Positions 1 through 64,000 of a stretch of 64,000 nt of DNA are shown here, piece after piece. A program made the translations under genes and the position numbers. Below the pieces are notes generated by a model that was given only the letters and a program-made list of their open reading frames with translations, did not search any database and was not told where the DNA came from. Source of the stretch: Nonlabens antarcticus (GTDB lineage Bacteria; Bacteroidota; Bacteroidia; Flavobacteriales; Flavobacteriaceae); assembly GCF_015356755.1 (NCBI RefSeq), contig NZ_JADFCO010000064.1, positions 186,001-250,000 of the forward strand, read 5' to 3'. Every line of letters starts with the position of its first letter. Position 1 is the first letter of the stretch.

Positions 1-9
1 ATTAATTAA

Positions 10-1290
10 ATGGCAAAGGACAACATTAGTTTAAGAGGTGCGATCGCGATAGGAATAGGTGGAATGGTAGGTGGAGGGATTTTCGCTGTTTTAGGACTTG
101 CGATTTCCTTAGCTCGTGGTGCTACTCCAGTTGCATTCCTTGTTGCTGGATTTATAGCTTTGGTAACCGCCTATAGTTATTCAAAATTATCCATCGCTTT
201 CCCAGATAGCGGTGGTACGGTTCGGTTTATCAATGAAGGTTTCGGTAGAAATATCTTCAGTGGAGGTTTAAATAATTTGTTGTGGATCAGCTATATTATT
301 ATGCTGGCCTTGTATGCCAGTGCATTTGGATCCTACGCTCCTAATCTTTATTCTATCACAGGTGATCCTAAAACCGACTCACATATTTACATTACTGCGG
401 TAATCCTCATAGGTACGCTCATTAATTACTTTAGTGCTGCACTGGTCAGTCGTATTGAGAGTTATGCGGTTATAGTCAAGCTGGTAATATTGATAGGTTT
501 CATAGGAGTTGGAATTTATGGATTGACTTCCAGTGAACAATTTTCCCAGCTTAATCCGCAAAATTGGGAGGGTACTTTTCAGATAATTACAGGGGGAATG
601 GTAATTTTTGTGGCTTATGAAGGTTTTGAACTTATTGCAAATGCTGTTTCTGGACTCAAGGATCCTGAGAAAAATATTCCACGAGCTTATTTTATTTCAG
701 TGGGATTTGTAGTGTTTTTATACATTGTAATTGCAATTATTGCTGTAGGATCGCTATCCTTTGACGCGATACAAGAGGCTAAGGATTACGTGCTTTCTGA
801 GGTCGCAAAACCTAGCTTAGGTCAGACAGGTTTTACTATTATGACTATTGCTGCGCTTATCTCTACGTTTTCTGCGATTAACGCCACACTTTATGGAGGA
901 ACAAGAGTGAATTACACCGTCGCTGAAGACGACGAGTTGCCTAAAGAGTTTACCGCACAGTTATGGAACCATCCTGTAGGACTAGCCATTATATCCGTTG
1001 CTACTTTATTACTTGCAAACCTTGCTCAGTTAGAAAGTATTTCTACCTCTGGAAGTGCGGGTTTTTTGCTCTTGTTTGCAGTGGTGAATTATTCAGCATA
1101 CAAGAATAGGGAAAGAATTAAGGCCCGCAGTTGGTTCCCGCTTTTTGGAACGTTTTTATGTTCCACTGCCTTTGTGGTGCTTATTGTACAACAGACCAGC
1201 AGTAATCTTACTGGAGTTATTATCATAGGTAGCGTGATAATTGCTTGCTTCTTGATGGAGTATGTTTACAAAACAGTCCGTAAAAATTAA
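10..1290 (+). CDS. APC family amino acid permease
   Basis: Inner-membrane secondary transporter of the amino acid-polyamine-organocation superfamily, probably moving an amino acid or related organic cation; the substrate cannot be read from the sequence. The 426 residues and roughly twelve hydrophobic stretches fit the family. The glycine-rich first helix (GGMVGGGIFAVLG, residues 17-29) corresponds to the broken substrate-binding helix of the fold, and a second typical stretch (FVAYEGFELIANAV) lies at about 200-213. The start is the first ATG in frame, only nine bases into the window, so an upstream extension or operon partner cannot be excluded. A 307-base non-coding stretch follows, so it does not appear co-transcribed with the MscS gene. 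Confidence 0.9.
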   Translation: MAKDNISLRGAIAIGIGGMVGGGIFAVLGLAISLARGATPVAFLVAGFIALVTAYSYSKLSIAFPDSGGTVRFINEGFGRNIFSGGLNNLLWISYIIMLALYASAFGSYAPNLYSITGDPKTDSHIYITAVILIGTLINYFSAALVSRIESYAVIVKLVILIGFIGVGIYGLTSSEQFSQLNPQNWEGTFQIITGGMVIFVAYEGFELIANAVSGLKDPEKNIPRAYFISVGFVVFLYIVIAIIAVGSLSFDAIQEAKDYVLSEVAKPSLGQTGFTIMTIAALISTFSAINATLYGGTRVNYTVAEDDELPKEFTAQLWNHPVGLAIISVATLLLANLAQLESISTSGSAGFLLLFAVVNYSAYKNRERIKARSWFPLFGTFLCSTAFVVLIVQQTSSNLTGVIIIGSVIIACFLMEYVYKTVRKN

Positions 1291-1597
1291 ATCTATTGAG
1301 TCATCTGCTTTAAAAAAAAATGGACACAAGAGCCTGCAAAGCTGATTTTTTAATTACAGGTGATTCAAGGTTGTAAACCCACATAATCTTCTTGTGATTT
1401 GGCTTCAAAGGTTGGCGTTATAACTTCACATTCCATGAAGTCCATTATTTAATATTTCTGGTGTCTTTCAATTTATATTCAATACGGTATTGGCTTCGAA
1501 GACTATTTTAAAGTTTGCCATCGAGAGTCCTAATATTTCCAGTATGCTAAAAATGATTCTTCAATGAATCTTTATATTTGAAACTCACACCTTTCTT
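1291..1597. other. intergenic stretch, nothing identified
   Basis: This AT-rich stretch lies between the permease and the MscS channel. I see no RNA gene, clear terminator or repeat in it; it presumably carries the MscS promoter. Confidence 0.5.
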
Positions 1598-3337
1598 ATG
1601 TTTAAAAACTATATCGTTCTACTTGTTTTTTTGGGGCTTTACTTTCCATCGTTTGCCCAAGAACCAGCTGATAGTTTAAAGAACAAAGCAAATGATCCTC
1701 CTTCTGAGGAATCCGTAGTGGAAGATGATGCTACTTATGGTAGCAATCCTATTCTCGAGTACAACGAGTCTTATTATATACTTTCTAAAATAAATGAAAA
1801 TTTAGGACTCCCGCCTAATAGGTTCAATCTGCGAACGCCACAAGCAGCTCTTGAAGAGTTTATCTACTCCAGCCGTGATGGTAATTTTGAAGACGCCAGC
1901 TATGCGCTTAACCTTAATAGAATGCCTAGCAACCTAACAAGGGAAGAAGCCACGATCCTTGCGGAAAAGCTGTTTTTTGTTATCAATCAGCGTGTCACGA
2001 TTGAATGGGGAAGTATTCCTGATAGACCAGATGGTCAAACTGATATTCAGACTGCAACAAACAAGGCAATTGCGGGTAAACCCAGACGTAGCGTCTTTTT
2101 CGGCGAGATCAATTTGAATGGAAGAGATATTGTATTGCGGTTACACCGCATCAAGCATAAAGACTATGGCGCTTTCTGGATGATTAGTGCAGACACCGTA
2201 GAAAATATAGAAGAACTGTATCTCGCATATGGACCACGCAAGTTAGATTTAATGATGCCAGACTGGGCAAAATTTGACTTTATGGGAGTTCCTGTTTGGA
2301 AGTTGATAGGGACTTTGATACTAGTAGCGCTCGCATTTTTACTTGGTAAGTTAGTAGCTGTAGTAATTCGCAAATTTCTGAAAAAATCGAACTTTCCATG
2401 GTTGCGAGTTGTACGTAACACTCTTGCAAAACCTACAGGGTTTGCAGCTGCAATATTGTTTTTTTACGTCACATTAAACTCACTTATCAGTTTCAGCGGG
2501 ACGTTTGCGAGCTGGTTGTATTCCTTTCTACTAATTACGGTAATTTGTTCTATCACCTATTTAATTATGAAGTTCATTGATAGCTTCATGATTTATGTGG
2601 CAGAAAATCGAATAGGAGATACAAATTTAGAAGAAAATAGTGGCGCTAGACAAATGCTTACCTACGTTTCAGTCGCTAGGCGAGTGATTACTTTTATCAT
2701 AATTATAATAGGATTCTTTGTCATTGTTGGTCAGTTTCGTTCTTTAGAAAAACTTGGAGTTTCTCTATTAGCTTCGGCTGGAGTTTTAACGGTAGTTCTG
2801 GGAGTTGCCGCTCAAAGTACCTTAGGCAATATCATTGCAGGTATTCAGATTGCTTTAACTAGTCCTGCTAAAATAGGGGATACTATATTTATAGAAGACG
2901 ACTGGTGTTATGTTGAAGATATACGATTTACATTTATGGTAGCTCGTACCTGGGATGAGCGCAGACTCGTGATACCATTAAAAAATATCATAACAAATAC
3001 ATTTGAAAATTGGTCGATGACCAGTCCACGTCAGGTGCGGCCTATTATTATTCATGCAGATTATAGGATCAACGTAGAAGATGTGCGTAAAAAATATGAT
3101 GAATTACTTCGAGCAAATGATAAATGGGATGAAGAGTTAGAACCTGTTTTACAAGTAACTGATGCAGATAAAGATACCATACAGATTAGGGCTCTTTGTT
3201 CTGGAAAAGATGCCAGCACTACTTGGGATTTACACTGCGAGTTAAGAGAACAACTCATCGATTATGTCGCGCAATTAGAAGATGGATTATACTTGAACAG
3301 GACAAGGGTGGAAATGAAAAGACCTCCTAATTCTTAA
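1598..3337 (+). CDS. MscS family mechanosensitive ion channel
   Basis: Inner-membrane tension-gated channel that releases solutes under hypo-osmotic shock. It begins with a signal peptide (about residues 1-20, ending SFAQ), followed by a soluble region to about 230 and several transmembrane helices at about 232-380. The pore-lining helix has the Ala/Gly-rich MscS signature (LLASAGVLTVVLGVAAQSTL, about 388-407), followed by the beta domain (PAKIGDTIFIEDDW, from about 422) and the FENWSM-type end. At 579 residues it is longer than the 286-residue E. coli MscS because of the N-terminal extension, which is common in Bacteroidota. It appears to be transcribed alone. The periplasmic N-terminal region is unassigned. 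Confidence 0.9.
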   Translation: MFKNYIVLLVFLGLYFPSFAQEPADSLKNKANDPPSEESVVEDDATYGSNPILEYNESYYILSKINENLGLPPNRFNLRTPQAALEEFIYSSRDGNFEDASYALNLNRMPSNLTREEATILAEKLFFVINQRVTIEWGSIPDRPDGQTDIQTATNKAIAGKPRRSVFFGEINLNGRDIVLRLHRIKHKDYGAFWMISADTVENIEELYLAYGPRKLDLMMPDWAKFDFMGVPVWKLIGTLILVALAFLLGKLVAVVIRKFLKKSNFPWLRVVRNTLAKPTGFAAAILFFYVTLNSLISFSGTFASWLYSFLLITVICSITYLIMKFIDSFMIYVAENRIGDTNLEENSGARQMLTYVSVARRVITFIIIIIGFFVIVGQFRSLEKLGVSLLASAGVLTVVLGVAAQSTLGNIIAGIQIALTSPAKIGDTIFIEDDWCYVEDIRFTFMVARTWDERRLVIPLKNIITNTFENWSMTSPRQVRPIIIHADYRINVEDVRKKYDELLRANDKWDEELEPVLQVTDADKDTIQIRALCSGKDASTTWDLHCELREQLIDYVAQLEDGLYLNRTRVEMKRPPNS

Positions 3338-3463
3338 AGGCGGCATGGTTTATCTATGACATGCTCAAGACGAACTGCAGCTTATAAATAGATTGAATAA
3401 TAATATATCGAGGAACTTAAAACAGAGTCAGAAATTGATGTGGATTTTAATTTTTAGGGAGTT

Positions 3464-3479
3464 CGCTTCCGCGAAATCA
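3464..3479. repeat. degenerate copy of the CGCTTTCGCGAAAGCG palindrome
   Basis: Intergenic copy just beyond the 3' end of the Fnr-like gene, reading CGCTTCCGCGAAATCA. It is the most degraded copy in the window. Confidence 0.55.
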
Positions 3480-3484
3480 AAAAA

Positions 3485-4207
3485 TTAAGAATGACCTTGT
3501 ATCAATTGATTCAGTAATTTATTATCGATGATTTTTATGCGTTTTCCTGATGTTATAATCAAACCTTCTTTCCTGAAGTTTGTCAGCGTACGTATGAGAA
3601 GTTCTGTCGCTGTACCTACAACATCAGCGATATCAGATCTTGAAAGTTGCAAATACAAATAGCCATCCTCATCTGTTCCAAAATTGGTGTGAAGATAAAT
3701 AAGCACCTCAGCTAATCGTTGACGAACTGTTTTCTGTGCCATGTTGACAATCGTATCATCTGCGATTTTGAGTTCGCTAGCCATGTGTTTAAGAACAGCA
3801 TTAGTAAAAGCAGGGTTATCATGTAAACTATTTTCGATATGGCTTTTAGGAATAAAACAAACCTCCATGTCTTCTAGAGCAGTAGCGCTTAAGTTTGTTT
3901 GCTCAGAAGTTATCACAGATCGCTGACCTAAGATTTCACCTTTAGTAGCCAGTTTTACAATCTGTTCTTTGCCGTTGTCGCTAATTTTAGAAAGTTTTGA
4001 AATTCCATTACGCACACAAAAAACACCTGCAAGACGATCCCCTTCCTTAAAAAGCGGTTCTCCTTTTTTAAATTGTCTGGTTTCCTTACTGTCAGACATT
4101 GCTTTAAGCTCATCCTTTCTCAATGCTCTAAAGCTATGCATCTGTCTGATAATGCAGTTTTCACAACGATTGAGATCACGATTTTCCATATTTTCAAAGC
4201 TAGCCAT
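3485..4207 (-). CDS. Crp/Fnr family transcriptional regulator, Fnr-like
   Basis: Cytoplasmic DNA-binding regulator of 240 residues: cyclic-nucleotide-type beta roll (about 40-130), dimer helix, then a winged helix-turn-helix (about 185-215). Cysteines lie at 15, 18, 64 and 117. The C18-to-C117 spacing (99) equals that between C23 and C122 of E. coli Fnr, and C15/C18 mirror C20/C23, so an oxygen-sensitive Fe-S cluster is possible, although there is no counterpart of C29 unless C64 serves. The recognition helix keeps the E-x3-R pattern that contacts the GA of TGA half-sites. Divergent from ccoI and beside the cbb3 oxidase cluster, it is the obvious candidate to bind the TGACNNNNGTCA sites at 4528, 7435 and 16716. 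Confidence 0.85.
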   Translation of the reverse strand: MASFENMENRDLNRCENCIIRQMHSFRALRKDELKAMSDSKETRQFKKGEPLFKEGDRLAGVFCVRNGISKLSKISDNGKEQIVKLATKGEILGQRSVITSEQTNLSATALEDMEVCFIPKSHIENSLHDNPAFTNAVLKHMASELKIADDTIVNMAQKTVRQRLAEVLIYLHTNFGTDEDGYLYLQLSRSDIADVVGTATELLIRTLTNFRKEGLIITSGKRIKIIDNKLLNQLIQGHS

Positions 4208-4231
4208 AATTAATGGAACGGCTCACAAGTG

Positions 4232-4456
4232 TTAAGGCATGGTTTTCATAGAATGATCTTCATAAAAATCTGCGAAAGTCTTGTCAGTATGGTAATCATC
4301 TTTAAGAACTCTAATTACCGTGTAAACCAGAAGTGCTTGTCCAGCACAACTCGCATAGAATACCCAGCTGAATGGAAAATTCATAGCTGAGAAAATGACG
4401 ACGGTCAATAAAACTAAAGTCGTTATCGCTAATAAAGTGAGGGCAGAAAGTTTCAT
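4232..4456 (-). CDS. small two-helix membrane protein upstream of the Fnr-like gene
   Basis: Protein of 74 residues with two hydrophobic helices (about 5-25 and 31-50) and a charged, His/Asp-rich tail (about 52-70, with KDDYHTDKTFADFYEDH). I do not recognise a named family. It lies 24 bases upstream of the Fnr-like regulator on the same strand and is probably co-transcribed with it; its 5' end faces ccoI across a 134-base divergent promoter region. The position suggests a link to respiration or redox control, but no function can be assigned. Confidence 0.65.
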   Translation of the reverse strand: MKLSALTLLAITTLVLLTVVIFSAMNFPFSWVFYASCAGQALLVYTVIRVLKDDYHTDKTFADFYEDHSMKTMP

Positions 4457-4527
4457 AGTTTTTATTTTAAATTATAGATATAATTCCACAATACGTGCCA
4501 ACAGATTCCTAATTGTTTTGGTGCAAC

Positions 4528-4539
4528 TGACATAAGTCA
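4528..4539 (+). promoter_or_regulatory. Fnr-like operator before ccoI
   Basis: TGACATAAGTCA, an inverted repeat of TGAC half-sites. Its centre (4533.5) is exactly 33 bp upstream of the centre of a -7-like box CACCTTTG (4563-4570), the geometry of a class II Crp/Fnr activation site. The surrounding 24 bases (4522-4545) match 7429-7452 with a single difference. The site ends 51 bases before the ccoI ATG. Confidence 0.7.
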
Positions 4540-4562
4540 TGTTTTGCATCAACCATTCTCAA

Positions 4563-4570
4563 CACCTTTG
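4563..4570 (+). promoter_or_regulatory. -7-like box of the ccoI promoter
   Basis: CACCTTTG resembles the Bacteroidota -7 consensus TAnnTTTG with one mismatch. It is called mainly because of its fixed 33-bp spacing from the operator, which is shared with the ccoS and hemN promoters. Confidence 0.5.
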
Positions 4571-4590
4571 TACCAGGTATAGAGTAAATT

Positions 4591-7008
4591 ATGGAAAATT
4601 GTTATCACTGTGGCGACGCTTGCCGAGATACAACTATTGTGCGGAAGGATAAATTCTTCTGTTGTCAAGGTTGTAAAATGGTTTTTGACATTCTAAATGA
4701 GAATGAGCTTACCTATTACTATGATCTAGAATCTACACCCGGGAAATCACCGCTTGAGATTGCCGGACGTTATGATTTTTTAGATAACCAACCCATCATT
4801 GATCAGCTTCTGGAATTTGATGAGCAGGATACTCAGATCGTTTCTTTTACCATTCCACATATTCACTGTAGTTCCTGCATTTGGGTATTGGAAAATTTAA
4901 ATAAAATTAATCCTGCTATCAAAACTGCGCAGGTCAATTTTCCAGAAAAATCTATTCGCATTACCTACAATTCTTCTGAGGTACAGTTGAAGGAATTAGT
5001 TCTATTGCTTTGTAGGCTAGGATATGAGCCTAATATTTCATTAGAAGATTTTAATAAGAAAGAGAAAAAAATTGACAGGAGCCTAATTTACAAACTAGGC
5101 ATTGCGGGTTTTGCCTTTGGTAACATTATGTTTCTATCGTTTCCGGAATATTTTGAGGTCGATGAATTCTGGCTGCATCAATTTAAAAATATGTTCCGCT
5201 GGTTGATGTTTGCTTTTTCTCTACCGGTGGTTTTTTACTCTGGCCGTGGCTATTTTGAGTCGGCATATAAGGGGTTGAGGTCTGGAATTTTGAATATTGA
5301 TGTTCCCATTGCGATAGGTATTGCGGTTTTATTTTTAAGATCGACACTAGATATAATCATGGACTGGGGAACTGGTTTTTTTGACAGCCTCGCAGGATTG
5401 GTTTTCTTTTTATTGTTGGGTAAATTCTTCCAGCAAAAAACCTATGCATTTCTTTCGTTTGAGCGGGATTATAAATCCTACTTCCCAATCGCTGTGACCC
5501 AATTGATGCAGGAAGAAGATGGTGAGTCCGCTTTCGCGAAAGCGAAAAATCTTTCCACCCATGAACAACAAACCCCAGTTTACGAGTTAAAACCGGGACA
5601 TAGGATTTTGATACGTAACAATGAATTAATCCCAACCGATGGGATTTTAAAAGAAGGAACGGCGCTGATAGATTACAGTTTTGTAACGGGAGAAGCAGTG
5701 CCGGTCAGCAAAGTTTTAGGCGATAAAATCTATGCTGGCGGACGGCAACAGGCCGGTGTGATTGAAATGGAAGTTACTAAGGCTGTGGAACAAAGTTACT
5801 TGACACAATTGTGGAATAATGAAGTATTCAGCAAGAATAAGGCAACCACTTTTGAAAATTTAACGGACCAGATAAGCCGCCGTTTCACGATAGGAATTTT
5901 AAGTATTGCCGTGGTGGCGACCATCATCTGGTTGTTTACAAATCCGTTTACCGCATTCAATGTATTTACCGCAGTTTTAATTGTAGCCTGCCCTTGCGCC
6001 ATTGCTCTTGCGGCTCCATTTACTTTAGGGAACATGTTGCGCATTTTCGGAAAACATAAGCTCTATCTCAAGGAAAGTAGTGTGCTGGAACAAATGTCTC
6101 ATATTGATACTGTAGTGTTTGATAAAACGGGAACTCTTACCACGCATCGCCAGAATCTTATCAGTTATGAGGGGATTAATTTAACTGATGAGGAGCAAAC
6201 CGTTCTTACTAGTACCCTTAGAGCCTCAAACCATCCTTTAAGCCGTGCATTATATGACATGTTGCAGGATCAGGGTATTTGTACGCTTGATGAATTTGAC
6301 GAGCACACCGGTTCAGGAATTACAGGATCTCGAGGTAAGATCTCTGTAAAAATAGGCAGTCCAACGTTTGTGGGAAATCAAGCTCAAATGAATCCTAGTA
6401 CCAATACTCAAGTGCATATTAGTTCCAATGATCAATATAAAGGATGCTACATTTTTTATAATAATTATCGCGATGGAATGCAGCAGTTGTTTTCCAACCT
6501 AAACAGAACAGTGCAACTGGTAATTCTTTCAGGTGATAATAATGGCGAAGAAGCATTTTTAAAAACACAGTTGCCAGCAAATGCTATTTTGAAATTTAAT
6601 CAGAAACCAGACGATAAGCTACAGTTCATAAACCGTTTACAGCAAGAAGGTAAAAAAGTCATGATGGTAGGTGATGGTTTGAACGATGCCGGTGCGCTTG
6701 CACAAAGTAATGTGGGTATTGCAGTATCTGAAGATGTAAATGTGTTCTCACCCGCTTGCGACGGGATCATTGATGCTAGTAAATTAATGGATTTAGCACT
6801 GTTTATGAATCTATCACGCAGATCTATCCGCATAATTAAATATGCTTTTGTTTTCTCACTTTTTTACAATCTGATAGGTCTTGCATTTGCCGTTACAGGT
6901 AATCTAGCACCAGTTGTTGCTGCTATTTTAATGCCGCTCAGTTCTATAAGCATAGTAGTATTTACCACAATTAGCACCTACTTGATAGGTAGAAAAATAA
7001 CTCCTTAA
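4591..7008 (+). CDS. ccoI: heavy-metal (copper) P-type ATPase, CcoI/FixI type
   Basis: Inner-membrane P1B ATPase of 805 residues that supplies copper for cbb3 oxidase assembly. The order is a Cys-rich N-terminal metal-binding domain (CYHCGDAC at 4-11, CCQGC at about 28-32), an HMA-like domain with HIHCSSCIWVL (about 90-100), membrane helices, the CPCAIALAAP ion-binding helix (about 467-476), the phosphorylation motif DKTGTLT (about 511) and the hinge motif GDGLNDA (about 694). CPC indicates Cu(I) or another soft metal. It heads the cco cluster, with an Fnr-like operator upstream. A perfect copy of the 16-bp palindrome (5529-5544) encodes AFAKA in the cytoplasmic region before the actuator domain. 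Confidence 0.93.
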   Translation: MENCYHCGDACRDTTIVRKDKFFCCQGCKMVFDILNENELTYYYDLESTPGKSPLEIAGRYDFLDNQPIIDQLLEFDEQDTQIVSFTIPHIHCSSCIWVLENLNKINPAIKTAQVNFPEKSIRITYNSSEVQLKELVLLLCRLGYEPNISLEDFNKKEKKIDRSLIYKLGIAGFAFGNIMFLSFPEYFEVDEFWLHQFKNMFRWLMFAFSLPVVFYSGRGYFESAYKGLRSGILNIDVPIAIGIAVLFLRSTLDIIMDWGTGFFDSLAGLVFFLLLGKFFQQKTYAFLSFERDYKSYFPIAVTQLMQEEDGESAFAKAKNLSTHEQQTPVYELKPGHRILIRNNELIPTDGILKEGTALIDYSFVTGEAVPVSKVLGDKIYAGGRQQAGVIEMEVTKAVEQSYLTQLWNNEVFSKNKATTFENLTDQISRRFTIGILSIAVVATIIWLFTNPFTAFNVFTAVLIVACPCAIALAAPFTLGNMLRIFGKHKLYLKESSVLEQMSHIDTVVFDKTGTLTTHRQNLISYEGINLTDEEQTVLTSTLRASNHPLSRALYDMLQDQGICTLDEFDEHTGSGITGSRGKISVKIGSPTFVGNQAQMNPSTNTQVHISSNDQYKGCYIFYNNYRDGMQQLFSNLNRTVQLVILSGDNNGEEAFLKTQLPANAILKFNQKPDDKLQFINRLQQEGKKVMMVGDGLNDAGALAQSNVGIAVSEDVNVFSPACDGIIDASKLMDLALFMNLSRRSIRIIKYAFVFSLFYNLIGLAFAVTGNLAPVVAAILMPLSSISIVVFTTISTYLIGRKITP
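5529..5544. repeat. CGCTTTCGCGAAAGCG palindrome inside ccoI
   Basis: Perfect 16-bp copy, read in the frame that gives AFAKA (ESAFAKAKN) in a presumably exposed loop of the ATPase. Confidence 0.9.
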
Positions 7009-7019
7009 ATATTTTAATC

Positions 7020-7259
7020 ATGAAGAAAGAAGTCACACAGCTCCACAGTAGATTAAAACAATTACAGTTCATGTACGATCAGAATCAGGATCAAGAATGT
7101 GAATCTATACAGCTCTATTTTAAAACAGAATATGCTCAGATAACCGCAAGGCTCAAAACCATTGAAGAACATCAATCCAGAAATAATCAGTTCCCACAAT
7201 TCCTCCTAGCTGATGTATTACAGACGGCAGGTATTCTAGGAATGTATGTAATGGTTTAA
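7020..7259 (+). CDS. small hypothetical protein downstream of ccoI
   Basis: A 79-residue product rich in Gln, Glu and Lys with heptad-like spacing over residues 1-55 (probable coiled coil) and a hydrophobic end (LLADVLQTAGILGMYVMV). It begins 11 bases after the ccoI stop in the same direction, so it would be co-transcribed. I recognise no family, and conservation in relatives would be needed to be sure it is a gene. Confidence 0.5.
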   Translation: MKKEVTQLHSRLKQLQFMYDQNQDQECESIQLYFKTEYAQITARLKTIEEHQSRNNQFPQFLLADVLQTAGILGMYVMV

Positions 7260-7386
7260 GCAATTTTAAAAGATTTAAGTAGAAAAAAAGTATGTCAAGA
7301 TGCCATGCAAATTACTTATTCAAAAGCGCTACAAATTTTATCAGACAATACAAGGCTATATCGCTAAGCTACTGATAAAGTGATCA

Positions 7387-7420
7387 ATTATCAATTTCAA
7401 TTTCAATTTCAATTTCAAAA
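7387..7420 (+). repeat. AATTTC hexanucleotide microsatellite
   Basis: About four to five tandem copies of a CAATTT hexamer lie just upstream of the Fnr-like site that precedes ccoS. Copy number could vary by slippage and would change the A/T-rich region next to the promoter. Confidence 0.7.
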
Positions 7421-7434
7421 TTACTTTCTGCAAC

Positions 7435-7446
7435 TGACAAAAGTCA
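7435..7446 (+). promoter_or_regulatory. Fnr-like operator before ccoS-ccoNOQP
   Basis: TGACAAAAGTCA, the second TGAC inverted repeat, centred at 7440.5. It is exactly 33 bp upstream of the centre of the -7-like box TAGTTTTA (7470-7477) and ends 50 bases before the ccoS ATG. Confidence 0.72.
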
Positions 7447-7469
7447 TGTTTTATGAAAGTCGTTGCGGG

Positions 7470-7477
7470 TAGTTTTA
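7470..7477 (+). promoter_or_regulatory. -7-like box of the ccoS operon
   Basis: TAGTTTTA matches TAnnTTTG at all defined positions but the last, at the same spacing from the operator as in the ccoI and hemN promoters. Confidence 0.55.
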
Positions 7478-7496
7478 CATCATAATTAAGATAGGT

Positions 7497-7694
7497 ATGA
7501 GTATCATTTATTTACTGATTACAGTGAGCGTGATCGTCGCCGTAATTTTCTTTATCGCATTTGTCTATTCCGTTAGAAGGGGCCAGTATGATGATACCTA
7601 CACCCCATCAGTGAGAATGCTTTTTGATGACGAGCTGGTAAAACCGGCTAAAAAGAATCCAGAAATCCAATCAGAAAATAATAAAATCCAGTAA
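7497..7694 (+). CDS. ccoS: cbb3-type oxidase assembly protein CcoS
   Basis: Short (65 residues) inner-membrane protein needed for cofactor insertion into cbb3 oxidase. One N-terminal helix (about 3-25) is followed by the family's short positively charged segment and acidic tail (RRGQYDD, then MLFDDELV). It starts the ccoS-NO-Q-P run, ten bases before ccoNO, and is preceded by an Fnr-like operator. Length and order are typical for Bacteroidota. Confidence 0.88.
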   Translation: MSIIYLLITVSVIVAVIFFIAFVYSVRRGQYDDTYTPSVRMLFDDELVKPAKKNPEIQSENNKIQ

Positions 7695-7704
7695 CCCATT
7701 TCTT

Positions 7705-9909
7705 ATGCAAACAGAACAATTTTACTACGATAATAAGATCGTAAAGAAGTTTGTGAACGCCACCATCTTTTGGGGCCTTATCGGGATGAGCGTAGGCTTA
7801 CTTCTCGCTTTTATGTTCTTATTTCCAAACATCACAGACGGTATCTCCTGGTTAAGTTTTGGACGTCTGCGACCCTTACACACTAATGCTGTAATTTTTG
7901 CATTTGTGGGTAACGCTATTTTCGCAGGAGTTTATTATTCTTCTCAGCGTCTGTTGAAAGCACGTATGTGGAAGGACTGGTTGAGTAACTTGAACTTCTG
8001 GGGATGGCAGGCCATAATTGTAGGCGCGGCAATCACTTTACCATTAGGGTACACCACCTCAAAAGAATATGCAGAATTAGAATGGCCTTTTGATATTGCG
8101 ATAGCGGTTATTTGGGTGGCTTTTGGCGCAAACTTAATAGGTGCGATTTTAAAAAGAAGACAGCGACATTTATACGTTGCGATCTGGTTTTATCTGGCCA
8201 CATTTGTAACTGTTGCAGTTCTACACATTGTGAATAGTGTCGAGGTTCCTGTTCATTTTTTAAAGAGTTATCCTGTTTATGCAGGAGTTCAAGATGCTCT
8301 GGTACAGTGGTGGTATGGACATAATGCCGTAGCATTTTTCTTGACCACACCATTCTTGGGATTGATGTATTATTTCGTTCCTAAAGCGGCAAACCGTCCG
8401 GTTTATTCCTACCGGTTGTCTATCGTTCACTTCTGGTCTTTGATTTTTATCTATATCTGGGCAGGTCCACACCATCTGCTTTATACTTCACTTCCAGCCT
8501 GGGCACAAAACCTAGGAGTGGCATTCTCTATTATGCTTCTCGCACCTTCTTGGGGAGGTATGATCAATGGATTATTGACTTTGCGAGGAGCCTGGGATAA
8601 AGTACGGGTGGATCCAGTGTTGAAATTCTTTGTGGTAGCAATTACAGCTTATGGTATGGCCACTTTTGAAGGCCCGCTACTTTCACTTAAAAACGTGAAC
8701 GCTATAGCACACTACAGCGACTGGATTATTGCCCACGTTCACGTAGGAGCACTGGGTTGGAATGGGTTTTTGACTTTTGGTATGATCTACTGGCTGGTGC
8801 CTCGATTGTTTAAGACAAAACTGTGGTCCGTTAAGCTGGCTAACGCTCACTTCTGGGTAGGGACTTTAGGTCTAATTATGTATGCATTACCTATGTATAT
8901 CGCAGGATTTGTTCAAGCATCGATGTGGAAGCAATTCAATCCTGATGGAACACTAACCTATGGTAACTTCTTAGAAACCTTAGTAGAGATCATCCCTATG
9001 TACTGGATGAGAGCTATAGGTGGAACCTTATTTATCCTGGGATCCTTCCTCATGTTATACAACGTGATCAGAACGGCGAGACAAGGAAGCGCGGTAACAG
9101 ATGAGTTAGCAGAATCTGCGCCTTTACCAGTTGTTACTAAAAAGAGAACGTCTAAAGAAGGATACCACAGCTGGTTGGAAAGACGTCCTGTAAAACTGAC
9201 CATTTTTGCTACGATCGCAATTTTGATAGGAGGAGCAGTACAGATTATACCATCCTTGATAGTAGATGATTATGTACCTGTAATTTCTACAGTAAAACCA
9301 TACACACCATTAGAACTAGAAGGTCGTGACCTTTACATTAGAGAAGGTTGTGTGGGTTGTCACTCACAAATGATCCGTCCCTTCCGTAGTGAGGTGGAGC
9401 GTTATGGAGAATACTCTAAATCTGGAGAATATGTGTACGATCATCCTTTCTTATGGGGAAGTAAACGTACCGGACCAGATTTGTTTAGGGTAGGTGGTAA
9501 ATACAGTGATAACTGGCATCTAAACCACTTTTATGATCCACAGAGTACAAGTTCTGGTTCCATTATGCCTTCCTACAAATGGTTGATCGCAGACGAGCTA
9601 GATAAATCTTATACCGAGACTAAAATGAGAGCCATGGTGAGCGTAGGTGTTCCTTATACCGAAGAGGAAATAGCACGTGCTCAAGAATCGATGCTCGCGC
9701 AAGGTCAAAAAATTGAGCAGAACCTATATTCAGATCCGGATTTTGAAAAAACCTATGAGGCTGATAAGAAATATGCAGCTGAAAACGGACTTGATTTTAT
9801 CGAAATGCGCAATCGTGAGGTAGTGGCGTTAATCGCTTACCTACAGCGATTAGGAACAGATATCAAGATCAAAACGCAAGAAGAAATGACTACAAACCAA
9901 AACCAATAA
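7705..9909 (+). CDS. ccoNO: cbb3-type cytochrome c oxidase, fused subunits I and II (CcoNO)
   Basis: Catalytic membrane subunit of the high-affinity terminal oxidase, which reduces O2 to water and pumps protons. Residues 1 to about 480 are the heme-copper subunit I with about twelve helices and conserved histidines (for example LRPLHTNAVIFAF near 53, WWYGHNAVAFF near 200, and GPHHLLYT). From about 500 it continues as subunit II: a membrane anchor, then a cytochrome c domain with CVGCH (about 548-552) and a later Met-containing segment (SIMPSYKWL) as likely axial ligand. Separate genes in Proteobacteria, the two are one 734-residue protein here, as is usual in Bacteroidota. Confidence 0.95.
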   Translation: MQTEQFYYDNKIVKKFVNATIFWGLIGMSVGLLLAFMFLFPNITDGISWLSFGRLRPLHTNAVIFAFVGNAIFAGVYYSSQRLLKARMWKDWLSNLNFWGWQAIIVGAAITLPLGYTTSKEYAELEWPFDIAIAVIWVAFGANLIGAILKRRQRHLYVAIWFYLATFVTVAVLHIVNSVEVPVHFLKSYPVYAGVQDALVQWWYGHNAVAFFLTTPFLGLMYYFVPKAANRPVYSYRLSIVHFWSLIFIYIWAGPHHLLYTSLPAWAQNLGVAFSIMLLAPSWGGMINGLLTLRGAWDKVRVDPVLKFFVVAITAYGMATFEGPLLSLKNVNAIAHYSDWIIAHVHVGALGWNGFLTFGMIYWLVPRLFKTKLWSVKLANAHFWVGTLGLIMYALPMYIAGFVQASMWKQFNPDGTLTYGNFLETLVEIIPMYWMRAIGGTLFILGSFLMLYNVIRTARQGSAVTDELAESAPLPVVTKKRTSKEGYHSWLERRPVKLTIFATIAILIGGAVQIIPSLIVDDYVPVISTVKPYTPLELEGRDLYIREGCVGCHSQMIRPFRSEVERYGEYSKSGEYVYDHPFLWGSKRTGPDLFRVGGKYSDNWHLNHFYDPQSTSSGSIMPSYKWLIADELDKSYTETKMRAMVSVGVPYTEEEIARAQESMLAQGQKIEQNLYSDPDFEKTYEADKKYAAENGLDFIEMRNREVVALIAYLQRLGTDIKIKTQEEMTTNQNQ

Positions 9910-9911
9910 TC

Positions 9912-10103
9912 ATGTTTAGATTCATAAAGGGTAACCTGGAAAATATTGACGGTATAGCGATTTACCCCATGATCTCGCTCCTCATTTTCTTTTTCTTTTT
10001 TATGGGACTTTTCTGGTGGGTGTTCACCGCTAAAAAAGATCACATCACTGAAGTGAGCAATATTCCGTTTGAAGACGATAACACTAACGACGAGATTTTA
10101 TGA
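9912..10103 (+). CDS. ccoQ: cbb3-type oxidase small subunit CcoQ
   Basis: A 63-residue single-helix protein: amphipathic N-terminus, a very Phe-rich membrane segment (about 18-38) and an acidic cytoplasmic tail. It lies two bases after ccoNO and overlaps ccoP by four bases, the normal CcoQ position. It stabilises the oxidase complex in other bacteria. Divergent sequence makes family assignment depend on context. Confidence 0.8.
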   Translation: MFRFIKGNLENIDGIAIYPMISLLIFFFFFMGLFWWVFTAKKDHITEVSNIPFEDDNTNDEIL

Positions 10104-11074
10104 AGACAAATGCAATTCTAAGAATCATAGCTTTTGGACTGTTCGGCTATTTTTTCCTGTACTTTATTGGAACTACCGGTGAGACTTCTGCATATGTGGA
10201 GCAGCCTATTTTGTGGGCATTTTTAGCGATTCTTCTCTTAATTTACATTGCTGGAGAGGTGAGTGTAGAAGCCCTGAGCAGGATTTTGTATAAAACCTTG
10301 CCTCTTGAAAAGCAGGAGAAATATGATGTAGATATCGCTTCCGCGAAAGCGAACAGATTCCGCTGGATACGGGAAACCTACAAAAAAATGCTAGGTACCA
10401 GACCTATTGAAACGGAAGGTGAGATTGTTCTGGATCACAACTATGATGGGATACGCGAGCTGGATAACAACTTGCCGCCATGGTGGGTTTATGGATTTTA
10501 TGCTTCTATCATTTTTGCTATAGTCTATATGGCGCGCTACCACATTTTTGATGGTGTGGATCAGAATGAAGAGTATCAAATGGCCGTCGCACAAGCCGAA
10601 ATTGATATTGAAGAATACAAAAAGACCGCGAAAGACCTTATTGATTTCAATACGGTAGAAATGCTGGCAGATGTATCTGACATTAAAGCTGGAGAATCTC
10701 TATTTACCGGTAATTGCGTGGCCTGTCATAAAGTAGGTGGCGGTGGTGGTATAGGCCCAAATCTTACGGACGACCACTGGATTCTGGGCGGCGGTATTAA
10801 AAATGTTTTCAAAACGATTTCTGAAGGTGGTCGCGCTGGTAAAGGAATGGTAGCCTGGAAATCTGACATGAAACCATCAGAAATGGCGCAGGTAGCAAGT
10901 TATGTACTGTCCTTGCATGGTAGTAATCCCGCTGATGCAAAAGAAGCAGAAGGAGAAATCTGGCTAGACCCTAATGCCCCTGTGGAAGAGATTCAAGTCA
11001 AAGTTATCGACAGCTCAAAGATTGAAGTAATGATCGAGGATCAACCCGTTACTGGAAATGTGATAGATAAATAA
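10100..11074 (+). CDS. ccoP: cbb3-type oxidase subunit III, membrane cytochrome c (CcoP)
   Basis: Membrane-anchored c-type cytochrome passing electrons to CcoNO. There are N-terminal helices at about 5-55, the CcoP-type segment with NLPPWWVYGFYASIIFA (about 128-144), then one cytochrome c domain: CVACH at about 205-209, GPNL, and GMVAWKSDMKP with Met ligand candidates. Proteobacterial CcoP carries two hemes; this one shows a single CxxCH motif, as in other Bacteroidota. A one-mismatch palindrome copy (10336-10351) encodes ASAKA near residue 81. Confidence 0.92.
   Translation: MKTNAILRIIAFGLFGYFFLYFIGTTGETSAYVEQPILWAFLAILLLIYIAGEVSVEALSRILYKTLPLEKQEKYDVDIASAKANRFRWIRETYKKMLGTRPIETEGEIVLDHNYDGIRELDNNLPPWWVYGFYASIIFAIVYMARYHIFDGVDQNEEYQMAVAQAEIDIEEYKKTAKDLIDFNTVEMLADVSDIKAGESLFTGNCVACHKVGGGGGIGPNLTDDHWILGGGIKNVFKTISEGGRAGKGMVAWKSDMKPSEMAQVASYVLSLHGSNPADAKEAEGEIWLDPNAPVEEIQVKVIDSSKIEVMIEDQPVTGNVIDK
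10336..10351. repeat. palindrome copy inside ccoP (one mismatch)
   Basis: CGCTTCCGCGAAAGCG, read as ASAKA in CcoP between its N-terminal helices and the conserved WWVYGF region. Confidence 0.85.
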
Positions 11075-11076
11075 TA

Positions 11077-11394
11077 ATGCTTATGGAACTGAAAGAAATG
11101 AGTGACCGTATAAAATCCAGTGCTTTACCTGTTACTACTAAGATCTATGAAAAAAACGGCATTAATATCACCGCGATTGGTCTAGCTCGTGGTGTGGAAT
11201 TGATTGAACATGTGGTTCCCTGTAAGGTAAAATTGCTGGTTGTGAAAGGAGAAATTGATTTCAATATGGATGGTCAAAGTTCCCGATTAGGATGCTTTGA
11301 GAGTTTTGAAATCCCGATCAATATCAAGCATAGCGTGGTAGGATGGGACGAGGCGATTTTCCTATTGATTAAGGATACAACGGTACGAAGTTGA
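11077..11394 (+). CDS. small cupin-like protein in the cco operon
   Basis: A 105-residue protein predicted to be one small beta barrel: alternating hydrophobic strands (NITAIGLARGVELIEHVV, KVKLLVVKGEIDFNM, AIFLLIKD) and the GEIDF turn typical of cupin domains. The usual metal-binding His/Glu set is largely missing (only a few His, as in EHVV and KHSVV), so it may be a non-enzymatic sensor or binding protein. It sits two bases after ccoP and upstream of ccoG, so it is probably translated from the same message. Role unknown; the cupin call is by strand pattern only. Confidence 0.65.
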   Translation: MLMELKEMSDRIKSSALPVTTKIYEKNGINITAIGLARGVELIEHVVPCKVKLLVVKGEIDFNMDGQSSRLGCFESFEIPINIKHSVVGWDEAIFLLIKDTTVRS

Positions 11395-11452
11395 GGTGAC
11401 AAGTTTTAAATACTAGCTTTTAAAGTGTGAAATAATATCTGATTGAAACAAA

Positions 11453-12874
11453 ATGGCAGAACAAGGACAGGATAATTTTAGGGATACCATCGGTACACTT
11501 GATGAAGATGGTGGACGCGCTTGGGTTTTTCCTAAAAAACCTGTAGGCAAGTGGTACGAGTATCGCAAGTATGTGAGTTATGTATTGCTGGCAGCACTAT
11601 TTGCTGCGCCTTTTATAAAAGTAGGCGGCCAACAGTTTTTGTTGTTTAATGTTTTAGAACGCCGTTTCAATATTTTTGGGTTTCCTTTTTGGCCGCAGGA
11701 TGTTTACATTTTTGTGATGATGATGCTAGTAGGAGTGGTATTTGTGATTCTGTTTACGGTAGCTTTTGGTAGGTTATTCTGTGGCTGGGTTTGTCCACAG
11801 ACTATTTTTATGGAAATGGTATTCCGTAGGATTGAGTACTGGATCGATGGCGATCGAGGAAAACAGATGCGGCTTGCAAAAATGCCATGGAATAAAGAAA
11901 AGATCCTTAAGCGGTCCTTAAAATGGTTCGTGTTTTTTGTAATCTCATTTTTGATTGCAAATGTGTTTCTAGCTTATTTAATAGGAAGTGATCGACTGAT
12001 TAGATACATAACGGAAGGTCCTATGCAACACTGGAGCACATTGATATCCTTAACGATTTTTACCGGTGTTTTCTATTTTGTATTTGCCTGGTTTAGAGAA
12101 CAGGTCTGTATTATCGTTTGTCCTTATGGAAGATTGCAAGGGGTTTTATTAGACAAAAAATCTGTAGTGGTCGCTTACGATTACAATCGTGGAGAAAAAG
12201 AAGAAGGCAGAGCAAAATTCAAGAAAAATGAGGATCGTGAGGCCAGCGGTAAAGGTGATTGTATTGATTGCTTTCAGTGTGTTCAGGTTTGCCCCACAGG
12301 AATAGACATACGGAATGGAACCCAATTAGAATGCATCAATTGTACAGCATGTATCGACGCTTGTAACAGCATTATGGACGCGGTGGATCTTCCTCAAGGA
12401 TTGATACGATATGCCAGCGAAGACAATATAGAGAAGAAAACCAAATTTGAATTTACGCCGCGACTGAAAGGATATAGTGTCATACTCGGTATTTTGATCA
12501 CCGTTTTAGTAGGAATGCTTTTTTTAAGAAATGATGTGGAAGCAGATGTACTGCGGCTGCCGGGACAGTTGTTTGAACGTAAAGGCGAAAACAATATCAG
12601 CAACGTATATACTTATAAGTTGCTCAACAAGACAAATTCAGATATTGAAAATGTCAGATTTCAACTAATGTCACATAATGGAACAATTAAAATAGTAGGT
12701 CACGATACGTTCACCGTTCCTGCTGGAGGTTTATCTGAAGGAACACTATTTATAGAATTAAATGCAAGTGCTTTAAATGGAGACAAGGACCGGATGGTGA
12801 TAGGAGTTTTTAGTGGTGAAGAACAAATTGAAACTACTAGAACGGCATTTTTAGGACCTAGGTCTTTTAATTAG
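11453..12874 (+). CDS. ccoG: cytochrome c oxidase accessory protein CcoG
   Basis: Membrane-bound polyferredoxin-like protein, implicated in Cu(II) reduction during cbb3 assembly. It has 473 residues with several transmembrane helices between about 38 and 235, the FCGWVCPQ segment (about 109-116), CIIVCPYGRL (about 220-229) and two ferredoxin-type 4Fe-4S motifs (CIDCFQCVQVCP and CINCTACIDAC, about 270-305). A last helix at about 345-362 precedes a C-terminal Ig-like periplasmic domain. It lies 58 bases after the cupin gene in the same direction and ends with TAG. Confidence 0.93.
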   Translation: MAEQGQDNFRDTIGTLDEDGGRAWVFPKKPVGKWYEYRKYVSYVLLAALFAAPFIKVGGQQFLLFNVLERRFNIFGFPFWPQDVYIFVMMMLVGVVFVILFTVAFGRLFCGWVCPQTIFMEMVFRRIEYWIDGDRGKQMRLAKMPWNKEKILKRSLKWFVFFVISFLIANVFLAYLIGSDRLIRYITEGPMQHWSTLISLTIFTGVFYFVFAWFREQVCIIVCPYGRLQGVLLDKKSVVVAYDYNRGEKEEGRAKFKKNEDREASGKGDCIDCFQCVQVCPTGIDIRNGTQLECINCTACIDACNSIMDAVDLPQGLIRYASEDNIEKKTKFEFTPRLKGYSVILGILITVLVGMLFLRNDVEADVLRLPGQLFERKGENNISNVYTYKLLNKTNSDIENVRFQLMSHNGTIKIVGHDTFTVPAGGLSEGTLFIELNASALNGDKDRMVIGVFSGEEQIETTRTAFLGPRSFN

Positions 12875-13330
12875 TAAGATGGGAGGTAGGTTAATATCTA
12901 AAATGGAGATTGTAATTTTATTCTAAATCAAATTTAGCATTAATCAAAACCGTGCTCACTTCGACAAGTTCAGCGCAGGTCGACGGCTTGAAAAGATGGC
13001 TTATTAGTTAATGTAATGAAGAGAAATTAAGAGTGACTTGTGAGTTCGACTGCAGCTGATCAATTGTGTAAAATAGAGGTAATGATGCGTGAGGGATAGC
13101 AGTCAAAATCCTTTTCTAAAGGGCGGAGGCAATTAGAAAAAGATTGAAACGAATAGCCCGACCGAGCTTTTTAGCGAGGACACGCCCGGATACAAGTAAA
13201 AGTGAAAAAACAAAAATAAAAATAGGGAAGTGAATCTAAGACACATATTTCAATCTAGCAGAGTTGCTCAGATTTCAGAAAAGAAATTTCAGAAAGAAGT
13301 ATAAAGAACATAAGTTTAAAATAAGTAGAT
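12875..13330. other. intergenic region with a structured repeat-like element
   Basis: 456 bases between ccoG and fixH. It contains a GC-richer segment (about 13090-13190) unlike its surroundings and a block near 12957-12993 (CTTCGACAAGTTCAGCGC) of the kind scattered between genes in many flavobacterial genomes. No protein or known RNA is recognised. Confidence 0.5.
13107..13145. repeat. hairpin in an intergenic repeat element
   Basis: Arms at 13107-13119 and 13133-13145 are 13-base inverted repeats with one mismatch around a 13-base G/C-rich loop. The following text (ATAGCCCGACCGAGC, then CGAGGACACGCCC) resembles a dispersed flavobacterial intergenic element I have seen between unrelated genes. 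Its function is unknown. Confidence 0.5.
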
Positions 13331-13777
13331 ATGAAAATCAATTGGGGAACGGGACTGGTTATAGGGATGGGACTTTTCATAAGCTTCATTCTTTTTTTAG
13401 TCTTCAAAATGAGTACAAATCATGATTTAGAACATGATTTAGTAACCGATAATTATTATCAAAAAGAACAAGAATTGCAGGATGACATTTTTGCACAACA
13501 AAACTCCGCAGACATGGAAAAACAAATCACAGGACTAAAAACCGACATGGGTTACCTGCTCCAATTTCCAGAGGGGTTTGATCCAGAAAAAATTACAGGA
13601 AACGTGTTCCTTTATAGACCTTCTAACAAGCAACTGGATTTTGAATTGCCACTGCAGCTCACTGATCCTAATTTGCTCATACCTGACAATCGCTTGCTGG
13701 AAGGTCGCTGGAACATAACTATAGACTGGGAATATGAAGGGAAAAGTTTCAGGTTCAAAAAACAGATCATTTATTAA
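13331..13777 (+). CDS. ccoH: FixH/CcoH family cbb3 oxidase assembly protein
   Basis: A 148-residue membrane-anchored protein: one N-terminal helix (about 7-28), the DLVTDNYYQKEQELQDDI segment characteristic of FixH (about 40-57), then a soluble beta domain ending in FRFKKQIIY. FixH-type proteins work with CcoI in copper delivery and oxidase assembly. It lies between ccoG and the TauE/SafE-like gene, as in other Bacteroidota. Confidence 0.88.
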   Translation: MKINWGTGLVIGMGLFISFILFLVFKMSTNHDLEHDLVTDNYYQKEQELQDDIFAQQNSADMEKQITGLKTDMGYLLQFPEGFDPEKITGNVFLYRPSNKQLDFELPLQLTDPNLLIPDNRLLEGRWNITIDWEYEGKSFRFKKQIIY

Positions 13778-13859
13778 GAACTAAAGAATTCGATGTGAAA
13801 TTCTTTAAATAATTGGTGCTTTTAAGGTTCCAATAATTCAAACGTTTAACTCAAAATAA

Positions 13860-14567
13860 ATGCTACTTACTGCTCTTGTATTCGGTTTACTGGGAAGTTT
13901 CCACTGTGTGGGAATGTGCGGGCCTATCGCATTTTTACTTCCTGTGGATCGCAACAATCCAGTGAAACGGGTGTTACAGGTGGCTAGTTATCATGCCGGT
14001 AGGTTGTTTACTTATGGAACGATAGGATTGCTTTTTGGTTTTTTGGGAAGACGTCTGGACCTTTTTGGGTTTCAACAGCAAATTTCTATAGTGATAGGAT
14101 TTCTTATGATTTTGGTAATTCTATTACCAACTAAATTATTCAGCCGTTACAATGGATCCAGATTCATGTATAAATGGGTAGGAAAGGTAAAAAGTGCTTT
14201 GGGAGCAGAGTTGAAAAAGAAAACAATGGATAGCTTTTTTACAATCGGTTTTCTGAATGGGTTTTTACCATGCGGCCTGGTGTATATGGCAGTATTCGGC
14301 AGCGTTGCCGCTGGCGGAGTTTTGCAAGGTGGATTGTACATGTTGTTTTTTGGACTGGGAACAGTTCCTTTGATGACTACGGCTACCTATCTGGGAAACT
14401 TCCTCAATGCTACTTTGAAACAGCGCGTGATGAAAGTGATTCCAGTATTTGTAGTTATTGTAGGTGTGCTGTTTATACTGCGTGGTCTGGGACTGGGAAT
14501 TCCATATGTCTCTCCATCAGAAAAAGTCGCGGTAGAACAACAAACGGCTTCTGAAATTTGTCATTAA
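13860..14567 (+). CDS. sulfite exporter TauE/SafE-like (UreH/DsbD_2-type) membrane protein
   Basis: Polytopic membrane protein of 235 residues with six to seven hydrophobic segments. The N-terminal signature FHCVGMCGP (about 15-23) and the repeated FLNGFLPCGLVYMA (about 137-150) are hallmarks of the UreH/DsbD-like family that accompanies cbb3 genes. The paired Cys/His positions suggest metal (copper) or thiol handling for oxidase assembly rather than sulfite export; that role is inferred from family and neighbourhood. It ends the recognised cco cluster before two small membrane proteins. Confidence 0.85.
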   Translation: MLLTALVFGLLGSFHCVGMCGPIAFLLPVDRNNPVKRVLQVASYHAGRLFTYGTIGLLFGFLGRRLDLFGFQQQISIVIGFLMILVILLPTKLFSRYNGSRFMYKWVGKVKSALGAELKKKTMDSFFTIGFLNGFLPCGLVYMAVFGSVAAGGVLQGGLYMLFFGLGTVPLMTTATYLGNFLNATLKQRVMKVIPVFVVIVGVLFILRGLGLGIPYVSPSEKVAVEQQTASEICH

Positions 14568-14594
14568 AATAATTAATCTTTAAATAAACTTGAT

Positions 14595-14777
14595 ATGAAA
14601 GCTATTTCTTTACCTCTAGTAAATTGGGGAATGGGAACTATCCTGATAGGCGTGTTCGCTTTAGTGTGTATAGGTCTTGTACTAGTCATTTATAATATGT
14701 CACGCAGCACAGAGGTTGCTCCTAGCGATGAAGTAAATGAACAAGATGATGTTGACACTGAAAATCCCATGTTATGA
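14595..14777 (+). CDS. small single-helix membrane protein (cco-linked)
   Basis: A 60-residue protein with one strong helix (about 10-33) and an acidic tail (about 40-57, many Asp/Glu). No family recognised. It starts 27 bases after the TauE/SafE-like gene and overlaps the next small gene by four bases (ATGA), which supports both as translated genes. The layout resembles CcoQ-like accessory subunits. Confidence 0.65.
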   Translation: MKAISLPLVNWGMGTILIGVFALVCIGLVLVIYNMSRSTEVAPSDEVNEQDDVDTENPML

Positions 14778-14959
14778 ATTTTTTATATCTAATGCTTCAA
14801 GAGCGCTGGACGGGAGGATGGTTGGAATACAGTATTTACGGAATTGTTGTTCTGGGAATTGCTATCTTTTTACTATCTAAATTGACTAAGGCTAAGGATC
14901 GCAAACGTAGAAATGAGCGCTTGCGTGAGGATGATATTGAGGATAGAAAGAAGAATTAG
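14774..14959 (+). CDS. small single-helix membrane protein with basic tail
   Basis: A 61-residue protein with a helix at about 16-36 followed by a Lys/Arg-rich tail (about 38-61). It overlaps the preceding small gene by four bases, so translational coupling is likely. Its basic tail and the acidic tail of the partner suggest they may interact; that is inference. It is the last gene before a strong bidirectional terminator. Confidence 0.65.
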   Translation: MNFLYLMLQERWTGGWLEYSIYGIVVLGIAIFLLSKLTKAKDRKRRNERLREDDIEDRKKN

Positions 14960-15205
14960 AAAGTGGGAGAAGTTTCATTCTTTCCCTCAATAGGATAAGA
15001 CTCGTCATATGCTAGAAAATAGAGATTTGCATATTTCCTAAGGGTTTTATATTAGAAAATTTAGATCGTACTCCTATTTGTGTACCGATTATAAATTCTT
15101 TGAATTATGTTTTTTGTGACCCAGGGAAGAATAGCGCATTGTAATAATAAATTGTCTTATTGTGGTGATGGTCGCCTTATTAATTGATAATTTGAATCTA
15201 CTAAA

Positions 15206-15245
15206 ATGAAAACCCTACGCTGATTTATCAGCGTAGGGTTTTCAT
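15206..15245. terminator. bidirectional terminator between the cco cluster and hemN
   Basis: Perfect 19-base inverted repeat (15206-15224 and 15227-15245) whose arms carry AAAACCCTACGC and its complement with A/T-rich outer ends. It lies between convergent genes ending at 14959 (+) and 15265 (-) and can stop transcription from both sides. Confidence 0.88.
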
Positions 15246-15264
15246 TTTGTTACAAGATCTCTAG

Positions 15265-16641
15265 TTAAACCGTCATGGAAAACAATCGTGTTTCCGGCTT
15301 TTTACGCTGGAGTCTTAAATCAAAAGGTAGACACACATTACGTACATAAGGTTTTCCAGCTTCGGTAATTTTCAATCGTTGATCACCTATTTTAATTAAT
15401 CCGTCAGATTCCATTTCTGAAAGTTGGTTCAGAATTTCTGCAATTTGCGGAATTTGTAAATCTTCTGATTCCCACGATGTTTCGAAATGGCACATTAAAT
15501 TTAAAATATGACGGCGAATGATTAAGTCTTCAGCGTTAAGTAAATGGCCGTGTTGAATAGGCAAATGATCGTTTCTAAGCAGCTCATAATATTCCTTCAA
15601 TGTCTTTACATTTTGCGCAAAGCCATACCAACTATCTCCTATTGCAGATACTCCTAATCCTATCATAATCTCAGTTTTTGAAGCAGTATACCCCATAAAG
15701 TTACGATGAAGTGTTTGCCTCTCTAAAGCTTTTGAAAGGTCATCAGTTGGTAAGGCAAAATGATCCATTCCTATCTCGAGATAACCTGCGTTTAATAATA
15801 GCTGCTTTCCTTTCTCATATTGCCGTCGCTTTTGATCAGCCGAGGGTAAATCGGCATCATTATAGCCTCGTTGACCATTGCCTTTAATCCATGGCACGTG
15901 AGCATAGCTGTAATAAGCGATGCGATCTGGTATCAATTTTATAGTTTGGTTTATGGTATGCTCGACATGCTCCATAGTTTGAAAAGGAAGTCCAAAAATA
16001 ATATCATGTCCCACAGACGTATAACCGGTTTCTCGAGCCTGGACCGTAGCCTGCTCTACATTTTCAAACGGCTGGACACGGTTGATTGCTATCTGTACCG
16101 TTTCATTATAATCTTGAACGCCGTAACAAACCCTTGTAAAACCATTACGGTTTAAGGTTATTAGATGCTCTCGGGTTGTATTATTAGGGTGTCCTTCAAA
16201 GCTAAATTCTGCATTTTGTGCTTTATCTGCTACTTTGAAAATCCCCATCAAAAGCCCTTCTAGATTCTCCGCTGAAAAGAAGGTGGGAGTCCCACCACCT
16301 AGATGTAGTTGCTGGATTATTAGTGGATTCCCCAGCGCTTTTCTATACATAGCTAGCTCCTTTAAAAGGGCTTTAATGTAGGGGATTTCTACTGTGTGAT
16401 TTTTAGTGATTCGTTTTGTACAACCGCAAAAAGTGCACATACTTTCACAAAATGGTAGGTGAATGTAGAGGCTGATACTGGTGGGTTTTCCGCTTTTGCG
16501 AAAGCAAAATCCTTTCAACAAACTATCCTTCCATCCATCAACGGTAAAATCTTCCTTTTCCCAATAAGGCACCGTTGGATAGCTGGTATAACGCGGTCCG
16601 GGAACGTTATATTTTGAAATTAAATATGATTCATTTTTCAT
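15265..16641 (-). CDS. hemN: oxygen-independent coproporphyrinogen III oxidase
   Basis: Radical SAM enzyme that decarboxylates coproporphyrinogen III to protoporphyrinogen IX without oxygen, supplying heme under low oxygen. The 458-residue length is typical of true HemN. The cluster motif C65-x3-C69-x2-C72 (FCESMCTFCGC) is followed by the HLGGGTPTF glycine motif (about 118-126) and a C-terminal HemN domain. It has an Fnr-like operator and a clear -7 box upstream, tying it to the same regulon as the cbb3 genes. A degenerate palindrome copy (16491-16506) encodes the segment around CFRKS (46-50). Confidence 0.93.
   Translation of the reverse strand: MKNESYLISKYNVPGPRYTSYPTVPYWEKEDFTVDGWKDSLLKGFCFRKSGKPTSISLYIHLPFCESMCTFCGCTKRITKNHTVEIPYIKALLKELAMYRKALGNPLIIQQLHLGGGTPTFFSAENLEGLLMGIFKVADKAQNAEFSFEGHPNNTTREHLITLNRNGFTRVCYGVQDYNETVQIAINRVQPFENVEQATVQARETGYTSVGHDIIFGLPFQTMEHVEHTINQTIKLIPDRIAYYSYAHVPWIKGNGQRGYNDADLPSADQKRRQYEKGKQLLLNAGYLEIGMDHFALPTDDLSKALERQTLHRNFMGYTASKTEIMIGLGVSAIGDSWYGFAQNVKTLKEYYELLRNDHLPIQHGHLLNAEDLIIRRHILNLMCHFETSWESEDLQIPQIAEILNQLSEMESDGLIKIGDQRLKITEAGKPYVRNVCLPFDLRLQRKKPETRLFSMTV
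16491..16506. repeat. palindrome copy inside hemN (two mismatches)
   Basis: CGCTTTTGCGAAAGCA; on the coding strand it is read in the third possible frame (CFRKS instead of AFAKA or LSRKR). Confidence 0.7.
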
Positions 16642-16684
16642 GTAAAGAAACTATAGTGATGATACTGGCATTTTTAATTGAAAG

Positions 16685-16692
16685 CAAAATTA
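16685..16692 (-). promoter_or_regulatory. -7 box of the hemN promoter
   Basis: TAATTTTG on the minus strand matches the Bacteroidota -7 consensus TAnnTTTG exactly. Its centre is 33 bp downstream of the operator centre, as in the two cco promoters. Confidence 0.7.
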
Positions 16693-16715
16693 AAGGCAGC
16701 GAGTACTATATTCTA

Positions 16716-16727
16716 TGACTTAAGTCA
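16716..16727 (-). promoter_or_regulatory. Fnr-like operator before hemN
   Basis: TGACTTAAGTCA, a perfect 12-bp palindrome of the TGAC half-site, centred at 16721.5 and 74 bases upstream of the hemN ATG. It is the third member of the TGACNNNNGTCA set. Confidence 0.75.
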
Positions 16728-17309
16728 GCTGTCAAATGGGAATCTAAAATTGTGTATTTTATTTACGGATCATTCTGAAATTAATATACAACACCCACGA
16801 GATACTGTTTAAAATGAAAATTTGAATAGCATGAGCACAGTTACTTTTTACTAATTAATACTGGCTTTAAGACGCTAGTTTGAATCTGTTATTCAGGGAA
16901 ATGAATATGGTTGTAATGTCTTAATTTATAAACCGTACTGGAGAATTAATGGAATAGTGTAAGACCATTTAGTTTCACAGTTTAATAGTATCCTGTCGAT
17001 AGAACTCGATTGATAGTAATAACCACACACACAGATATTGATCCTAATTTATATTTTAATTGGTTACATACAGTCGTCCTGACAACAATTAAGTTTAATC
17101 AAGTCTATTGTTAGAACTTTTAGTTAACGGGCAATACAACTGAAGTTTTAAAAAACAGTGATTGAAACTTTAGAATCGACATTTTTTATCAAAAAAGGAA
17201 TAATTAAAAGCAATAAAAGTTAAATATGTATACATAAAAAGCTAGACCGATGTTAAAAAGATTTGATATACCTGATTATGTATTAAATTGTTATTATAAA
17301 ATTCAAATC

Positions 17310-17432
17310 ATGAAAAAGTTTTTTAGAATATTCACAGTCCTTCAATTTGTATGGCAAGCTTACCGCTGGTATAAGGATAAGAAAAAAGAAAAACAATTAA
17401 AGTTAGCAGCGAGAAGCTCTAGTTCAAACTAA
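17310..17432 (+). CDS. small basic membrane-associated peptide, uncertain
   Basis: A 40-residue product (MKKFFRIFTVLQFVWQAYRWYKD then KKKEKQLK): an aromatic-rich hydrophobic half and a very basic second half. An in-frame ATG lies at 17250, but the one at 17310 gives the more natural N-terminus. It precedes the photolyase pseudogene by 85 bases. No family recognised; it may not be a gene. Confidence 0.35.
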   Translation: MKKFFRIFTVLQFVWQAYRWYKDKKKEKQLKLAARSSSSN

Positions 17433-17517
17433 GGAGAACAATTGAGATTTACCATTTTAGACCTATAAAACTCTTTTATCAGGCGCATCCCTTCCTTTAT
17501 TATTCACCATTTATATT

Positions 17518-18963
17518 ATGAATGTTTATTGGTTCAAACGTGATTTCAGATTAACAGATCTAGAAGGATTAAGCTCTTTTTCAAATAATGATGAGGATCT
17601 TTTGCTTGTTTATATTTATGAGCCGTGGATCTGGGAAGACTCTCATTACTCGCGCCGACATCTAGATTTCATAAAAGAGTCGTTGACTGATATGAATTCT
17701 CAACTAGAACCTTATAACACACAGATTTTAGCAGTCAGTTGCAACGCATTGGACTTTTTTGAAAGGCTTAACGATATCGAGCAGATCACTGCTGTACATA
17801 GCAGTGTTGAAACTGGTTTAGACATCACTTACAAACGAGACAAAAAGGTAAAAAACTTTTTTACAGATCATAAAATAGTCTGGAAGGAGTTCCAAACTAA
17901 TGGTGTTTTTAGAGGTATTAAAAATCGGGATACATGGAGCAAGGACTGGTTCAATTATATGAATCAGGAAGTTTGTTATGTAGATCTTAAAAAGTTCGCT
18001 TTCGCGAAAGCGGATAGATTTTTTAAAAAATTCACACCGCTGGATTTGAGAACTAAACATGGAAAGTTTCAATTAGGTGGTTCCACTCAAGGGCAAAAAT
18101 GGATGGATAGTTTCTTTGAAATCCGCTTGAAGGATTACAGTAAGCTCATTTCTAAACCCTTGCTGTCTAGATATGGTTGCAGCCGACTGTCTCCCTATAT
18201 TTCATGGGGAAATATATCAATACGCTAGCTTTACCAACGAGCTAAAGCAGAAAAAGAACATAGTAATTATAAAAAATCGCTTAACGCTTTCAATAACAGA
18301 TTGCGCTGGCAAAGCCATTTTATTCAGAAATTTGAGCAGGAACCACGTATGGAGTTTGAAGCGATTAATAAAGGGTATCTGAAATTAGACCAGCCTTTTA
18401 ACCAAGAGTTTGTAATTGCATGGAAAAACGGAGCTACTGGTTATCCACTGGTTGATGCATCTATGCGAGCAGTGCGGGTAACCGGATACATTAATTTTAG
18501 AATGCGCAGTTTAGTGACCTCCTTTTTATGTCATCATTTATTTCAACATTTTACTACCGGCAGTGATTATCTCGCTGCGCAATTTTTAGACTGGGAACCC
18601 GGGATTCACTATGGACAGTTTCAAATGCAAGCTGGACTCACGGGAACAAATACATTACGCATCTATAATCCTACAAAGGGAGCACACGATCACGATGCAG
18701 ATGCTTTGTTCATTAAACATTATGTAAGGGAACTATCCCATTTATCGCCTCGATATGCTATTGAACCTTGGCTGTTAGACGAAGAGTTGCATGAATTTCA
18801 GGATTTTAATTATGGTGTCGATTATCCACGACGGATTGTAGATATCAGTGAGACTAGAGAAATAGCACTAGAGAAAATTTATGGACTTAGAAAAGATCCA
18901 TTAACACAAAAAGAAAAAGTAAGAATACTGGCTGCACATTCTATGAAGCGTAGAGATCAATGA
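17518..18963 (+). pseudogene. deoxyribodipyrimidine photolyase family gene interrupted by an in-frame amber codon
   Basis: Flavin-dependent blue-light DNA repair enzyme family. The N-terminal half (17518-18225) has the alpha/beta antenna domain (VYWFKRDFRLTD at residues 3-14) and reaches SPYISWGNISIR. A TAG at 18226-18228 then interrupts, and the same frame continues with LYQRAKAEKEHSNYKKSLNAF and the whole FAD-binding half (DASMRAVRVTGYINFRMRS, LDWEPGIHYGQFQMQAG) to 18963. Family members have Gln after SIR, so a single CAG-to-TAG change explains the break; full length would be 481 codons. It overlaps the next photolyase gene by four bases. A palindrome copy at 17997 encodes AFAKA. Sequencing error or readthrough are alternatives. 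Confidence 0.85.
17997..18012. repeat. CGCTTTCGCGAAAGCG palindrome inside the photolyase pseudogene
   Basis: Perfect copy, read as AFAKA (KKFAFAKADRF) in the linker between the antenna and FAD domains. Confidence 0.9.
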
Positions 18964-20372
18964 GTGAAACAATCCTATACTGGTTTAAAAATGACCAACG
19001 TTTGACTGACAATGAAGCACTTTTCCAAGCAATCGGACAAGGAAAACAAATTATACCACTATACATTATTGATCCTCGCAGTTACAATACGCAGGTTTAT
19101 GGCGAGCGTAAAACAGGCATTATTAGATTTAAATTTCTTCATCAGTCTTTAAATGATCTTCAGGATAGTTTAAAAACGTTAGGGGCAGATTTAGATATTA
19201 GAGTGGGATATCCTGAAGATGTATTACCTAAAATTGTTAACGATTATAAAGTTTCCAGAATTTATTGTGAGCAAGAGTATGCCGATGAAGAGTTGCAACT
19301 CAAGACCTCCATAAAGTCAAAATTACCTGGAACTTGTGAATTAGTTTCTTACTGGGGTAAAACTTTGTATCACATAGATGATATCCCCTATGCTATAAAC
19401 GAGATTCCAAAGACTTCCAAGGCCTATAGAATTAACACTTCTAAAAAAGCGGAAGTGAGAGAAACATTTTCAAAAATAGGTGCTTTTGATACTCCTAAAA
19501 ATTACAAGTTCACACCGTTTCCAGATCCTGTTGAGGTCGGTTTTACTAAAGAAGAAATTGAAAGTGCTGGAGATCCATTTGTAGATGGTGGAGAAACAAA
19601 AGCGTTAGAAAGATTAAGATATTACACATTTGATTCACAGTTGTTGACTTCCTATAAATGGTCACGTAACAAATCATTAGGCCTAGACTACAGCAGTAAA
19701 TTATCTCCCTATCTCGCGTTGGGAAACATATCACCTCGCACTATTTATGAAATGGTCAAATTATATGAATCAGGGATCAAGAAAAATATAAGTACGTGGT
19801 GGCTGGTTTTTGAAGTTGTGTGGCGCGATTATTTTACATTTAAAGGGATGCATTACGGGAGTCTAATTTTTCGAACTGAAGGTTTCAAAAATAAAAAGTT
19901 AGCGTTTGATAATAATGAAAAACTGTTTAGCGCTTGGAAAGAAGGGAAAACAGGAATTCCGTTTATTGATGCCAGCATGAGACAGTTGAACACTACCGGT
20001 TATATGAGCAATCGTGGTCGTGTCAATTGTGCCAGTTTCCTAGTTCACGATCTGAAAATTGATTGGACATGGGGAGCTTCTTATTTTGAATCAAAACTTA
20101 TTGATTACGACGTCTCCGCAAACTGGCTTAACTGGCATATGCAAGCTTATGAAATCTGGTACACAAATCCTGTCAATCAAGCGTTGAAATACAAAACGGG
20201 AGAATACATTAAAACCTATATTTTAGAATTACAAAATCTGGATGAAAATCAAGTTTTGGCACCATGGTTATTTGAGGAATTGAATCATTCTTATCCTAAA
20301 CCAGTAGTTCTATTTCAGAAATGGACAAGGGCCATAAATCTTATTAAAAAAGCAAATGGAATTGAGGATTAA
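18960..20372 (+). CDS. cryptochrome DASH / photolyase family protein
   Basis: Blue-light photoreceptor and DNA repair flavoprotein of 470 residues. The N-terminal Rossmann-like domain begins ILYWFKNDQRLTDNEAL (5-21). The FAD-binding region includes SYKWSRNKSLGLDYSSKLSPYLALGNISPR (about 230-260), STWWLVFEVVWRDYFTF (about 278-294), typical of the DASH subgroup, and IDASMRQLNTTGYMSNRGR (about 336-354). It overlaps the upstream broken photolyase gene by four bases (ATGA), so both were one operon. With its neighbour inactivated, this may be the main intact photolyase here. Confidence 0.92.
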   Translation: MSETILYWFKNDQRLTDNEALFQAIGQGKQIIPLYIIDPRSYNTQVYGERKTGIIRFKFLHQSLNDLQDSLKTLGADLDIRVGYPEDVLPKIVNDYKVSRIYCEQEYADEELQLKTSIKSKLPGTCELVSYWGKTLYHIDDIPYAINEIPKTSKAYRINTSKKAEVRETFSKIGAFDTPKNYKFTPFPDPVEVGFTKEEIESAGDPFVDGGETKALERLRYYTFDSQLLTSYKWSRNKSLGLDYSSKLSPYLALGNISPRTIYEMVKLYESGIKKNISTWWLVFEVVWRDYFTFKGMHYGSLIFRTEGFKNKKLAFDNNEKLFSAWKEGKTGIPFIDASMRQLNTTGYMSNRGRVNCASFLVHDLKIDWTWGASYFESKLIDYDVSANWLNWHMQAYEIWYTNPVNQALKYKTGEYIKTYILELQNLDENQVLAPWLFEELNHSYPKPVVLFQKWTRAINLIKKANGIED

Positions 20373-21026
20373 CTAAAGGGTACTCGATTTATCACCTGAT
20401 TTTATTGACCTCTCATATCTAAATTGATCTTCATAGATTGAAAATAGGTGCTGTCATTCAGATAAACTTACATCTGCTATAATGCAGTCTATATTTTTAA
20501 TTAAGCGCCCACCGGTATAGCGCAAACAGTTACATCTCGACTGTCGCTCGATATGGAAATAGAATCTAGAGCTAGTATTTGTTTCTTCAATTTTTGAATC
20601 TAAATGATTTCTGTTTCGAACAAGAATTAAGAAACGGAATACATAATATTGAAGGATTGCAACACACCACATCTCGACTGTCGCTTGATATGAAAATAAG
20701 ATTTACAGATAGTATTTGTTTCTCCAATTTTTGAATCTAAATGATTTCTGTTTCGAACAAGAATTAAGAAACGGAATACATAATATTGAAGGATTGCAAC
20801 ACACCACATCTCGACTGTCGCTCGATATGGAAACAGGATCTACAGCTAGTATTTGTTTCTCCAATTTTCGAATCTAAACGACTCTTGTTTTGAGCGAGAA
20901 ACAAGAAAGGGATTTGGTTCCGCATCAGGATTGCGGCGTAAAACTCTAAAACTTAAATCTAAATTTCAAATTGAGATATTAATCTACAAACTTAAAGCTC
21001 AAAGCTCAAAGCTCACGACTCAACAC
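20373..21026. other. intergenic region dominated by tandem repeats
   Basis: 654 bases between the photolyase operon and ackA (convergent). Most of it is the 137-bp repeat array. A short simple-sequence run (AAAGCTC three times, 20994-21014) lies near the ackA end. Confidence 0.7.
20533..20943. repeat. three tandem copies of a 137-bp repeat
   Basis: Copies begin with CATCTCGACTGTCGCT at 20533, 20670 and 20807, exactly 137 bases apart. The first two are nearly identical; the third diverges after its first half. Short open frames read from it are by-products of the repeat. There are no unique spacers, so it is not a CRISPR array. Function unknown. Confidence 0.9.
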
Positions 21027-22241
21027 TCACACAACTTCATTTACAATTTGAAAAACCTGCCTCGCAATCTCTAGTTCTTCGTTGGTTGGAATAACCAATA
21101 TTTTCACTTTAGAATTAGCCGTATTAATCTCCTGCAAAACAGCTGATCGCTCTTCGTTTTTTAAATCGTCCAGTATCATTCCCAGATAATCCATATCGGT
21201 GCACACCATTTTACGAAGCACAGCCGAGTTTTCTCCTATTCCTGCCGTGAAAACGATCGCATCCACGCCATTCATCGCCGCAACGTAGGAACCTATGTAT
21301 TTTTTAATTCGGTAAGCGTTCATTTCCAGGGCTAAAATGCAGTCTTGATTTCCTGCTTCTGCTTCTCGCTGGATATCTCTTAAATCGGCATGACCGGTGA
21401 GGCCTAGCATGCCACTTTTTTTGGTAAGCAAGTGTTCCACTTCTTCGAGTTGGTAACCCAATTTATTGACCAAATGAAAAATGATGGAAGGGTCAATGTC
21501 ACCGCTTCGCGTTCCCATGATCAATCCGTTAAGAGGTGCAAAACCTAGACTGGTATCGACGCTTTTACCATTCAGAACGGCAGTCATGCTACAGCCATTT
21601 CCCAAGTGGATGGTAATGATTTTGGACTGCTTCAATTCTAAATATTCAATCGCCCGCTCCGAAACGTATTTGTGGCTCGTCCCGTGAAATCCGTAGACCT
21701 GGATATTATCATCGGTATAGAATTTATTAGTAATGGCATATTTCTTTGCCATCACCGGAATAGTTTGATGGAAAGCCGTATCAAAAACGGCGATCTGTTG
21801 GGCCCTAGGAAAAAGCTCTTCCGCCAGAATAATTCCCTCCAGATTGTGCGGATTATGAAGCGGTGCGAGCGAACATAACTCTGCGATTTTAGACTTTACC
21901 GCTTCTGTTATTTGAGTGGTATCGCTGAATAGTTTACCGCCGTGAACCACGCGATGTCCTATGGCCGCAATCTCGTCCACGTTTTTAATGACCCCTTTTT
22001 CAGGATCGAGCAAAAGCCCAACAATTCGTTCCAACCCTATTTTGTGGGTCAGAATGGGTTCCACTTCTTTGAGTTTGACAGCATCAGTTTCGTAACCTAA
22101 AATCGCATCCTCTTGACCTATACGTTCAACGATGCCGTTGCAGGTGACCGTGGCCGCTGGCATTTGTAGGAGCTGGAACTTGATGGAAGAACTTCCCGCG
22201 TTGATCACTAATATATTCTTGGAATTTTTAGAAAGAGTCAT
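21027..22241 (-). CDS. ackA: acetate kinase
   Basis: Cytoplasmic enzyme interconverting acetyl phosphate plus ADP and acetate plus ATP. The 404 residues fit the family. The N-terminal phosphate-binding segment VINAGSSSIKFQLL (about 12-25), HRVVHGG (about 91-97), VFDTAFHQT (about 147-155), HLGNGCSM (about 209-216) and FTAGIGEN near 330 are all present. Its start overlaps the end of pta by 14 bases, so the two are one operon with pta first. Confidence 0.96.
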   Translation of the reverse strand: MTLSKNSKNILVINAGSSSIKFQLLQMPAATVTCNGIVERIGQEDAILGYETDAVKLKEVEPILTHKIGLERIVGLLLDPEKGVIKNVDEIAAIGHRVVHGGKLFSDTTQITEAVKSKIAELCSLAPLHNPHNLEGIILAEELFPRAQQIAVFDTAFHQTIPVMAKKYAITNKFYTDDNIQVYGFHGTSHKYVSERAIEYLELKQSKIITIHLGNGCSMTAVLNGKSVDTSLGFAPLNGLIMGTRSGDIDPSIIFHLVNKLGYQLEEVEHLLTKKSGMLGLTGHADLRDIQREAEAGNQDCILALEMNAYRIKKYIGSYVAAMNGVDAIVFTAGIGENSAVLRKMVCTDMDYLGMILDDLKNEERSAVLQEINTANSKVKILVIPTNEELEIARQVFQIVNEVV

Positions 22242-24342
22242 CCTGTGCTTGTATGGCCGTCACAATAACGGTGTTAAAAATATCATCAACGGTACAACCC
22301 CTGCTCAGGTCGTTGACCGGTTTGTTCAATCCCTGGATAATTGGGCCTATGGCGAGCGCTTTGGTCTCCCGCTGCACGGCTTTGTAGGTATTATTACCGG
22401 TATTCAAATCTGGGAAAATGAACACATTTGCTTGGCCTGCGACTTCAGAATCGGGCATTTTTGCCTTGCCCACGCTCATGTCAACCGCTGCATCGTACTG
22501 GATGGGGCCTTCCACCTTCAAATCGGGTCGTTTTTGCTTCACGATTGCGGTGGCTTCCCGCACGCGCTCCACATCTTCGCCTACTCCAGAGCTGCCTGAA
22601 GAGTAGGAGAGCATCGCGATTTTAGGGTCAATCCCAAATGCTTTGCTGGTCGCCGCAGACGATATGGCGATCTCTGCAAGCTGCACTGCTGTTGGGTTGG
22701 GGTTGATCGCACAGTCACCATAAACGGACACGCGATCTTCCAGACACATAAAGAATACAGAGGATACGATCGATGCATCAGGCCTGGTTTTGATAAATTG
22801 CAATGCTGGCAAAATGGTGTGCTGCGTGGTGTGCACGGCGCCAGAGACCATCCCGTCTGCCTTGCCCTGATAGACCATCATCGATCCATAATAGGACACG
22901 TCTTCCATTAAATCCCGTGCCATGGCGAGATTTACATTCTTGTGCTTTCTTAACTCGTATAACGCTTTCGCGAAAGCGGAAAAGTCTTCACTCTCAGCGG
23001 GATAAACGACATTTACTTTATTCAGGTCAAGCCCTAAATCTAGCGCTGCAATCTTCTCTGCGATCTCTTTTCTATCGCCCAAAAGTGTGATTTGCACAGC
23101 ATCGATATCTGTCAATTGCTTGGTCGCTCTTAATATGCGCTCGTCCATTCCCTCAGGCAAAACGATGTGTTTCTTGTGTGCGGTGGCTCTTTTCAACAAA
23201 TTATACTGAAACATCCTGGGTGTAATGCTATCGGTTTTGAAGGTGATCAAACGCTCCACCAGCGCATCGACATTTATATATTGTTCAAAATCCTTTACAG
23301 AAGTTTCAATTTTTTGAGTGTTTGCCGCATAGATCTGGGATTTGATATCGCCTATGGTATTTGTGACCTTAAAAGTGCCCTCTTGTACAGAAATAATGGG
23401 AACCACATCAGTCAGTCCCTCAATCAGTTTGTTGATGGAATCTTCTGGAACCAGCCCGCCAGTCAACACAATACCCGATATGGACGGATAGTTTGCCGAG
23501 CTGTGCGCTTGTAATGCACCCAGAATTATATCGGCTCGATCGCCGGGCGTTATCACCAGGCCGTTCTCCTTCAAATGGGTTAAATAATTGCGCAACTGCA
23601 TCGCACCAACGCTGAAATATCCGGCCTGATTGTTTAAATAAGCTTCGCCAAATAGCACTGTTCCATCCAGTGCCTCCACGATTTCCTTTATCGACGGATT
23701 TGCCAAAATAGGGTTGAGGGGTATAGCATTAACGATCACATCGCTAGGCAGAATCTTCTGCAATGCGCTAATAATCGGTTCCCGATTTTCTGTTTGAACC
23801 TTATTAGCAATAACCGACAAAACCTCTACGCCCTTATCCCGAAAAGAGTCAAATGCAATCTGTAGGCTCCCCACTAAATCTTCAAAAGATTTCCCCACAC
23901 CACTTGCTAGAATTATCGCCGGGACACCTAGGTTTTTAGCAATCATCAGATTGACATCAAATTCAATGAGCGATCCTTCCCCAGAAAAACTGGTGCCTTC
24001 AATCAGCACATAATCAAAGCGTTCTTCCATCGCCTTATATTTCTCAATAATCCGGCTTATGATCTGATCCTCCCGATTCAAATTCTTCAATCGGATCACC
24101 TCGCCACGCTGGAAGGCATAGGCATCCTCAAACTTGAGGTCCAGATTAAAGTGGGAAGTAATGGTGTTGATATGGTTATCGATTTCCCCTTTCTTAAAGT
24201 CATCAATAATGGGCCTGAAATAACCCACTTTGGCCGTTTTGCCCAACAGCAATTTCATAAGCCCCAGCGAAATAATAGACTTCCCGCTATGGGGTTCAAT
24301 GGTGGTAATGTAGATCGCCTTGTTAGTTTGCAGTTGCGCCAT
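22228..24342 (-). CDS. pta: phosphate acetyltransferase, long form
   Basis: Converts acetyl-CoA and phosphate to acetyl phosphate, upstream of AckA. The 704-residue long form has an N-terminal P-loop-like domain (TIEPHSGKSIISLGLM, about 14-29), a central DRTGG domain (about 215-330) and the catalytic PTA_PTB domain from about 385 (LPEGMDERILRA, about 402-413; SYSSGSSGVGEDVERVREA, about 600-618). By eye its base composition is richer in G+C than flanking genes. A palindrome copy (22963-22978) encodes AFAKA in the catalytic region. Confidence 0.96.
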   Translation of the reverse strand: MAQLQTNKAIYITTIEPHSGKSIISLGLMKLLLGKTAKVGYFRPIIDDFKKGEIDNHINTITSHFNLDLKFEDAYAFQRGEVIRLKNLNREDQIISRIIEKYKAMEERFDYVLIEGTSFSGEGSLIEFDVNLMIAKNLGVPAIILASGVGKSFEDLVGSLQIAFDSFRDKGVEVLSVIANKVQTENREPIISALQKILPSDVIVNAIPLNPILANPSIKEIVEALDGTVLFGEAYLNNQAGYFSVGAMQLRNYLTHLKENGLVITPGDRADIILGALQAHSSANYPSISGIVLTGGLVPEDSINKLIEGLTDVVPIISVQEGTFKVTNTIGDIKSQIYAANTQKIETSVKDFEQYINVDALVERLITFKTDSITPRMFQYNLLKRATAHKKHIVLPEGMDERILRATKQLTDIDAVQITLLGDRKEIAEKIAALDLGLDLNKVNVVYPAESEDFSAFAKALYELRKHKNVNLAMARDLMEDVSYYGSMMVYQGKADGMVSGAVHTTQHTILPALQFIKTRPDASIVSSVFFMCLEDRVSVYGDCAINPNPTAVQLAEIAISSAATSKAFGIDPKIAMLSYSSGSSGVGEDVERVREATAIVKQKRPDLKVEGPIQYDAAVDMSVGKAKMPDSEVAGQANVFIFPDLNTGNNTYKAVQRETKALAIGPIIQGLNKPVNDLSRGCTVDDIFNTVIVTAIQAQDDSF
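22963..22978. repeat. CGCTTTCGCGAAAGCG palindrome inside pta
   Basis: Perfect copy, read as AFAKA (DFSAFAKALYEL) in the catalytic domain, probably in a surface loop or helix start. Confidence 0.9.
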
Positions 24343-24567
24343 AAGAAGTGGTGGTTTTAAAAAGGGAAATTATGTGTTCTTGTAAAAATAACCGATAGTC
24401 GTTTAAGGAACTAGGAAGTTGGTAGGAGTTGGTAGGGCAATAGAGTGGAGTTTCATCTAATTTAAAAAATAAGTTTCCAGTCTTCCTGCTCTCATCATAA
24501 AGAAAGTTTCCCTTAAAAGATATTGCAAGTTGAATCTTACTAATAACGGCGATTCACCCTTTAAGGA

Positions 24568-26295
24568 CTAACGTTCTTGAAACCTTAAAATCTCATCAAT
24601 CATAGGTTGCATCTTCTCGTCTATAAAACACTCTAGAATAGCATCTACTCCATGAATGGAGCCTTTAGTGTTGCGACCTACACTGTAAAGACCACTAACA
24701 ATCTGATCATCTACAACATGATTACCAGTGGTAGTCACTTGTATTCCTAGATCATCTACATACTTCTGGCCAAGATGACGATCAATTATGGATATCATTA
24801 GTTCATCATCCAGATCGTCCGCGTTAGGTCTTGCGAGCACGCTATCAATCATGGCATCGCAAATAATAGATTTTGATTCTTTCACTATTTCATATCCATC
24901 TCTTACAAGCTTAATTTCAGGATTACTGACAAATTCAAGCCTCAATATCCCAGCTTCTTGTAAAGCAACCAACTCTAATATACTTTTAACCGGCGGGCCA
25001 AAACTATAGCGCTTTGCCTTATCGTTCAGAATGATGAAATCCTTGACAATATCCTTTGGTAATAATCGGTAGGAGTATAAATAATAGAGATCAATTTGAA
25101 TCATGCGCCATACTTGACCAATCGTGTAATCTAGGGAAAATGGATGTTTCCCATGTGACATTTTACAAGTCAATTTCATATAATCAAGCGCGGGCATTTT
25201 CGTATTAATAATATGCTCGCTTTTTGTGGATTGATCTTTTAACCAGGCTATAATTAATTCTATTCCTTTTATGGGATCTAATTTTTCGTTAGCATAGTTC
25301 GATTCAAAGCCATTATAAATGCGTATTGTTAATTGCGCTACCAGTTTGAGAATATCATCTACACATTTAATCTTGTTCTCATGGATATCGTTTTTCAGTT
25401 GCACCAGCATCCGTTCCTTTCCAGCAGCAACCACATCAAAATAATCGTCAATTTTTTTACCTACCGGCTTGGGAACCATCGGTAACCCATCAAGGGAAAA
25501 AGGAATAATTTGGATAGCAACATCGCCTTTATATTTCAAGCGATAATCATTTTCAACTTCTTCAAAACTCCCTGGTTGATGACTCATTATCATTCCCACG
25601 ACATCAATCATGGCTAGGCCGAACCCTTTTATAGCTATATGCTTAGAATTATGGTAGATGGCACTGGCCGCGGCTGTATAGATCTTATTATTAAAATCAC
25701 AGTTTGTTTCCCTAGCATGCTCTTGAAATTCTAGGTTCTGTCTCGACGAATTATTTGATAAATGACCCAGTGCGAGAATTACATGAGTAGACCCATAGTG
25801 AGAACTACTGGTAGTAGACAACTCAATCTTTCCATCACGTTTAGCAAGTTTCTGTACTCGTTCTTTAACGATGGTAATAAGTCCTAATTTCTCTAAAGGT
25901 TCAACAATGGTTTTGGCACGTTGTTGTAAATAAGCTCCGGTAATTTTTCTCAGGGAAAATGAATCTTTCTCTGAGTTAATTTCTACATCATGTTCAACAG
26001 CGAGCCATTGTAAATAATTGGGAAATGAAGGAAAACGAACCCCTTGAATTTCAAACTCTGGTCGTCCATCAAAAGTTTCCAGTGCACGGTCAGATATATT
26101 ACTGACATTTGTTTCTGATTGTCTAGGATCCCATGCCAGCCCAGTTCCCAAGATGTCATGAGGTTCAAATAATAAGATTTTATAGTGCAAATAATCAACT
26201 ATTCGCTTTCGCGAAAGCGAAATAAAATAAAGTTCCAATGCATGCAGTCCTCTGGCTCCACAACCTACGATGGATAAATGATAAAATTCCTTCAT
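24568..26295 (-). CDS. FAD/NAD(P)-binding protein
   Basis: Predicted flavoprotein of 575 residues. The N-terminal dinucleotide-binding motif (SIVGCGARGLHALEL, about 8-22) and the LLFEPHDILGTGLAW segment (about 46-60) match the FAD-NAD(P)-binding family with PF13454-type N-termini, whose substrates are mostly unknown. The C-terminal end has GLYSVGRNTKGSIHGVDAI, a flavoprotein-like closing motif. It appears to be a single-gene unit. A palindrome copy (26204-26219) encodes LSRKR close to the first helix (residues 27-31). Confidence 0.75.
   Translation of the reverse strand: MKEFYHLSIVGCGARGLHALELYFISLSRKRIVDYLHYKILLFEPHDILGTGLAWDPRQSETNVSNISDRALETFDGRPEFEIQGVRFPSFPNYLQWLAVEHDVEINSEKDSFSLRKITGAYLQQRAKTIVEPLEKLGLITIVKERVQKLAKRDGKIELSTTSSSHYGSTHVILALGHLSNNSSRQNLEFQEHARETNCDFNNKIYTAAASAIYHNSKHIAIKGFGLAMIDVVGMIMSHQPGSFEEVENDYRLKYKGDVAIQIIPFSLDGLPMVPKPVGKKIDDYFDVVAAGKERMLVQLKNDIHENKIKCVDDILKLVAQLTIRIYNGFESNYANEKLDPIKGIELIIAWLKDQSTKSEHIINTKMPALDYMKLTCKMSHGKHPFSLDYTIGQVWRMIQIDLYYLYSYRLLPKDIVKDFIILNDKAKRYSFGPPVKSILELVALQEAGILRLEFVSNPEIKLVRDGYEIVKESKSIICDAMIDSVLARPNADDLDDELMISIIDRHLGQKYVDDLGIQVTTTGNHVVDDQIVSGLYSVGRNTKGSIHGVDAILECFIDEKMQPMIDEILRFQER
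26204..26219. repeat. CGCTTTCGCGAAAGCG palindrome inside the FAD/NAD(P)-binding gene
   Basis: Perfect copy, read in the LSRKR frame rather than AFAKA. Confidence 0.9.
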
Positions 26296-26648
26296 ATCAC
26301 AAAGAAATAAACTCCACGATCAAATTACTCACTACATTTTCCCAATTCAATCGCATCACCATTTTTAAAAAATTCATGTCTAACTTAGTTACCATTATAT
26401 CATTGCCTTATAGATAAGGGGGATATTAAATATAAATCCCATTCAAGTTTTGACTATGCTTTTTAGGCATTTGAAAATTTATTGCTTTTGTAAGTGATAT
26501 CTGACAAATTTAATAATGAGCAAGACAAAATAACTATTCGAACTCACCATGCAATTGGCCATAAAATGTTGTTTTATTGCGAGTTTTTGAAAAAAAATAA
26601 TGATTTATGTAATTCTGAAAAGATTCTTGCCTCATGCAAAAAAACCGC
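26296..26648. other. intergenic stretch, nothing identified
   Basis: 353 AT-rich bases between the EEP-family gene and the FAD/NAD(P)-binding gene, both on the minus strand. No RNA, repeat or clear terminator seen. Confidence 0.5.
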
Positions 26649-27716
26649 TTAATTACGATCCTTACCTTTCTTGATCTTTTCATCTGCCCATTTTTCATCG
26701 CTTTCAGAGGCATCTAGATCTTCTTGTTCCCACTGGGCTTCGGGAGTATAATTTAGTTTGACGTAAATAGGAAAATGATCGGATCCTATGTTCTTTTCTC
26801 TCGCCATTTCTACAAGGGTGAAATCATTAGTGTGAAAAATATGATCCAGCGGCCAGCGCAGTAATTTATAGTCAGCACTGAAGGTATTAAAAAACCCTCG
26901 TCCACGTCTGGGATCTAAAAGCCCACTAATCTTTTGAAAAACTTTAGTAGTACGGGACCAAGCAACATCATTAAGATCACCAAATACCAAAACTAATTCG
27001 GCATCTTTATCAATCTCTTTACCCATTAATAATAGTTCTGCATCTCGATTTGTTGAGGTTTTACTTTCAGAAGGACTAGGCGGTCGTGGGTGCAAGCAAT
27101 GAATATTAACGCGCTTTCCATTATCCAGTTTTAAATAACCATGAAACGATGGGATATCATCCTTGATCAGGAATCGTATCTGCATATCCTCTAAAGGTAA
27201 TTTGGAATAGAGGTGCATACCATAAAGATTATCCAGCGGTTCTTTTACCGTATAGGGATAATCTGCTTCTAGATGTTCAAGTGCATCTTCCCATTTCCTA
27301 TCTGATTCTAATGTTAAGAATACATCTGGATCTCGAGAAGTAACTACATCAATAAACTTACCATAGTTGCGATTTGTGGTCAAAACATTACTGACTAGAA
27401 TGCTTATTTCATTGTCGTTATCCGGCCCACTATATCTTTTGACTTGGCGTTTCCAAAAAATGGTATAGGGTAAGATATGCCACAATTGATAAATTAAACT
27501 GACAAGGACTAAGCCTGTTACGACCCAATGCAATGGAGTATTAAAATCATAAAAAATAATGCTTAGAATCAAGCATATAGATATGAAAACAGAGATTTGT
27601 ATTCTAGGAAAATCAAAACCCCTTATCCACCAGTAATCAAACTTAGTAGTGGAAGCTATCGTGGGCAAGCAAGCCACAATATTAATTACTAATAAAACTA
27701 CTTCTAAGAAACTCAT
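26649..27716 (-). CDS. membrane-anchored endonuclease/exonuclease/phosphatase family protein
   Basis: A 355-residue protein with three N-terminal membrane helices (about 3-20, 35-55, 62-84) and a C-terminal EEP-fold domain from about 105: ISILVSNVL, PDVFLTLESD, GDLNDVAW (about 247-254) and the closing GSDHFPIYVKL (about 317-327) with the catalytic Asp-His pair. Members hydrolyse phosphodiester or phosphate bonds of nucleic acids, lipids or inositides; the substrate is unknown. The active site would face the periplasm or cytoplasm depending on topology. Single gene. Confidence 0.85.
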   Translation of the reverse strand: MSFLEVVLLVINIVACLPTIASTTKFDYWWIRGFDFPRIQISVFISICLILSIIFYDFNTPLHWVVTGLVLVSLIYQLWHILPYTIFWKRQVKRYSGPDNDNEISILVSNVLTTNRNYGKFIDVVTSRDPDVFLTLESDRKWEDALEHLEADYPYTVKEPLDNLYGMHLYSKLPLEDMQIRFLIKDDIPSFHGYLKLDNGKRVNIHCLHPRPPSPSESKTSTNRDAELLLMGKEIDKDAELVLVFGDLNDVAWSRTTKVFQKISGLLDPRRGRGFFNTFSADYKLLRWPLDHIFHTNDFTLVEMAREKNIGSDHFPIYVKLNYTPEAQWEQEDLDASESDEKWADEKIKKGKDRN

Positions 27717-27834
27717 ATTCTAAAATCAATATAATTGCGACAAAAACTCGTTTCCATGTTCACAATTCAAATTGTTATAAAGGTATCAAGAATTTCACGG
27801 TCTAGAGGATTGAATAGCATAATGATGAAGAGTT

Positions 27835-27850
27835 CGCTTTCGCGAAAGCA
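27835..27850. repeat. intergenic palindrome copy (one mismatch)
   Basis: CGCTTTCGCGAAAGCA, 28 bases beyond the aminotransferase stop codon and outside any gene. Confidence 0.85.
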
Positions 27851-27877
27851 AAATATCATTTCCTATCGCCTGCAAAC

Positions 27878-29383
27878 TTAAAAGCTAAAGAAATCTGCTT
27901 TGCTATGTGTTGTGTTGCCTGACGTATTAACCAAATCAAATTCATTGGATTGCTTATTGTACTTGTAATCTTGCGCCCATTCTTTCTGGTTGTCAATAAT
28001 GGCTGTTATCGCATTTGTAATAAACAGCAGCTCGGCATTAGTAAGAGTTGGATGTAGTGATACCCGCACCCATCCCGGTTTATCGGTTAAGTTTTTAGCT
28101 TCGATATCATTCATTATGCCCATTGAGGTTTCTGTATCTATATCCAGCAGATAATGAGCATAAGTGCTCGCGCACGACCACCCGCCGCGCACTTGAATTC
28201 CATAACGGTCATTAAGCAATCTAACCACCAAGTTGTAGTGCATCCCCTCAATATTGAATGAAATACAACCTATTCGGTTTTCGTTTTGACTCCCTAAAAT
28301 ATGTAGGGAGGAGTTTGATTTGAATTGGTTTGTGAACAGTTTCAATAACTCGAGTTCCCTTGCATGCATCTTATCAGGATCCATGGACTCCTTGAGTTTA
28401 ATTACTAGAGCCGCGCGCATCACTTGAAGTATTCCAGGTGTACCACTATCCTCCCGCACTTCAAGATCGTCATGGTATTGTTGTTTACCAGAAGGGGTGG
28501 TCCATTTTACATTCCCGCCACCAGGTTGATCTGGAGTTGTTTTTTTGTGGAGTTTTTTATCATAGAGAAGAATACCGCAGCTTCCTGGACCTCCTAAAAA
28601 TTTATGAGGGGAAAAGAATATTGCATCCAGCTTTTCTTCTGGATTCTCAGGATGCATATCCATAGAAACATAAGGTGCTGATGCTGCAAAATCAACAAAG
28701 CAGACACCAGCATGCTTATGCATTATTTTGGCCAGCTCATGATATGGGCTTTTAATGCCCGTGACGTTAGAACAAGCGGTAAAGGAGCCTATTTTTATCG
28801 AGCGATCCTTGTATTTATTCAGTTGATTTTCTAAATGTTCAGGATGGATGAGCAATTCCTCGTTAGGCGGTAATATGACAATGTCTGCATCTAGTTCAAA
28901 CCAGCAGGCCTGGTTAGAGTGATGTTCCATGTGGCTTAGGAATATGACGGGCTTATCGTTAATACTATCGTATAAGCTGGAATCATTTTTAGCTTTGAGA
29001 TCCAGAATGCGCAATAATTTATTGAGCGCCCCAGTCATGCCAGTTCCCGTTGTGATTAGAATATCATCACCAGATGCATTTACATGTTGTTTGATGATAT
29101 TCCTAGCCTCGTGATAGTGATAGGTAGTTTCCTTACCGCTCTCGCTGGAAAACGAATGCGTGTTTGCCATGATGGGACCTATACCATTACAGATCTTGTC
29201 CTCAATGGGCTGATACAATCTACCACTGGCGATCCAATCTGCATAAAGCATTTTTTGCGAACCATAAACCGTGTCAAAATGAAAATCCCTTCCAACAATG
29301 CCCGTTCTGAATGGTTTAAAATAATTCTCTAGAGATGTGGTGTTTTTCTCGTTCTGCTCGATAATTAGTTCCTCTTTTATCAT
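27878..29383 (-). CDS. class V aminotransferase-fold PLP-dependent enzyme
   Basis: Pyridoxal-phosphate enzyme of 501 residues related to cysteine desulfurases. Visible elements are the glycine-rich cofactor region TGTGMTGALNKLL (about 107-119), HMEHHSNQACW (about 151-161), the Asp of VDFAASAPYVS (about 225-235) and the PLP lysine in FFSPHKFLGGPGSCGILLYD (about 251-270). RGGWSCASTYAH (about 397-408) holds a Cys in the region of the desulfurase catalytic loop, so sulfur transfer from cysteine is possible but unproven. Its start overlaps the dsbD stop by four bases, indicating co-transcription. Confidence 0.85.
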   Translation of the reverse strand: MIKEELIIEQNEKNTTSLENYFKPFRTGIVGRDFHFDTVYGSQKMLYADWIASGRLYQPIEDKICNGIGPIMANTHSFSSESGKETTYHYHEARNIIKQHVNASGDDILITTGTGMTGALNKLLRILDLKAKNDSSLYDSINDKPVIFLSHMEHHSNQACWFELDADIVILPPNEELLIHPEHLENQLNKYKDRSIKIGSFTACSNVTGIKSPYHELAKIMHKHAGVCFVDFAASAPYVSMDMHPENPEEKLDAIFFSPHKFLGGPGSCGILLYDKKLHKKTTPDQPGGGNVKWTTPSGKQQYHDDLEVREDSGTPGILQVMRAALVIKLKESMDPDKMHARELELLKLFTNQFKSNSSLHILGSQNENRIGCISFNIEGMHYNLVVRLLNDRYGIQVRGGWSCASTYAHYLLDIDTETSMGIMNDIEAKNLTDKPGWVRVSLHPTLTNAELLFITNAITAIIDNQKEWAQDYKYNKQSNEFDLVNTSGNTTHSKADFFSF

Positions 29384-31380
29384 TGCTTAAAGTTTTCAAT
29401 TCCTGTTTTGAGCCATTGATCGTACTCTTCATAATCAGGAGTATAACCTACTGGTTCGTTCAAATTTTCCTCATCAAGTCCTATCAATACATAAAATGGC
29501 TGCGTATTGGTTTTATAACGAATGGTCTGGAATTCGCTCCATTTTTGACCTATGTATTTCAGTTTTTTGCCTGGTCTTAGTTTTGATTCGGTTACCTCAT
29601 CTTCCGGTAGCGGTCGTTTATCATCCACATAAAGAGAGATCAGTACTACATCGTTTTTCAACTGCTGCAATACTTGTGGTTTAGGCCATACGTTTTGCTC
29701 CATCTTGCGACAATTAACACACGCCCATCCCGTAAAGTCCAGCATGATGGGTTTGTTCACTTTTTTAGCGTAAGCGAGCCCTTTATCATAATCATTAAAA
29801 GCTAGAATTTGATGCGGAGCCAGTAAATGTGCGCCATCAGGAATTTCCTGTACGGCGCCTCCAGAACCTAATCCCACTTTAGAATTCCCAACACCGTAAG
29901 GCGATTCTGCATAATCTAACGGTGGTGGGAATGCACTGATCAGATTGAGAGGCGCGCCCCAAAGTCCGGGAATCATATAAACGGTAAATGCAGCGACCAG
30001 CAAGCCCAGACACAGCCTTCCTACCGATATTTTAGTCATTGGAGAATCGTGGGGCAACTGGATTTTCCCCAAAAGATACAGCGCCAGCGCTCCAAAAACA
30101 GTAATCCATATCGCAAGGAAAACCTCGCGTTCGAGGAAATGTAATTGCAACACAAGATCTGCTTGTGAAAGAAATTTAAATGCTAGTGCCAATTCTAGAA
30201 AACCTAAAACCACCTTGACCGTGTTGAGCCACCCGCCAGATTTAGGCAGCGAGTTCAGCCATCCAGGAAATGCTGCAAAAAGAGCAAAGGGTAATGCAAT
30301 CGCTAGGGAAAATCCTAACATGCCGATTATGGGAGCGATCCCACCTTTAGAAGCCGCCTCTACCAGCAGGGTTCCCACAATAGGTCCCGTACAGGAAAAG
30401 GAAACGATAGCGAGTGCCAGTGCCATAAAAAACATTCCTACCAGGCCACCGCGATCTGCTTGCTTATCTACTTTATTCACCCATTTATTAGGTAACATGA
30501 TTTCAAACGCGCCTAAAAAGGAAAGTGCAAATACAATCAATAATAAAAAGAAAATGACATTGAACCAGACGCTGGTGGATAACGCATTGAGGGCATCTGC
30601 GCCAAATATGGCGGTGACCGCCGTACCTAATAGCACATAAATTACCACGATAAAGGCACCATAGATTATAGCATTCTTAATTCCCTTAGCCTTGCTCTTG
30701 CTTTGCTTTGTAAAAAAGCTCACTGTCATGGGAATCATCGGGAATACACAGGGTGTAAGCAATGCCGCAAAACCTGAAATAAAGGAGATAATAAAAATGG
30801 CCCACAGTCCTTTGTTTGATTCTTGTTTTTCCTCCTTTTCAATCTGTGCTACTGCAGCACTTTCACCGCTGTTGTCATCTTCTATCGATTGTGTGATATC
30901 TGCAGACATGGCTGATGCAGAAGCCTCAGTGGCGGTTGATAAATCAAAATTTAAATCAACGTAGGAAGGAGGGAGGCAGCGCTCATCATCACAGACCATG
31001 AATTCTACCTCGCCCGTGATCTGGTCAAGGGAACCGTCACTCACTTTAATGCGTTGTCTGAAACTAGCACTGTTCCCAAAAAAGGTAATCACCATATTGA
31101 AAACAGGGTCATTAATCGTCACCCCTTTTTCTTCTCGCGTATCACCAACCAATTCATAACCGGTGACCTCGTTAAAAGTAAAAGTGGTCGGGATAGGACC
31201 GTTTTCTGGAACGCTTTGAGAATATAAATGCCATCCCGGATCAATGGTAGCATTTGCGACTAGATCATATTCATTCTCAGAAATTTGCTCCACAGATGTC
31301 GACCATGTGACGGGTTTGAAAATCTGTCCCGTAGCGACAAATGCAAAGAGTAAAAAACCAAGAAAAAGAAAATGTCTCAT
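29380..31380 (-). CDS. dsbD: thiol:disulfide interchange protein DsbD
   Basis: Inner-membrane electron conduit that moves reducing power from cytoplasmic thioredoxin to periplasmic thiols, used in cytochrome c maturation and disulfide isomerisation. The order is a signal peptide (1-18, ending TGQ), an N-terminal beta domain with VCDDERCLPP (about 130-139), a membrane domain of about eight helices with ALLTPCVFPMIPMT and SFSCTGPIVGT bearing the reactive Cys, and a C-terminal thioredoxin domain with WACVNC (about 558-563). The 666 residues are usual for Bacteroidota. It is the first gene of a pair with the aminotransferase. Confidence 0.93.
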   Translation of the reverse strand: MRHFLFLGFLLFAFVATGQIFKPVTWSTSVEQISENEYDLVANATIDPGWHLYSQSVPENGPIPTTFTFNEVTGYELVGDTREEKGVTINDPVFNMVITFFGNSASFRQRIKVSDGSLDQITGEVEFMVCDDERCLPPSYVDLNFDLSTATEASASAMSADITQSIEDDNSGESAAVAQIEKEEKQESNKGLWAIFIISFISGFAALLTPCVFPMIPMTVSFFTKQSKSKAKGIKNAIIYGAFIVVIYVLLGTAVTAIFGADALNALSTSVWFNVIFFLLLIVFALSFLGAFEIMLPNKWVNKVDKQADRGGLVGMFFMALALAIVSFSCTGPIVGTLLVEAASKGGIAPIIGMLGFSLAIALPFALFAAFPGWLNSLPKSGGWLNTVKVVLGFLELALAFKFLSQADLVLQLHFLEREVFLAIWITVFGALALYLLGKIQLPHDSPMTKISVGRLCLGLLVAAFTVYMIPGLWGAPLNLISAFPPPLDYAESPYGVGNSKVGLGSGGAVQEIPDGAHLLAPHQILAFNDYDKGLAYAKKVNKPIMLDFTGWACVNCRKMEQNVWPKPQVLQQLKNDVVLISLYVDDKRPLPEDEVTESKLRPGKKLKYIGQKWSEFQTIRYKTNTQPFYVLIGLDEENLNEPVGYTPDYEEYDQWLKTGIENFKQ

Positions 31381-31418
31381 AACATACTGTTTTTATAAGG
31401 TGAGATAGAGGGCGAACT

Positions 31419-34199
31419 CTACTTTTTAAGTGGCTCTCCGTTTTGATCGAGAGATCCCGCTTTTATGATTACTAGTTTATTCAAATCAATATATTTTTTG
31501 ATGGCATCATTTACCTGCTCGACGCTAACGGCATTGAGATCTTTAGAATATTGATAGACATAGGATGGATCTTCCCCACGCTCCACGACAGAAAGAATGT
31601 TAGCAGCCATTCCTGTAGTAGTGGCAAGTCCTATCTTAAAACTACCATTTAGATTTGACTTTGCGTTCTGTAACTCGGTGGAAGTTACTCCATCTGCTAC
31701 CCATTTTTTGAGTTGCTTCATGGTGGCATCTTCACCCTTCTGTAAAAGTTCTGGGTTGAAAGATGCGTTGATCATCCAGTGACCGCCAGTAAACTGGTGC
31801 CCACTGTGCGCGCTGTAGATTCCGTAAGTGAGCCCTTCTTTATCACGCACGTTCAACATCAATCTACCAGAGAAATCGCCACCTAGAATAAAGTTGCCTA
31901 GGTAAAAAGGGAGGTAGTCTGGATTTAATCTATCCAGTCCTGTGTATTGCGCTATAAAAAATTCAGCACTTGGTTTTTCTGGTATGGAAATTACCGTGGT
32001 TTTGCCCTCTACTTTTGTCATTGATTTCTTCTTGACGTCTCTTGCTGTTCCACCTTTCCAGTTCTTAAAATGAGAATTCAATGTTTTGTAGATGACATTA
32101 TTATTTACATCACCTACTGCTACCAGATGCATGTCTTTAGGACCAAAATAAGTTTGATGAAACGTCTTCACATCAGCGATGGTGGCGTTTTGTGTGTTGT
32201 CAATTCGATCTTGTATGCTATAGGAATAATTAGGGTGTCCTTCTTTATAGATCGTTTGTGCCAGCATGATGCGCCCTTGTGTACCAGGATCAGAGAGACC
32301 TTGTTGCAATTGACCTACATATTGTTGCTTCAACAACTCAAATTCATTCTCATCAAATAAAGGAGAACGTAATTCCTCCGCAAGAATTTGTACCACAGTA
32401 TCCACATCATCTGACAAGCATTTGAAACTCATACTTACCTTGTCATCGTCCGCGCCTATGTAAATATATACGCCCAGTTGCTCCAGCTTTCGCGAAAGCG
32501 TGCTCTTATCATTTTTAGTGGTTCCCTTAGAAAGCATTGCTGCAGTGAGACTGGGAATCATTTCATTTTTAGCTTTGCCGAAATAGGCATCAATGGGAAA
32601 ACTTGCTGCCACGGTTAGAAAACCTTTGGCACCTGTTTTTTTGGTAATCACATCAATTCCTGCAATCGTTTTTCTATTGAAACCGGAGTCATCCTTTAAT
32701 ATTTTAGTGATCGTCACCTCATCAGTCTGGATTGATGGATTATCAAAGTTATTAAAGAGTGCTGGATCGCGGTAAAAGTTTGGCGATGAGGTTGTGGTAA
32801 ATCGAGTAGCTTTCGCTGTAGTTTCTGGGTTGGAACCGCTGGACTTAGGGATGAAATATCCCGTGGTACTTTGATCTTCAACCAGATATTTTACTGCGAC
32901 TCTGTCCACATCTGCAGCGGTAACTTTTTGAAGTTTTTTGCTTCCATTGATATAATCGGTCCAGTCGCCACCGGCAATATATTCTGCAAGATCTGCTGCA
33001 ATGCTGCCAGCACCATCACGGTTAAGGATGGCTTGCGCATTGTTGTTTGCTACAATCCTGTCAACATTTTTTTGTTGAGCGCCGTTCTTTTTAAACTCTT
33101 CGATTACATCAATCAATCGCTTGTCTAGATCTTCATTTTCTTTAGAAACATCAAATCCTGTCCCTACTGTTAAAAGACCTACTTCTTGAAATTCTGATGC
33201 AGAGGCGTAGGCATAAAATGCCTCGCCACCGTCAACGAGTTCGCGGTGTAGGGAAGATAATGGACCGCCACCTAACAATTCTGCCAACACCGTAATTGCT
33301 GGATAATCCTCGTGAGAAACTCCGGGAATTTTAAAACCTTGAAGTACCACCTTGCTCTCGCCTGCTTTTTTAATAGTGACACGTCTAGGCCCGTATTGTG
33401 TTGGTTCTTCCGTATTAGGCGATGGAATCTCATGGGTGGAGCGATTAATTTTTCCAAAATGCGTATCGATCATTTCAAAAAGTTCTTTCTTATCAAAATC
33501 TCCTACCACTGTTAGATAGGCATTATTAGGCCAGTAATACGTATCATAAAAGTCCCTCAAGTCTTCCATAGGCATATTTTCAATATCAGATCGCCAGCCT
33601 ATGGTAGCGTGATGGTAAGGATGAGCCATGTAAGCCGTTGCCCATATTTCTTTTCCCAGCACAGAGTTGGGGTTGTTCTCACCACGTTCAAACTCGTTGC
33701 GCACAACAGTCATTTCCGCATCTTTATCTTCCTGCAGCAATAATAAGTTGCGCATGCGATCTGCCTCAATTTCCAGAGCCAGTTCCACTTTGTCACTGGG
33801 GATCGTCTCATAATAATTGGTCCGGTCGTTCCAGGTGGTCGCATTCATTTGTGCACCTATGCGCGTCAATTCAGTATCGATTGAATTCCCATTTTCCCGA
33901 TTGAACTTATCGGTTCCCTTAAACATTAAATGTTCTAGTAAATGGGTGGATCCTGTGTTGCCGGTGACCTCATGTTTCGAGCCTACCATATAGACCATTT
34001 GTACGTTTACTACGGGAGCTGCCTTATCCTGCACCAGTAGAATTTTCAAACCGTTAGGCGTGTAAAGGTATTCTTCCACTCCTTCTAGAGCTCGTGTTTT
34101 TGTAAATAGGGTTGATGGGGATTGCGCTTTCGCGAAAGCGGAAACCATCAAAAGGCAAACAAGATACATGCATACCGTAGTGCAACTTAGATTCTTCAT
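31419..34199 (-). CDS. M16 family zinc metallopeptidase, secreted
   Basis: Pitrilysin-type peptidase of 926 residues with two M16 halves. The zinc site H86-LLE-H90 (HxxEH) lies in the first half, and the downstream glutamate of VVRNEFERGENNP supplies the third ligand. The second half lacks this motif, as is normal for the regulatory half. A signal peptide (about 1-25) ends in AFAKA followed by Gln; this cleavage region is encoded by a palindrome copy at 34125-34140. Another copy at 32485-32500 encodes LSRK in the second half. It follows the SusCD/TlpA genes, suggesting a role in breaking down imported or extracellular peptides. Confidence 0.92.
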   Translation of the reverse strand: MKNLSCTTVCMYLVCLLMVSAFAKAQSPSTLFTKTRALEGVEEYLYTPNGLKILLVQDKAAPVVNVQMVYMVGSKHEVTGNTGSTHLLEHLMFKGTDKFNRENGNSIDTELTRIGAQMNATTWNDRTNYYETIPSDKVELALEIEADRMRNLLLLQEDKDAEMTVVRNEFERGENNPNSVLGKEIWATAYMAHPYHHATIGWRSDIENMPMEDLRDFYDTYYWPNNAYLTVVGDFDKKELFEMIDTHFGKINRSTHEIPSPNTEEPTQYGPRRVTIKKAGESKVVLQGFKIPGVSHEDYPAITVLAELLGGGPLSSLHRELVDGGEAFYAYASASEFQEVGLLTVGTGFDVSKENEDLDKRLIDVIEEFKKNGAQQKNVDRIVANNNAQAILNRDGAGSIAADLAEYIAGGDWTDYINGSKKLQKVTAADVDRVAVKYLVEDQSTTGYFIPKSSGSNPETTAKATRFTTTSSPNFYRDPALFNNFDNPSIQTDEVTITKILKDDSGFNRKTIAGIDVITKKTGAKGFLTVAASFPIDAYFGKAKNEMIPSLTAAMLSKGTTKNDKSTLSRKLEQLGVYIYIGADDDKVSMSFKCLSDDVDTVVQILAEELRSPLFDENEFELLKQQYVGQLQQGLSDPGTQGRIMLAQTIYKEGHPNYSYSIQDRIDNTQNATIADVKTFHQTYFGPKDMHLVAVGDVNNNVIYKTLNSHFKNWKGGTARDVKKKSMTKVEGKTTVISIPEKPSAEFFIAQYTGLDRLNPDYLPFYLGNFILGGDFSGRLMLNVRDKEGLTYGIYSAHSGHQFTGGHWMINASFNPELLQKGEDATMKQLKKWVADGVTSTELQNAKSNLNGSFKIGLATTTGMAANILSVVERGEDPSYVYQYSKDLNAVSVEQVNDAIKKYIDLNKLVIIKAGSLDQNGEPLKK
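32485..32500. repeat. palindrome copy inside the M16 peptidase gene (one mismatch)
   Basis: AGCTTTCGCGAAAGCG, read as LSRK (STLSRKLEQLG) in the second M16 half. Confidence 0.85.
34125..34140. repeat. CGCTTTCGCGAAAGCG palindrome encoding a signal-peptide end
   Basis: Perfect copy near the 5' end of the M16 gene. It encodes AFAKA, whose A-x-A forms the predicted signal peptidase I site. Confidence 0.9.
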
Positions 34200-34302
34200 A
34201 GACCGATTTGTTAGTAATTATCAAGCAGTATTCTCGCTGGATAGGGCAAAAAAGAGCTTATTCCTAGAGGTTATATCCAGGATGATAGTGAGAAATTAAA
34301 GT

Positions 34303-34346
34303 AAAAAAAGCCTCCCATCGGTATCCATAAAATGCCGATGGAAGAC
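34303..34346 (-). terminator. intrinsic terminator after the TlpA-like lipoprotein gene
   Basis: Inverted repeat (arms about 34310-34324 and 34331-34346) followed on the minus strand by a run of seven T. It would end or attenuate the SusCD-TlpA transcript before the M16 gene. Confidence 0.8.
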
Positions 34347-34364
34347 TCTAAATTGAGGAGTGGA

Positions 34365-35402
34365 CTAGATGTCTAAAGAGTCGAAAAGCTCCTTCAATCG
34401 TGGTTCACTAGGGCGAGGAGCATCATAGGTAATGATGTTTCCCTGTGGATCTAACAAAATAAATCTTGGTATTCCATATATGTAATAGTCTCTTACAAAT
34501 TTAGAATCTATCTGATTATCAGCCAGCAATTGTGTACCATGAAGTTCTTTATCTACAATCATATCACGCCACTTTTGTTCATCCTTTGCAGGATCGTCAA
34601 TGGACAGACCGATAAACTGGATATTCTTGTCAGCATATTCCTTCTCAATCTCATTCATGTAGGGCATTTCAACAATGCAGGGAACACACCAGGTCGCCCA
34701 TATGTCTATGTAAACATATTTACCACGGTAATCTTCAAGGTCATTTGTTCCACCACTATAATTTACATAATCTGTAAAAGGTGGAGAGGGCATTCCCTTG
34801 CTAAGCTTGCTATTAATCTCTAACTGTTCTTTGTGCTGCGCAGTAATGTCTGTCTTGAAATTTTGAAGATTTTCTTTTTGTAATGTGATAAACTCTGGGG
34901 ACATCACTTCTTTCTTAGCATCTAATATCTCTATAAGGCCATTGTTATAATCGTCGGTTTTACGGTCAAAAGCAGCATCGTCAAGAGCTAGGTATTCCTT
35001 ATAATCTTCACCCATTAAAACCCCACTGCGTTTGTTTTTCTCTCTAAGAAAATTATTTTCCTCGGCTCCTTTCCCTGAAAAAGCAATGGTTTTTGTGATA
35101 TTTTCTTTGTCAAATGTGAGTTCTAGATCCATATCGTTTTCTAGATAGATCCCGAATACATTTTCATAAACCCCATTGAAAGAGGCTGGTTCTTCCAGTT
35201 TTAAAGTGTCTCTAAAAACACCATTCTTATCAACTGGAATAGTTACTGATTTACTGGTGGCTGGATTGTACAGCCTAAAACCTAATCCTTCTGTAGGGTT
35301 GCTGATTTTCCCGTGGATGACGGCATAATCTTTAGGCGGTTGTTCTTCTTTCTTGCAGGAAGCAAGGATTAGGCACATAAATAATAACGATAGATATTTC
35401 AT
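34365..35402 (-). CDS. TlpA-like thioredoxin-fold lipoprotein
   Basis: Envelope lipoprotein of 345 residues: a type II signal peptide with lipobox LASC (lipidated C16), an N-terminal DUF4369-like beta domain (about 28-130), a helical middle and a C-terminal thioredoxin domain with ATWCVPC (about 232-238) and a cis-proline (GIPRFILLD). It would reduce disulfides in the periplasm or on the outer leaflet. It lies 18 bases after SusD on the same strand and is followed by a terminator, so it belongs to the SusCD operon. Such pairing suggests handling of disulfide-bearing peptides. Confidence 0.88.
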   Translation of the reverse strand: MKYLSLLFMCLILASCKKEEQPPKDYAVIHGKISNPTEGLGFRLYNPATSKSVTIPVDKNGVFRDTLKLEEPASFNGVYENVFGIYLENDMDLELTFDKENITKTIAFSGKGAEENNFLREKNKRSGVLMGEDYKEYLALDDAAFDRKTDDYNNGLIEILDAKKEVMSPEFITLQKENLQNFKTDITAQHKEQLEINSKLSKGMPSPPFTDYVNYSGGTNDLEDYRGKYVYIDIWATWCVPCIVEMPYMNEIEKEYADKNIQFIGLSIDDPAKDEQKWRDMIVDKELHGTQLLADNQIDSKFVRDYYIYGIPRFILLDPQGNIITYDAPRPSEPRLKELFDSLDI

Positions 35403-35420
35403 TGTTGTTTGTTTTAAAAA

Positions 35421-36845
35421 TTAGTATCCCGGATTTTGTATTAGGGCATTATTTCCAGTAATGGCAGTTGTTGTGTACGGGAAAATAAATTTGTCTTTGG
35501 TGGTTAAAGTTGGTTTTATTGCTGCAGCAGAGATATCGCCTAGTTGATCATAACGAACCAAATCATAATAAGGCTCTCCATTTTCAAAAAATAGTTCCAA
35601 TAACTTCTCCTGACGGATATCTTCAAGAAGCGTGGCTTTGTCGGTAAACACTTTATCCGTTGCTCCAGCTCTATTTCTTATGGTATTTAAACTACCTAGT
35701 GCAACCGTTGCAAGATCGCCTCCGGTTCTTCTTGCCTCAGCTTCAGCATGTACTAGATAAATCTCGCCTAATCGTAAGTGGTATAGTGTGTTGTTCTCAC
35801 TGTTCGTAAAGTCATTATAAGGATATTTTCCATTTGATTTCACACCTTTGGTTGCTCCAGAATAAGCATAGCTAAATCTTGCATCATAGCCACTTCCAAC
35901 ACCGCTAAGTGATCCATCACTTCCTGTTCCCACCTGGTTGTCAGCAATACTTCTAAGCGTTTCACTGTAAGTAGTTCTATTTACCTGGCTCATTTGCGTA
36001 CCACCTTCTGCTCCTGGGCCCGTAAATGGGGCAAATAAAACCTCAGAGGAATTTGACTTGTTAATAAAGATGTTTTGATAGTTAGACTCAAGGGAATAGC
36101 CATCTGTATTATTAATGACTTCAAGTGCTAGGCTTGCAGCGATATCATAATTACCGCGATATAATTCAACTTTAGAAAGTAATGCTCTGGCAGCGGTACT
36201 TCCCGAATAAAAATGTTCAATAGATTTTGGACCATTCTGTGCAGCAAACTCTAGATCTGCAGCGATGAGGTCGTACGCTTCCTTAACCGTACCACGAGGT
36301 TTTGATTCCAACTCTGTAGAAAAATTTGTACTTAGTACGATTCCAAAATTAGAATTGAGGTCATAGAATTGGCCAAAATATCTCAGCAGGTAAAAGTTGG
36401 TAAGTGCTCTTTGAAACTTAGCTTCAGATATGATGATGTTTTTACGATCCTCTTCAATACCTACCGCTTTGCCAGCCTCTAATTCTTCAATTAGGAAATT
36501 GGTTTGGTTCACGATTTTGTACAACCCATTATAAAGGTTTGTCAAATAACGATTGGTTACTGGTATATTGTTAGTGTTATAGGGTGTAGAACCTCCTGAT
36601 AGAAATCCGTTAATGACTCCTTCATTCCCGTAAGCAGCAACATAAATGGGAAACCCACTTACATCAAATTCACGTCCTAAATCATAGACTCCATTAAGTA
36701 CTTGTTGTGCAGATGCCTCGTCACGTATGGCGTTTTCAGAAACCAACTGATTAATAGGCTGAATGTCATCCATGCTACAACTGCTCACGATAAAAGCTAT
36801 TGCTGCAAAAACTAATATTTGAATATTGTTTTTAATATTTTTCAT
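35421..36845 (-). CDS. SusD/RagB family nutrient-binding outer-membrane lipoprotein
   Basis: Surface lipoprotein of 474 residues that acts as the lid over its SusC partner. Lipidation would be at C23 (VSSC). The SusD-like N-terminal region (ASAQQVLNGVYD, about 44-55) with TPR-like helices precedes the C-terminal segment carrying the NTIRNRAG motif (about 384-391) and the RQEKLLELFFENGEPYYDLVRY stretch typical of the family. It is 11 bases downstream of SusC and upstream of the TlpA-like gene. Substrate unknown; no carbohydrate enzymes are nearby. Confidence 0.95.
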   Translation of the reverse strand: MKNIKNNIQILVFAAIAFIVSSCSMDDIQPINQLVSENAIRDEASAQQVLNGVYDLGREFDVSGFPIYVAAYGNEGVINGFLSGGSTPYNTNNIPVTNRYLTNLYNGLYKIVNQTNFLIEELEAGKAVGIEEDRKNIIISEAKFQRALTNFYLLRYFGQFYDLNSNFGIVLSTNFSTELESKPRGTVKEAYDLIAADLEFAAQNGPKSIEHFYSGSTAARALLSKVELYRGNYDIAASLALEVINNTDGYSLESNYQNIFINKSNSSEVLFAPFTGPGAEGGTQMSQVNRTTYSETLRSIADNQVGTGSDGSLSGVGSGYDARFSYAYSGATKGVKSNGKYPYNDFTNSENNTLYHLRLGEIYLVHAEAEARRTGGDLATVALGSLNTIRNRAGATDKVFTDKATLLEDIRQEKLLELFFENGEPYYDLVRYDQLGDISAAAIKPTLTTKDKFIFPYTTTAITGNNALIQNPGY

Positions 36846-36856
36846 CTTTTGATTTT

Positions 36857-39800
36857 TTAAAATTGGACTTGTAGTCCTAATGAGAATGATTTAGCTAGCG
36901 GGTAAGGATCATCGTTGCCTGTCTGACTGGTGATACCGCCACGCTCAGAGAATGATTCTGGATCTAATCCTGGCCATTTAGTCCAGGTAACTAGATTAGA
37001 TCCCGTTAACAAGAGTCTTAAGTTCTCCACGCCCATTTTTTGCATTGTAGCTTGATTAAAGTTGTAGGTGAGCTGTAAACTCTTTAATCTTAAATAAGAG
37101 TTATCAAACAAATATCTATCAGAAACTCTACTGCTTTGAGAAGGGTCAAAATAAAGGGCTCTTGCATAACGAGCATCCGTATTTTCTGGAGTCCAAGTGT
37201 TCAATGCATATTCACTGTATTTATTAGGTCCTAATGCGTTGAACGCTTCTTGCGGTATCGCATTCCAGATGGATTCACCACCTACAGAATATTGGAATAG
37301 TGAGGTTAAACTGAAGTTCTTATAAGTAAAAGTGTTAGAAATACCACCGAAGAATGATGATTCAATATCTCCTATAATCGTGCGATCATCTGCAGTGATT
37401 TGTCCATCTCCATTTACATCTACATATTTAAAATCGCCTATACCGGTAGATAATTGATCATATAAACCAGTGGCAGATCCTGCGTTAGCAGCATCAACCT
37501 CGTCTTGAGACTGGAAAATTCCCGCTACTTTATAACCTTTAATGGTTCCTACAGGCTCTCCTTCAACAAAGAAGTCAAGCTGGAAAGGATTGATACTCGC
37601 ACCATTCAATTTTACCAGTTTATTTCTATTTAAAGACCAGTTAGCTCTAGCACTCCATGTAAAATCTTCAGTCTGTATAATATCTCCTCCTATTCCTAAT
37701 TCAACACCTTTGTTAGTAACATCAATGAAGTTTGCAAAATATGTGTTAGGTCCCAGTTCTAATGCGATAGGCGTGTTTACCAAGGCGCCTTCCGTTTTTC
37801 TGGAGTACACGTCGATACTACCTCTTAATCTGGAATTAAAGAATCCAAAGTCAAGTCCTAGATTGACCTCGCTGGTTTCTTCCCATCCTATATCTTTATT
37901 AGGGAACGTATTGTTTGCAACAATTGCAGAGCTTCCATTGTAAATATCGCTGGAATTGGTCTCAAAGAACTGTAGGTAAACAAAATCTGATACGTTTGTA
38001 GATCCCACTTGACCTACACTTGCTCTTATTTTAAGATCATTGATGCTTTCGTTTTCACTAAGGAATTCTTCATTAGCAATATTCCAGCTGGTGGAAAGCG
38101 ATGGGAAATATGCTCTCTTATTACCAGGGCCAAATTTTGAAGAAGTATCCGTTCTAAAGTTTACCGTTGCGTTATATAAATTCTTGTAAGCATAAGTAAC
38201 TCGAGAGAATAGGGAATTTAATCCCGACTCTCGTCTACTGCTGGAGTATCCCAAAACATTTTCTGCTGAGGAGCCATTGATCAATATATCCTCATCTGGA
38301 AAACCAGAATAGAATTGAGTATTCGTATCAAAGTTAGTTCTATCCCAGGCAGCACCGGCTAATGCACTCATCCTATGATCTCCGAAGCTAAAGTTATAAT
38401 TTGCCGTCAGGTTTGTGGTAATATTAGAAACGGTAGAGCGATCCTCAAATAGAAAAGAATCGTTGTCACCGAAGCCAAAGTTTGTTTGAGTGAAGCCTGG
38501 TATGAAAGAGCTATTATTTGTATTAAATACAGCCGCATTAACATCTGCCTTTATTTTTAAGCTTTTTATAGGCTCAATTTCTAGATAAGTGTTTCCAATA
38601 AAGTTGTAAGCCTTGTTTCTAGTTTTATTACCTAAACGCATCAATGGATTAGGCTCAAAAGTTTCAAAACCAAACTGGTAATCTGGCTGGGCTAATAAAT
38701 TACCATCCTCATCATAAACTGGTAGATCTGGTCTTGCACGTGCGATGGATGTATTCACAGTAAACTGATCCAGCACAGTGTTTTCGCCATTTTTAGCATC
38801 AGAATAAGAAACGTTGATCGTACTTCCTACTTTAATGAAATCATTAATATCAGAATCAAGAGACATTCCCAGTGTGTACTGCTGCAATTCATCTTTGACC
38901 GTCAATCCTTCTTGATCGATAAAGGCAAGGTTCATTGAGTAGTTTGTATTCTCACTACCACCCAGCAAACCTACATTAGCTTGTTTAGTTATGGCTGCAC
39001 TTCTAAAAACCTCCTTATTCCAGTCTGTATTTGCAGTACCGAAAACGTCATCGCGCAATCCATTATTTGTCGCTTGGAATGTTCCAAAATCAAGATCAAC
39101 ATTTGCGACATTTCCTAAATCAAAAGCTGTAAATGCATCCAACTGACCTGTGTTAATAGCGTTAACCGAATTGTTCACGAGCAAATCATAAAAGGCTCTG
39201 TATTGAGGGCCGTTTAGTGCATCCACCGTATTAATAGGCTCAGCAATTGTTGTCGTAAATGAGGTGCTTATTCTTGGTTTTTGGTTACGTTTTCCTTTTT
39301 TGGTTTGGATGATGATAACTCCGTTTGCCCCACGAGATCCATAGATGGATGTTGCTGCTGCATCTTTAAGAACATCAAAACTTTCAATGTTCGTCGGGTC
39401 AAGAGTTAATAAGGGGTTTGTTCCACCTATCGCATCTAGGTTAAATGGAACACCATCGATAACAAATAACGGCTGGTTCAATCCATTTGAAGATAGAGGA
39501 GAAGTTATCCCTCTTACATTGATACGTACAGGAGAACCTGGACGACCTGAAGATTGTGAAACATTAACCCCTTTAACGAGACCACCTAGAGCCTTATCAA
39601 AACCTATAGATCCAGTAGCTGATTGTACCAATTCTTTAGTGTCTATCGATGATACTGCACCAGTGACATCTTCTCTTTTTTGCTCGCCATATCCTATCAA
39701 TACGATGCCTTCCAGCTGAGCAAAATCTTCCTGCATCGTTATGTTTATCACCGTGGTTTGTTCCACCACAGCACGCTCCGTTTTATATCCCAAATAAGAA

Positions 39801-40348
39801 AATACCAGAGTGGATTCTCCGTCCTTTAACTTTACCGTATACTCTCCATCAAAATTTGTTACCGCTCCCAGATTAGTTCCTTCTACAGTCACGCTCACGC
39901 CTGCCAGTGGCATTCCCGACGGATCTTTAACGATACCAGTGATGATCTTTTCGGGCATTTTCAGATCGACATATTTATAAGGACTTGATTTTATAATAAT
40001 CGTGTTTTTGTCCGATAGACTCACGCTAAAGTTGCCGCCTTTTAAACTCGCGTTGAGAAGATCATTTGCTTTAACGGTGCCTTTCTTGAGGTTCACTTTC
40101 GCGAAAGCGTTAAATATTCCTTCTTGGTACACAAAACGATAATCCGTTTGTTCCATAATTAGATCAAACACCTCGTCCACCGTGATGGTTTTGTTCCTAT
40201 CTATCTTAACAGTAGTGTTTTGCGACGTCACCGTTTCTGGAGTAAATCCGAAAGCAGAAATGCAAAAAAGAAAAAGAAAACTTCTCATAGTGAAGAGCAT
40301 TAGTTTTTTTCGAGGCTTGAAAAAAACACTCGGTGGTTTAATTTCCAT
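36857..40348 (-). CDS. SusC/RagA family TonB-dependent outer-membrane transporter with STN domain
   Basis: TonB-dependent channel of 1163 residues. After a signal peptide (about 20-43) comes an STN signalling domain (about 50-118), which lets the receptor talk to the FecR/ECF pair encoded upstream. Next come a carboxypeptidase-regulatory-like domain (IITGIVKDPSGMPLAGVSV, about 134-152), the plug (about 225-350, with VLKDAAATSIYGSRGANGVI) and a 22-strand-type barrel ending in Phe (LGLQVQF). A palindrome copy (40094-40109) encodes AFAKV within the STN domain. It is the main importer of this locus. Confidence 0.96.
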   Translation of the reverse strand: MEIKPPSVFFKPRKKLMLFTMRSFLFLFCISAFGFTPETVTSQNTTVKIDRNKTITVDEVFDLIMEQTDYRFVYQEGIFNAFAKVNLKKGTVKANDLLNASLKGGNFSVSLSDKNTIIIKSSPYKYVDLKMPEKIITGIVKDPSGMPLAGVSVTVEGTNLGAVTNFDGEYTVKLKDGESTLVFSYLGYKTERAVVEQTTVINITMQEDFAQLEGIVLIGYGEQKREDVTGAVSSIDTKELVQSATGSIGFDKALGGLVKGVNVSQSSGRPGSPVRINVRGITSPLSSNGLNQPLFVIDGVPFNLDAIGGTNPLLTLDPTNIESFDVLKDAAATSIYGSRGANGVIIIQTKKGKRNQKPRISTSFTTTIAEPINTVDALNGPQYRAFYDLLVNNSVNAINTGQLDAFTAFDLGNVANVDLDFGTFQATNNGLRDDVFGTANTDWNKEVFRSAAITKQANVGLLGGSENTNYSMNLAFIDQEGLTVKDELQQYTLGMSLDSDINDFIKVGSTINVSYSDAKNGENTVLDQFTVNTSIARARPDLPVYDEDGNLLAQPDYQFGFETFEPNPLMRLGNKTRNKAYNFIGNTYLEIEPIKSLKIKADVNAAVFNTNNSSFIPGFTQTNFGFGDNDSFLFEDRSTVSNITTNLTANYNFSFGDHRMSALAGAAWDRTNFDTNTQFYSGFPDEDILINGSSAENVLGYSSSRRESGLNSLFSRVTYAYKNLYNATVNFRTDTSSKFGPGNKRAYFPSLSTSWNIANEEFLSENESINDLKIRASVGQVGSTNVSDFVYLQFFETNSSDIYNGSSAIVANNTFPNKDIGWEETSEVNLGLDFGFFNSRLRGSIDVYSRKTEGALVNTPIALELGPNTYFANFIDVTNKGVELGIGGDIIQTEDFTWSARANWSLNRNKLVKLNGASINPFQLDFFVEGEPVGTIKGYKVAGIFQSQDEVDAANAGSATGLYDQLSTGIGDFKYVDVNGDGQITADDRTIIGDIESSFFGGISNTFTYKNFSLTSLFQYSVGGESIWNAIPQEAFNALGPNKYSEYALNTWTPENTDARYARALYFDPSQSSRVSDRYLFDNSYLRLKSLQLTYNFNQATMQKMGVENLRLLLTGSNLVTWTKWPGLDPESFSERGGITSQTGNDDPYPLAKSFSLGLQVQF
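40094..40109. repeat. palindrome copy inside the SusC STN domain (one mismatch)
   Basis: CACTTTCGCGAAAGCG, read as AFAKV at about residues 81-85, in the STN domain itself rather than in an obvious linker. Confidence 0.85.
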
Positions 40349-40444
40349 AAATTTGAATGTTACTTATTGATTAGACTTGATTGATTAGTAATGACTAGGG
40401 GAATGAAGAATTAAGCTTTCGACGGTGTAATCTTCTTCCCTTTT

Positions 40445-41590
40445 TTATTTTATATAAATGGTATTTCTTTTGATTTGATAGCTTTGGATCTCACTGGCTT
40501 CCGTCAGGACATCTAAAATTTCTTTTATGGACTGATCTTTAGAAAGGACTCCTTTAAATGTGGCATTTTTTAAGGAAGGTTTTTCAAAAACGAACTGCAC
40601 ATCGTACCATCTTGAAAGAACCATGGCTAGTTCTGTCAGCGTTTTACCTCTAAAACTGAAGATGCCTTCCTTCCAAGAGACCTCATCGTAAATGTTCACT
40701 TCATTTAGTGATATTCCACCGGCATCAGATGCAACAATAGCTTGCTGACCAGGTTTGAGTGTCACTGTTTTATTTTGAGTTGCCAACTCAATTTTTCCTT
40801 CGGCAAGAGTGGTTAATGTTTTCTTTTCATCCTGATAAGCCTTTACATTAAACTCTGTTCCCAGTACATCAATCGTTTGATTTCTAGCCAAAACTTTAAA
40901 ATGCTGGCCATTATGCTCCTCACTAGGGGATACATCAAAGAAAGCCTCGCCATAGACTAATTCAACGACACGAGGCTGACCATCAACAAAATTCTGGGGG
41001 TATTTTAACTTGGTTTCTGAGTTGAGCCATACCTTAGTATGATCTCCTAAAACAACATAATATTGACCACCGCGTGGAATAGTTAGAAAATTATAGGAAA
41101 TTGTTTCGCTGTCTTTGGAAGCGCCATCGTCATAAACTAAACTGTTACCTGTACTATTTACATTGCTATTGCTATAAGTGCTGCCTTTTTCCAAAGTGAT
41201 TTCCTCACCAGTATCCAATGTTAGAATTGCTTTATCAGTCCCTGCATTAATAGGGGTGTCAACGATTAGGTTCTCTGAATCTACCGCGCCATCAGTCGTG
41301 AACAAAAACATGCTACCGAATATTAAAATAGCAACCGCTGCTGCCGCAGCTAGATAGCTCCATTTAAAGATCGGCTTCTTTTCTACCGCTTCTTCCTTTT
41401 CAATACTATTCAAAACTTCCTGCCAAACCTTAACTGTACTCTGATCCATCCGATCAAATTCTTTGACAGGATTCTTGCCATCTCTAGGTTGGTAAGATTT
41501 CAGAAAAGCTTCCAATAATTGGGTTTCCCGATCCTTGCAGGTTCCATCAATATATTTGGAAAAGAGGGATTTTGCTTCTTGCTTATTCAT
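40445..41590 (-). CDS. FecR family anti-sigma factor
   Basis: Inner-membrane signal relay of 381 residues: cytoplasmic N-terminal region (1-78) that would bind the ECF sigma factor, one helix (about 80-104), the periplasmic FecR domain (about 165-270, with IPRGGQYYVVLGDHTKVWLN) and a C-terminal DUF4974-type domain (about 310-381) similar to STN that contacts the transporter. It sits between the ECF sigma gene and SusC, all on the minus strand. Standard FecIR-type cell-surface signalling organisation. Confidence 0.94.
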   Translation of the reverse strand: MNKQEAKSLFSKYIDGTCKDRETQLLEAFLKSYQPRDGKNPVKEFDRMDQSTVKVWQEVLNSIEKEEAVEKKPIFKWSYLAAAAAVAILIFGSMFLFTTDGAVDSENLIVDTPINAGTDKAILTLDTGEEITLEKGSTYSNSNVNSTGNSLVYDDGASKDSETISYNFLTIPRGGQYYVVLGDHTKVWLNSETKLKYPQNFVDGQPRVVELVYGEAFFDVSPSEEHNGQHFKVLARNQTIDVLGTEFNVKAYQDEKKTLTTLAEGKIELATQNKTVTLKPGQQAIVASDAGGISLNEVNIYDEVSWKEGIFSFRGKTLTELAMVLSRWYDVQFVFEKPSLKNATFKGVLSKDQSIKEILDVLTEASEIQSYQIKRNTIYIK

Positions 41591-41754
41591 AGTTAAATTT
41601 TGAAATACCAGGCATTTTGTAATATGGCTTTCATAGGTAAGTACCAGAAAAACTATTAAGGTACACGTGCAAAGTCAATTATTTTTAAGAATATAATAGA
41701 AAAACACGCTTAACCCTTGTCAAATCAGTAATCTTAAGGAAAATAAAAAATTTC

Positions 41755-42324
41755 TTATCGGAATAAAAATAGGAACAAATAGACCAACCCATCATCCTTC
41801 AAATGATTTTTCACGTGAGTTAATGCTTTTCCTATTTGATTTTTGACAGCTTGAATGGAAATACCCAGTTGATCAGCTATATCCTTATTGGACATATATT
41901 CAAACCTACTCATCTTAAAAATCTGATTGCAACGTGGCGGCAATTCCTCTATATAGATATGGATGGAACGTTCTAGATCATCATATTCCATTTTTTTAAA
42001 GGAATCGATGGAGATGTCCAGGATGTTTAATCGGGTGAGATCTTCCGTTGTGAATTTTTGATCTCTGAAGTATTTGAATATTTGAAACTTAACTGCCCTG
42101 AATAAATAGGAGCTGACATTATCGATTTGTATTGTTGTTCTCTTAGACCATAATCCTATAAAAATATTCTGAACGATATCTTCAGTTGCTGCTGTATTAC
42201 TGAGGATACTATTGGCATAAACCAACATCCTCTTGGCATGACGTTCATAGATTTCTTGAAACGCCTTCCTATCATCATGGGCGATGCGCTCAATTAAATC
42301 TTCATTACTTATAGTGGTTAACAT
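41755..42324 (-). CDS. ECF-type RNA polymerase sigma-70 factor
   Basis: Sigma factor of 189 residues with region 2 (AFQEIYERHAKRMLVYANSI, about 17-36; EDIVQNIFIGLW) and region 4 helix-turn-helix (MSNKDIADQLGISIQAVKNQIGKAL, about 148-172). It is the first gene of the FecI-FecR-SusC-SusD cascade and presumably switches on the SusCD operon when the transporter is occupied. The C-terminal VYLFLFLFR tail is hydrophobic, as seen in Bacteroidota members. Confidence 0.94.
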   Translation of the reverse strand: MLTTISNEDLIERIAHDDRKAFQEIYERHAKRMLVYANSILSNTAATEDIVQNIFIGLWSKRTTIQIDNVSSYLFRAVKFQIFKYFRDQKFTTEDLTRLNILDISIDSFKKMEYDDLERSIHIYIEELPPRCNQIFKMSRFEYMSNKDIADQLGISIQAVKNQIGKALTHVKNHLKDDGLVYLFLFLFR

Positions 42325-42461
42325 TCAACGGTCTGTGGATCGTTAAATTTATAAAAATTAAGAGTCGTTAAAATATTTTGCAATGAAGAATTTAAAATTA
42401 TCTAAGTAGAAGATGGTTTTTATAGTTAATGATATTTTTACGCACCTTCTAAAACATCTCT

Positions 42462-43118
42462 TTACATGATGATAAGCGTCAAACCGTTAGGCGCCTCGCC
42501 AGCCACCTTTAATAACAGCGATCCAGAACCACAGGTGGGATCGTATGCACTGTAAGAAGGCTTGTCTGCCTTGTGGACATCAATGACTTTGGAAAAGATC
42601 CGCGAAACTTCCGCAGGAGTATAGAATTGGCCTTTGCTTTTACCGGATTCCGTTGCAAAGTGACGCATTAAAAACTCGTAGGCATCGCCTAGCACGTCAT
42701 CATCTTCGGCACGGTTGTTCTTAAAATTGAGCGCAGGATTTTCAAAAATGGCAATGAGCTTAGAAAGCAATTCTACCTTCTCCTTGTCGCTACCTAGTTT
42801 TTCGTCATCGTTGAAATCGACGATTTCCAGCGAACCACCCAGTCAGTTAGAGTCAAAAAGCGGTCGCAGTATTTCCTTATTAATGCGGTCACCAATATCT
42901 GGCTGACCTTTAAGCGCCACCATATCTTCAAAAGAGGCACCTTGTGGTACCTCGATCAGACTGTTTGCATTACCTGCATATTTATCTGACACATAATTTA
43001 CAAAAAGCATCGTCAGTACGTAATCTTTATATTGTGAGGCGTCCATACCGCCGGCACCCCTTAATTTATCACAGCTATCGCAAAGGAAAGCGTAGAGTTC
43101 TGATTTTTTTATGGCCAT
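42462..43118 (-). pseudogene. remnant of a type I restriction-modification methyltransferase (hsdM)
   Basis: The N-terminal part of HsdM, the DNA adenine methyltransferase subunit. The 5' end is intact (MAIKKSELYAFLCDSCDKLRGAGGMDA style start), but a TGA at 42843-42845 interrupts the frame after LRPLFDSN. The same frame then continues (LLSKLIAIFENPALNF) into the SAM-binding region (GQFYTPAEVS and DPTCGSGSLLLKVA) and stops at 42462 after GLT, before the NPPF catalytic motif. About 218 codons remain of a protein usually 500 or more long. No hsdS or hsdR is nearby. It marks the left edge of the accessory island. Confidence 0.85.
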
Positions 43119-43140
43119 TTAGTAGGGTTTGTAGTTGTTT

Positions 43141-43156
43141 CGCTTTCGCGAAAGTA
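43141..43156. repeat. intergenic palindrome copy upstream of the hsdM remnant (two mismatches)
   Basis: CGCTTTCGCGAAAGTA, 22 bases upstream of the hsdM start codon. Confidence 0.8.
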
Positions 43157-43231
43157 GGATATTAAAAATATGAGGTCGTAGAATGTGAATGATTAAAGGT
43201 CTGTTAGGTGATCTAAGATTATAAATTTGAC

Positions 43232-43831
43232 TTAATTAAAAAAGCTCCATATCCACTCATAAGTGCTTGCGAAAAAAGAGAAAATGAAAACTATCAAATA
43301 ATAAATTACTACGCTCAATACTAAAACAGCAATTGCTAAAAAAACGGCTTGCTTATTGACTTTTTTAATAATTGCGCGATCATCCTCTACAAAACCTGTT
43401 ACAAGTCTAAAGTTTTTTTTGTACGACCTATAGAAAAGGTCTGCTATATCACCCACAAAAAACGGTATCAATCCTAAGGTGACATCTGCAAGAATATTAA
43501 AAAGTATGGCCATCGATAATGGAATCGATTTAATTCTGAATAAGGATACGTATAAAAATGGTAGGCTAAAAAGAATAGTTATCGCATCTCCTACAATTGG
43601 GATAAAACCTATAATACCATCTAGAAAATACCTGTCCATCCATTTAGTCGTAAACTTTATGAGCTTGTAAGATTTGCTTTTTTCGATTTTAAGCTGTCGA
43701 TCATTTTTACGAGTTTTACGCTGCTTTTCTTTAGCAAGAGCTGCTGTAACATCGACTCCTAGATCTTCCGTAAGTTGATCTTGATAATTACTTTTTCTAC
43801 GTGAGCTGCTTTGAGTAAAATTCTGTTCCAT
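43232..43831 (-). CDS. DUF4112 domain membrane protein
   Basis: A 199-residue protein with a basic, Lys/Arg-rich N-terminal 50 residues and a DUF4112 membrane domain (WMDRYFLDGIIGFIPIVGDAIT, about 64-85; GLIPFFVGDIADLFYRSYKKN, about 120-140), followed by a third hydrophobic segment (about 165-190). DUF4112 has no known biochemical role. Its start codon directly abuts or overlaps the stop of the large coiled-coil gene upstream, so the two are translated together and may form a membrane-tethered complex. Confidence 0.85.
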   Translation of the reverse strand: MEQNFTQSSSRRKSNYQDQLTEDLGVDVTAALAKEKQRKTRKNDRQLKIEKSKSYKLIKFTTKWMDRYFLDGIIGFIPIVGDAITILFSLPFLYVSLFRIKSIPLSMAILFNILADVTLGLIPFFVGDIADLFYRSYKKNFRLVTGFVEDDRAIIKKVNKQAVFLAIAVLVLSVVIYYLIVFIFSFFASTYEWIWSFFN

Positions 43832-46068
43832 TAAATAGTGATTGATTTACCAGACTTAAACGTAGCGATAACCTCCATATCGGTAATCCAGAAATCATCC
43901 TCTGTTTCTATTAGTTCTTTGAGCGAATCTACCTGTAATTGTTGCTCGCTTGTATTAATAGATTTTATGACCTGAGCTAAAACTTGTGATCTATCATTCA
44001 CGGCATCTACTTTAGTTTTAAACTGCTGTCTTAATTCTTCTAATTTAGATTCATATAAATTACGGGCTAAGAAGTTTTCAATCTCTAATTTCTTGAGTTT
44101 TGCGGTTTCTTCCACGATATCAATTGCGATTAAAGCCGTATCTAATATTTGCTTTTCCATCAAAAGAGATTGACCCTTTGTAATTGCTACATTATCAGAA
44201 GCGATCTTTTTTGAGGTTAGTTCTGTTAATTTTGAAATTTTATTAGCGTTATTAGAACCATTATTTTCATCAGTCTTTACTTCATCTTTCTTTGTAGGTA
44301 CAATAGTATCAACTAAAGAGACTTCTTTAAACGCGGTAGTGATTTCGGTTTTTAGAGAATGAGTAAACTCATTTAATCGCTGCATAGTGCTATCTGGTAG
44401 TATTTCCAAATTCATTTGCTCAATTTTAATTGGTGCAAGAAATTCACTATCAATTTTTAATTCTGCTACTTTTCTTCCTATTCTAAGTAAATTTATAATG
44501 GGAACTAAGTGTTTTGATAACTTTTCTTGAATGTTATCATCCTCGCTTATAGTATTAAAAATAGCTGTACTGTTTTTATCCAGTTCGCGAGATAATTTCT
44601 TAAGCTGGATTTCCTTGAGTTGTAATGCTCGTTGATGATGTTCTAATTCTTCTTGATCAATTTTAACATCTTCATTTATATCAAAATATGCTTTGATTAC
44701 TGGTTCATAAATTTTGTGCCACTCATCAATATCGCGGTGGTAGGATTTTTGCTTTGCTCCTAATGTCAAAAGTCTTTTAGCTGCATTAGGTTTTTTAGGC
44801 TTGTGAGCTAAGGATTCTTGATATAACTCTCGATAATCTTTTAGTAACATTTTATTAGAACTTAATCGATTCTCATAATTTGAAACCTGATTTTTATGAT
44901 CTACCACTTGATTATTAAAATTATTCGAGTCACTTAATAGGGAGTCCTTCTCGGCTTTGAGATCTTTTAAAGCCGCGGTTTGATAAAACAATTCAAAAAC
45001 ACTTTCTAATTCACGATTAAATAAATTATCAAACTTGCGTTGAAAAATATGAGCAGTAGGTATTGAAACTTCATTAATCGTTTTATTTATAAGTTGTAAT
45101 CTAAATAGGTCTGCCTCAATACTTGAAGTATCATAATCCATCTTCTGTCTCATTAATGCTACACCTTGGTTCAATCTTGTAGCATGTTTTGTTGCTTTCA
45201 AATGGGATTTGAGAATTGCAACACCAGCAAGAGCCAGAGCAGCTTTTGCATCTTTACTTTTACCTATAAGTTTTGAGGATTGTGAAAGATCATTAATAAT
45301 CGAATCATTAATTATTGCGACTACCTCTTCACATGACTTCATTATTGAATCAAATTCCAGATCTATATTTTCAAGCATCTTATCTGCTTGCAAATACTCT
45401 ATAGTATCAAAATCAAAAATTACTGGCTCGACTGCCTTAATCGCAGGGCCAAAAATGTCTGTAAGTCTTGTAACATTTTCTCTATAACGATTAACAATCT
45501 CTGTTCTAATTATAGAGTAGTCTTCAATCAAATTTAAAACACTCTGTTTTGCATCAATATAACCATATACGATTTTAGAATAATTTTGATAAAGCGCTTC
45601 TGCTTTATTCTTCACATTCTCTACTTTATAGGTTCCTGTAACCTTTGCAACTAAGTTTTTATCTTTTACAAATGCTCCAGCATATTCAATGAGTGCACCC
45701 ATTTCACCGGAGAATGTGGTGAGTAAATCCTTTACTTTCTGTTCTTGAGTTATAAATAGTTCGTGAGCCTTGTTCAATTCTCCAGATTTGATGAGCTGCT
45801 TTATAGCCGAATTATCGATTATCGATCTTGTAAAATTATTATTATAGAAAACTTGTTCAATAGCTTCTTGAATTTCAGGCTTTTTGGTTGAATTAAATAG
45901 TTCGTGAATAAGGTCGTCTATGAGTGAAGAGTCTCCATCAATTCCTGAACTTTTCAAGTCATATGCAATATCCGCTCTAGCGTATATTTTTTTTTCTTGA
46001 AATAATTGTAGAGCTAACTTCTCAATATGAGCTAGTATTTGAGTTTTTTGAATTGGATTTTGTTTCAT
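43831..46068 (-). CDS. large coiled-coil protein of unknown function, paired with DUF4112
   Basis: A 745-residue, mainly helical and highly charged cytoplasmic protein. I recognise no domain; there is no signal peptide, membrane helix or P-loop. Heptad-like coiled-coil stretches lie at about 360-420 and 460-520, and again near 640-720. A short less helical tail ends WITDMEVIATFKSGKSITI. A short hydrophobic, Ala-rich patch (AKAALALAGVAILKSHL, about 274-290) may pack in a helical bundle. The architecture recalls dynamin-stalk or SMC-like arms without the GTPase or ATPase head. It is followed without gap by the DUF4112 membrane gene. Confidence 0.8.
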   Translation of the reverse strand: MKQNPIQKTQILAHIEKLALQLFQEKKIYARADIAYDLKSSGIDGDSSLIDDLIHELFNSTKKPEIQEAIEQVFYNNNFTRSIIDNSAIKQLIKSGELNKAHELFITQEQKVKDLLTTFSGEMGALIEYAGAFVKDKNLVAKVTGTYKVENVKNKAEALYQNYSKIVYGYIDAKQSVLNLIEDYSIIRTEIVNRYRENVTRLTDIFGPAIKAVEPVIFDFDTIEYLQADKMLENIDLEFDSIMKSCEEVVAIINDSIINDLSQSSKLIGKSKDAKAALALAGVAILKSHLKATKHATRLNQGVALMRQKMDYDTSSIEADLFRLQLINKTINEVSIPTAHIFQRKFDNLFNRELESVFELFYQTAALKDLKAEKDSLLSDSNNFNNQVVDHKNQVSNYENRLSSNKMLLKDYRELYQESLAHKPKKPNAAKRLLTLGAKQKSYHRDIDEWHKIYEPVIKAYFDINEDVKIDQEELEHHQRALQLKEIQLKKLSRELDKNSTAIFNTISEDDNIQEKLSKHLVPIINLLRIGRKVAELKIDSEFLAPIKIEQMNLEILPDSTMQRLNEFTHSLKTEITTAFKEVSLVDTIVPTKKDEVKTDENNGSNNANKISKLTELTSKKIASDNVAITKGQSLLMEKQILDTALIAIDIVEETAKLKKLEIENFLARNLYESKLEELRQQFKTKVDAVNDRSQVLAQVIKSINTSEQQLQVDSLKELIETEDDFWITDMEVIATFKSGKSITI

Positions 46069-46170
46069 GGAAAATAGTTTTGGTTAGTGATTGTTGAGGC
46101 CATAAAGTTATACCTGTTTCCCCAGATACTGCTAACAGCGATATTAGATAAATAGTTTGAAAAGAGCTTA

Positions 46171-46449
46171 TTAAATAGAGTTTGAAAGTAAAAAAGTCAA
46201 ACCGTCCTCAACAGCCTTTGCTACATGTTTCTTGGCAAGATCGTTAGCGTAATATGTTTTATAGGAAAGTATTAAATCAGGCAAGGTGATTTTTTTGCTA
46301 TAAAGAATCTTTTTCAGAATAGAAATCTTCTCATCAATAGTGGTTTCTTTCCATTCGGCTGAATAAGGGTCAAATACAGTTCTCAAAGTTCTGTGTTTAT
46401 AGTTTGAACCAAATAGGCTATCTATAAGAGACTGGTAGTCATTTTTCAT
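46171..46449 (-). CDS. small hypothetical helical protein
   Basis: A 92-residue mostly helical protein (KISILKKILYSKKITLPDLILSYKTYYANDLAKKHVAKAVEDGL). No family recognised. It begins four bases after the stop of the amber-interrupted reading frame upstream and precedes the coiled-coil gene by about 100 bases, all on the minus strand, so it may belong to the same transcript. It could be an immunity or antitoxin-sized partner, but nothing in the sequence proves that. Confidence 0.55.
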   Translation of the reverse strand: MKNDYQSLIDSLFGSNYKHRTLRTVFDPYSAEWKETTIDEKISILKKILYSKKITLPDLILSYKTYYANDLAKKHVAKAVEDGLTFLLSNSI

Positions 46450-46453
46450 AGAA

Positions 46454-46834
46454 TTATTTTAAATTATATTCATCACAAGACTCTGTATTTTCATAAACCT
46501 CGGTTGTTTGGCCCTCGGCCCAGTATTCTTTTAATGTCTTAAAACAAACCAGATATAGGGCTTCAAACTTTGTCTACCCTTTATCCTGTACACTGTTTTG
46601 ATCTTCAAATTCAAACCTTACATAATTATCGTGCGTTATTATATTTTGAACATCATAAACTCTTTCTATAATTATAACCAAAACCATAAGGTTATTCCAG
46701 GCCAAATCAAATTCAGCATAAACATCTTCTTGAATCTCTTTTATCGAAAATAGGGTCTATTCATCAAGGAACCCCACATCCTTATGACTGATAATAAATT
46801 CCCTGAAATATGTATTGATTACTTTTTTATTCAT
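46454..46834 (-). pseudogene. 127-codon gene interrupted by two in-frame amber codons
   Basis: Reading the minus strand from the ATG at 46834 gives MNKKVINTYFREFIISHK and so on, with TAG at codon 26 (46757-46759) and codon 87 (46574-46576). Otherwise the frame is open to a TAA at 46454. Both TAGs sit where Gln would be plausible (DE-Q-TLF and DKG-Q-TKF), so two CAG-to-TAG changes would explain them. The product is acidic and protein-like in composition (EYWAEGQTTEVYENTESCDEYN at the end). Family unknown. It lies between a repeated small gene (46897-47112) and another small gene (46171-46449). Confidence 0.6.
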
Positions 46835-46896
46835 TTGAAGACCTTTTTAATGAGCTGTTTAAAAATAGGTGATTCCTTATTTGATTTTGTATTTGT

Positions 46897-47112
46897 TTAT
46901 GCAGGATCAACAAAACTCCAGCTCACGTCTCCTAAGTCTATTTTGTTATGCATATCAAATTCCATCCACAATGCTCCTGGAAATGCGTCACTGACCGTAA
47001 AACTAAATCCGGTCATCACAGTTTCTTCCATGTTGATCTTAGAGCAACGTTCAATTTCGTTCTTGATAGTAGCGTATTGTTCATCAGATATTATTATTTC
47101 TATTTTCTTCAT
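46897..47112 (-). CDS. small conserved hypothetical protein, left copy of a duplicated pair
   Basis: A 71-residue protein starting MKKIEIIISDEQYATIKNEIERC. It is about 80 percent identical by eye to the product at 49879-50088, and the upstream leader is duplicated too. The N-terminal strand-helix pattern resembles small DNA-binding or antitoxin-like folds, but no family is recognised. It carries two or three extra residues at the C-terminus relative to its paralogue. The duplicated pair brackets the HipBST module. Confidence 0.7.
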   Translation of the reverse strand: MKKIEIIISDEQYATIKNEIERCSKINMEETVMTGFSFTVSDAFPGALWMEFDMHNKIDLGDVSWSFVDPA

Positions 47113-47292
47113 TGTTGGAATTTAGTTCTGCGGTTGAATTTTCTTTCAGCTTATTTCTCTCTGGGATACTTAAAATAACCGCTACACTTCCTCCTTCAGA
47201 ACTCCCCCAAATCCTTCCAGGTTCCATGTAACGGATGTTTTAATTTCTAATACGTTACAAACCTAAATATCGACTTCGCCAGATCGAGACGG
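46907..47292. repeat. direct repeat, left copy (small gene plus leader)
   Basis: 386 bases matching 49883-50260 in the same orientation, covering the small gene and about 150 bases of non-coding leader. The leader portion from 47174 is the best conserved, with long identical runs around 47213-47270. Confidence 0.85.
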
Positions 47293-47663
47293 ACTGATTT
47301 AAAAGTTAAGACAAATGGTTTTCGCTTTCACATATCGCCTGCCCGAAGTATAAACTCCTTTATGGCTTCGCTCCTTTATAGCAAAAACCCGCCAGAATTC
47401 CGCGTTCAGAAATCCCCCAATTTCCTTCTGCTTCCCTGCAACGGCTTATTCTAACATTCAAAACAAACTTAAAATCAATGCAAACATAAAAGCAGACCTC
47501 GCCAGAATAAGGCGGACAGCGAACTAGATATGAATAAAGACATTCAAAAGTTTGAATAGTACCACAATTTGAAGATGCATCTCCACATTTAAGTGTAGTA
47601 AGATGCACTTATTGGCTTATTTAAAGGGCTAATACTTTATATTTACATAAAAAGAGCCATGTA
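47113..47663. other. intergenic region with leader elements before hipB
   Basis: 551 bases holding the leader part of the left direct repeat (to 47292) and a third, more diverged copy of the same leader (47388-47520). The hipB promoter should lie in the last 120 bases. An open frame across 47360-47608 is not credible as a gene. Confidence 0.65.
47388..47520. repeat. diverged third copy of the leader element
   Basis: Aligns over its length to 47174-47292 and 50143-50260 (shared TTCAGAA-TCCCCCAA-TCCTT, then a CAACGG/TAACGG block, then a CGCCAGA-GGCGGAC-like end), at clearly lower identity. It precedes the HipBST genes. Confidence 0.6.
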
Positions 47664-47879
47664 ATGCACTATGAAGATCTAATAAATTCCGTTAAACAAC
47701 GTAGAGATATGCTTAACGTTACTCAAGAAATGCTTGCAGATCTTTCTGGCGTGGGCTTGCGTACGCTCAAACAATTTGAAAGTGGCAAGGGAAACCCAAC
47801 GGTGGAAACCTTACAAAAGCTGGGCGATGCGTTGGGATTGGAACTTAACTTTCGCGTTAAAAACTTGATTGCTGAATAA
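47664..47879 (+). CDS. hipB: HipB-like helix-turn-helix antitoxin/repressor
   Basis: A 71-residue XRE-type DNA-binding protein with the helix-turn-helix at about 19-50 (TQEMLADLSGVGLRTLKQFESGKGNPTVETL). In HipBA and HipBST systems HipB represses the operon. Its last base is shared with the first base of the next gene (stop TAA to ATG overlap), so the three genes are translationally coupled. There is no C-terminal extension of the kind that inserts into HipA. Confidence 0.88.
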   Translation: MHYEDLINSVKQRRDMLNVTQEMLADLSGVGLRTLKQFESGKGNPTVETLQKLGDALGLELNFRVKNLIAE

Positions 47880-48211
47880 TGAGAGACGCCAGGGTGTTTT
47901 ATAAAAAGAAAGAAGCTGGACGGCTCACGCAGCTTGATGACGGTAGTTTTGTGTTCAGATATCTAGACCAGTGGTTCGATGAAAGCAGCAAGCCTGCCGT
48001 CAGTCTGACGCTGGCTAAAACACAACAAGAATACCGGTCTGATTTTCTATTCCCATGTTTCTATAATATGTTACCAGAAGGCTCCAACAAGCAAACGGTT
48101 TGTTTTGAAAACAGACTAGATCTGGAAGATCATTTTGGAATCCTTCTAACTACTGCCAGGCATGATACTATAGGTGCCATTCAAATCTTAAAAGTGGAGA
48201 GCAATGGATAG
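47879..48211 (+). CDS. hipS: HipS-like protein (separate HipA N-terminal subdomain)
   Basis: A 110-residue protein corresponding to the N-terminal subdomain of HipA (VFYKKKEAGRLTQLDDGSFVFRYLDQWF, about 4-31; FLFPCFYNMLPEGSNKQTVC, with the LPEG motif). In the tripartite HipBST type this small protein, not HipB, is the antitoxin that inhibits the kinase. It overlaps the kinase gene by eight bases. Splitting of HipA into two intact, overlapping genes argues for a genuine HipBST rather than a frameshifted hipA. Confidence 0.85.
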   Translation: MRDARVFYKKKEAGRLTQLDDGSFVFRYLDQWFDESSKPAVSLTLAKTQQEYRSDFLFPCFYNMLPEGSNKQTVCFENRLDLEDHFGILLTTARHDTIGAIQILKVESNG

Positions 48212-49190
48212 ATTAGTTATAAACCATTGTCCGGGAACGCTCAAAGTGGGCCATAGCGATTACAGTGCAACAGCTTTAAAGCGCGTGTTTGACGGTAAGA
48301 AGGTAAGTGCTTTTTTGCCCTATGATGCTCCAGCGAGCAATGAACTAACGGACGAGCTGTTTACAGAAAATCGCAGCAGGATATCTATTTCTGGAGTTCA
48401 AGAAAAGTTTTCTATACTACTAGAAAAGAACAAATTGCGTTTGACTAAGCAAGGCGAGCAAGGTCAATACATTCTAAAACCTATACCTAATGTAGGTAAA
48501 AACGCCAGCCAGATGCCAGCAAATGAGCACTTGACCATGCAAATTGCTAGACAAGTGTTCCAAATAGAAACTGCAGAAAATGCGATAGTGTTTTTTAAAA
48601 ATAACACACCAGCGTATCTCACAAAAAGATTTGATGTCTATGATCTAGACCAGAAATGGGCGCAAGAAGATTTTGCATCACTCGCTGGTAGAACACCGCA
48701 AACGCACGGCGAGAACTTTAAATACGTTGGTAATTACCTTGATATTTTTGAAGTATTAAGAAAATATACACCAGCCTATACGGTAGAGTCCGTAAAGCTT
48801 TTTAAACTCGTTTTGTTCAATTATCTATTTTCAAATGGCGATGCGCATTTTAAAAATTTCTCTTTGATAGAAACACCTTTGGGAGATTTCAGGTTATGCC
48901 CAGCTTATGACTTATTAAATAGTAGGTTACACATAGAGGATAAAGATTTTGCGCTGGAAGATGGTTTGTTACCGCAAGAATTGGCTAAAGGAAGAGTGAA
49001 AAATCATTTTTTAATACTGGGAGAGCAAGCAGGAATTCCGTTGAAACTTTTAGAGAAGGTTTTTACGGAGTTGACATCAAAACAAAACAAAGTAAAAACA
49101 TTCATCGAGGCCTCATTCCTAGATGAGAAAACTAAACGGAATTACTATCAATGTTATCAAACACGATTGAATAAATTAGAACGTTTATGA
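48204..49190 (+). CDS. hipT: HipT-like Ser/Thr kinase toxin
   Basis: A 328-residue HipA-fold kinase lacking the N-terminal subdomain, as in HipT. The glycine-rich loop reads S61-I-S63-GVQEK, carrying two serines as in the autophosphorylated loop of HipT. The catalytic segment is FSNGDAHFKNFSL (about 212-224) and the metal-binding segment CPAYDLLNS (about 232-240). HipT of E. coli phosphorylates tryptophanyl-tRNA synthetase; the target here is unknown. The gene overlaps hipS by eight bases. The whole module lies between directly repeated small genes. Confidence 0.88.
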   Translation: MDRLVINHCPGTLKVGHSDYSATALKRVFDGKKVSAFLPYDAPASNELTDELFTENRSRISISGVQEKFSILLEKNKLRLTKQGEQGQYILKPIPNVGKNASQMPANEHLTMQIARQVFQIETAENAIVFFKNNTPAYLTKRFDVYDLDQKWAQEDFASLAGRTPQTHGENFKYVGNYLDIFEVLRKYTPAYTVESVKLFKLVLFNYLFSNGDAHFKNFSLIETPLGDFRLCPAYDLLNSRLHIEDKDFALEDGLLPQELAKGRVKNHFLILGEQAGIPLKLLEKVFTELTSKQNKVKTFIEASFLDEKTKRNYYQCYQTRLNKLERL

Positions 49191-49208
49191 GCTACGAGTA
49201 TTCAGAAA

Positions 49209-49538
49209 ATGGTTGAAGTCATGGAAAAGATCATTAAAATAATTCTTTCAATTTTACTATTACTCTGTCTCATTGACATGCCTTACAGCTATTATGAAGC
49301 CGTACGTTTTATAGCGATGGTAGCCTTTGGGTATCTCGCATACACCGAAAATGCAAAGGGTAATCAAGCATTAATGATAACCTATATTGTTCTGGCCTTG
49401 TTATTTCAGCCGTTTTTTAAATTAGCTCTAGGTAGAATGTTGTGGAATGTTGTTGATGTGATCGTGGCGGTTGGATTGGTGATAAGTATTTTTATAAAGC
49501 CACAAATCAAAGTAGATGACAACAAGCAAAATCGCTGA
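49209..49538 (+). CDS. small membrane protein, DUF6804-like
   Basis: A 109-residue protein with four hydrophobic segments (about 8-22, 28-42, 54-70, 82-98) and the motif IDMPYSYYEAVRFIAMVAFGYLAY, which I associate with DUF6804 proteins. A second in-frame ATG five codons in is also possible. It follows hipT by 18 bases, so it may be co-transcribed, though functional linkage to the toxin module is uncertain. Confidence 0.7.
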   Translation: MVEVMEKIIKIILSILLLLCLIDMPYSYYEAVRFIAMVAFGYLAYTENAKGNQALMITYIVLALLFQPFFKLALGRMLWNVVDVIVAVGLVISIFIKPQIKVDDNKQNR

Positions 49539-49600
49539 TCGCAATATGCGATATTACTCTAATAACCAGTTTGAGCGAGAGTCGAGTATGAGCTTTGACT

Positions 49601-49831
49601 TTACCTTAGTTCCTTATGACTTTTAATTTTTTTTGTCATCTTTTCCAATTTTTGAACGAGACGCTCCAAGCTTTTTTCAACATCACGCATTTCAGCACCC
49701 AATTCAAATCGTTGCCGTTTCACAACATCTAATTTGATTTCGCTAACAAGATTCAGATTCTGAGACAGACCATCCACCAACACCTTTATCTTTTGATGAA
49801 GTTCGTCTTTTATACGGAGCGTTTTAGCCAT
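49601..49831 (-). CDS. small helical protein with ribbon-helix-helix-like N-terminus
   Basis: A 76-residue protein. The start MAKTLRIKDELHQKIKVLVDGL resembles a ribbon-helix-helix DNA-binding strand and first helix, but residues 25-76 form a long charged helix with heptads (VEKSLERLVQKLEKMTKKIKSH). It could be an orphan antitoxin or a coiled-coil regulator. It converges on the DUF6804-like gene and is downstream of the repeated small gene on the same strand. Confidence 0.55.
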   Translation of the reverse strand: MAKTLRIKDELHQKIKVLVDGLSQNLNLVSEIKLDVVKRQRFELGAEMRDVEKSLERLVQKLEKMTKKIKSHKELR

Positions 49832-49878
49832 TTAATTCATTTTTAATTTATCTAATCGATTGATTTAAAGTGTCCCGT

Positions 49879-50088
49879 TTATTCAACAAATTTCCAATTT
49901 ACGTCACCTAAATCTATTTTCTTGTGCATCTCAAATTCCATCCACGAGAATCCTGCAAATGCATCTCTGACCGTAAAACTAGATCCTGTCATAACAGTTT
50001 CTTCCATATTTAATTTAGAACATCGTTCAATTTCGTTCTTGATAGTAGCGTATTGTTCATCAGTTAATGATATTTCTATTTTCTTCAT
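49879..50088 (-). CDS. small conserved hypothetical protein, right copy of a duplicated pair
   Basis: A 69-residue paralogue of the product at 46897-47112 (MKKIEISLTDEQYATIKNEIERCSKLN). Differences are mostly conservative, and the reading frame is preserved in both copies, which suggests the protein is functional and selected. Preceded by the same conserved leader. Function unknown. Confidence 0.7.
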   Translation of the reverse strand: MKKIEISLTDEQYATIKNEIERCSKLNMEETVMTGSSFTVRDAFAGFSWMEFEMHKKIDLGDVNWKFVE

Positions 50089-50260
50089 TGTGGAATATTT
50101 TTATTTAGTTGATTTTTTCAGTTTTCTCTTTCTGAGATATAAATAACCGCTACACTTCCTCCTTCAGAATTCCCCCAAATCCTTGCAAGTTCCATGTAAC
50201 GGATGTTTTAATTTCTAATACGTTACAAACCTAAAAGCTGACACCGACAGATTGCGACGG
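49883..50260. repeat. direct repeat, right copy (small gene plus leader)
   Basis: 378 bases matching 46907-47292 in the same orientation, about 2.97 kb apart. The non-coding leader at 50143-50260 is the best-conserved part. Together the copies bracket hipBST, the DUF6804-like gene and the ribbon-helix-helix-like gene. Confidence 0.85.
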
Positions 50261-50295
50261 TGTAAAAATTTATTTGATGTGGTTTGGTTTCTTTT

Positions 50296-50311
50296 TGCTT
50301 TCGCGAAAGCG
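50296..50311. repeat. intergenic palindrome copy before the AAA ATPase gene (one mismatch)
   Basis: TGCTTTCGCGAAAGCG, about 70 bases upstream of the preferred ATPase start. Confidence 0.85.
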
Positions 50312-50383
50312 AAATGAAGATTAATTGTGATACCGACATGTTCTGGCTATGACACCCTTTATTCTTGTCAAAATTCAACAACC

Positions 50384-51460
50384 ATGATCTTTTCAAAGAA
50401 GAAAAACCAAGCTGCCATTCCAGATCTTTCCGTGGTGGGCTCAGGAATACACGGCGAGTTCCTCAGCCATAAAAGGCTTTATGTTCAAATTACTGGACAG
50501 ATACCCAATTCCATTGCAGAGTCAGAGATCGACGTAGAGCGATTTAAACTCTTGTTTCTAAAAACTTACCAGCAGCAGTGTTGGAATAGCTATTACAACA
50601 GGAGAGCTTTTGATAGTCATGAGATTTCAAAGTATGATGACGTTTATTACTTCTTATTAAAAGATGTATTGGTTTACTTAAATCATAGGAGCGAAGACGT
50701 CCACATCCTTTTCTCGCAGACGCAGTATAAATACGTCAGCAGGATCCATAAACTATTACTAACCTGCATGAAACCTAAGGAAATGGATAAGCCATTCATT
50801 AACATCATGAATACTGGTCGTAATGGGCTTGAACTTACCCGGCTAGAAATCAAGCGCACAGATCTTGAGATAGAAACACACTATAATGATGATTTCCTGC
50901 AGGCAGATCGCACCATCAAAAAACGATTAAACAAAGACATGGATAAGGGAATCATTCTCTTGCACGGCGAGCCTGGAACAGGGAAGACGACCTACATCAA
51001 GCACTTGATCGCGCAAGTGAACAAGGATGTGATCTTCATGCCGCCTAACATTGCAGCAGACCTTACCAGTCCAGCCTTGATGACACTATTGCTTGATAAG
51101 CCCAATAGCATTCTAGTCATAGAAGATGCAGAAAATATTGTCACCAGTCGAGACCATCAGGGTAATTCACCAGTGAGCGCGATCCTAAATCTGTCTGATG
51201 GGATCTTATCTGATTGCCTGAATATCCAGATCATCTGCTCCTTCAATACAGATTTAAAAAATGTGGACAAGGCATTATTACGCAGAGGCAGGTTAATTGC
51301 TAAATATGAATTTGGCAAGCTGGATGTAGAAAAGTCAAACTCGCTTTCGCGAAAGCTCGGATTCGACAGACTTTTTACAGAGCCACAAATTTTGACTGAC
51401 ATCTTCAATCAGGAAGAGCAGACCTTCCAAAAACTAGAACGCAGGGCGATAGGATTTTGA
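50384..51460 (+). CDS. AAA family ATPase
   Basis: A 358-residue protein from the ATG at 50384; an earlier in-frame ATG (50327) would add 19 unlikely residues. The N-terminal half (about 1-170) is a helical domain I do not recognise. The C-terminal half is an AAA module with Walker A GEPGTGKTT (about 198-206), Walker B ILVIEDAE (about 246-253), sensor 1 and an arginine-rich RRGRL (about 303-307). No nuclease motif is seen. A palindrome copy (51342-51357) encodes LSRK near the end. It heads a same-strand run of WYL, DUF262 and DUF2779 genes and may be a motor of that system, though it could be an independent gene. Confidence 0.85.
   Translation: MIFSKKKNQAAIPDLSVVGSGIHGEFLSHKRLYVQITGQIPNSIAESEIDVERFKLLFLKTYQQQCWNSYYNRRAFDSHEISKYDDVYYFLLKDVLVYLNHRSEDVHILFSQTQYKYVSRIHKLLLTCMKPKEMDKPFINIMNTGRNGLELTRLEIKRTDLEIETHYNDDFLQADRTIKKRLNKDMDKGIILLHGEPGTGKTTYIKHLIAQVNKDVIFMPPNIAADLTSPALMTLLLDKPNSILVIEDAENIVTSRDHQGNSPVSAILNLSDGILSDCLNIQIICSFNTDLKNVDKALLRRGRLIAKYEFGKLDVEKSNSLSRKLGFDRLFTEPQILTDIFNQEEQTFQKLERRAIGF
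51342..51357. repeat. palindrome copy inside the AAA ATPase gene (one mismatch)
   Basis: CGCTTTCGCGAAAGCT, read as LSRK (NSLSRKLGF). Confidence 0.85.
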
Positions 51461-51535
51461 GGGGATGAAAAAGATTTTATAGGGCCGACATATTTTGGCG
51501 GAGTAAGCCTTTATATTTATCAAAAATTAGAACAC

Positions 51536-52453
51536 ATGGCAGGTTACAACCAACTGGAACGTTTAGAATTTATCATTTATTTACTTCAACAACACAACTT
51601 TATCACTAAACAAGGACTGATCGATAGGTTCAGGGAATCTAAGGATATGGAAGTTACAGAACGCACCTTAGAGCGCGATTTGAAGGCCTTAAAGGAAAAC
51701 TACAGTCTTGATATTTCCTATAATCACCAGCACCGCGGCTATGAACTGGCAGACGATGAACAACTGCTTTCTAGATTCTTCAAGTTTGCAGAATTGAGTT
51801 CGCTAGCCAAAATCTATGAGGAAGGCCTCAAAAACTATAGTCACTTTGAAAAGTGGATAATTCCAGATGATAGTAGTGAGCTTAAGGGAGTACATCACAT
51901 AAATACAATCGTAAAAGCAATGAATAACGGCTTTAAACTGAAATTCAAAAAAGAGAATTTTCATAGCGGCGAGGTCAAGGAATATACGGTAACGCCATTG
52001 CGCTTAAAGGAATACCTAAACCGCTGGTATCTGATTGCCATCAAGGATGGCGAGGATATTTTCAAAAATTATGGAATTGAGCGCATTTCAGATCTGGAAA
52101 TAGTTCGTGAGCAGGGAATTGATACTAAGAAGTTTGAGAAGAAACTGAAGCGCTACAAGGATATCGTGGGCATCAACTACAGCGATGAATACTTTTCAAA
52201 GCCAGTAAAGGTGGTCTGTCACACGTACGATAATCAGCATAAGTATCTTGAAACCTTGCCATTGCATCATAGTCAGAAAGTGGTTCATTTACCAGACAAA
52301 GAAGAGGCTATGGTAACATTCTATTTACAGCCTAATTATGAATTCATTTCAGACCTGTTGAGGATGAATGATAATATCGTCGTCGAAGAACCAGAAGCAC
52401 TACGGGATATTATGATTTGGAAACATGAAAATGCCTTGAGTTGTTATCGATGA
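51536..52453 (+). CDS. WYL domain transcriptional regulator
   Basis: A 305-residue regulator with an N-terminal winged helix-turn-helix (about 5-62, with ERTLERDLKALKENY) and a WYL ligand-binding domain (about 120-215; YTVTPLRLKEYLNRWYLIAIKD contains the WYL-type triad), plus a C-terminal WCX-like extension (about 225-300). WYL regulators are frequently encoded beside anti-phage systems and repress them until a nucleic-acid or nucleotide signal is sensed. It sits 75 bases after the AAA gene and 53 bases before the DUF262 gene, on the same strand. Confidence 0.9.
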   Translation: MAGYNQLERLEFIIYLLQQHNFITKQGLIDRFRESKDMEVTERTLERDLKALKENYSLDISYNHQHRGYELADDEQLLSRFFKFAELSSLAKIYEEGLKNYSHFEKWIIPDDSSELKGVHHINTIVKAMNNGFKLKFKKENFHSGEVKEYTVTPLRLKEYLNRWYLIAIKDGEDIFKNYGIERISDLEIVREQGIDTKKFEKKLKRYKDIVGINYSDEYFSKPVKVVCHTYDNQHKYLETLPLHHSQKVVHLPDKEEAMVTFYLQPNYEFISDLLRMNDNIVVEEPEALRDIMIWKHENALSCYR

Positions 52454-52506
52454 ATTAATAGATTTCACGAAGCCTATTACGACACCTAAATTATAAAACA
52501 AATATT

Positions 52507-54270
52507 ATGAAATCACCATTTGAAATAAATGCTTTCACAGCTACTCTTGCTCATACTAAGAAAGATAATAATCTTCACATATTAAATAATGGATCTTGGC
52601 AGATTCCTATATATCAAAGGCCCTATTCTTGGGGTGAAAATGAAATAAGAAGATTTTTAAGAGATCTATTTGAGAATTTCAGAGACGAGGCAGGGGAGAG
52701 AAATCCTATGTTCATAGGTACTATGCAAATCAGTGAAATTAAGGAAGGCAAAAGAGATGTGATTGATGGTCAACAGCGCCTGACAACATTTCTGCTGATA
52801 TTTCGTGCCTTGAATTTAAGAAACGAGAATCAAGAAGATCTAATTCCTACCTGTTGGCTTACCAGTAAGGTAAATAAAGGAGAAGCACAATCAGCCATGG
52901 AATTTGTGTTAAGTAAGGACATAGGAGAGCTTAACGCTGAATTACAGGTAAACAAGTATGCTGAAAACTTGAAACTTATCCATGATTTTTTTGAAGAGAA
53001 CTTGTCTAAAGAAGATCTTGAAGAGTTTAAAAACTACATTTTGGAAAATGTTTATTTCGTTTGTATTGAGACAAAAGCTAATCTTTCAAAAACCCTTCAA
53101 ATATTTGAGGCAATCAATGCTACTGGCATGGATCTCAATGCAGGGGACTTATTTAAGGTCAATTTTTATGAGTATTTGACAACTAAACACAATGCAGAAG
53201 AATCAATGTTTGAATCTATTTCAGAGCTCTATGCTAAAATAGATATTGCTAATAAAGAGAATGGAGAAGTCTTTACGAGCATAATGGATATTTTGGCTCT
53301 GTATAAAATGATTTTAATTTCTAAATATGATTTGCAAAATTCCTTATACTTCATGGGGACAGAAACTTTTTATGAGCAATTGTTTGATAAACTATTAAAC
53401 AATGTTTCTAATGAAGGTTTTGGTCTAAAAGCGCATGATGTGATATTATCAATCACAGATATAGATCGACTTATAAACTTACGTGTTGATTGGCACTCCT
53501 CGCTAGGCGCAACATTGGAAGAAGATATGTCTTACTACTTTATAATCTGGTCTCGTTATAATCGCTATTGGAGAACTATTTTAACCTTTGAATATGTTTA
53601 TGAGAGAGCAATCTCAAAGGAGCTTTTAGGTTCATATAAAATTCAGTTTGCAAAACTATTGCTTATCTATAGTGTGAAATTCGGTAAGGCCGTGAATGAG
53701 TGTCACAACTTTGTAAGAGCAATCTTAAAATCAATGTTTGTAGAATCTGATCCACAGAGGATAATTGACATGATCAATGTCGAAATTAACCGCCACAAAT
53801 CCTCAGATTTTAAAATTGGCACGTTTGAACAAAACATTAACCAGCCCATAGCAGGGATTCCTAAAACAAAATACCTTTTGTGTAGATTAGGGGCAATGCT
53901 GCATGAAAATTATAAGACTGACCATGCTGATGAAATAACCGCCTTGCGCCAGATATTGGCTTTTGATGAAATTGATATTGAGCATATTCAATCATTCAAT
54001 CATGAAGATCTGGCTATGAGACTGTCTTTATGGGACGATTGGAAGGATGAGATTCATTCGTTGGGCAACCTGGTTATATTAGAGAGGTCAGTCAATAGGC
54101 AGATCAGTAATTCAGTTTATGGTAAAAAGCAGGTAGCTTATGGTAAAAGTTGCTACACTGCAGTACGTGAAATAGGTGAGAATCACTTGACGTGGACGTT
54201 GCTGGATGCAGAAAATAGAAGAGAGGCCGAAACAAATTTAATCCTTGATTATATTTTCAACAATGCTTAA
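52507..54270 (+). CDS. DUF262/DUF1524 domain protein (GmrSD-like restriction enzyme)
   Basis: A 587-residue protein combining the two halves of GmrS/GmrD-type enzymes that cut modified DNA. The DUF262 N-terminus shows QIPIYQRPYSW (about 32-42) and DVIDGQQRLTTFLLIF (about 84-99), a ParB-like nucleotide-binding motif. The C-terminus has a DUF1524 HNH-like part with DIEHIQSF (about 488-495), HSLGNLVIL (about 518-526) and conserved Asn. It overlaps the DUF2779 gene by eight bases. Target modification and specificity are unknown. Confidence 0.88.
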   Translation: MKSPFEINAFTATLAHTKKDNNLHILNNGSWQIPIYQRPYSWGENEIRRFLRDLFENFRDEAGERNPMFIGTMQISEIKEGKRDVIDGQQRLTTFLLIFRALNLRNENQEDLIPTCWLTSKVNKGEAQSAMEFVLSKDIGELNAELQVNKYAENLKLIHDFFEENLSKEDLEEFKNYILENVYFVCIETKANLSKTLQIFEAINATGMDLNAGDLFKVNFYEYLTTKHNAEESMFESISELYAKIDIANKENGEVFTSIMDILALYKMILISKYDLQNSLYFMGTETFYEQLFDKLLNNVSNEGFGLKAHDVILSITDIDRLINLRVDWHSSLGATLEEDMSYYFIIWSRYNRYWRTILTFEYVYERAISKELLGSYKIQFAKLLLIYSVKFGKAVNECHNFVRAILKSMFVESDPQRIIDMINVEINRHKSSDFKIGTFEQNINQPIAGIPKTKYLLCRLGAMLHENYKTDHADEITALRQILAFDEIDIEHIQSFNHEDLAMRLSLWDDWKDEIHSLGNLVILERSVNRQISNSVYGKKQVAYGKSCYTAVREIGENHLTWTLLDAENRREAETNLILDYIFNNA

Positions 54271-55138
54271 ACCACGCTACCTCACAAAATCTAGATTCAA
54301 ACTAGCCCTAAGTTGCCCAACCAAACTCTTCTACACTAGAAAAGATGCCTATGAGGATAGCAGCGAGACAGATAGCTTCCTAGAAGGCCTTGCGCAAGGT
54401 GGTTTTCAGGTAGAGGAACTTGCCAGGATGTACTTTCCAGAAGGTATTCCGATTCTGGGAGAAGATTGGAATTACGATAAACTCGCAGCACGAACTGAAG
54501 AATTACTGAAGCAGGAAAATGTCACTATTTTTGAGGCGGCCTTTCTTTATGATGGACTATTTATTAGGACTGATATTTTAGAAAAAAAAGGAAATAACAT
54601 CAGGCTGATTGAAGTGAAGGCAAAGTCTATTGACAGCAGTACGCATGAATCTTTTATCAATAGTAAAGGTAATTTGGGATGGAGTGAATATTTGTACGAC
54701 GTCGCTTTTCAGCACTATGTGATTCAAAAATGCCATCCAGAATGGAACATCAAACTCTTTCTCAATCTGGTAGATAAATCCAAACGAACTACCGTTGATG
54801 GATTGAATGCTCATTTCAGAATCGTTCCAAATTCAGAGCTACGAACTAGCGTTGAGGTAACGCCTAACCTTAAGAGAGAGGATTTGGGAGAATCAATTCT
54901 TACTTTGATAAATGTTGAGGAAGAAGTACAATTGATTTTTAATAGCAATCCGCGAGATCCAGATCGGTCCTTTATGGATACCGTCAATTATTACAGGGAT
55001 CATTACCAGCAAGACATAAAGATAGAAACACCCATTGGCACGCATTGCTATGGGTGCGAGTTCAAACTAGATGTTCCACCAGCAGGTAAGTTGAGCGGTT
55101 TCCATGAATGTTGGATGACTCATTGCTCGGTACTTTAG
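54263..55138 (+). pseudogene. 3'-truncated DUF2779 family nuclease-like gene
   Basis: The 291 residues from the ATG at 54263 (it overlaps the DUF262 stop; an earlier ATG at 54245 is possible) match the N-terminal half of DUF2779 proteins. They contain LTKSRFKLALSCPTKLFY (about 6-23), a PD-(D/E)xK nuclease core IRTDILE...IRLIEVKAKS (about 102-122) and the closing C-x2-C...SGFHECW cluster. The usual C-terminal region, including the exonuclease-like acidic segment, is missing: the frame ends seven residues after SGFHECW at a junction with an antisense TPR-gene fragment. The remaining part retains the nuclease core, so partial activity cannot be excluded. Confidence 0.75.
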
Positions 55139-55563
55139 TACCTGCTCCTTGTTTTCAATTTGATCACTTACCGCTAATCCTTTAATTAAAAAGCTCTTCC
55201 CTTTATCATGAAAACCAATAGTTCTGTATTGTGTAGATAGAAAACCATAAATTCTAGATTGAAAATTGTAATCTTTTTCTGCAACTGCAATATCTAAGGC
55301 ATTTTGAGCATAGATTATAGCATCACCTAGCTTTTCTTGTTTTGCTAATATGTCAGCAATAAGCATAGTTACTTTTATTTTTTGCTTTCATTTTGAGCAT
55401 TCACTAAAAGGGAATCAGCGAGATGCATTGCACGATTGGGGTTATTAGAGGAGATATTTACGGCAATATCATAAAAGACAGAGTCAAATCGTTTAGCTGC
55501 ATCCTCGATTTGAGAAAAAGTCACTAACGGAGCTAAAAAAAATATTAAATAAAAAAACTTCAT
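55110..55563 (-). pseudogene. truncated and frameshifted TPR-type sensor gene
   Basis: On the minus strand, a signal-peptide start (MKFFYLIFFLAPLVTFSQ, ATG at 55563) leads into ALHLADSLL-like helices and hits TAA at 55375. One frame over, the sequence continues KVTMLIADILAKQEKLGDAIIYAQNALDIA and more TPR-like repeats to about 55115. The shift lies at a run of six A (seven would restore the frame). It then stops matching the family at the junction with the DUF2779 fragment. Such starts usually belong to 500-residue or longer TPR proteins with a LuxR-type C-terminal domain, which is missing here. Confidence 0.7.
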
Positions 55564-55605
55564 TAAAAAGGGATCAAATGATAGGTTTGTCCACAAAGTT
55601 AACAA

Positions 55606-56261
55606 TTATTTACATTGATGGGATTTAAAATACTTCTTCAAAAAGTATAAAAAAAAGCATTAGACCTATATTGAGAAATATAGCACTAGTGATTTAAGAG
55701 AATAATTCTATGATTTTATGTTTGAATTTTCCAGAGAGTAATTGTGTTATTCTCAAGTAGTAAATGTTTGAGAATATAACATTCAATATTTTTTTCAAGA
55801 GATTCTTTTGCCTTATCGTGAGAATAATCATGATCTTAATCGCAACAGTTCCATAGCTTAAATTCATTAAAAGGTGTTTTAGGCTTGATTCTTTTTGAGA
55901 TTAGTGCGTAAAAAATAATGCTGAGACAGGGGAATTAAGCATTCATTGAAATTCAATTATTGATTGAGTTTACTTATATAAAGTAAAAATTTTGAGCTAG
56001 CCCCCTAAAAAAGGAGCTTTCCATACTATAAACGTTCAAAACAGACAAACAATATGGTCTCTGAGCAATCCCGAGTACTATTGTGACTCCAACTCTGAGG
56101 TTTATCCAAATAAACAGCTACATAACTGGTGTTAAGTTACAAGAGATGTTTTTCAACGACTTACAGTTGTTTTGACGTGATTCGAATGTCTATAAATATT
56201 CAACAACTAGCGGTATACTGGTGTAGTCATTAATTTATGTAATTCTAAATTTTCTATGCTT
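55606..56261. other. intergenic region, nothing identified
   Basis: About 650 AT-rich bases between the TPR remnant and the GLPGLI gene. It contains a small inverted repeat near 55668-55686 (CTATATT/AATATAG) and no recognisable gene or RNA. Confidence 0.5.
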
Positions 56262-57050
56262 CTATTTACCAAAAATCTCAAGATAATTATCGCGTTCTTT
56301 GCCCATTATAGCCTTGACATTATATTTAAGAGCTGATAAACGCATAATTTCATTCTCTTCCTTGATAAACTTTCTTTGGTACTCTATATAGGATTGTAAT
56401 GGATAAAATTTATGGTTAGTAGCGAGGAGCTCCTTTTCTTTGTGAGGTACAAGCGATTGTGCTGACGGAAATTTAACAGATACAGCAGAAACCTTGTAGG
56501 CACCATCCTCACTAGAAGCCCCCAGAATAATCCCTGGAAGGCCCATAAGCTTCCAGGGCCCATAAGGTAGAGGAAGGTCGGTAGCATACCAACAAGTGTA
56601 TTTTCTACCTCTAAAGATCGTGGTGGCTGCCTTACAGACATAACCAGCTATTTCCTTAGTATCGTTGCTCAGTTTCCAGTCGTGTATGGGTCTTTTTTCT
56701 TGAACGTAAACGAGTGGTGTATTGAGGGACAAAGCATGAGAAAAATAGATATATGGTTTTGATAAATCATTAAAGACTTGAAAACCGGCCTTTAATGTTT
56801 TTTTTACAGAATTATAATTTTCAGCCTCAACAACACTGTTATTATAAGTGTTTATTTTTTCACGCTCGCCCAGAGAGTCTTGGGCGGTTACATAATACGT
56901 TTTTCGTCCGTCTATAGCCAGCAGCGCATTATACTCTACCGAGAGAAGATTATCTTGGTGAACATATTTGATCAATCCAGTATTTTTTTTCTGTGCAGCT
57001 GCGCTACAGAGAACTATCAGAAAAATACCGATTAAAATTTTTGTCTTCAT
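56262..57050 (-). CDS. GLPGLI family protein
   Basis: Secreted or periplasmic protein of 262 residues with a signal peptide (about 1-19, ending AAAQ). The family signature appears as MGLPGIILGASSEDGAYKVSA (about 172-192), preceded by GRKYTCWYATDLPLPYGPWKL. Role unknown, but GLPGLI genes in Bacteroidota regularly accompany outer-membrane beta-barrel proteins and small secreted proteins. Here it follows the barrel gene by 12 bases on the same strand. Confidence 0.9.
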   Translation of the reverse strand: MKTKILIGIFLIVLCSAAAQKKNTGLIKYVHQDNLLSVEYNALLAIDGRKTYYVTAQDSLGEREKINTYNNSVVEAENYNSVKKTLKAGFQVFNDLSKPYIYFSHALSLNTPLVYVQEKRPIHDWKLSNDTKEIAGYVCKAATTIFRGRKYTCWYATDLPLPYGPWKLMGLPGIILGASSEDGAYKVSAVSVKFPSAQSLVPHKEKELLATNHKFYPLQSYIEYQRKFIKEENEIMRLSALKYNVKAIMGKERDNYLEIFGK

Positions 57051-57062
57051 TATAAAAAATGT

Positions 57063-59600
57063 TTAGAATGTGTAGGTGTATTTGATGTAAGGAAGTCTAG
57101 TTTTTAAAGGTATACTTGTCGTACTAAAAAAAAATGTTTCCCGTTGCTGGGTTACAAACTGATCCTCGTTAAACAAATTAAAAACTCCCGCAGATAAAGA
57201 GTAGTTCTTTTTTTTAGGTACATATTTTGATTCTAAATTTAATACGTTGTATGTAGACGCATTAACTCTTGATGAATAGCTTGAAAGACCAAAATCGAGC
57301 GTTTCATTTAGTTCATAAGATAGGTCCAGTTCCAAAGAATAATTTTCAAATCTATTTTTGATGTTTTCAATTTCTTGAATGCTATTCATATATTCTACTT
57401 TCACTTCAAAATTAAAGCCAGAGTTATAGTAAGAATTTAATTTTAGATTATAAGAGCCTACGACAATTCTACTGGTTATATCATTTTCACTAGATATCGG
57501 TGTAGTAACTATACTATGGTTAGTAATTATATTTAGACCATATGAGCCAAACAGCCAGACGAGTTGCTCTTTTAAATTAAAAGTGTTTTGATCCAAGCGA
57601 ACTAGGTCTAGATCAATAATATTGAAATTGCCCTGTAACTCTAGATTAGTTAAAAGAACTGATTCCGCCCTGCTCCATCCCAATGTTATTTCATTCTCTA
57701 ACGAGCTGCTACGATTACGTATTTTATGTCGTAGACTAAACTGATCTTCTTTGATAGGCTCAAAAGGCACATTAGCCCCTATAATAGTATTTGTTCCTGA
57801 TATAAATGTTCCTGAAACTAATTGATCGTTTAAAGGCAATTTGTTTTTACGAAAATAAGCTAGCGACCAGCTGCCTAAATAAATGGTTTCAAACTGTGCC
57901 GAATAATCATATAAACCAAACTCCTCCTTGTTTATAACACTATATCTAGGTTCAAAATTTACAATAAAAGAAGTAGATCTTTTTATCCGGTATATGTAAG
58001 TAATGGGTAGTTGTAAATCTAATCGATCAAAATCTTCGGCAAAATCAAAACCCACGCCTGTGGGAGAACTCTGATTTCTAAAACGATCATTTGAATATGT
58101 CCCGCTCACGCTCAGCTTGAGTACAGATTTATCATTCAACTGTACGCGGCTACTTGAACCAATATCCGCTAAAAAAATATTTCTCCTTATTTCCTGATTA
58201 ATTCTATCGCCATCAAATTGGTTGGGAAACAATTGTTCACTGCTTTGAATCGATACTTTTTCACTACTATCGTTTAAACCTAAATTTAAATAGGAATCTA
58301 TAATAAGATTGTTATTTAACAATGTGGTAAGCTCATTTAAGTTACTTACTTTGATACTTTGCTGTTGCAGATCATCATTTATAAACTGATTCTCTACCTG
58401 AAGGTTTGATAAACCATCACTTTTCGTAATATCATACAATAGGGTACTCTTAATAAAATTACGAGTTGCTTCTTTACTATTAATCGTGACGTCTCCTTGA
58501 AACTTGAGAATCTTATTGTTATTTACAAAGTTTTCATTCAATGTCTCCTGGCCCTGAAAAGGAAAAATTGTAGTTCGGTTATAAAATTGGTTCAAGTTAT
58601 CTCTTGCTATATAGTTAGTGCTTCTGACACTGTATCCGCCAATATTTTTGTTCAATAAAATTGTGGTGCTATAGGCTTTATTGAAATTAATAACGGTTTC
58701 AGGCAATGGAACATTTATGTCTGTAGATCTATAAAATGGCTCACTATCCATCACTGATGGCCTATCACCTTGCTCACTAAACTGTTCTGTTATTGCCCTA
58801 TCGCCTAGGGTAGAATAACGCACGGCGCCTAATAATTTTATTTTTGAGTTGAGAAGGCTGACCGTACTAGTAGCTTTATACTCCTGATCTTCTCCTAGAT
58901 CATTTCCATATGTACCATCTATATTGCCAAACCAAATGTCTTTGTATGCATCCTTTAATCTTAAGTTAAGGGCAATCTTGTTACTGTTCTGCACATTTCT
59001 TAAAATCGTGTTTTCCTCATAGTTTTTGAGTACCTCAATTTCTTGGAGAACCTCGGCTCGCAAATTACGAGAGATAAAAGTATACTGCTTTCCTGCAAGA
59101 TCATCCCCATCAATCAGTATTTTTTCTATTTCCTTGTTCAAATAAGAGATCCTGCCATGCTTATCAATATTGATACCTGGAATTTTTTTTAGAGCATCTT
59201 CAACCTTATCTGTTCGATCAATATTTCTTTTGGAAAGACCCAGAGCAACCGTATCTCTACATATTTTTTGTGCTTTTATCACAATTTCCTTTAGCTTTGC
59301 ATTTGACTCGATCAAAGTGATTGGGAAAAACTTTTGGTCATTGTAAATTAAACGTTGTTTTTGATAGAAAAGACCCTGAATCAAAAGAAATTCAATCCTC
59401 GCATTTTCAATAGATGTGCTAAATTCAAACTTACCTTCCTCATCAGTGTAACTATACTGTAGTATATTTTGATCCTCATCCAGTAATTGAACCATAACTA
59501 AAGATATTGGATCATTGTTAGAGTCCGTAACCAAACCATTGATTTTTTGAGCATTAATTACAGAGCTAAATAATAATAGCATATAAATAAATCTAGACAA
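57063..59600 (-). CDS. outer-membrane beta-barrel protein, TonB-dependent-receptor-like
   Basis: An 845-residue protein: signal peptide (1-17), a carboxypeptidase-regulatory-like domain (KINGLVTDSNNDPISLVMV, about 19-37), a plug-like region (VEDALKKIPGINIDKHGRISYLNKEIEKILIDGDDL, about 133-168) and a long beta-barrel to an aromatic C-terminus (IKYTYTF). It resembles TonB-dependent receptors but lacks a clear SusC signature and is not paired with SusD. With GLPGLI downstream and a divergent small secreted protein only 48 bases away, it may transport or display that protein. Confidence 0.85.
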   Translation of the reverse strand: MSRFIYMLLLFSSVINAQKINGLVTDSNNDPISLVMVQLLDEDQNILQYSYTDEEGKFEFSTSIENARIEFLLIQGLFYQKQRLIYNDQKFFPITLIESNAKLKEIVIKAQKICRDTVALGLSKRNIDRTDKVEDALKKIPGINIDKHGRISYLNKEIEKILIDGDDLAGKQYTFISRNLRAEVLQEIEVLKNYEENTILRNVQNSNKIALNLRLKDAYKDIWFGNIDGTYGNDLGEDQEYKATSTVSLLNSKIKLLGAVRYSTLGDRAITEQFSEQGDRPSVMDSEPFYRSTDINVPLPETVINFNKAYSTTILLNKNIGGYSVRSTNYIARDNLNQFYNRTTIFPFQGQETLNENFVNNNKILKFQGDVTINSKEATRNFIKSTLLYDITKSDGLSNLQVENQFINDDLQQQSIKVSNLNELTTLLNNNLIIDSYLNLGLNDSSEKVSIQSSEQLFPNQFDGDRINQEIRRNIFLADIGSSSRVQLNDKSVLKLSVSGTYSNDRFRNQSSPTGVGFDFAEDFDRLDLQLPITYIYRIKRSTSFIVNFEPRYSVINKEEFGLYDYSAQFETIYLGSWSLAYFRKNKLPLNDQLVSGTFISGTNTIIGANVPFEPIKEDQFSLRHKIRNRSSSLENEITLGWSRAESVLLTNLELQGNFNIIDLDLVRLDQNTFNLKEQLVWLFGSYGLNIITNHSIVTTPISSENDITSRIVVGSYNLKLNSYYNSGFNFEVKVEYMNSIQEIENIKNRFENYSLELDLSYELNETLDFGLSSYSSRVNASTYNVLNLESKYVPKKKNYSLSAGVFNLFNEDQFVTQQRETFFFSTTSIPLKTRLPYIKYTYTF

Positions 59601-59648
59601 TCGAATTTTATATATATATTTAGTTAAATATAACCAAAAAACCTTTTT

Positions 59649-59969
59649 ATGAAAAACTTATTTTTTGCCGTCGTTTTCGGTTTAGCAGCATTTTCTGCTT
59701 CCGCAAACAATCATGAGATTAAAATAAATAATTTTGATAAGATGGATGACCCCATTGAAGTAAAAGCTCAGGTTGAAATTAACCTAACTTCAATAGAAAA
59801 TGAAGAGCTGACAAAGGAATATACTGGAAGATGTCTAGATGGACATAGTTTTCCTGTTGAGGCTGAGAATCGTGAAGATGCGCAGGCCTATGTCAATGCA
59901 TATTGCAGAGGTCGAAAAGAAGTAAAAACTACTATAGCCCCACCAAGTCGACCATGGAACATGTTGTAG
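59649..59969 (+). CDS. small secreted protein divergent from the barrel/GLPGLI pair
   Basis: A 106-residue precursor with a clear signal peptide (MKNLFFAVVFGLAAFSASA, cleavage near 19-20). The mature part is acidic for 40 residues, then has a compact segment with two Cys (YTGRCLDGHSFPVEAENR and AYCRGRKEVK, about 59-92) and ends PPSRPWNML. No family recognised. The two cysteines could form one disulfide. Its 48-base divergent promoter region with the barrel gene suggests shared regulation and perhaps a substrate-transporter relationship. Confidence 0.75.
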   Translation: MKNLFFAVVFGLAAFSASANNHEIKINNFDKMDDPIEVKAQVEINLTSIENEELTKEYTGRCLDGHSFPVEAENREDAQAYVNAYCRGRKEVKTTIAPPSRPWNML

Positions 59970-60022
59970 GACATCCTGTCGTATGATCTAAATTTTTAGA
60001 GCCAGCCCTTCAATTATAAAAC

Positions 60023-60053
60023 AAATAACCACGCTTTCTAGCATGGTTATTTT
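60023..60053. terminator. terminator between the small secreted protein gene and tmRNA
   Basis: An 11-base inverted repeat with one mismatch (AATAACCACGC / GCATGGTTATT) flanked by A on the left and T on the right. It can end tmRNA transcription on the minus strand and the upstream gene on the plus strand. Confidence 0.8.
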
Positions 60054-60054
60054 G

Positions 60055-60452
60055 TGGAGTCGGAGGGATTCGAACCCTCGTCCAAACGAGTGATTTCATC
60101 GCTTTCTACATGTTTAGTTTCCATTTAATTTCAGTCGTTACACCGGTTAGAAACTACCAAAGCAACGCTTGTCTTCAATTGAGTTTCTCCCCAACATCAA
60201 AGCCCTGATGAGGATAGGTCTATATTTACGAATTCTCTAAATCAAATGCCATAAACCAAGGCCTTTGAGAGAATTCCTGCTTGTCCCGCCTTGCGGGACC
60301 GAGGCATTATCCTACTGTAATTCGGATTATGCAGCTAGGGCGTAGTTGTTCTCGCCGTTTAAAAAAGTTGAATCATGATATTTAAGAGCTATGTTCCAGC
60401 GCTCTACATGCTTACAATCAACTCAGTCTCGCTGTCAAAACCAGTCGACCCC
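60055..60452 (-). ncRNA. ssrA: transfer-messenger RNA
   Basis: Rescues stalled ribosomes by adding a degradation tag. The 5' end GGGGTCG pairs with CGACTCC at the 3' end to form a seven-pair acceptor stem with one G-U pair. The T-arm GGGTTCGAATCCC lies next to the 3' end, and the CCA does not appear to be encoded. The tag frame (60356 down to the TAA at 60327-60329) encodes GENNYALAA, the Flavobacteriia-type tag. A stable hairpin (CCCGCC/GGCGGG-like, about 60287-60302) is one of the pseudoknot stems. Length is about 398 bases. A terminator follows directly. Confidence 0.95.
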
Positions 60453-60761
60453 AATAGCGATTTCTCGCAAATCTCACTTTTTAAAAACCAACTATTCAAA
60501 ACTTGAATAAGGATCCCTCAAAAATGGGATTGCAAATATAAGTATTCTCCTAGAGCTCTTACTTAAATATCATGCCAAAGGATATTATAAAATGTGATAC
60601 TCTACGACTAGATTAATGATCAGTGAACCATCCATAAGCTCGTTATTTTATTTGGTTTATGAGAAATTCCCTATCTTTAGTTTGCTCAATATGATATCGC
60701 TCAAGAGTAAGAAAGATCTAAATTTTGAATAAAATAATAACAACTAAGATCCAAATTATCG

Positions 60762-61154
60762 ATGAGAGAAATTGTATATAAAAACACGGACTTTGCAGAG
60801 TTCTTCCTCTTTGAACACTACGTTATTGCTCAGCTTAAAGAAGGAGCGCTTCTTGAACCGAAAAATAATAAACAAACAATCAAAATTGTAGAAGAGCATT
60901 ATGCTAGCGAACCATTCGTTTACATAGCTAACAGGAATTTCGCCTATAATGTAAGTCCTATGACCTATCTGCAATCTTCTGAAATTGAAAATTTGATAGG
61001 AATCTGTATCGTTACCCAAACAGAAATAAGCCAGAATACCGCACACTTTGAAGGTAGGTTCTTTAAAAAAGAGTTTTTAGTAATAGGAACCATAGAAGAA
61101 GGAATCAACTGGGCAATGGATCTTGTATCAAGTTATAAAAATAAAAATGATTGA
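60762..61154 (+). CDS. small cytoplasmic protein, possibly STAS/SpoIIAA-like
   Basis: A 130-residue mixed alpha/beta protein without signal peptide or membrane segment. The pattern of alternating strands and helices (TIKIVEEHYASEPFVYIANR, NLIGICIVTQTE, FLVIGTIEEGINWAMDLVSSYK at the end) resembles STAS/SpoIIAA-like proteins common in Flavobacteriaceae. The assignment is by overall pattern only. Transcribed alone toward a terminator shared with the cupredoxin-like gene. Confidence 0.7.
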   Translation: MREIVYKNTDFAEFFLFEHYVIAQLKEGALLEPKNNKQTIKIVEEHYASEPFVYIANRNFAYNVSPMTYLQSSEIENLIGICIVTQTEISQNTAHFEGRFFKKEFLVIGTIEEGINWAMDLVSSYKNKND

Positions 61155-61203
61155 CCTGGTGTCTTTAAATAGGTGTTACATGTTATTCTTTTATTAATTG
61201 AAC

Positions 61204-61231
61204 AAAAACCCCAGCTCGCGCCAGGGTTTTT
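61204..61231. terminator. bidirectional terminator between convergent genes
   Basis: Inverted repeat AAAAACCC / GGGTTTTT with a 12-base loop. It lies between the stop at 61154 (+) and the stop at 61281 (-). Confidence 0.65.
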
Positions 61232-61280
61232 AAACTGGAAAGGACAAAGCCTAGCCAGCCGCGCTTATAGGGGAAGCACT

Positions 61281-61676
61281 TTATTTTACGATCAAAATAT
61301 TGTCGGTCGCAGTGGGGTTCAATGGACAGAAATAGTAATATTCTCCGGCAGTCAGCTTAGTCGCTTTTGATTTTCCAGTTGTATTATTTGCCACTGGAGC
61401 GGTGACATAGGCCGTTTTAATATGGTTTTCCGCATTTGTAATATCCTGCCCTTTTTTAACGAGGACAAAACCTACATCATGACCTACATCCTTGTTATTA
61501 ACGGCAAAAATATAAGTGCCAGCATCCACCGTTATCTCCTTTTTAGTAAACTCGCCAGGTGTTTGTTCAAGAGTGATTAAGGGTGTTTTTTTAGAGAATT
61601 TCTTCATTTTTTCTTGAGCTTGAGCGCTGAAAGCACCTACAAGAACTAGAGTGATAATTGCAATGAATTTTTTCAT
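61281..61676 (-). CDS. secreted cupredoxin-like protein
   Basis: A 131-residue protein with a signal peptide (about 1-20, ending AQAQ) and a cupredoxin-type beta barrel: ITVDAGTYIFAVNNKDVGHDVGFVLVKK (about 49-76) with a His in the first-ligand position and YYYFCPLNPTATDN (about 112-125) with a Cys. The second His and the Met that normally follow this Cys are absent (CPLNPT instead of CPxH-type), so a classical blue copper site is unlikely. It may be a structural relative, bind metal differently, or act in electron transfer with a partner. Single gene. Confidence 0.8.
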   Translation of the reverse strand: MKKFIAIITLVLVGAFSAQAQEKMKKFSKKTPLITLEQTPGEFTKKEITVDAGTYIFAVNNKDVGHDVGFVLVKKGQDITNAENHIKTAYVTAPVANNTTGKSKATKLTAGEYYYFCPLNPTATDNILIVK

Positions 61677-61822
61677 GAGTGTTTATTTTAATGATTATTG
61701 ATGTGCAAAGATGCCGCTGTACATACCTTTTATATAAGTACTTTTTTCCCCAACACTTTCCGGTTTTTCCCGATTTTGATCTCTCACCGCAGCATCTCAA
61801 TCCTTATCTTGCTAGTCTTTAA

Positions 61823-63064
61823 ATGACCATTATGAAATTTGCCTTGATCCAGGAACGCAAGAATCCCCCTGACCGCCGTGTCGTTTTATCACCATTGCAG
61901 GCAGCTGGATTTGAGTCCGCTTTCGCGAAAGCGGAATTACTAGTAGAATCCTCACCTATAAGAATATTTGAAGACGCTTCTTATAGCAATGAAGGACTCA
62001 CAGTAACAGCCGACGTTTCTCACGCTGATGTCATGATAGGCGTGAAGGAGGTTCCAGTCAATGCATTAATACCAGAAAAGAAATACTTTTTCTTCTCACA
62101 CACCATTAAAAAACAACCCTACAACCGCGACCTACTGCGTGCTATTTTAGATCGGAAAATTGAACTCTACGATCATGAAACAATAGTGGATGAGAACAAT
62201 AGCAGGCTTATAGGCTTTGGCCGTTATGCAGGTCTAGTAGGCGCATATAATGCATTCAGAGCATTGGGACTGCGAGATGAACTGTTTCAATTGCCTAAAG
62301 TAAACGATCTTGCCGACTTTGAATCAGTCAAAAAAGAGTTGCTAAAAATTAAGGCTGAGCTGCCACCCATTAACATAATTGCTACGGGAACTGGTAAGGT
62401 CGCAGGAGGAATCCGTGAGATACTTGAGGTTTTAGAAATACATGAACTGACACCTAAAGAATTTTTACAGTTAGCCCATTTCAAAAATGAACAGACGGTA
62501 TTCACGCAATTAGATGTGGAAGATTATTACGTTAGAAAAGATGGCCTAAAACCCACAAAAACAGAATGCTATAATAATCCTGAACTGTTAGAATCTGACT
62601 TTAAAAAGTTTTCTGCGGTTGGAGATTTATTAATTACAGGTCATTTTTATGGTGATGGTGCACCTTACTTTTTTACAAAAGAAGATATTAAATCTGATCA
62701 ATTCAATATTTCATTAGTAGCAGATGTTAGTTGTGACATTGATGGACCTATAGCTTGTACGATTAGATCTTCTACGATTGAAAACCCGCTGTATGGCTAC
62801 GATCCAATGACCGAAAAGGAAGTTGCGTTTAAAACACCAAGGTCTATTACAGTCATGGCAGTGGACAACTTGCCTTGTGAATTGCCTAAGGATGCGAGCG
62901 AGGGATTTGGTGAGATGTTTCTAGAACACGTGTTCCCAGCTTTTTTCAACAATGATGCAGACGGTATTTTAGAAAGAGCAAGAATGACCACTCCAGAAGG
63001 AACACTTACACCACGATTTTCCTATTTAGAAGACTATGTAAACGAGGCGAAAACCAAGTTTTAA
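61823..63064 (+). CDS. saccharopine dehydrogenase-like NAD(P)-dependent enzyme (AlaDh/PNT N-terminal type)
   Basis: A 413-residue enzyme (an ATG three codons later is an equally possible start). The N-terminal domain (KFALIQERKNPPDRRVVLSP, about 5-24) is of the alanine dehydrogenase / transhydrogenase type. The dinucleotide site INIIATGTGKVAGGIREIL (about 182-200) departs slightly from GxGxxG. The family includes lysine-forming saccharopine dehydrogenases (LYS1) and close relatives; the exact substrate is not certain. A perfect palindrome copy (61918-61933) encodes AFAKA at about residues 33-37. It appears to be transcribed alone. Confidence 0.8.
   Translation: MTIMKFALIQERKNPPDRRVVLSPLQAAGFESAFAKAELLVESSPIRIFEDASYSNEGLTVTADVSHADVMIGVKEVPVNALIPEKKYFFFSHTIKKQPYNRDLLRAILDRKIELYDHETIVDENNSRLIGFGRYAGLVGAYNAFRALGLRDELFQLPKVNDLADFESVKKELLKIKAELPPINIIATGTGKVAGGIREILEVLEIHELTPKEFLQLAHFKNEQTVFTQLDVEDYYVRKDGLKPTKTECYNNPELLESDFKKFSAVGDLLITGHFYGDGAPYFFTKEDIKSDQFNISLVADVSCDIDGPIACTIRSSTIENPLYGYDPMTEKEVAFKTPRSITVMAVDNLPCELPKDASEGFGEMFLEHVFPAFFNNDADGILERARMTTPEGTLTPRFSYLEDYVNEAKTKF
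61918..61933. repeat. CGCTTTCGCGAAAGCG palindrome inside the saccharopine dehydrogenase-like gene
   Basis: Perfect copy, read as AFAKA (FESAFAKAELL), replacing an early helix region of the N-terminal domain. Confidence 0.9.
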
Positions 63065-63572
63065 GAAGTGTTTTTTCAGTCCTAAACAAAAATCAAAACG
63101 AAAATCAAACTTCAAACTCCTCCAAAAAATTCATGTAGTTTTCTAAAATCTAAATCTGATTTGTTTCTCTTTTGAGAAAATGTCAAAAACAATTGGGAGT
63201 GCAAGAGTGAGCTAAATTAAAAGGGAAATCAAAATCAACTAGTTTCATCCGTTTTATGTGAGTTTATAAGGGCTTGTTTCTTTACTGGAGAAATGCCGAA
63301 GGCAATGTGGTCTTTACAAGAATGAATGTCCATAGTCAAAATCAAACTCAAACACAAAACCCATCATGAGAAGTTATCTGGTTTTCTGATATCTAAATCT
63401 TATTTGTTTCTCTTTTAGGGAAAATGTCAAAGAGAATAGGATTGTGTAAGAGTGAATTATTCTATCAATATTAATCTATAAATCACTATAAACCTTCAGC
63501 AGATTTAGTTTCTCCCCTAGAAAAATACAGAAGGCAATGAGGGCTTTATTTCCCTTCCAACTCATAAAATAA
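63065..63572. other. intergenic region with a degenerate duplication
   Basis: 508 bases between convergent genes with no credible coding sequence; most of it is two diverged copies of one sequence. Confidence 0.65.
63096..63552. repeat. two diverged tandem copies of a roughly 235-bp sequence
   Basis: Matching landmarks recur about 232-243 bases apart: TTTGTTTCTCTTTT at 63160 and 63403, a GTCAAA...GAGTGA block after each, and GAAGGCAATG at 63298 and 63530. The copies differ by many substitutions and small gaps. Function unknown. Confidence 0.7.
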
Positions 63573-64000
63573 TTAGTTGTCATTTTCATAGCCTGCAGCA
63601 CGTTTCCATCTTACTGGAGCTTTAGGTTCAGGTTTCATTTTGAATTCTTGGGTTTTAAGTAATTCTAGCGCTTCTTGGACAGCTCGCTCTAATTGTGGAT
63701 CTTGACCATTAATGGTCATACCTGGCGTTTGAATCACCTCGATATCTGGAGCGATTCCTTCTCCTTCCACAGCCCATTCTCCATTAAGGTCATAAAAACC
63801 ACCACGTGGTGCAACCATACGCCCACCATCAATGAATGGAGGAGTATCCCATGTTCCAACAAGGCCACCCCAGGTTCTAGTTCCCACAAGCGGTCCTAAT
63901 TTTTGTTGCTTGAACATATACGGCAGTAAATCACCGCCAGAACCGGCGCGCTCGTTAATGATCATCACTTTGGGACCATAAATCCCAGCCATAGGTGTCG
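63573..64000 (-). CDS. tricorn-type S41 family protease, C-terminal part (cut by the window edge)
   Basis: Only the last 142 codons or so are in the window; the frame is open through position 64000. Visible are IINERAGSGGDLLPYMF (about 12-28 of the visible part), with the Ser-Gly catalytic region of S41 peptidases, VGTRTWGGLVG, the APDIEVIQTP segment and a Lys/Pro-rich tail (KMKPEPKAPVRWKRAAGY). This matches the C-terminus of tricorn-like proteases with WD40/TolB-type N-terminal propellers, which degrade peptides. The rest of the gene lies beyond the window. Confidence 0.85.
   Translation of the reverse strand, partial: TPMAGIYGPKVMIINERAGSGGDLLPYMFKQQKLGPLVGTRTWGGLVGTWDTPPFIDGGRMVAPRGGFYDLNGEWAVEGEGIAPDIEVIQTPGMTINGQDPQLERAVQEALELLKTQEFKMKPEPKAPVRWKRAAGYENDN

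Follow-up and report, generated by a model that had tools for sequence, protein, structure and literature searches.

The window analysed here, a stretch of 64,000 nucleotides from Nonlabens antarcticus, carries 15 copies of a 16-base palindrome in which 10 of the 16 bases are G or C; all 15 positions given in an earlier note on this DNA proved correct, with 6 perfect copies, 6 singly mismatched ones, 2 with two mismatches and 1 with three. Dinucleotide shuffles give an expectation of 0.08 matches, and none of 100 shuffles reached 15, in agreement with the claim that such a word is not expected in 64 kb. As also claimed, all three reading frames are used: 11 of the 15 copies lie inside open reading frames (ORFs), where they are read as AFAKA (7 copies, two of them varied), LSRK (3) or CFRKS (1).

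Perfect copies are found in the genes for a heavy-metal P-type ATPase (5529–5544, SAFAKA; the site is shared by the Dokdonia sinensis orthologue, where a 5-residue indel immediately precedes it), a photolyase-domain protein (17997–18012, FAFAKA), phosphate acetyltransferase (22963–22978, SAFAKA; orthologues retrieved from other carriers have 0–1 mismatch, and the site is gap-free against non-carriers), a FAD/NAD(P)-binding protein (26204–26219, SLSRKR; a 47% identical protein of another Nonlabens genome, G019, has a site in the same place, adjoining a 2-residue indel), an M16 peptidase near its 5' end (34125–34140, SAFAKA) and a protein with an AlaDH/PNT N-terminal domain (61918–61933, SAFAKA; gap-free against two Flavobacterium relatives). 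Copies with one mismatch lie in a ccoP-like gene (10336–10351, IASAKA; same-place site in D. sinensis), the M16 peptidase gene (32485–32500, TLSRKL), a SusC/RagA-family gene (40094–40109, NAFAKV) and an AAA ATPase gene (51342–51357, SLSRKL), and in intergenic sequence at 27835–27850 and, upstream of the AAA ATPase ORF, at 50296–50311. One copy with two mismatches is in hemN, in the CFRKS frame (16491–16506; the D. sinensis site is in the same frame and adjoins a 2-residue indel in the alignment), and the other is intergenic (43141–43156); the degenerate copy with three mismatches lies between convergent ORFs (3464–3479).

Genome-wide, 480 exact copies were counted in 3.27 Mb (147 per Mb), compared to none for the control, the same word read backwards; the description as a highly iterated palindrome is thus right in its plain sense. 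The 22 other Nonlabens members searched contain 180–737 copies each. Among 397 Flavobacteriaceae genomes, the 12-base core reaches at least 100 copies only in Nonlabens, D. sinensis and one further genus, with a maximum of 21 elsewhere. Nonlabens and the two related carrier genera are marine bacteria. Overall density in carriers is roughly 70–230 per Mb, and each of 20 stretches sampled around the G019 chromosome has 2–10 copies with at most three mismatches. In pooled sequences of other genera, a limited sample of which much is one orthologous region, no GC-bearing iterated palindrome was prominent. Within the CC-licensed PubMed Central literature, where text matches to TTTCGCGAAA were judged by title and the start of the abstract, no description of the word in these genera was found.

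In Nonlabens, most copies of the palindrome are perfect. In 420 kb of G019, it was matched exactly 89 times, and 22, 0 and 4 times at one, two and three mismatches, respectively; the corresponding numbers were 37, 12, 6 and 4 in a second Nonlabens genome (G020), 51, 10, 17 and 12 in D. sinensis, and 15, 22, 14 and 10 in the carrier G234, where 21 of the 22 copies with one mismatch differ at an end base. Perfect copies thus outnumber singly mismatched ones in G019, G020 and D. sinensis, the exceptions being the window (6 vs. 6) and G234 (15 vs. 22). The consensus is less sharp in D. sinensis and G234; imperfect copies make up 39 of 90 in the former, compared to 26 of 115 in G019. The end base and position 6 are among the most variable positions, and end-base dialects are present among the carriers.

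Three features go beyond what the earlier note described, namely a conserved arm on either side, a scarcity of closely spaced copies, which is invisible in the window alone, and the sharing of the palindrome by Nonlabens and two more genera. Each arm extends over about 18 bases; the 5' arm is G/T-rich and C-poor, on both strands, with T's three bases apart (raised at −6, −9 and −12 in the 97 non-coding copies), and the 3' arm is its mirror image. In none of 234 copies do both arms fall below the random mean. The element is therefore larger than previously described, symmetric and about 50 bp long; an example is the stretch at 22945–22996 (18-base arm, 16-base palindrome, 18-base arm), with the arms taken from a statistical consensus rather than from this copy itself.

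Copies are 3–4-fold enriched in intergenic sequence: 97 of the 234 are non-coding, compared to 9.9% of sequence outside ORFs (46 of 104 vs. 14.2% under a stricter ORF call), and the remaining 137 lie within ORFs. Intergenic copies are about equally dense whether the gap is tandem (1.08 per kb), convergent (0.77 per kb) or divergent (0.80 per kb), and this lack of orientation preference speaks against a terminator or promoter. Pairs less than 2 kb apart are fewer than expected in G019 (12 vs. 39.7), G020 (6 vs. 17.2), D. sinensis (8 vs. 24.9) and G234 (4 vs. 9.2), but not in the window taken alone (3 vs. 2.7). In alignable stretches, all 8 site pairs, which represent 5 distinct loci with 4 of the 8 being the acetyltransferase site, show 0–1 mismatch per copy at 73–87% overall identity.

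The earlier note held that the palindrome inserts into proteins, which is an interpretation rather than something observed, and that it resembles a highly iterated palindrome or a minimal mobile element; insertion is not supported, as most alignments with relatives that lack the repeat show no gap. At the phosphate acetyltransferase site, 28 sequences align without any gap. Non-carrier sequences were compared 858 times, mostly over this same gene: 849 comparisons showed neither gap nor site, 5 showed indels, which were confined to one locus, and 4 showed a site, each time in a mobile island. Counted by locus, six have a chromosomal non-carrier relative; five of these are gap-free and one is mixed, and an insertion element is rejected at the five. 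At one site, which encodes the peptide RLSRKL, Winogradskyella relatives have RLSRKL or RLSRRL with no palindrome in their DNA, the very finding that the note had named as counter-evidence. Thus, at these six loci, mostly one gene in terms of comparisons, the gap-free alignments indicate that the repeat arose by substitution.

Copies are also present in tailed phages and in a copper-resistance island. In contrast, no copy within three mismatches occurs in the Nonlabens phages P12024S and P12024L (35 kb each), whose annotations include ERF and YqaJ recombination proteins, and a 52.8-kb stretch of the N. antarcticus genome with defence and conjugation genes has none within two.

On the basis of the copy number, the restriction to a few genera in our sample, the arms, the spacing, the conservation of position and the substitution origin at comparable loci, we tentatively favour the possibility that a symmetric recognition element of about 50 bp, with the palindrome as its core, acts like an uptake signal in DNA uptake or recombination. 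Such an element would have arisen by point substitution and would be kept in place in Nonlabens, D. sinensis and one further genus by selection or molecular drive. A candidate sequence-specific factor, dimeric or two-fold symmetric, would recognise it during DNA uptake and/or homologous recombination, whereby site-bearing DNA would be preferentially taken up or recombined; both this factor and the preference are what we infer from the features listed. Like USS and DUS, the uptake sequences of Pasteurellaceae and Neisseriaceae, the element would accumulate in DNA that stays in the cells (chromosome, resident mobile islands and some phages), newly arrived DNA would be free of it, and its symmetry would make it independent of orientation. 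None of the profiled families (ParB, PF00145, PF01555, PF00437, AddB and RecC) yielded a recognising factor. The type IV pilus ATPase family PF00437 was found in 1 of 12 carriers and 2 of 18 non-carriers, so that 11 of the 12 carriers tested are without it; competence in Flavobacteriaceae does involve other proteins (PMC8459023). For the three species examined in PMC7965970, part of the table gives only A-rich words. Against an uptake signal stand the palindromic core, the low density, the less sharp consensus in D. sinensis and G234, the absence of PF00437 from most carriers and, in the window, the undiminished number of close pairs and the mere 6 exact copies among 15; a symmetric element would also fit a homodimeric structural DNA-binding protein.

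This last alternative, in which a homodimeric protein that organises the nucleoid or chromosome, one of the roles suggested in the earlier note, would bind the element and coat or bridge the DNA at intervals of a few kb, appears unlikely. The perfect two-fold symmetry with symmetric arms, the presence of copies in all 20 sampled G019 stretches and the avoidance of close pairs are compatible with it. However, redundant sites would be expected to tolerate imperfection, and the low share of imperfect copies in G019 is at odds with this expectation, although that in D. sinensis is not. Noc and ParB sites are palindromes of 14–16 bases spread on the chromosome, and resemble the present element in this length and spread; they differ in sequence and half-site spacing, copies are far more numerous here, and no extra ParB-family protein is common to carriers. 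All 30 genomes tested encode a ParB of about 300 aa; 3 of 12 carriers and 3 of 18 non-carriers have additional ones. Its DNA-binding region hardly differs between the carriers compared (one Nonlabens, D. sinensis and G234) and 12 others, and one of the small differences is shared by a non-carrier. Neither a switched ParB nor a carrier-specific Noc-like paralogue is supported by these comparisons.

An unlikely alternative is a Chi-like recombination hotspot read by AddAB, with the palindrome active from both sides and the G/T-rich, triplet-phased 5' arm as the RecA-loading strand. An AddB-type PDDEXK_1 nuclease was detected in 30 of 30 genomes tested and RecC in none; RecA prefers GT-rich DNA, the composition of the 5' arms on both strands, with their T's at −6, −9 and −12; the density of Chi in E. 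coli is similar to that of the palindrome; and the copy-free phages are those with ERF and YqaJ, whereas other tailed phages carry copies. Chi sites, however, are polar and only 5–8 bases long, compared to the 16-base palindrome here, and AddAB is also present in non-carriers, so that neither AddB nor RecC explains the restriction by genus. In the AddB tree, the 12 carriers fall on one side of a branch whose support is not firm (70/94.9), and a topology with G234 outside the carrier clade is likewise not rejected (p-AU = 0.26).

It is very unlikely that the word is made or kept by methyltransferase-dependent repair, as modelled for the cyanobacterial highly iterated palindrome (HIP) HIP1 (GCGATCGC). 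Both are iterated palindromes inside and outside genes, the core here contains CpG, the end positions are among the most variable, as in HIP1, where deviations are biased to the ends, and both have symmetric extensions (PMC4390886). The earlier note had suggested a methylase site, yet the two methylase families profiled are not universal in carriers: the C5 methylase PF00145 is absent from 6 of 12, including N. antarcticus, the N6/N4 methylase PF01555 is absent from 4 of 12, with only a weak partial match in a further genome (G002), and two carriers, G008 and G010, are without both. HIPs are also shorter, richer in G+C and denser; PMC4390886 gives 1000–2000 copies per Mb and at least 75% G+C, with a 50% G+C exception that merely supplements HIP1, whereas the word studied here, at 147 per Mb and with 10 of 16 bases G or C, is twice as long as HIP1, several to more than 10 times rarer and flanked by long arms.

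A minimal mobile element or a REP/RPE-like insertion is highly improbable: cores are many and near-identical, and some sites (P-type ATPase, HemN) adjoin indels between orthologues, but the arms are degenerate rather than copied, positions are conserved, and the insertion relative to orthologues that characterises such repeats is missing at five of six loci and mixed at one. Hardly credible is an RNA hairpin, terminator or other transcript signal, given the similar density in all three gap types, the 137 copies within ORFs and the absence of Rfam matches at the sites, even though the core is self-complementary as RNA and the first two flanking bases pair slightly above expectation (0.57 vs. 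0.44 and 0.65 vs. 0.57); extension of a hairpin by the arms is rejected: at 30 bases, true flanks fold no better than swapped ones, and at 15 their advantage is about 1.8 sd.

Returning to the uptake or recombination signal, the stronger proposal that it is bidirectional and of a new type, with a 16-base palindrome and two triplet-phased G/T arms that a machine special to the carrier genera would read in both directions, the first in Bacteroidota and adopted by phages and mobile islands, is possible but doubtful. If true, a palindromic, armed signal in Flavobacteriaceae that lack the usual pilus ATPase would point to independent evolution of uptake signals and would make the exchange of DNA among these bacteria easier to study. 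Even if the process is a different one, the hundreds of sites, mostly perfect and conserved in position, offer a tractable target for biochemical work on a putative factor, and where the word occurs in clusters it may mark horizontal transfer from the carrier genera to others.

Pasteurellaceae and Neisseriaceae are known to take up DNA in a sequence-specific manner, and their signals have polar cores and occur about once per kb. Compared to these, the present element is palindromic, 16 bases long, flanked by symmetric arms, about 4–14 times sparser and found in Bacteroidota, in carriers most of which lack the type IV pilus ATPase family. USS and DUS genomes are described with this set of features as well (PMC1626085), and the likeness (PMC1626085, PMC3630211) includes an excess of perfect copies, origin by substitution, a preference for non-coding sequence, more regular spacing, no preference for gene orientation, weaker end positions, dialects and, for the Pasteurellaceae USS, flanking motifs.

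All 15 positions at which the earlier note placed a 16-base palindrome in the window carry it (CGCTTTCGCGAAAGCG), six of them perfectly, at 0.08 matches with up to three mismatches in shuffled window sequence. The expectation that the word recurs genome-wide was borne out, with 480 exact copies in the 3.27 Mb of the N. antarcticus genome, where the control word read backwards has 0. Exact copies number 180 to 737 per genome in 22 further Nonlabens members, and the palindrome is absent from 35 of the 59 genomes of this comparison. At the family level, the exact 16-mer is present in 44 of 349 genomes, and its 12-base core has at least one copy in 104 of 397 genomes and at least 100 copies in six, i.e. 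four Nonlabens (586–685), Dokdonia sinensis G250 (917) and G234, a genome of a further genus (445); the next-highest count is 21. In an AddB tree, a branch with support 70/94.9 separates the 12 carriers from the other genomes, a grouping that is not firm.

The core is sharply defined in Nonlabens and less sharp in D. sinensis and G234. At zero, one, two and three mismatches, there are 89, 22, 0 and 4 copies in 420 kb of one Nonlabens genome (G019), 37, 12, 6 and 4 in another (G020), 51, 10, 17 and 12 in D. sinensis, and 15, 22, 14 and 10 in G234. Single mismatches fall at half-site positions 1 or 6 in Nonlabens (40/47) and at the end base in G234 (21/22), which looks like a dialect.

Arms flank the core in both Nonlabens and D. 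sinensis (173 and 61 copies, respectively), and more weakly in G234 (39 copies). Counting outward from the core, the consensus favours T at −2, −3, −6, −9 and −12 and either A or T at −4, with C scarce out to about −18 and the mirror image on the opposite side; in Nonlabens position −1 is largely T, and in D. sinensis it is largely A. Among 97 non-coding copies, T reaches 0.51, 0.54 and 0.60 at −6, −9 and −12 (0.32–0.46 at adjoining positions), so that the three-base phase is not a codon effect alone; it is absent at −15 and −18 in these copies and thus limited in length. One arm in two outscores 98.5% of random 18-mers, a somewhat optimistic figure given that an almost identical set of copies served to train the score; no copy out of 234 has both arms under the random mean, and 6% have one.

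With ORFs called simply by length, 97 of 234 distinct copies lie outside ORFs, 4.2 times the expectation; under a stricter definition of ORFs, applied to fewer stretches, 46 of 104 did (vs. 14.2%, 3.1-fold). Within ORFs, the frame reading AFAKA comes first (86/30/21). Four of the five data sets show avoidance of pairs lying within 2 kb of each other, the window being the exception, and spacing had a CV of 0.67 (p = 0.00065; first 61 listed copies, one contig). Twenty sampled G019 stretches have 2 to 10 copies each, at up to three mismatches.

The proposal that the palindrome inserts into proteins was not supported: the phosphate acetyltransferase site is gap-free across 28 aligned sequences, and comparisons with non-carrier sequences gave 849 without a site, 5 with an indel and 4 with a site, compared with 10, 16 and 126 in carriers (the acetyltransferase gene dominates both sets). 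Few sites are comparable between Nonlabens and G234, and these are mostly unshared. In aligned neighbour stretches, 8 of 8 site pairs have 0–1 mismatch per copy, four being the acetyltransferase site. Inner positions hold 6 of 13 single mismatches on non-carrier islands vs. 7 of 47 in Nonlabens carriers (p = 0.025), weakly suggesting that carriers maintain sites; for exact against imperfect copies, p = 0.055. A hemN site occurs in both N. antarcticus and D. sinensis (window 16491; stretch L191 near 3697) in an identical frame with an adjoining two-residue indel, and from this alignment it seems that sites can outlast small changes in the length of the surrounding sequence.

In three low-count Flavobacteriaceae genomes listed in full the copies are clustered; other low counts were viewed in five stretches. 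Single contigs hold 12 of 12 copies in G120 (inside 75 kb), 9 of 13 in G330 and 9 of 11 in G095, the remainder in the latter two lying on two others; a spacing of 4,330 bases is common to the clustered copies. The G120 stretch (L163–L166, C3:30000–109999; 24 palindromes at two or fewer mismatches in 80 kb) looks like a mobile resistance island of the copper/silver type and belongs to a non-carrier genus, encoding CusA/CusB-like efflux, P-type ATPases and a multicopper oxidase. Four of its sites recur at identical protein positions in relatives of the island genes in G019; related sites occur in L100.

Copies were also seen on viral contigs (41 stretches); genes for tail, head, portal or terminase proteins are present on the three contigs that were checked. 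Metagenomic tailed phages (L142, L147, L152) bear the palindrome, L142 with both exact copies inside ORFs (portal-like and terminase). In 33 distinct copies on contigs of at most 50% G+C, some from related phages, arms are similar (T 0.65, 0.59, 0.50 and 0.59 at −2, −3, −6 and −9), with T at −12 not above its neighbour; lone copies in G+C-rich contigs are probably chance. Two Nonlabens phages (35 kb each) have none at up to three mismatches.

A 52.8 kb defence island of the N. antarcticus genome (L245–L247, C58:46000–98800), probably a recent arrival, has only two hits, both with three mismatches. It encodes BREX genes (BrxC, PglZ), a ThiF protein, a conjugation coupling protein and an OLD-like/UvrD pair that we take to be Gabija-like. 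In the window, the phosphate acetyltransferase (22228–24342) matches 9 of 23 Nonlabens genomes at E 1e-100 and looks accessory; a Flavo-1 RNA (RF01705, 47.3 bits) lies at 13081–13167 and a tmRNA (tag GENNYALAA) at 60052–60452 on the minus strand.

Uptake signal sequences are set apart from ordinary regulatory sites by strong consensus and non-insertion origin (PMC1626085). Because the palindrome has the feature set described there, we tentatively take as most likely that preferential uptake or recombination would drive its spread. The less perfect copies of D. sinensis shift the balance very slightly from such a drive towards a main rival that we consider rather unlikely, recognition of the palindrome by a homodimeric nucleoid protein. 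A Chi-like recombination hotspot, the other main rival, appears about equally unlikely. Six candidates for the recognising factor were tested (ParB, RecC, AddB, the pilus ATPase and two methylase families), and none tracks the carriers. Competence in Riemerella, of the Flavobacteriaceae, requires ComEC, DprA, ComF and RecA, together with proteins that have no known counterparts (PMC8459023). We do not claim membership in USS/DUS, since the core here, unlike those signals, is palindromic and 11 of 12 carriers lack the pilus ATPase family; a palindromic comparison is HIP1, the cyanobacterial iterated palindrome (PMC4390886).
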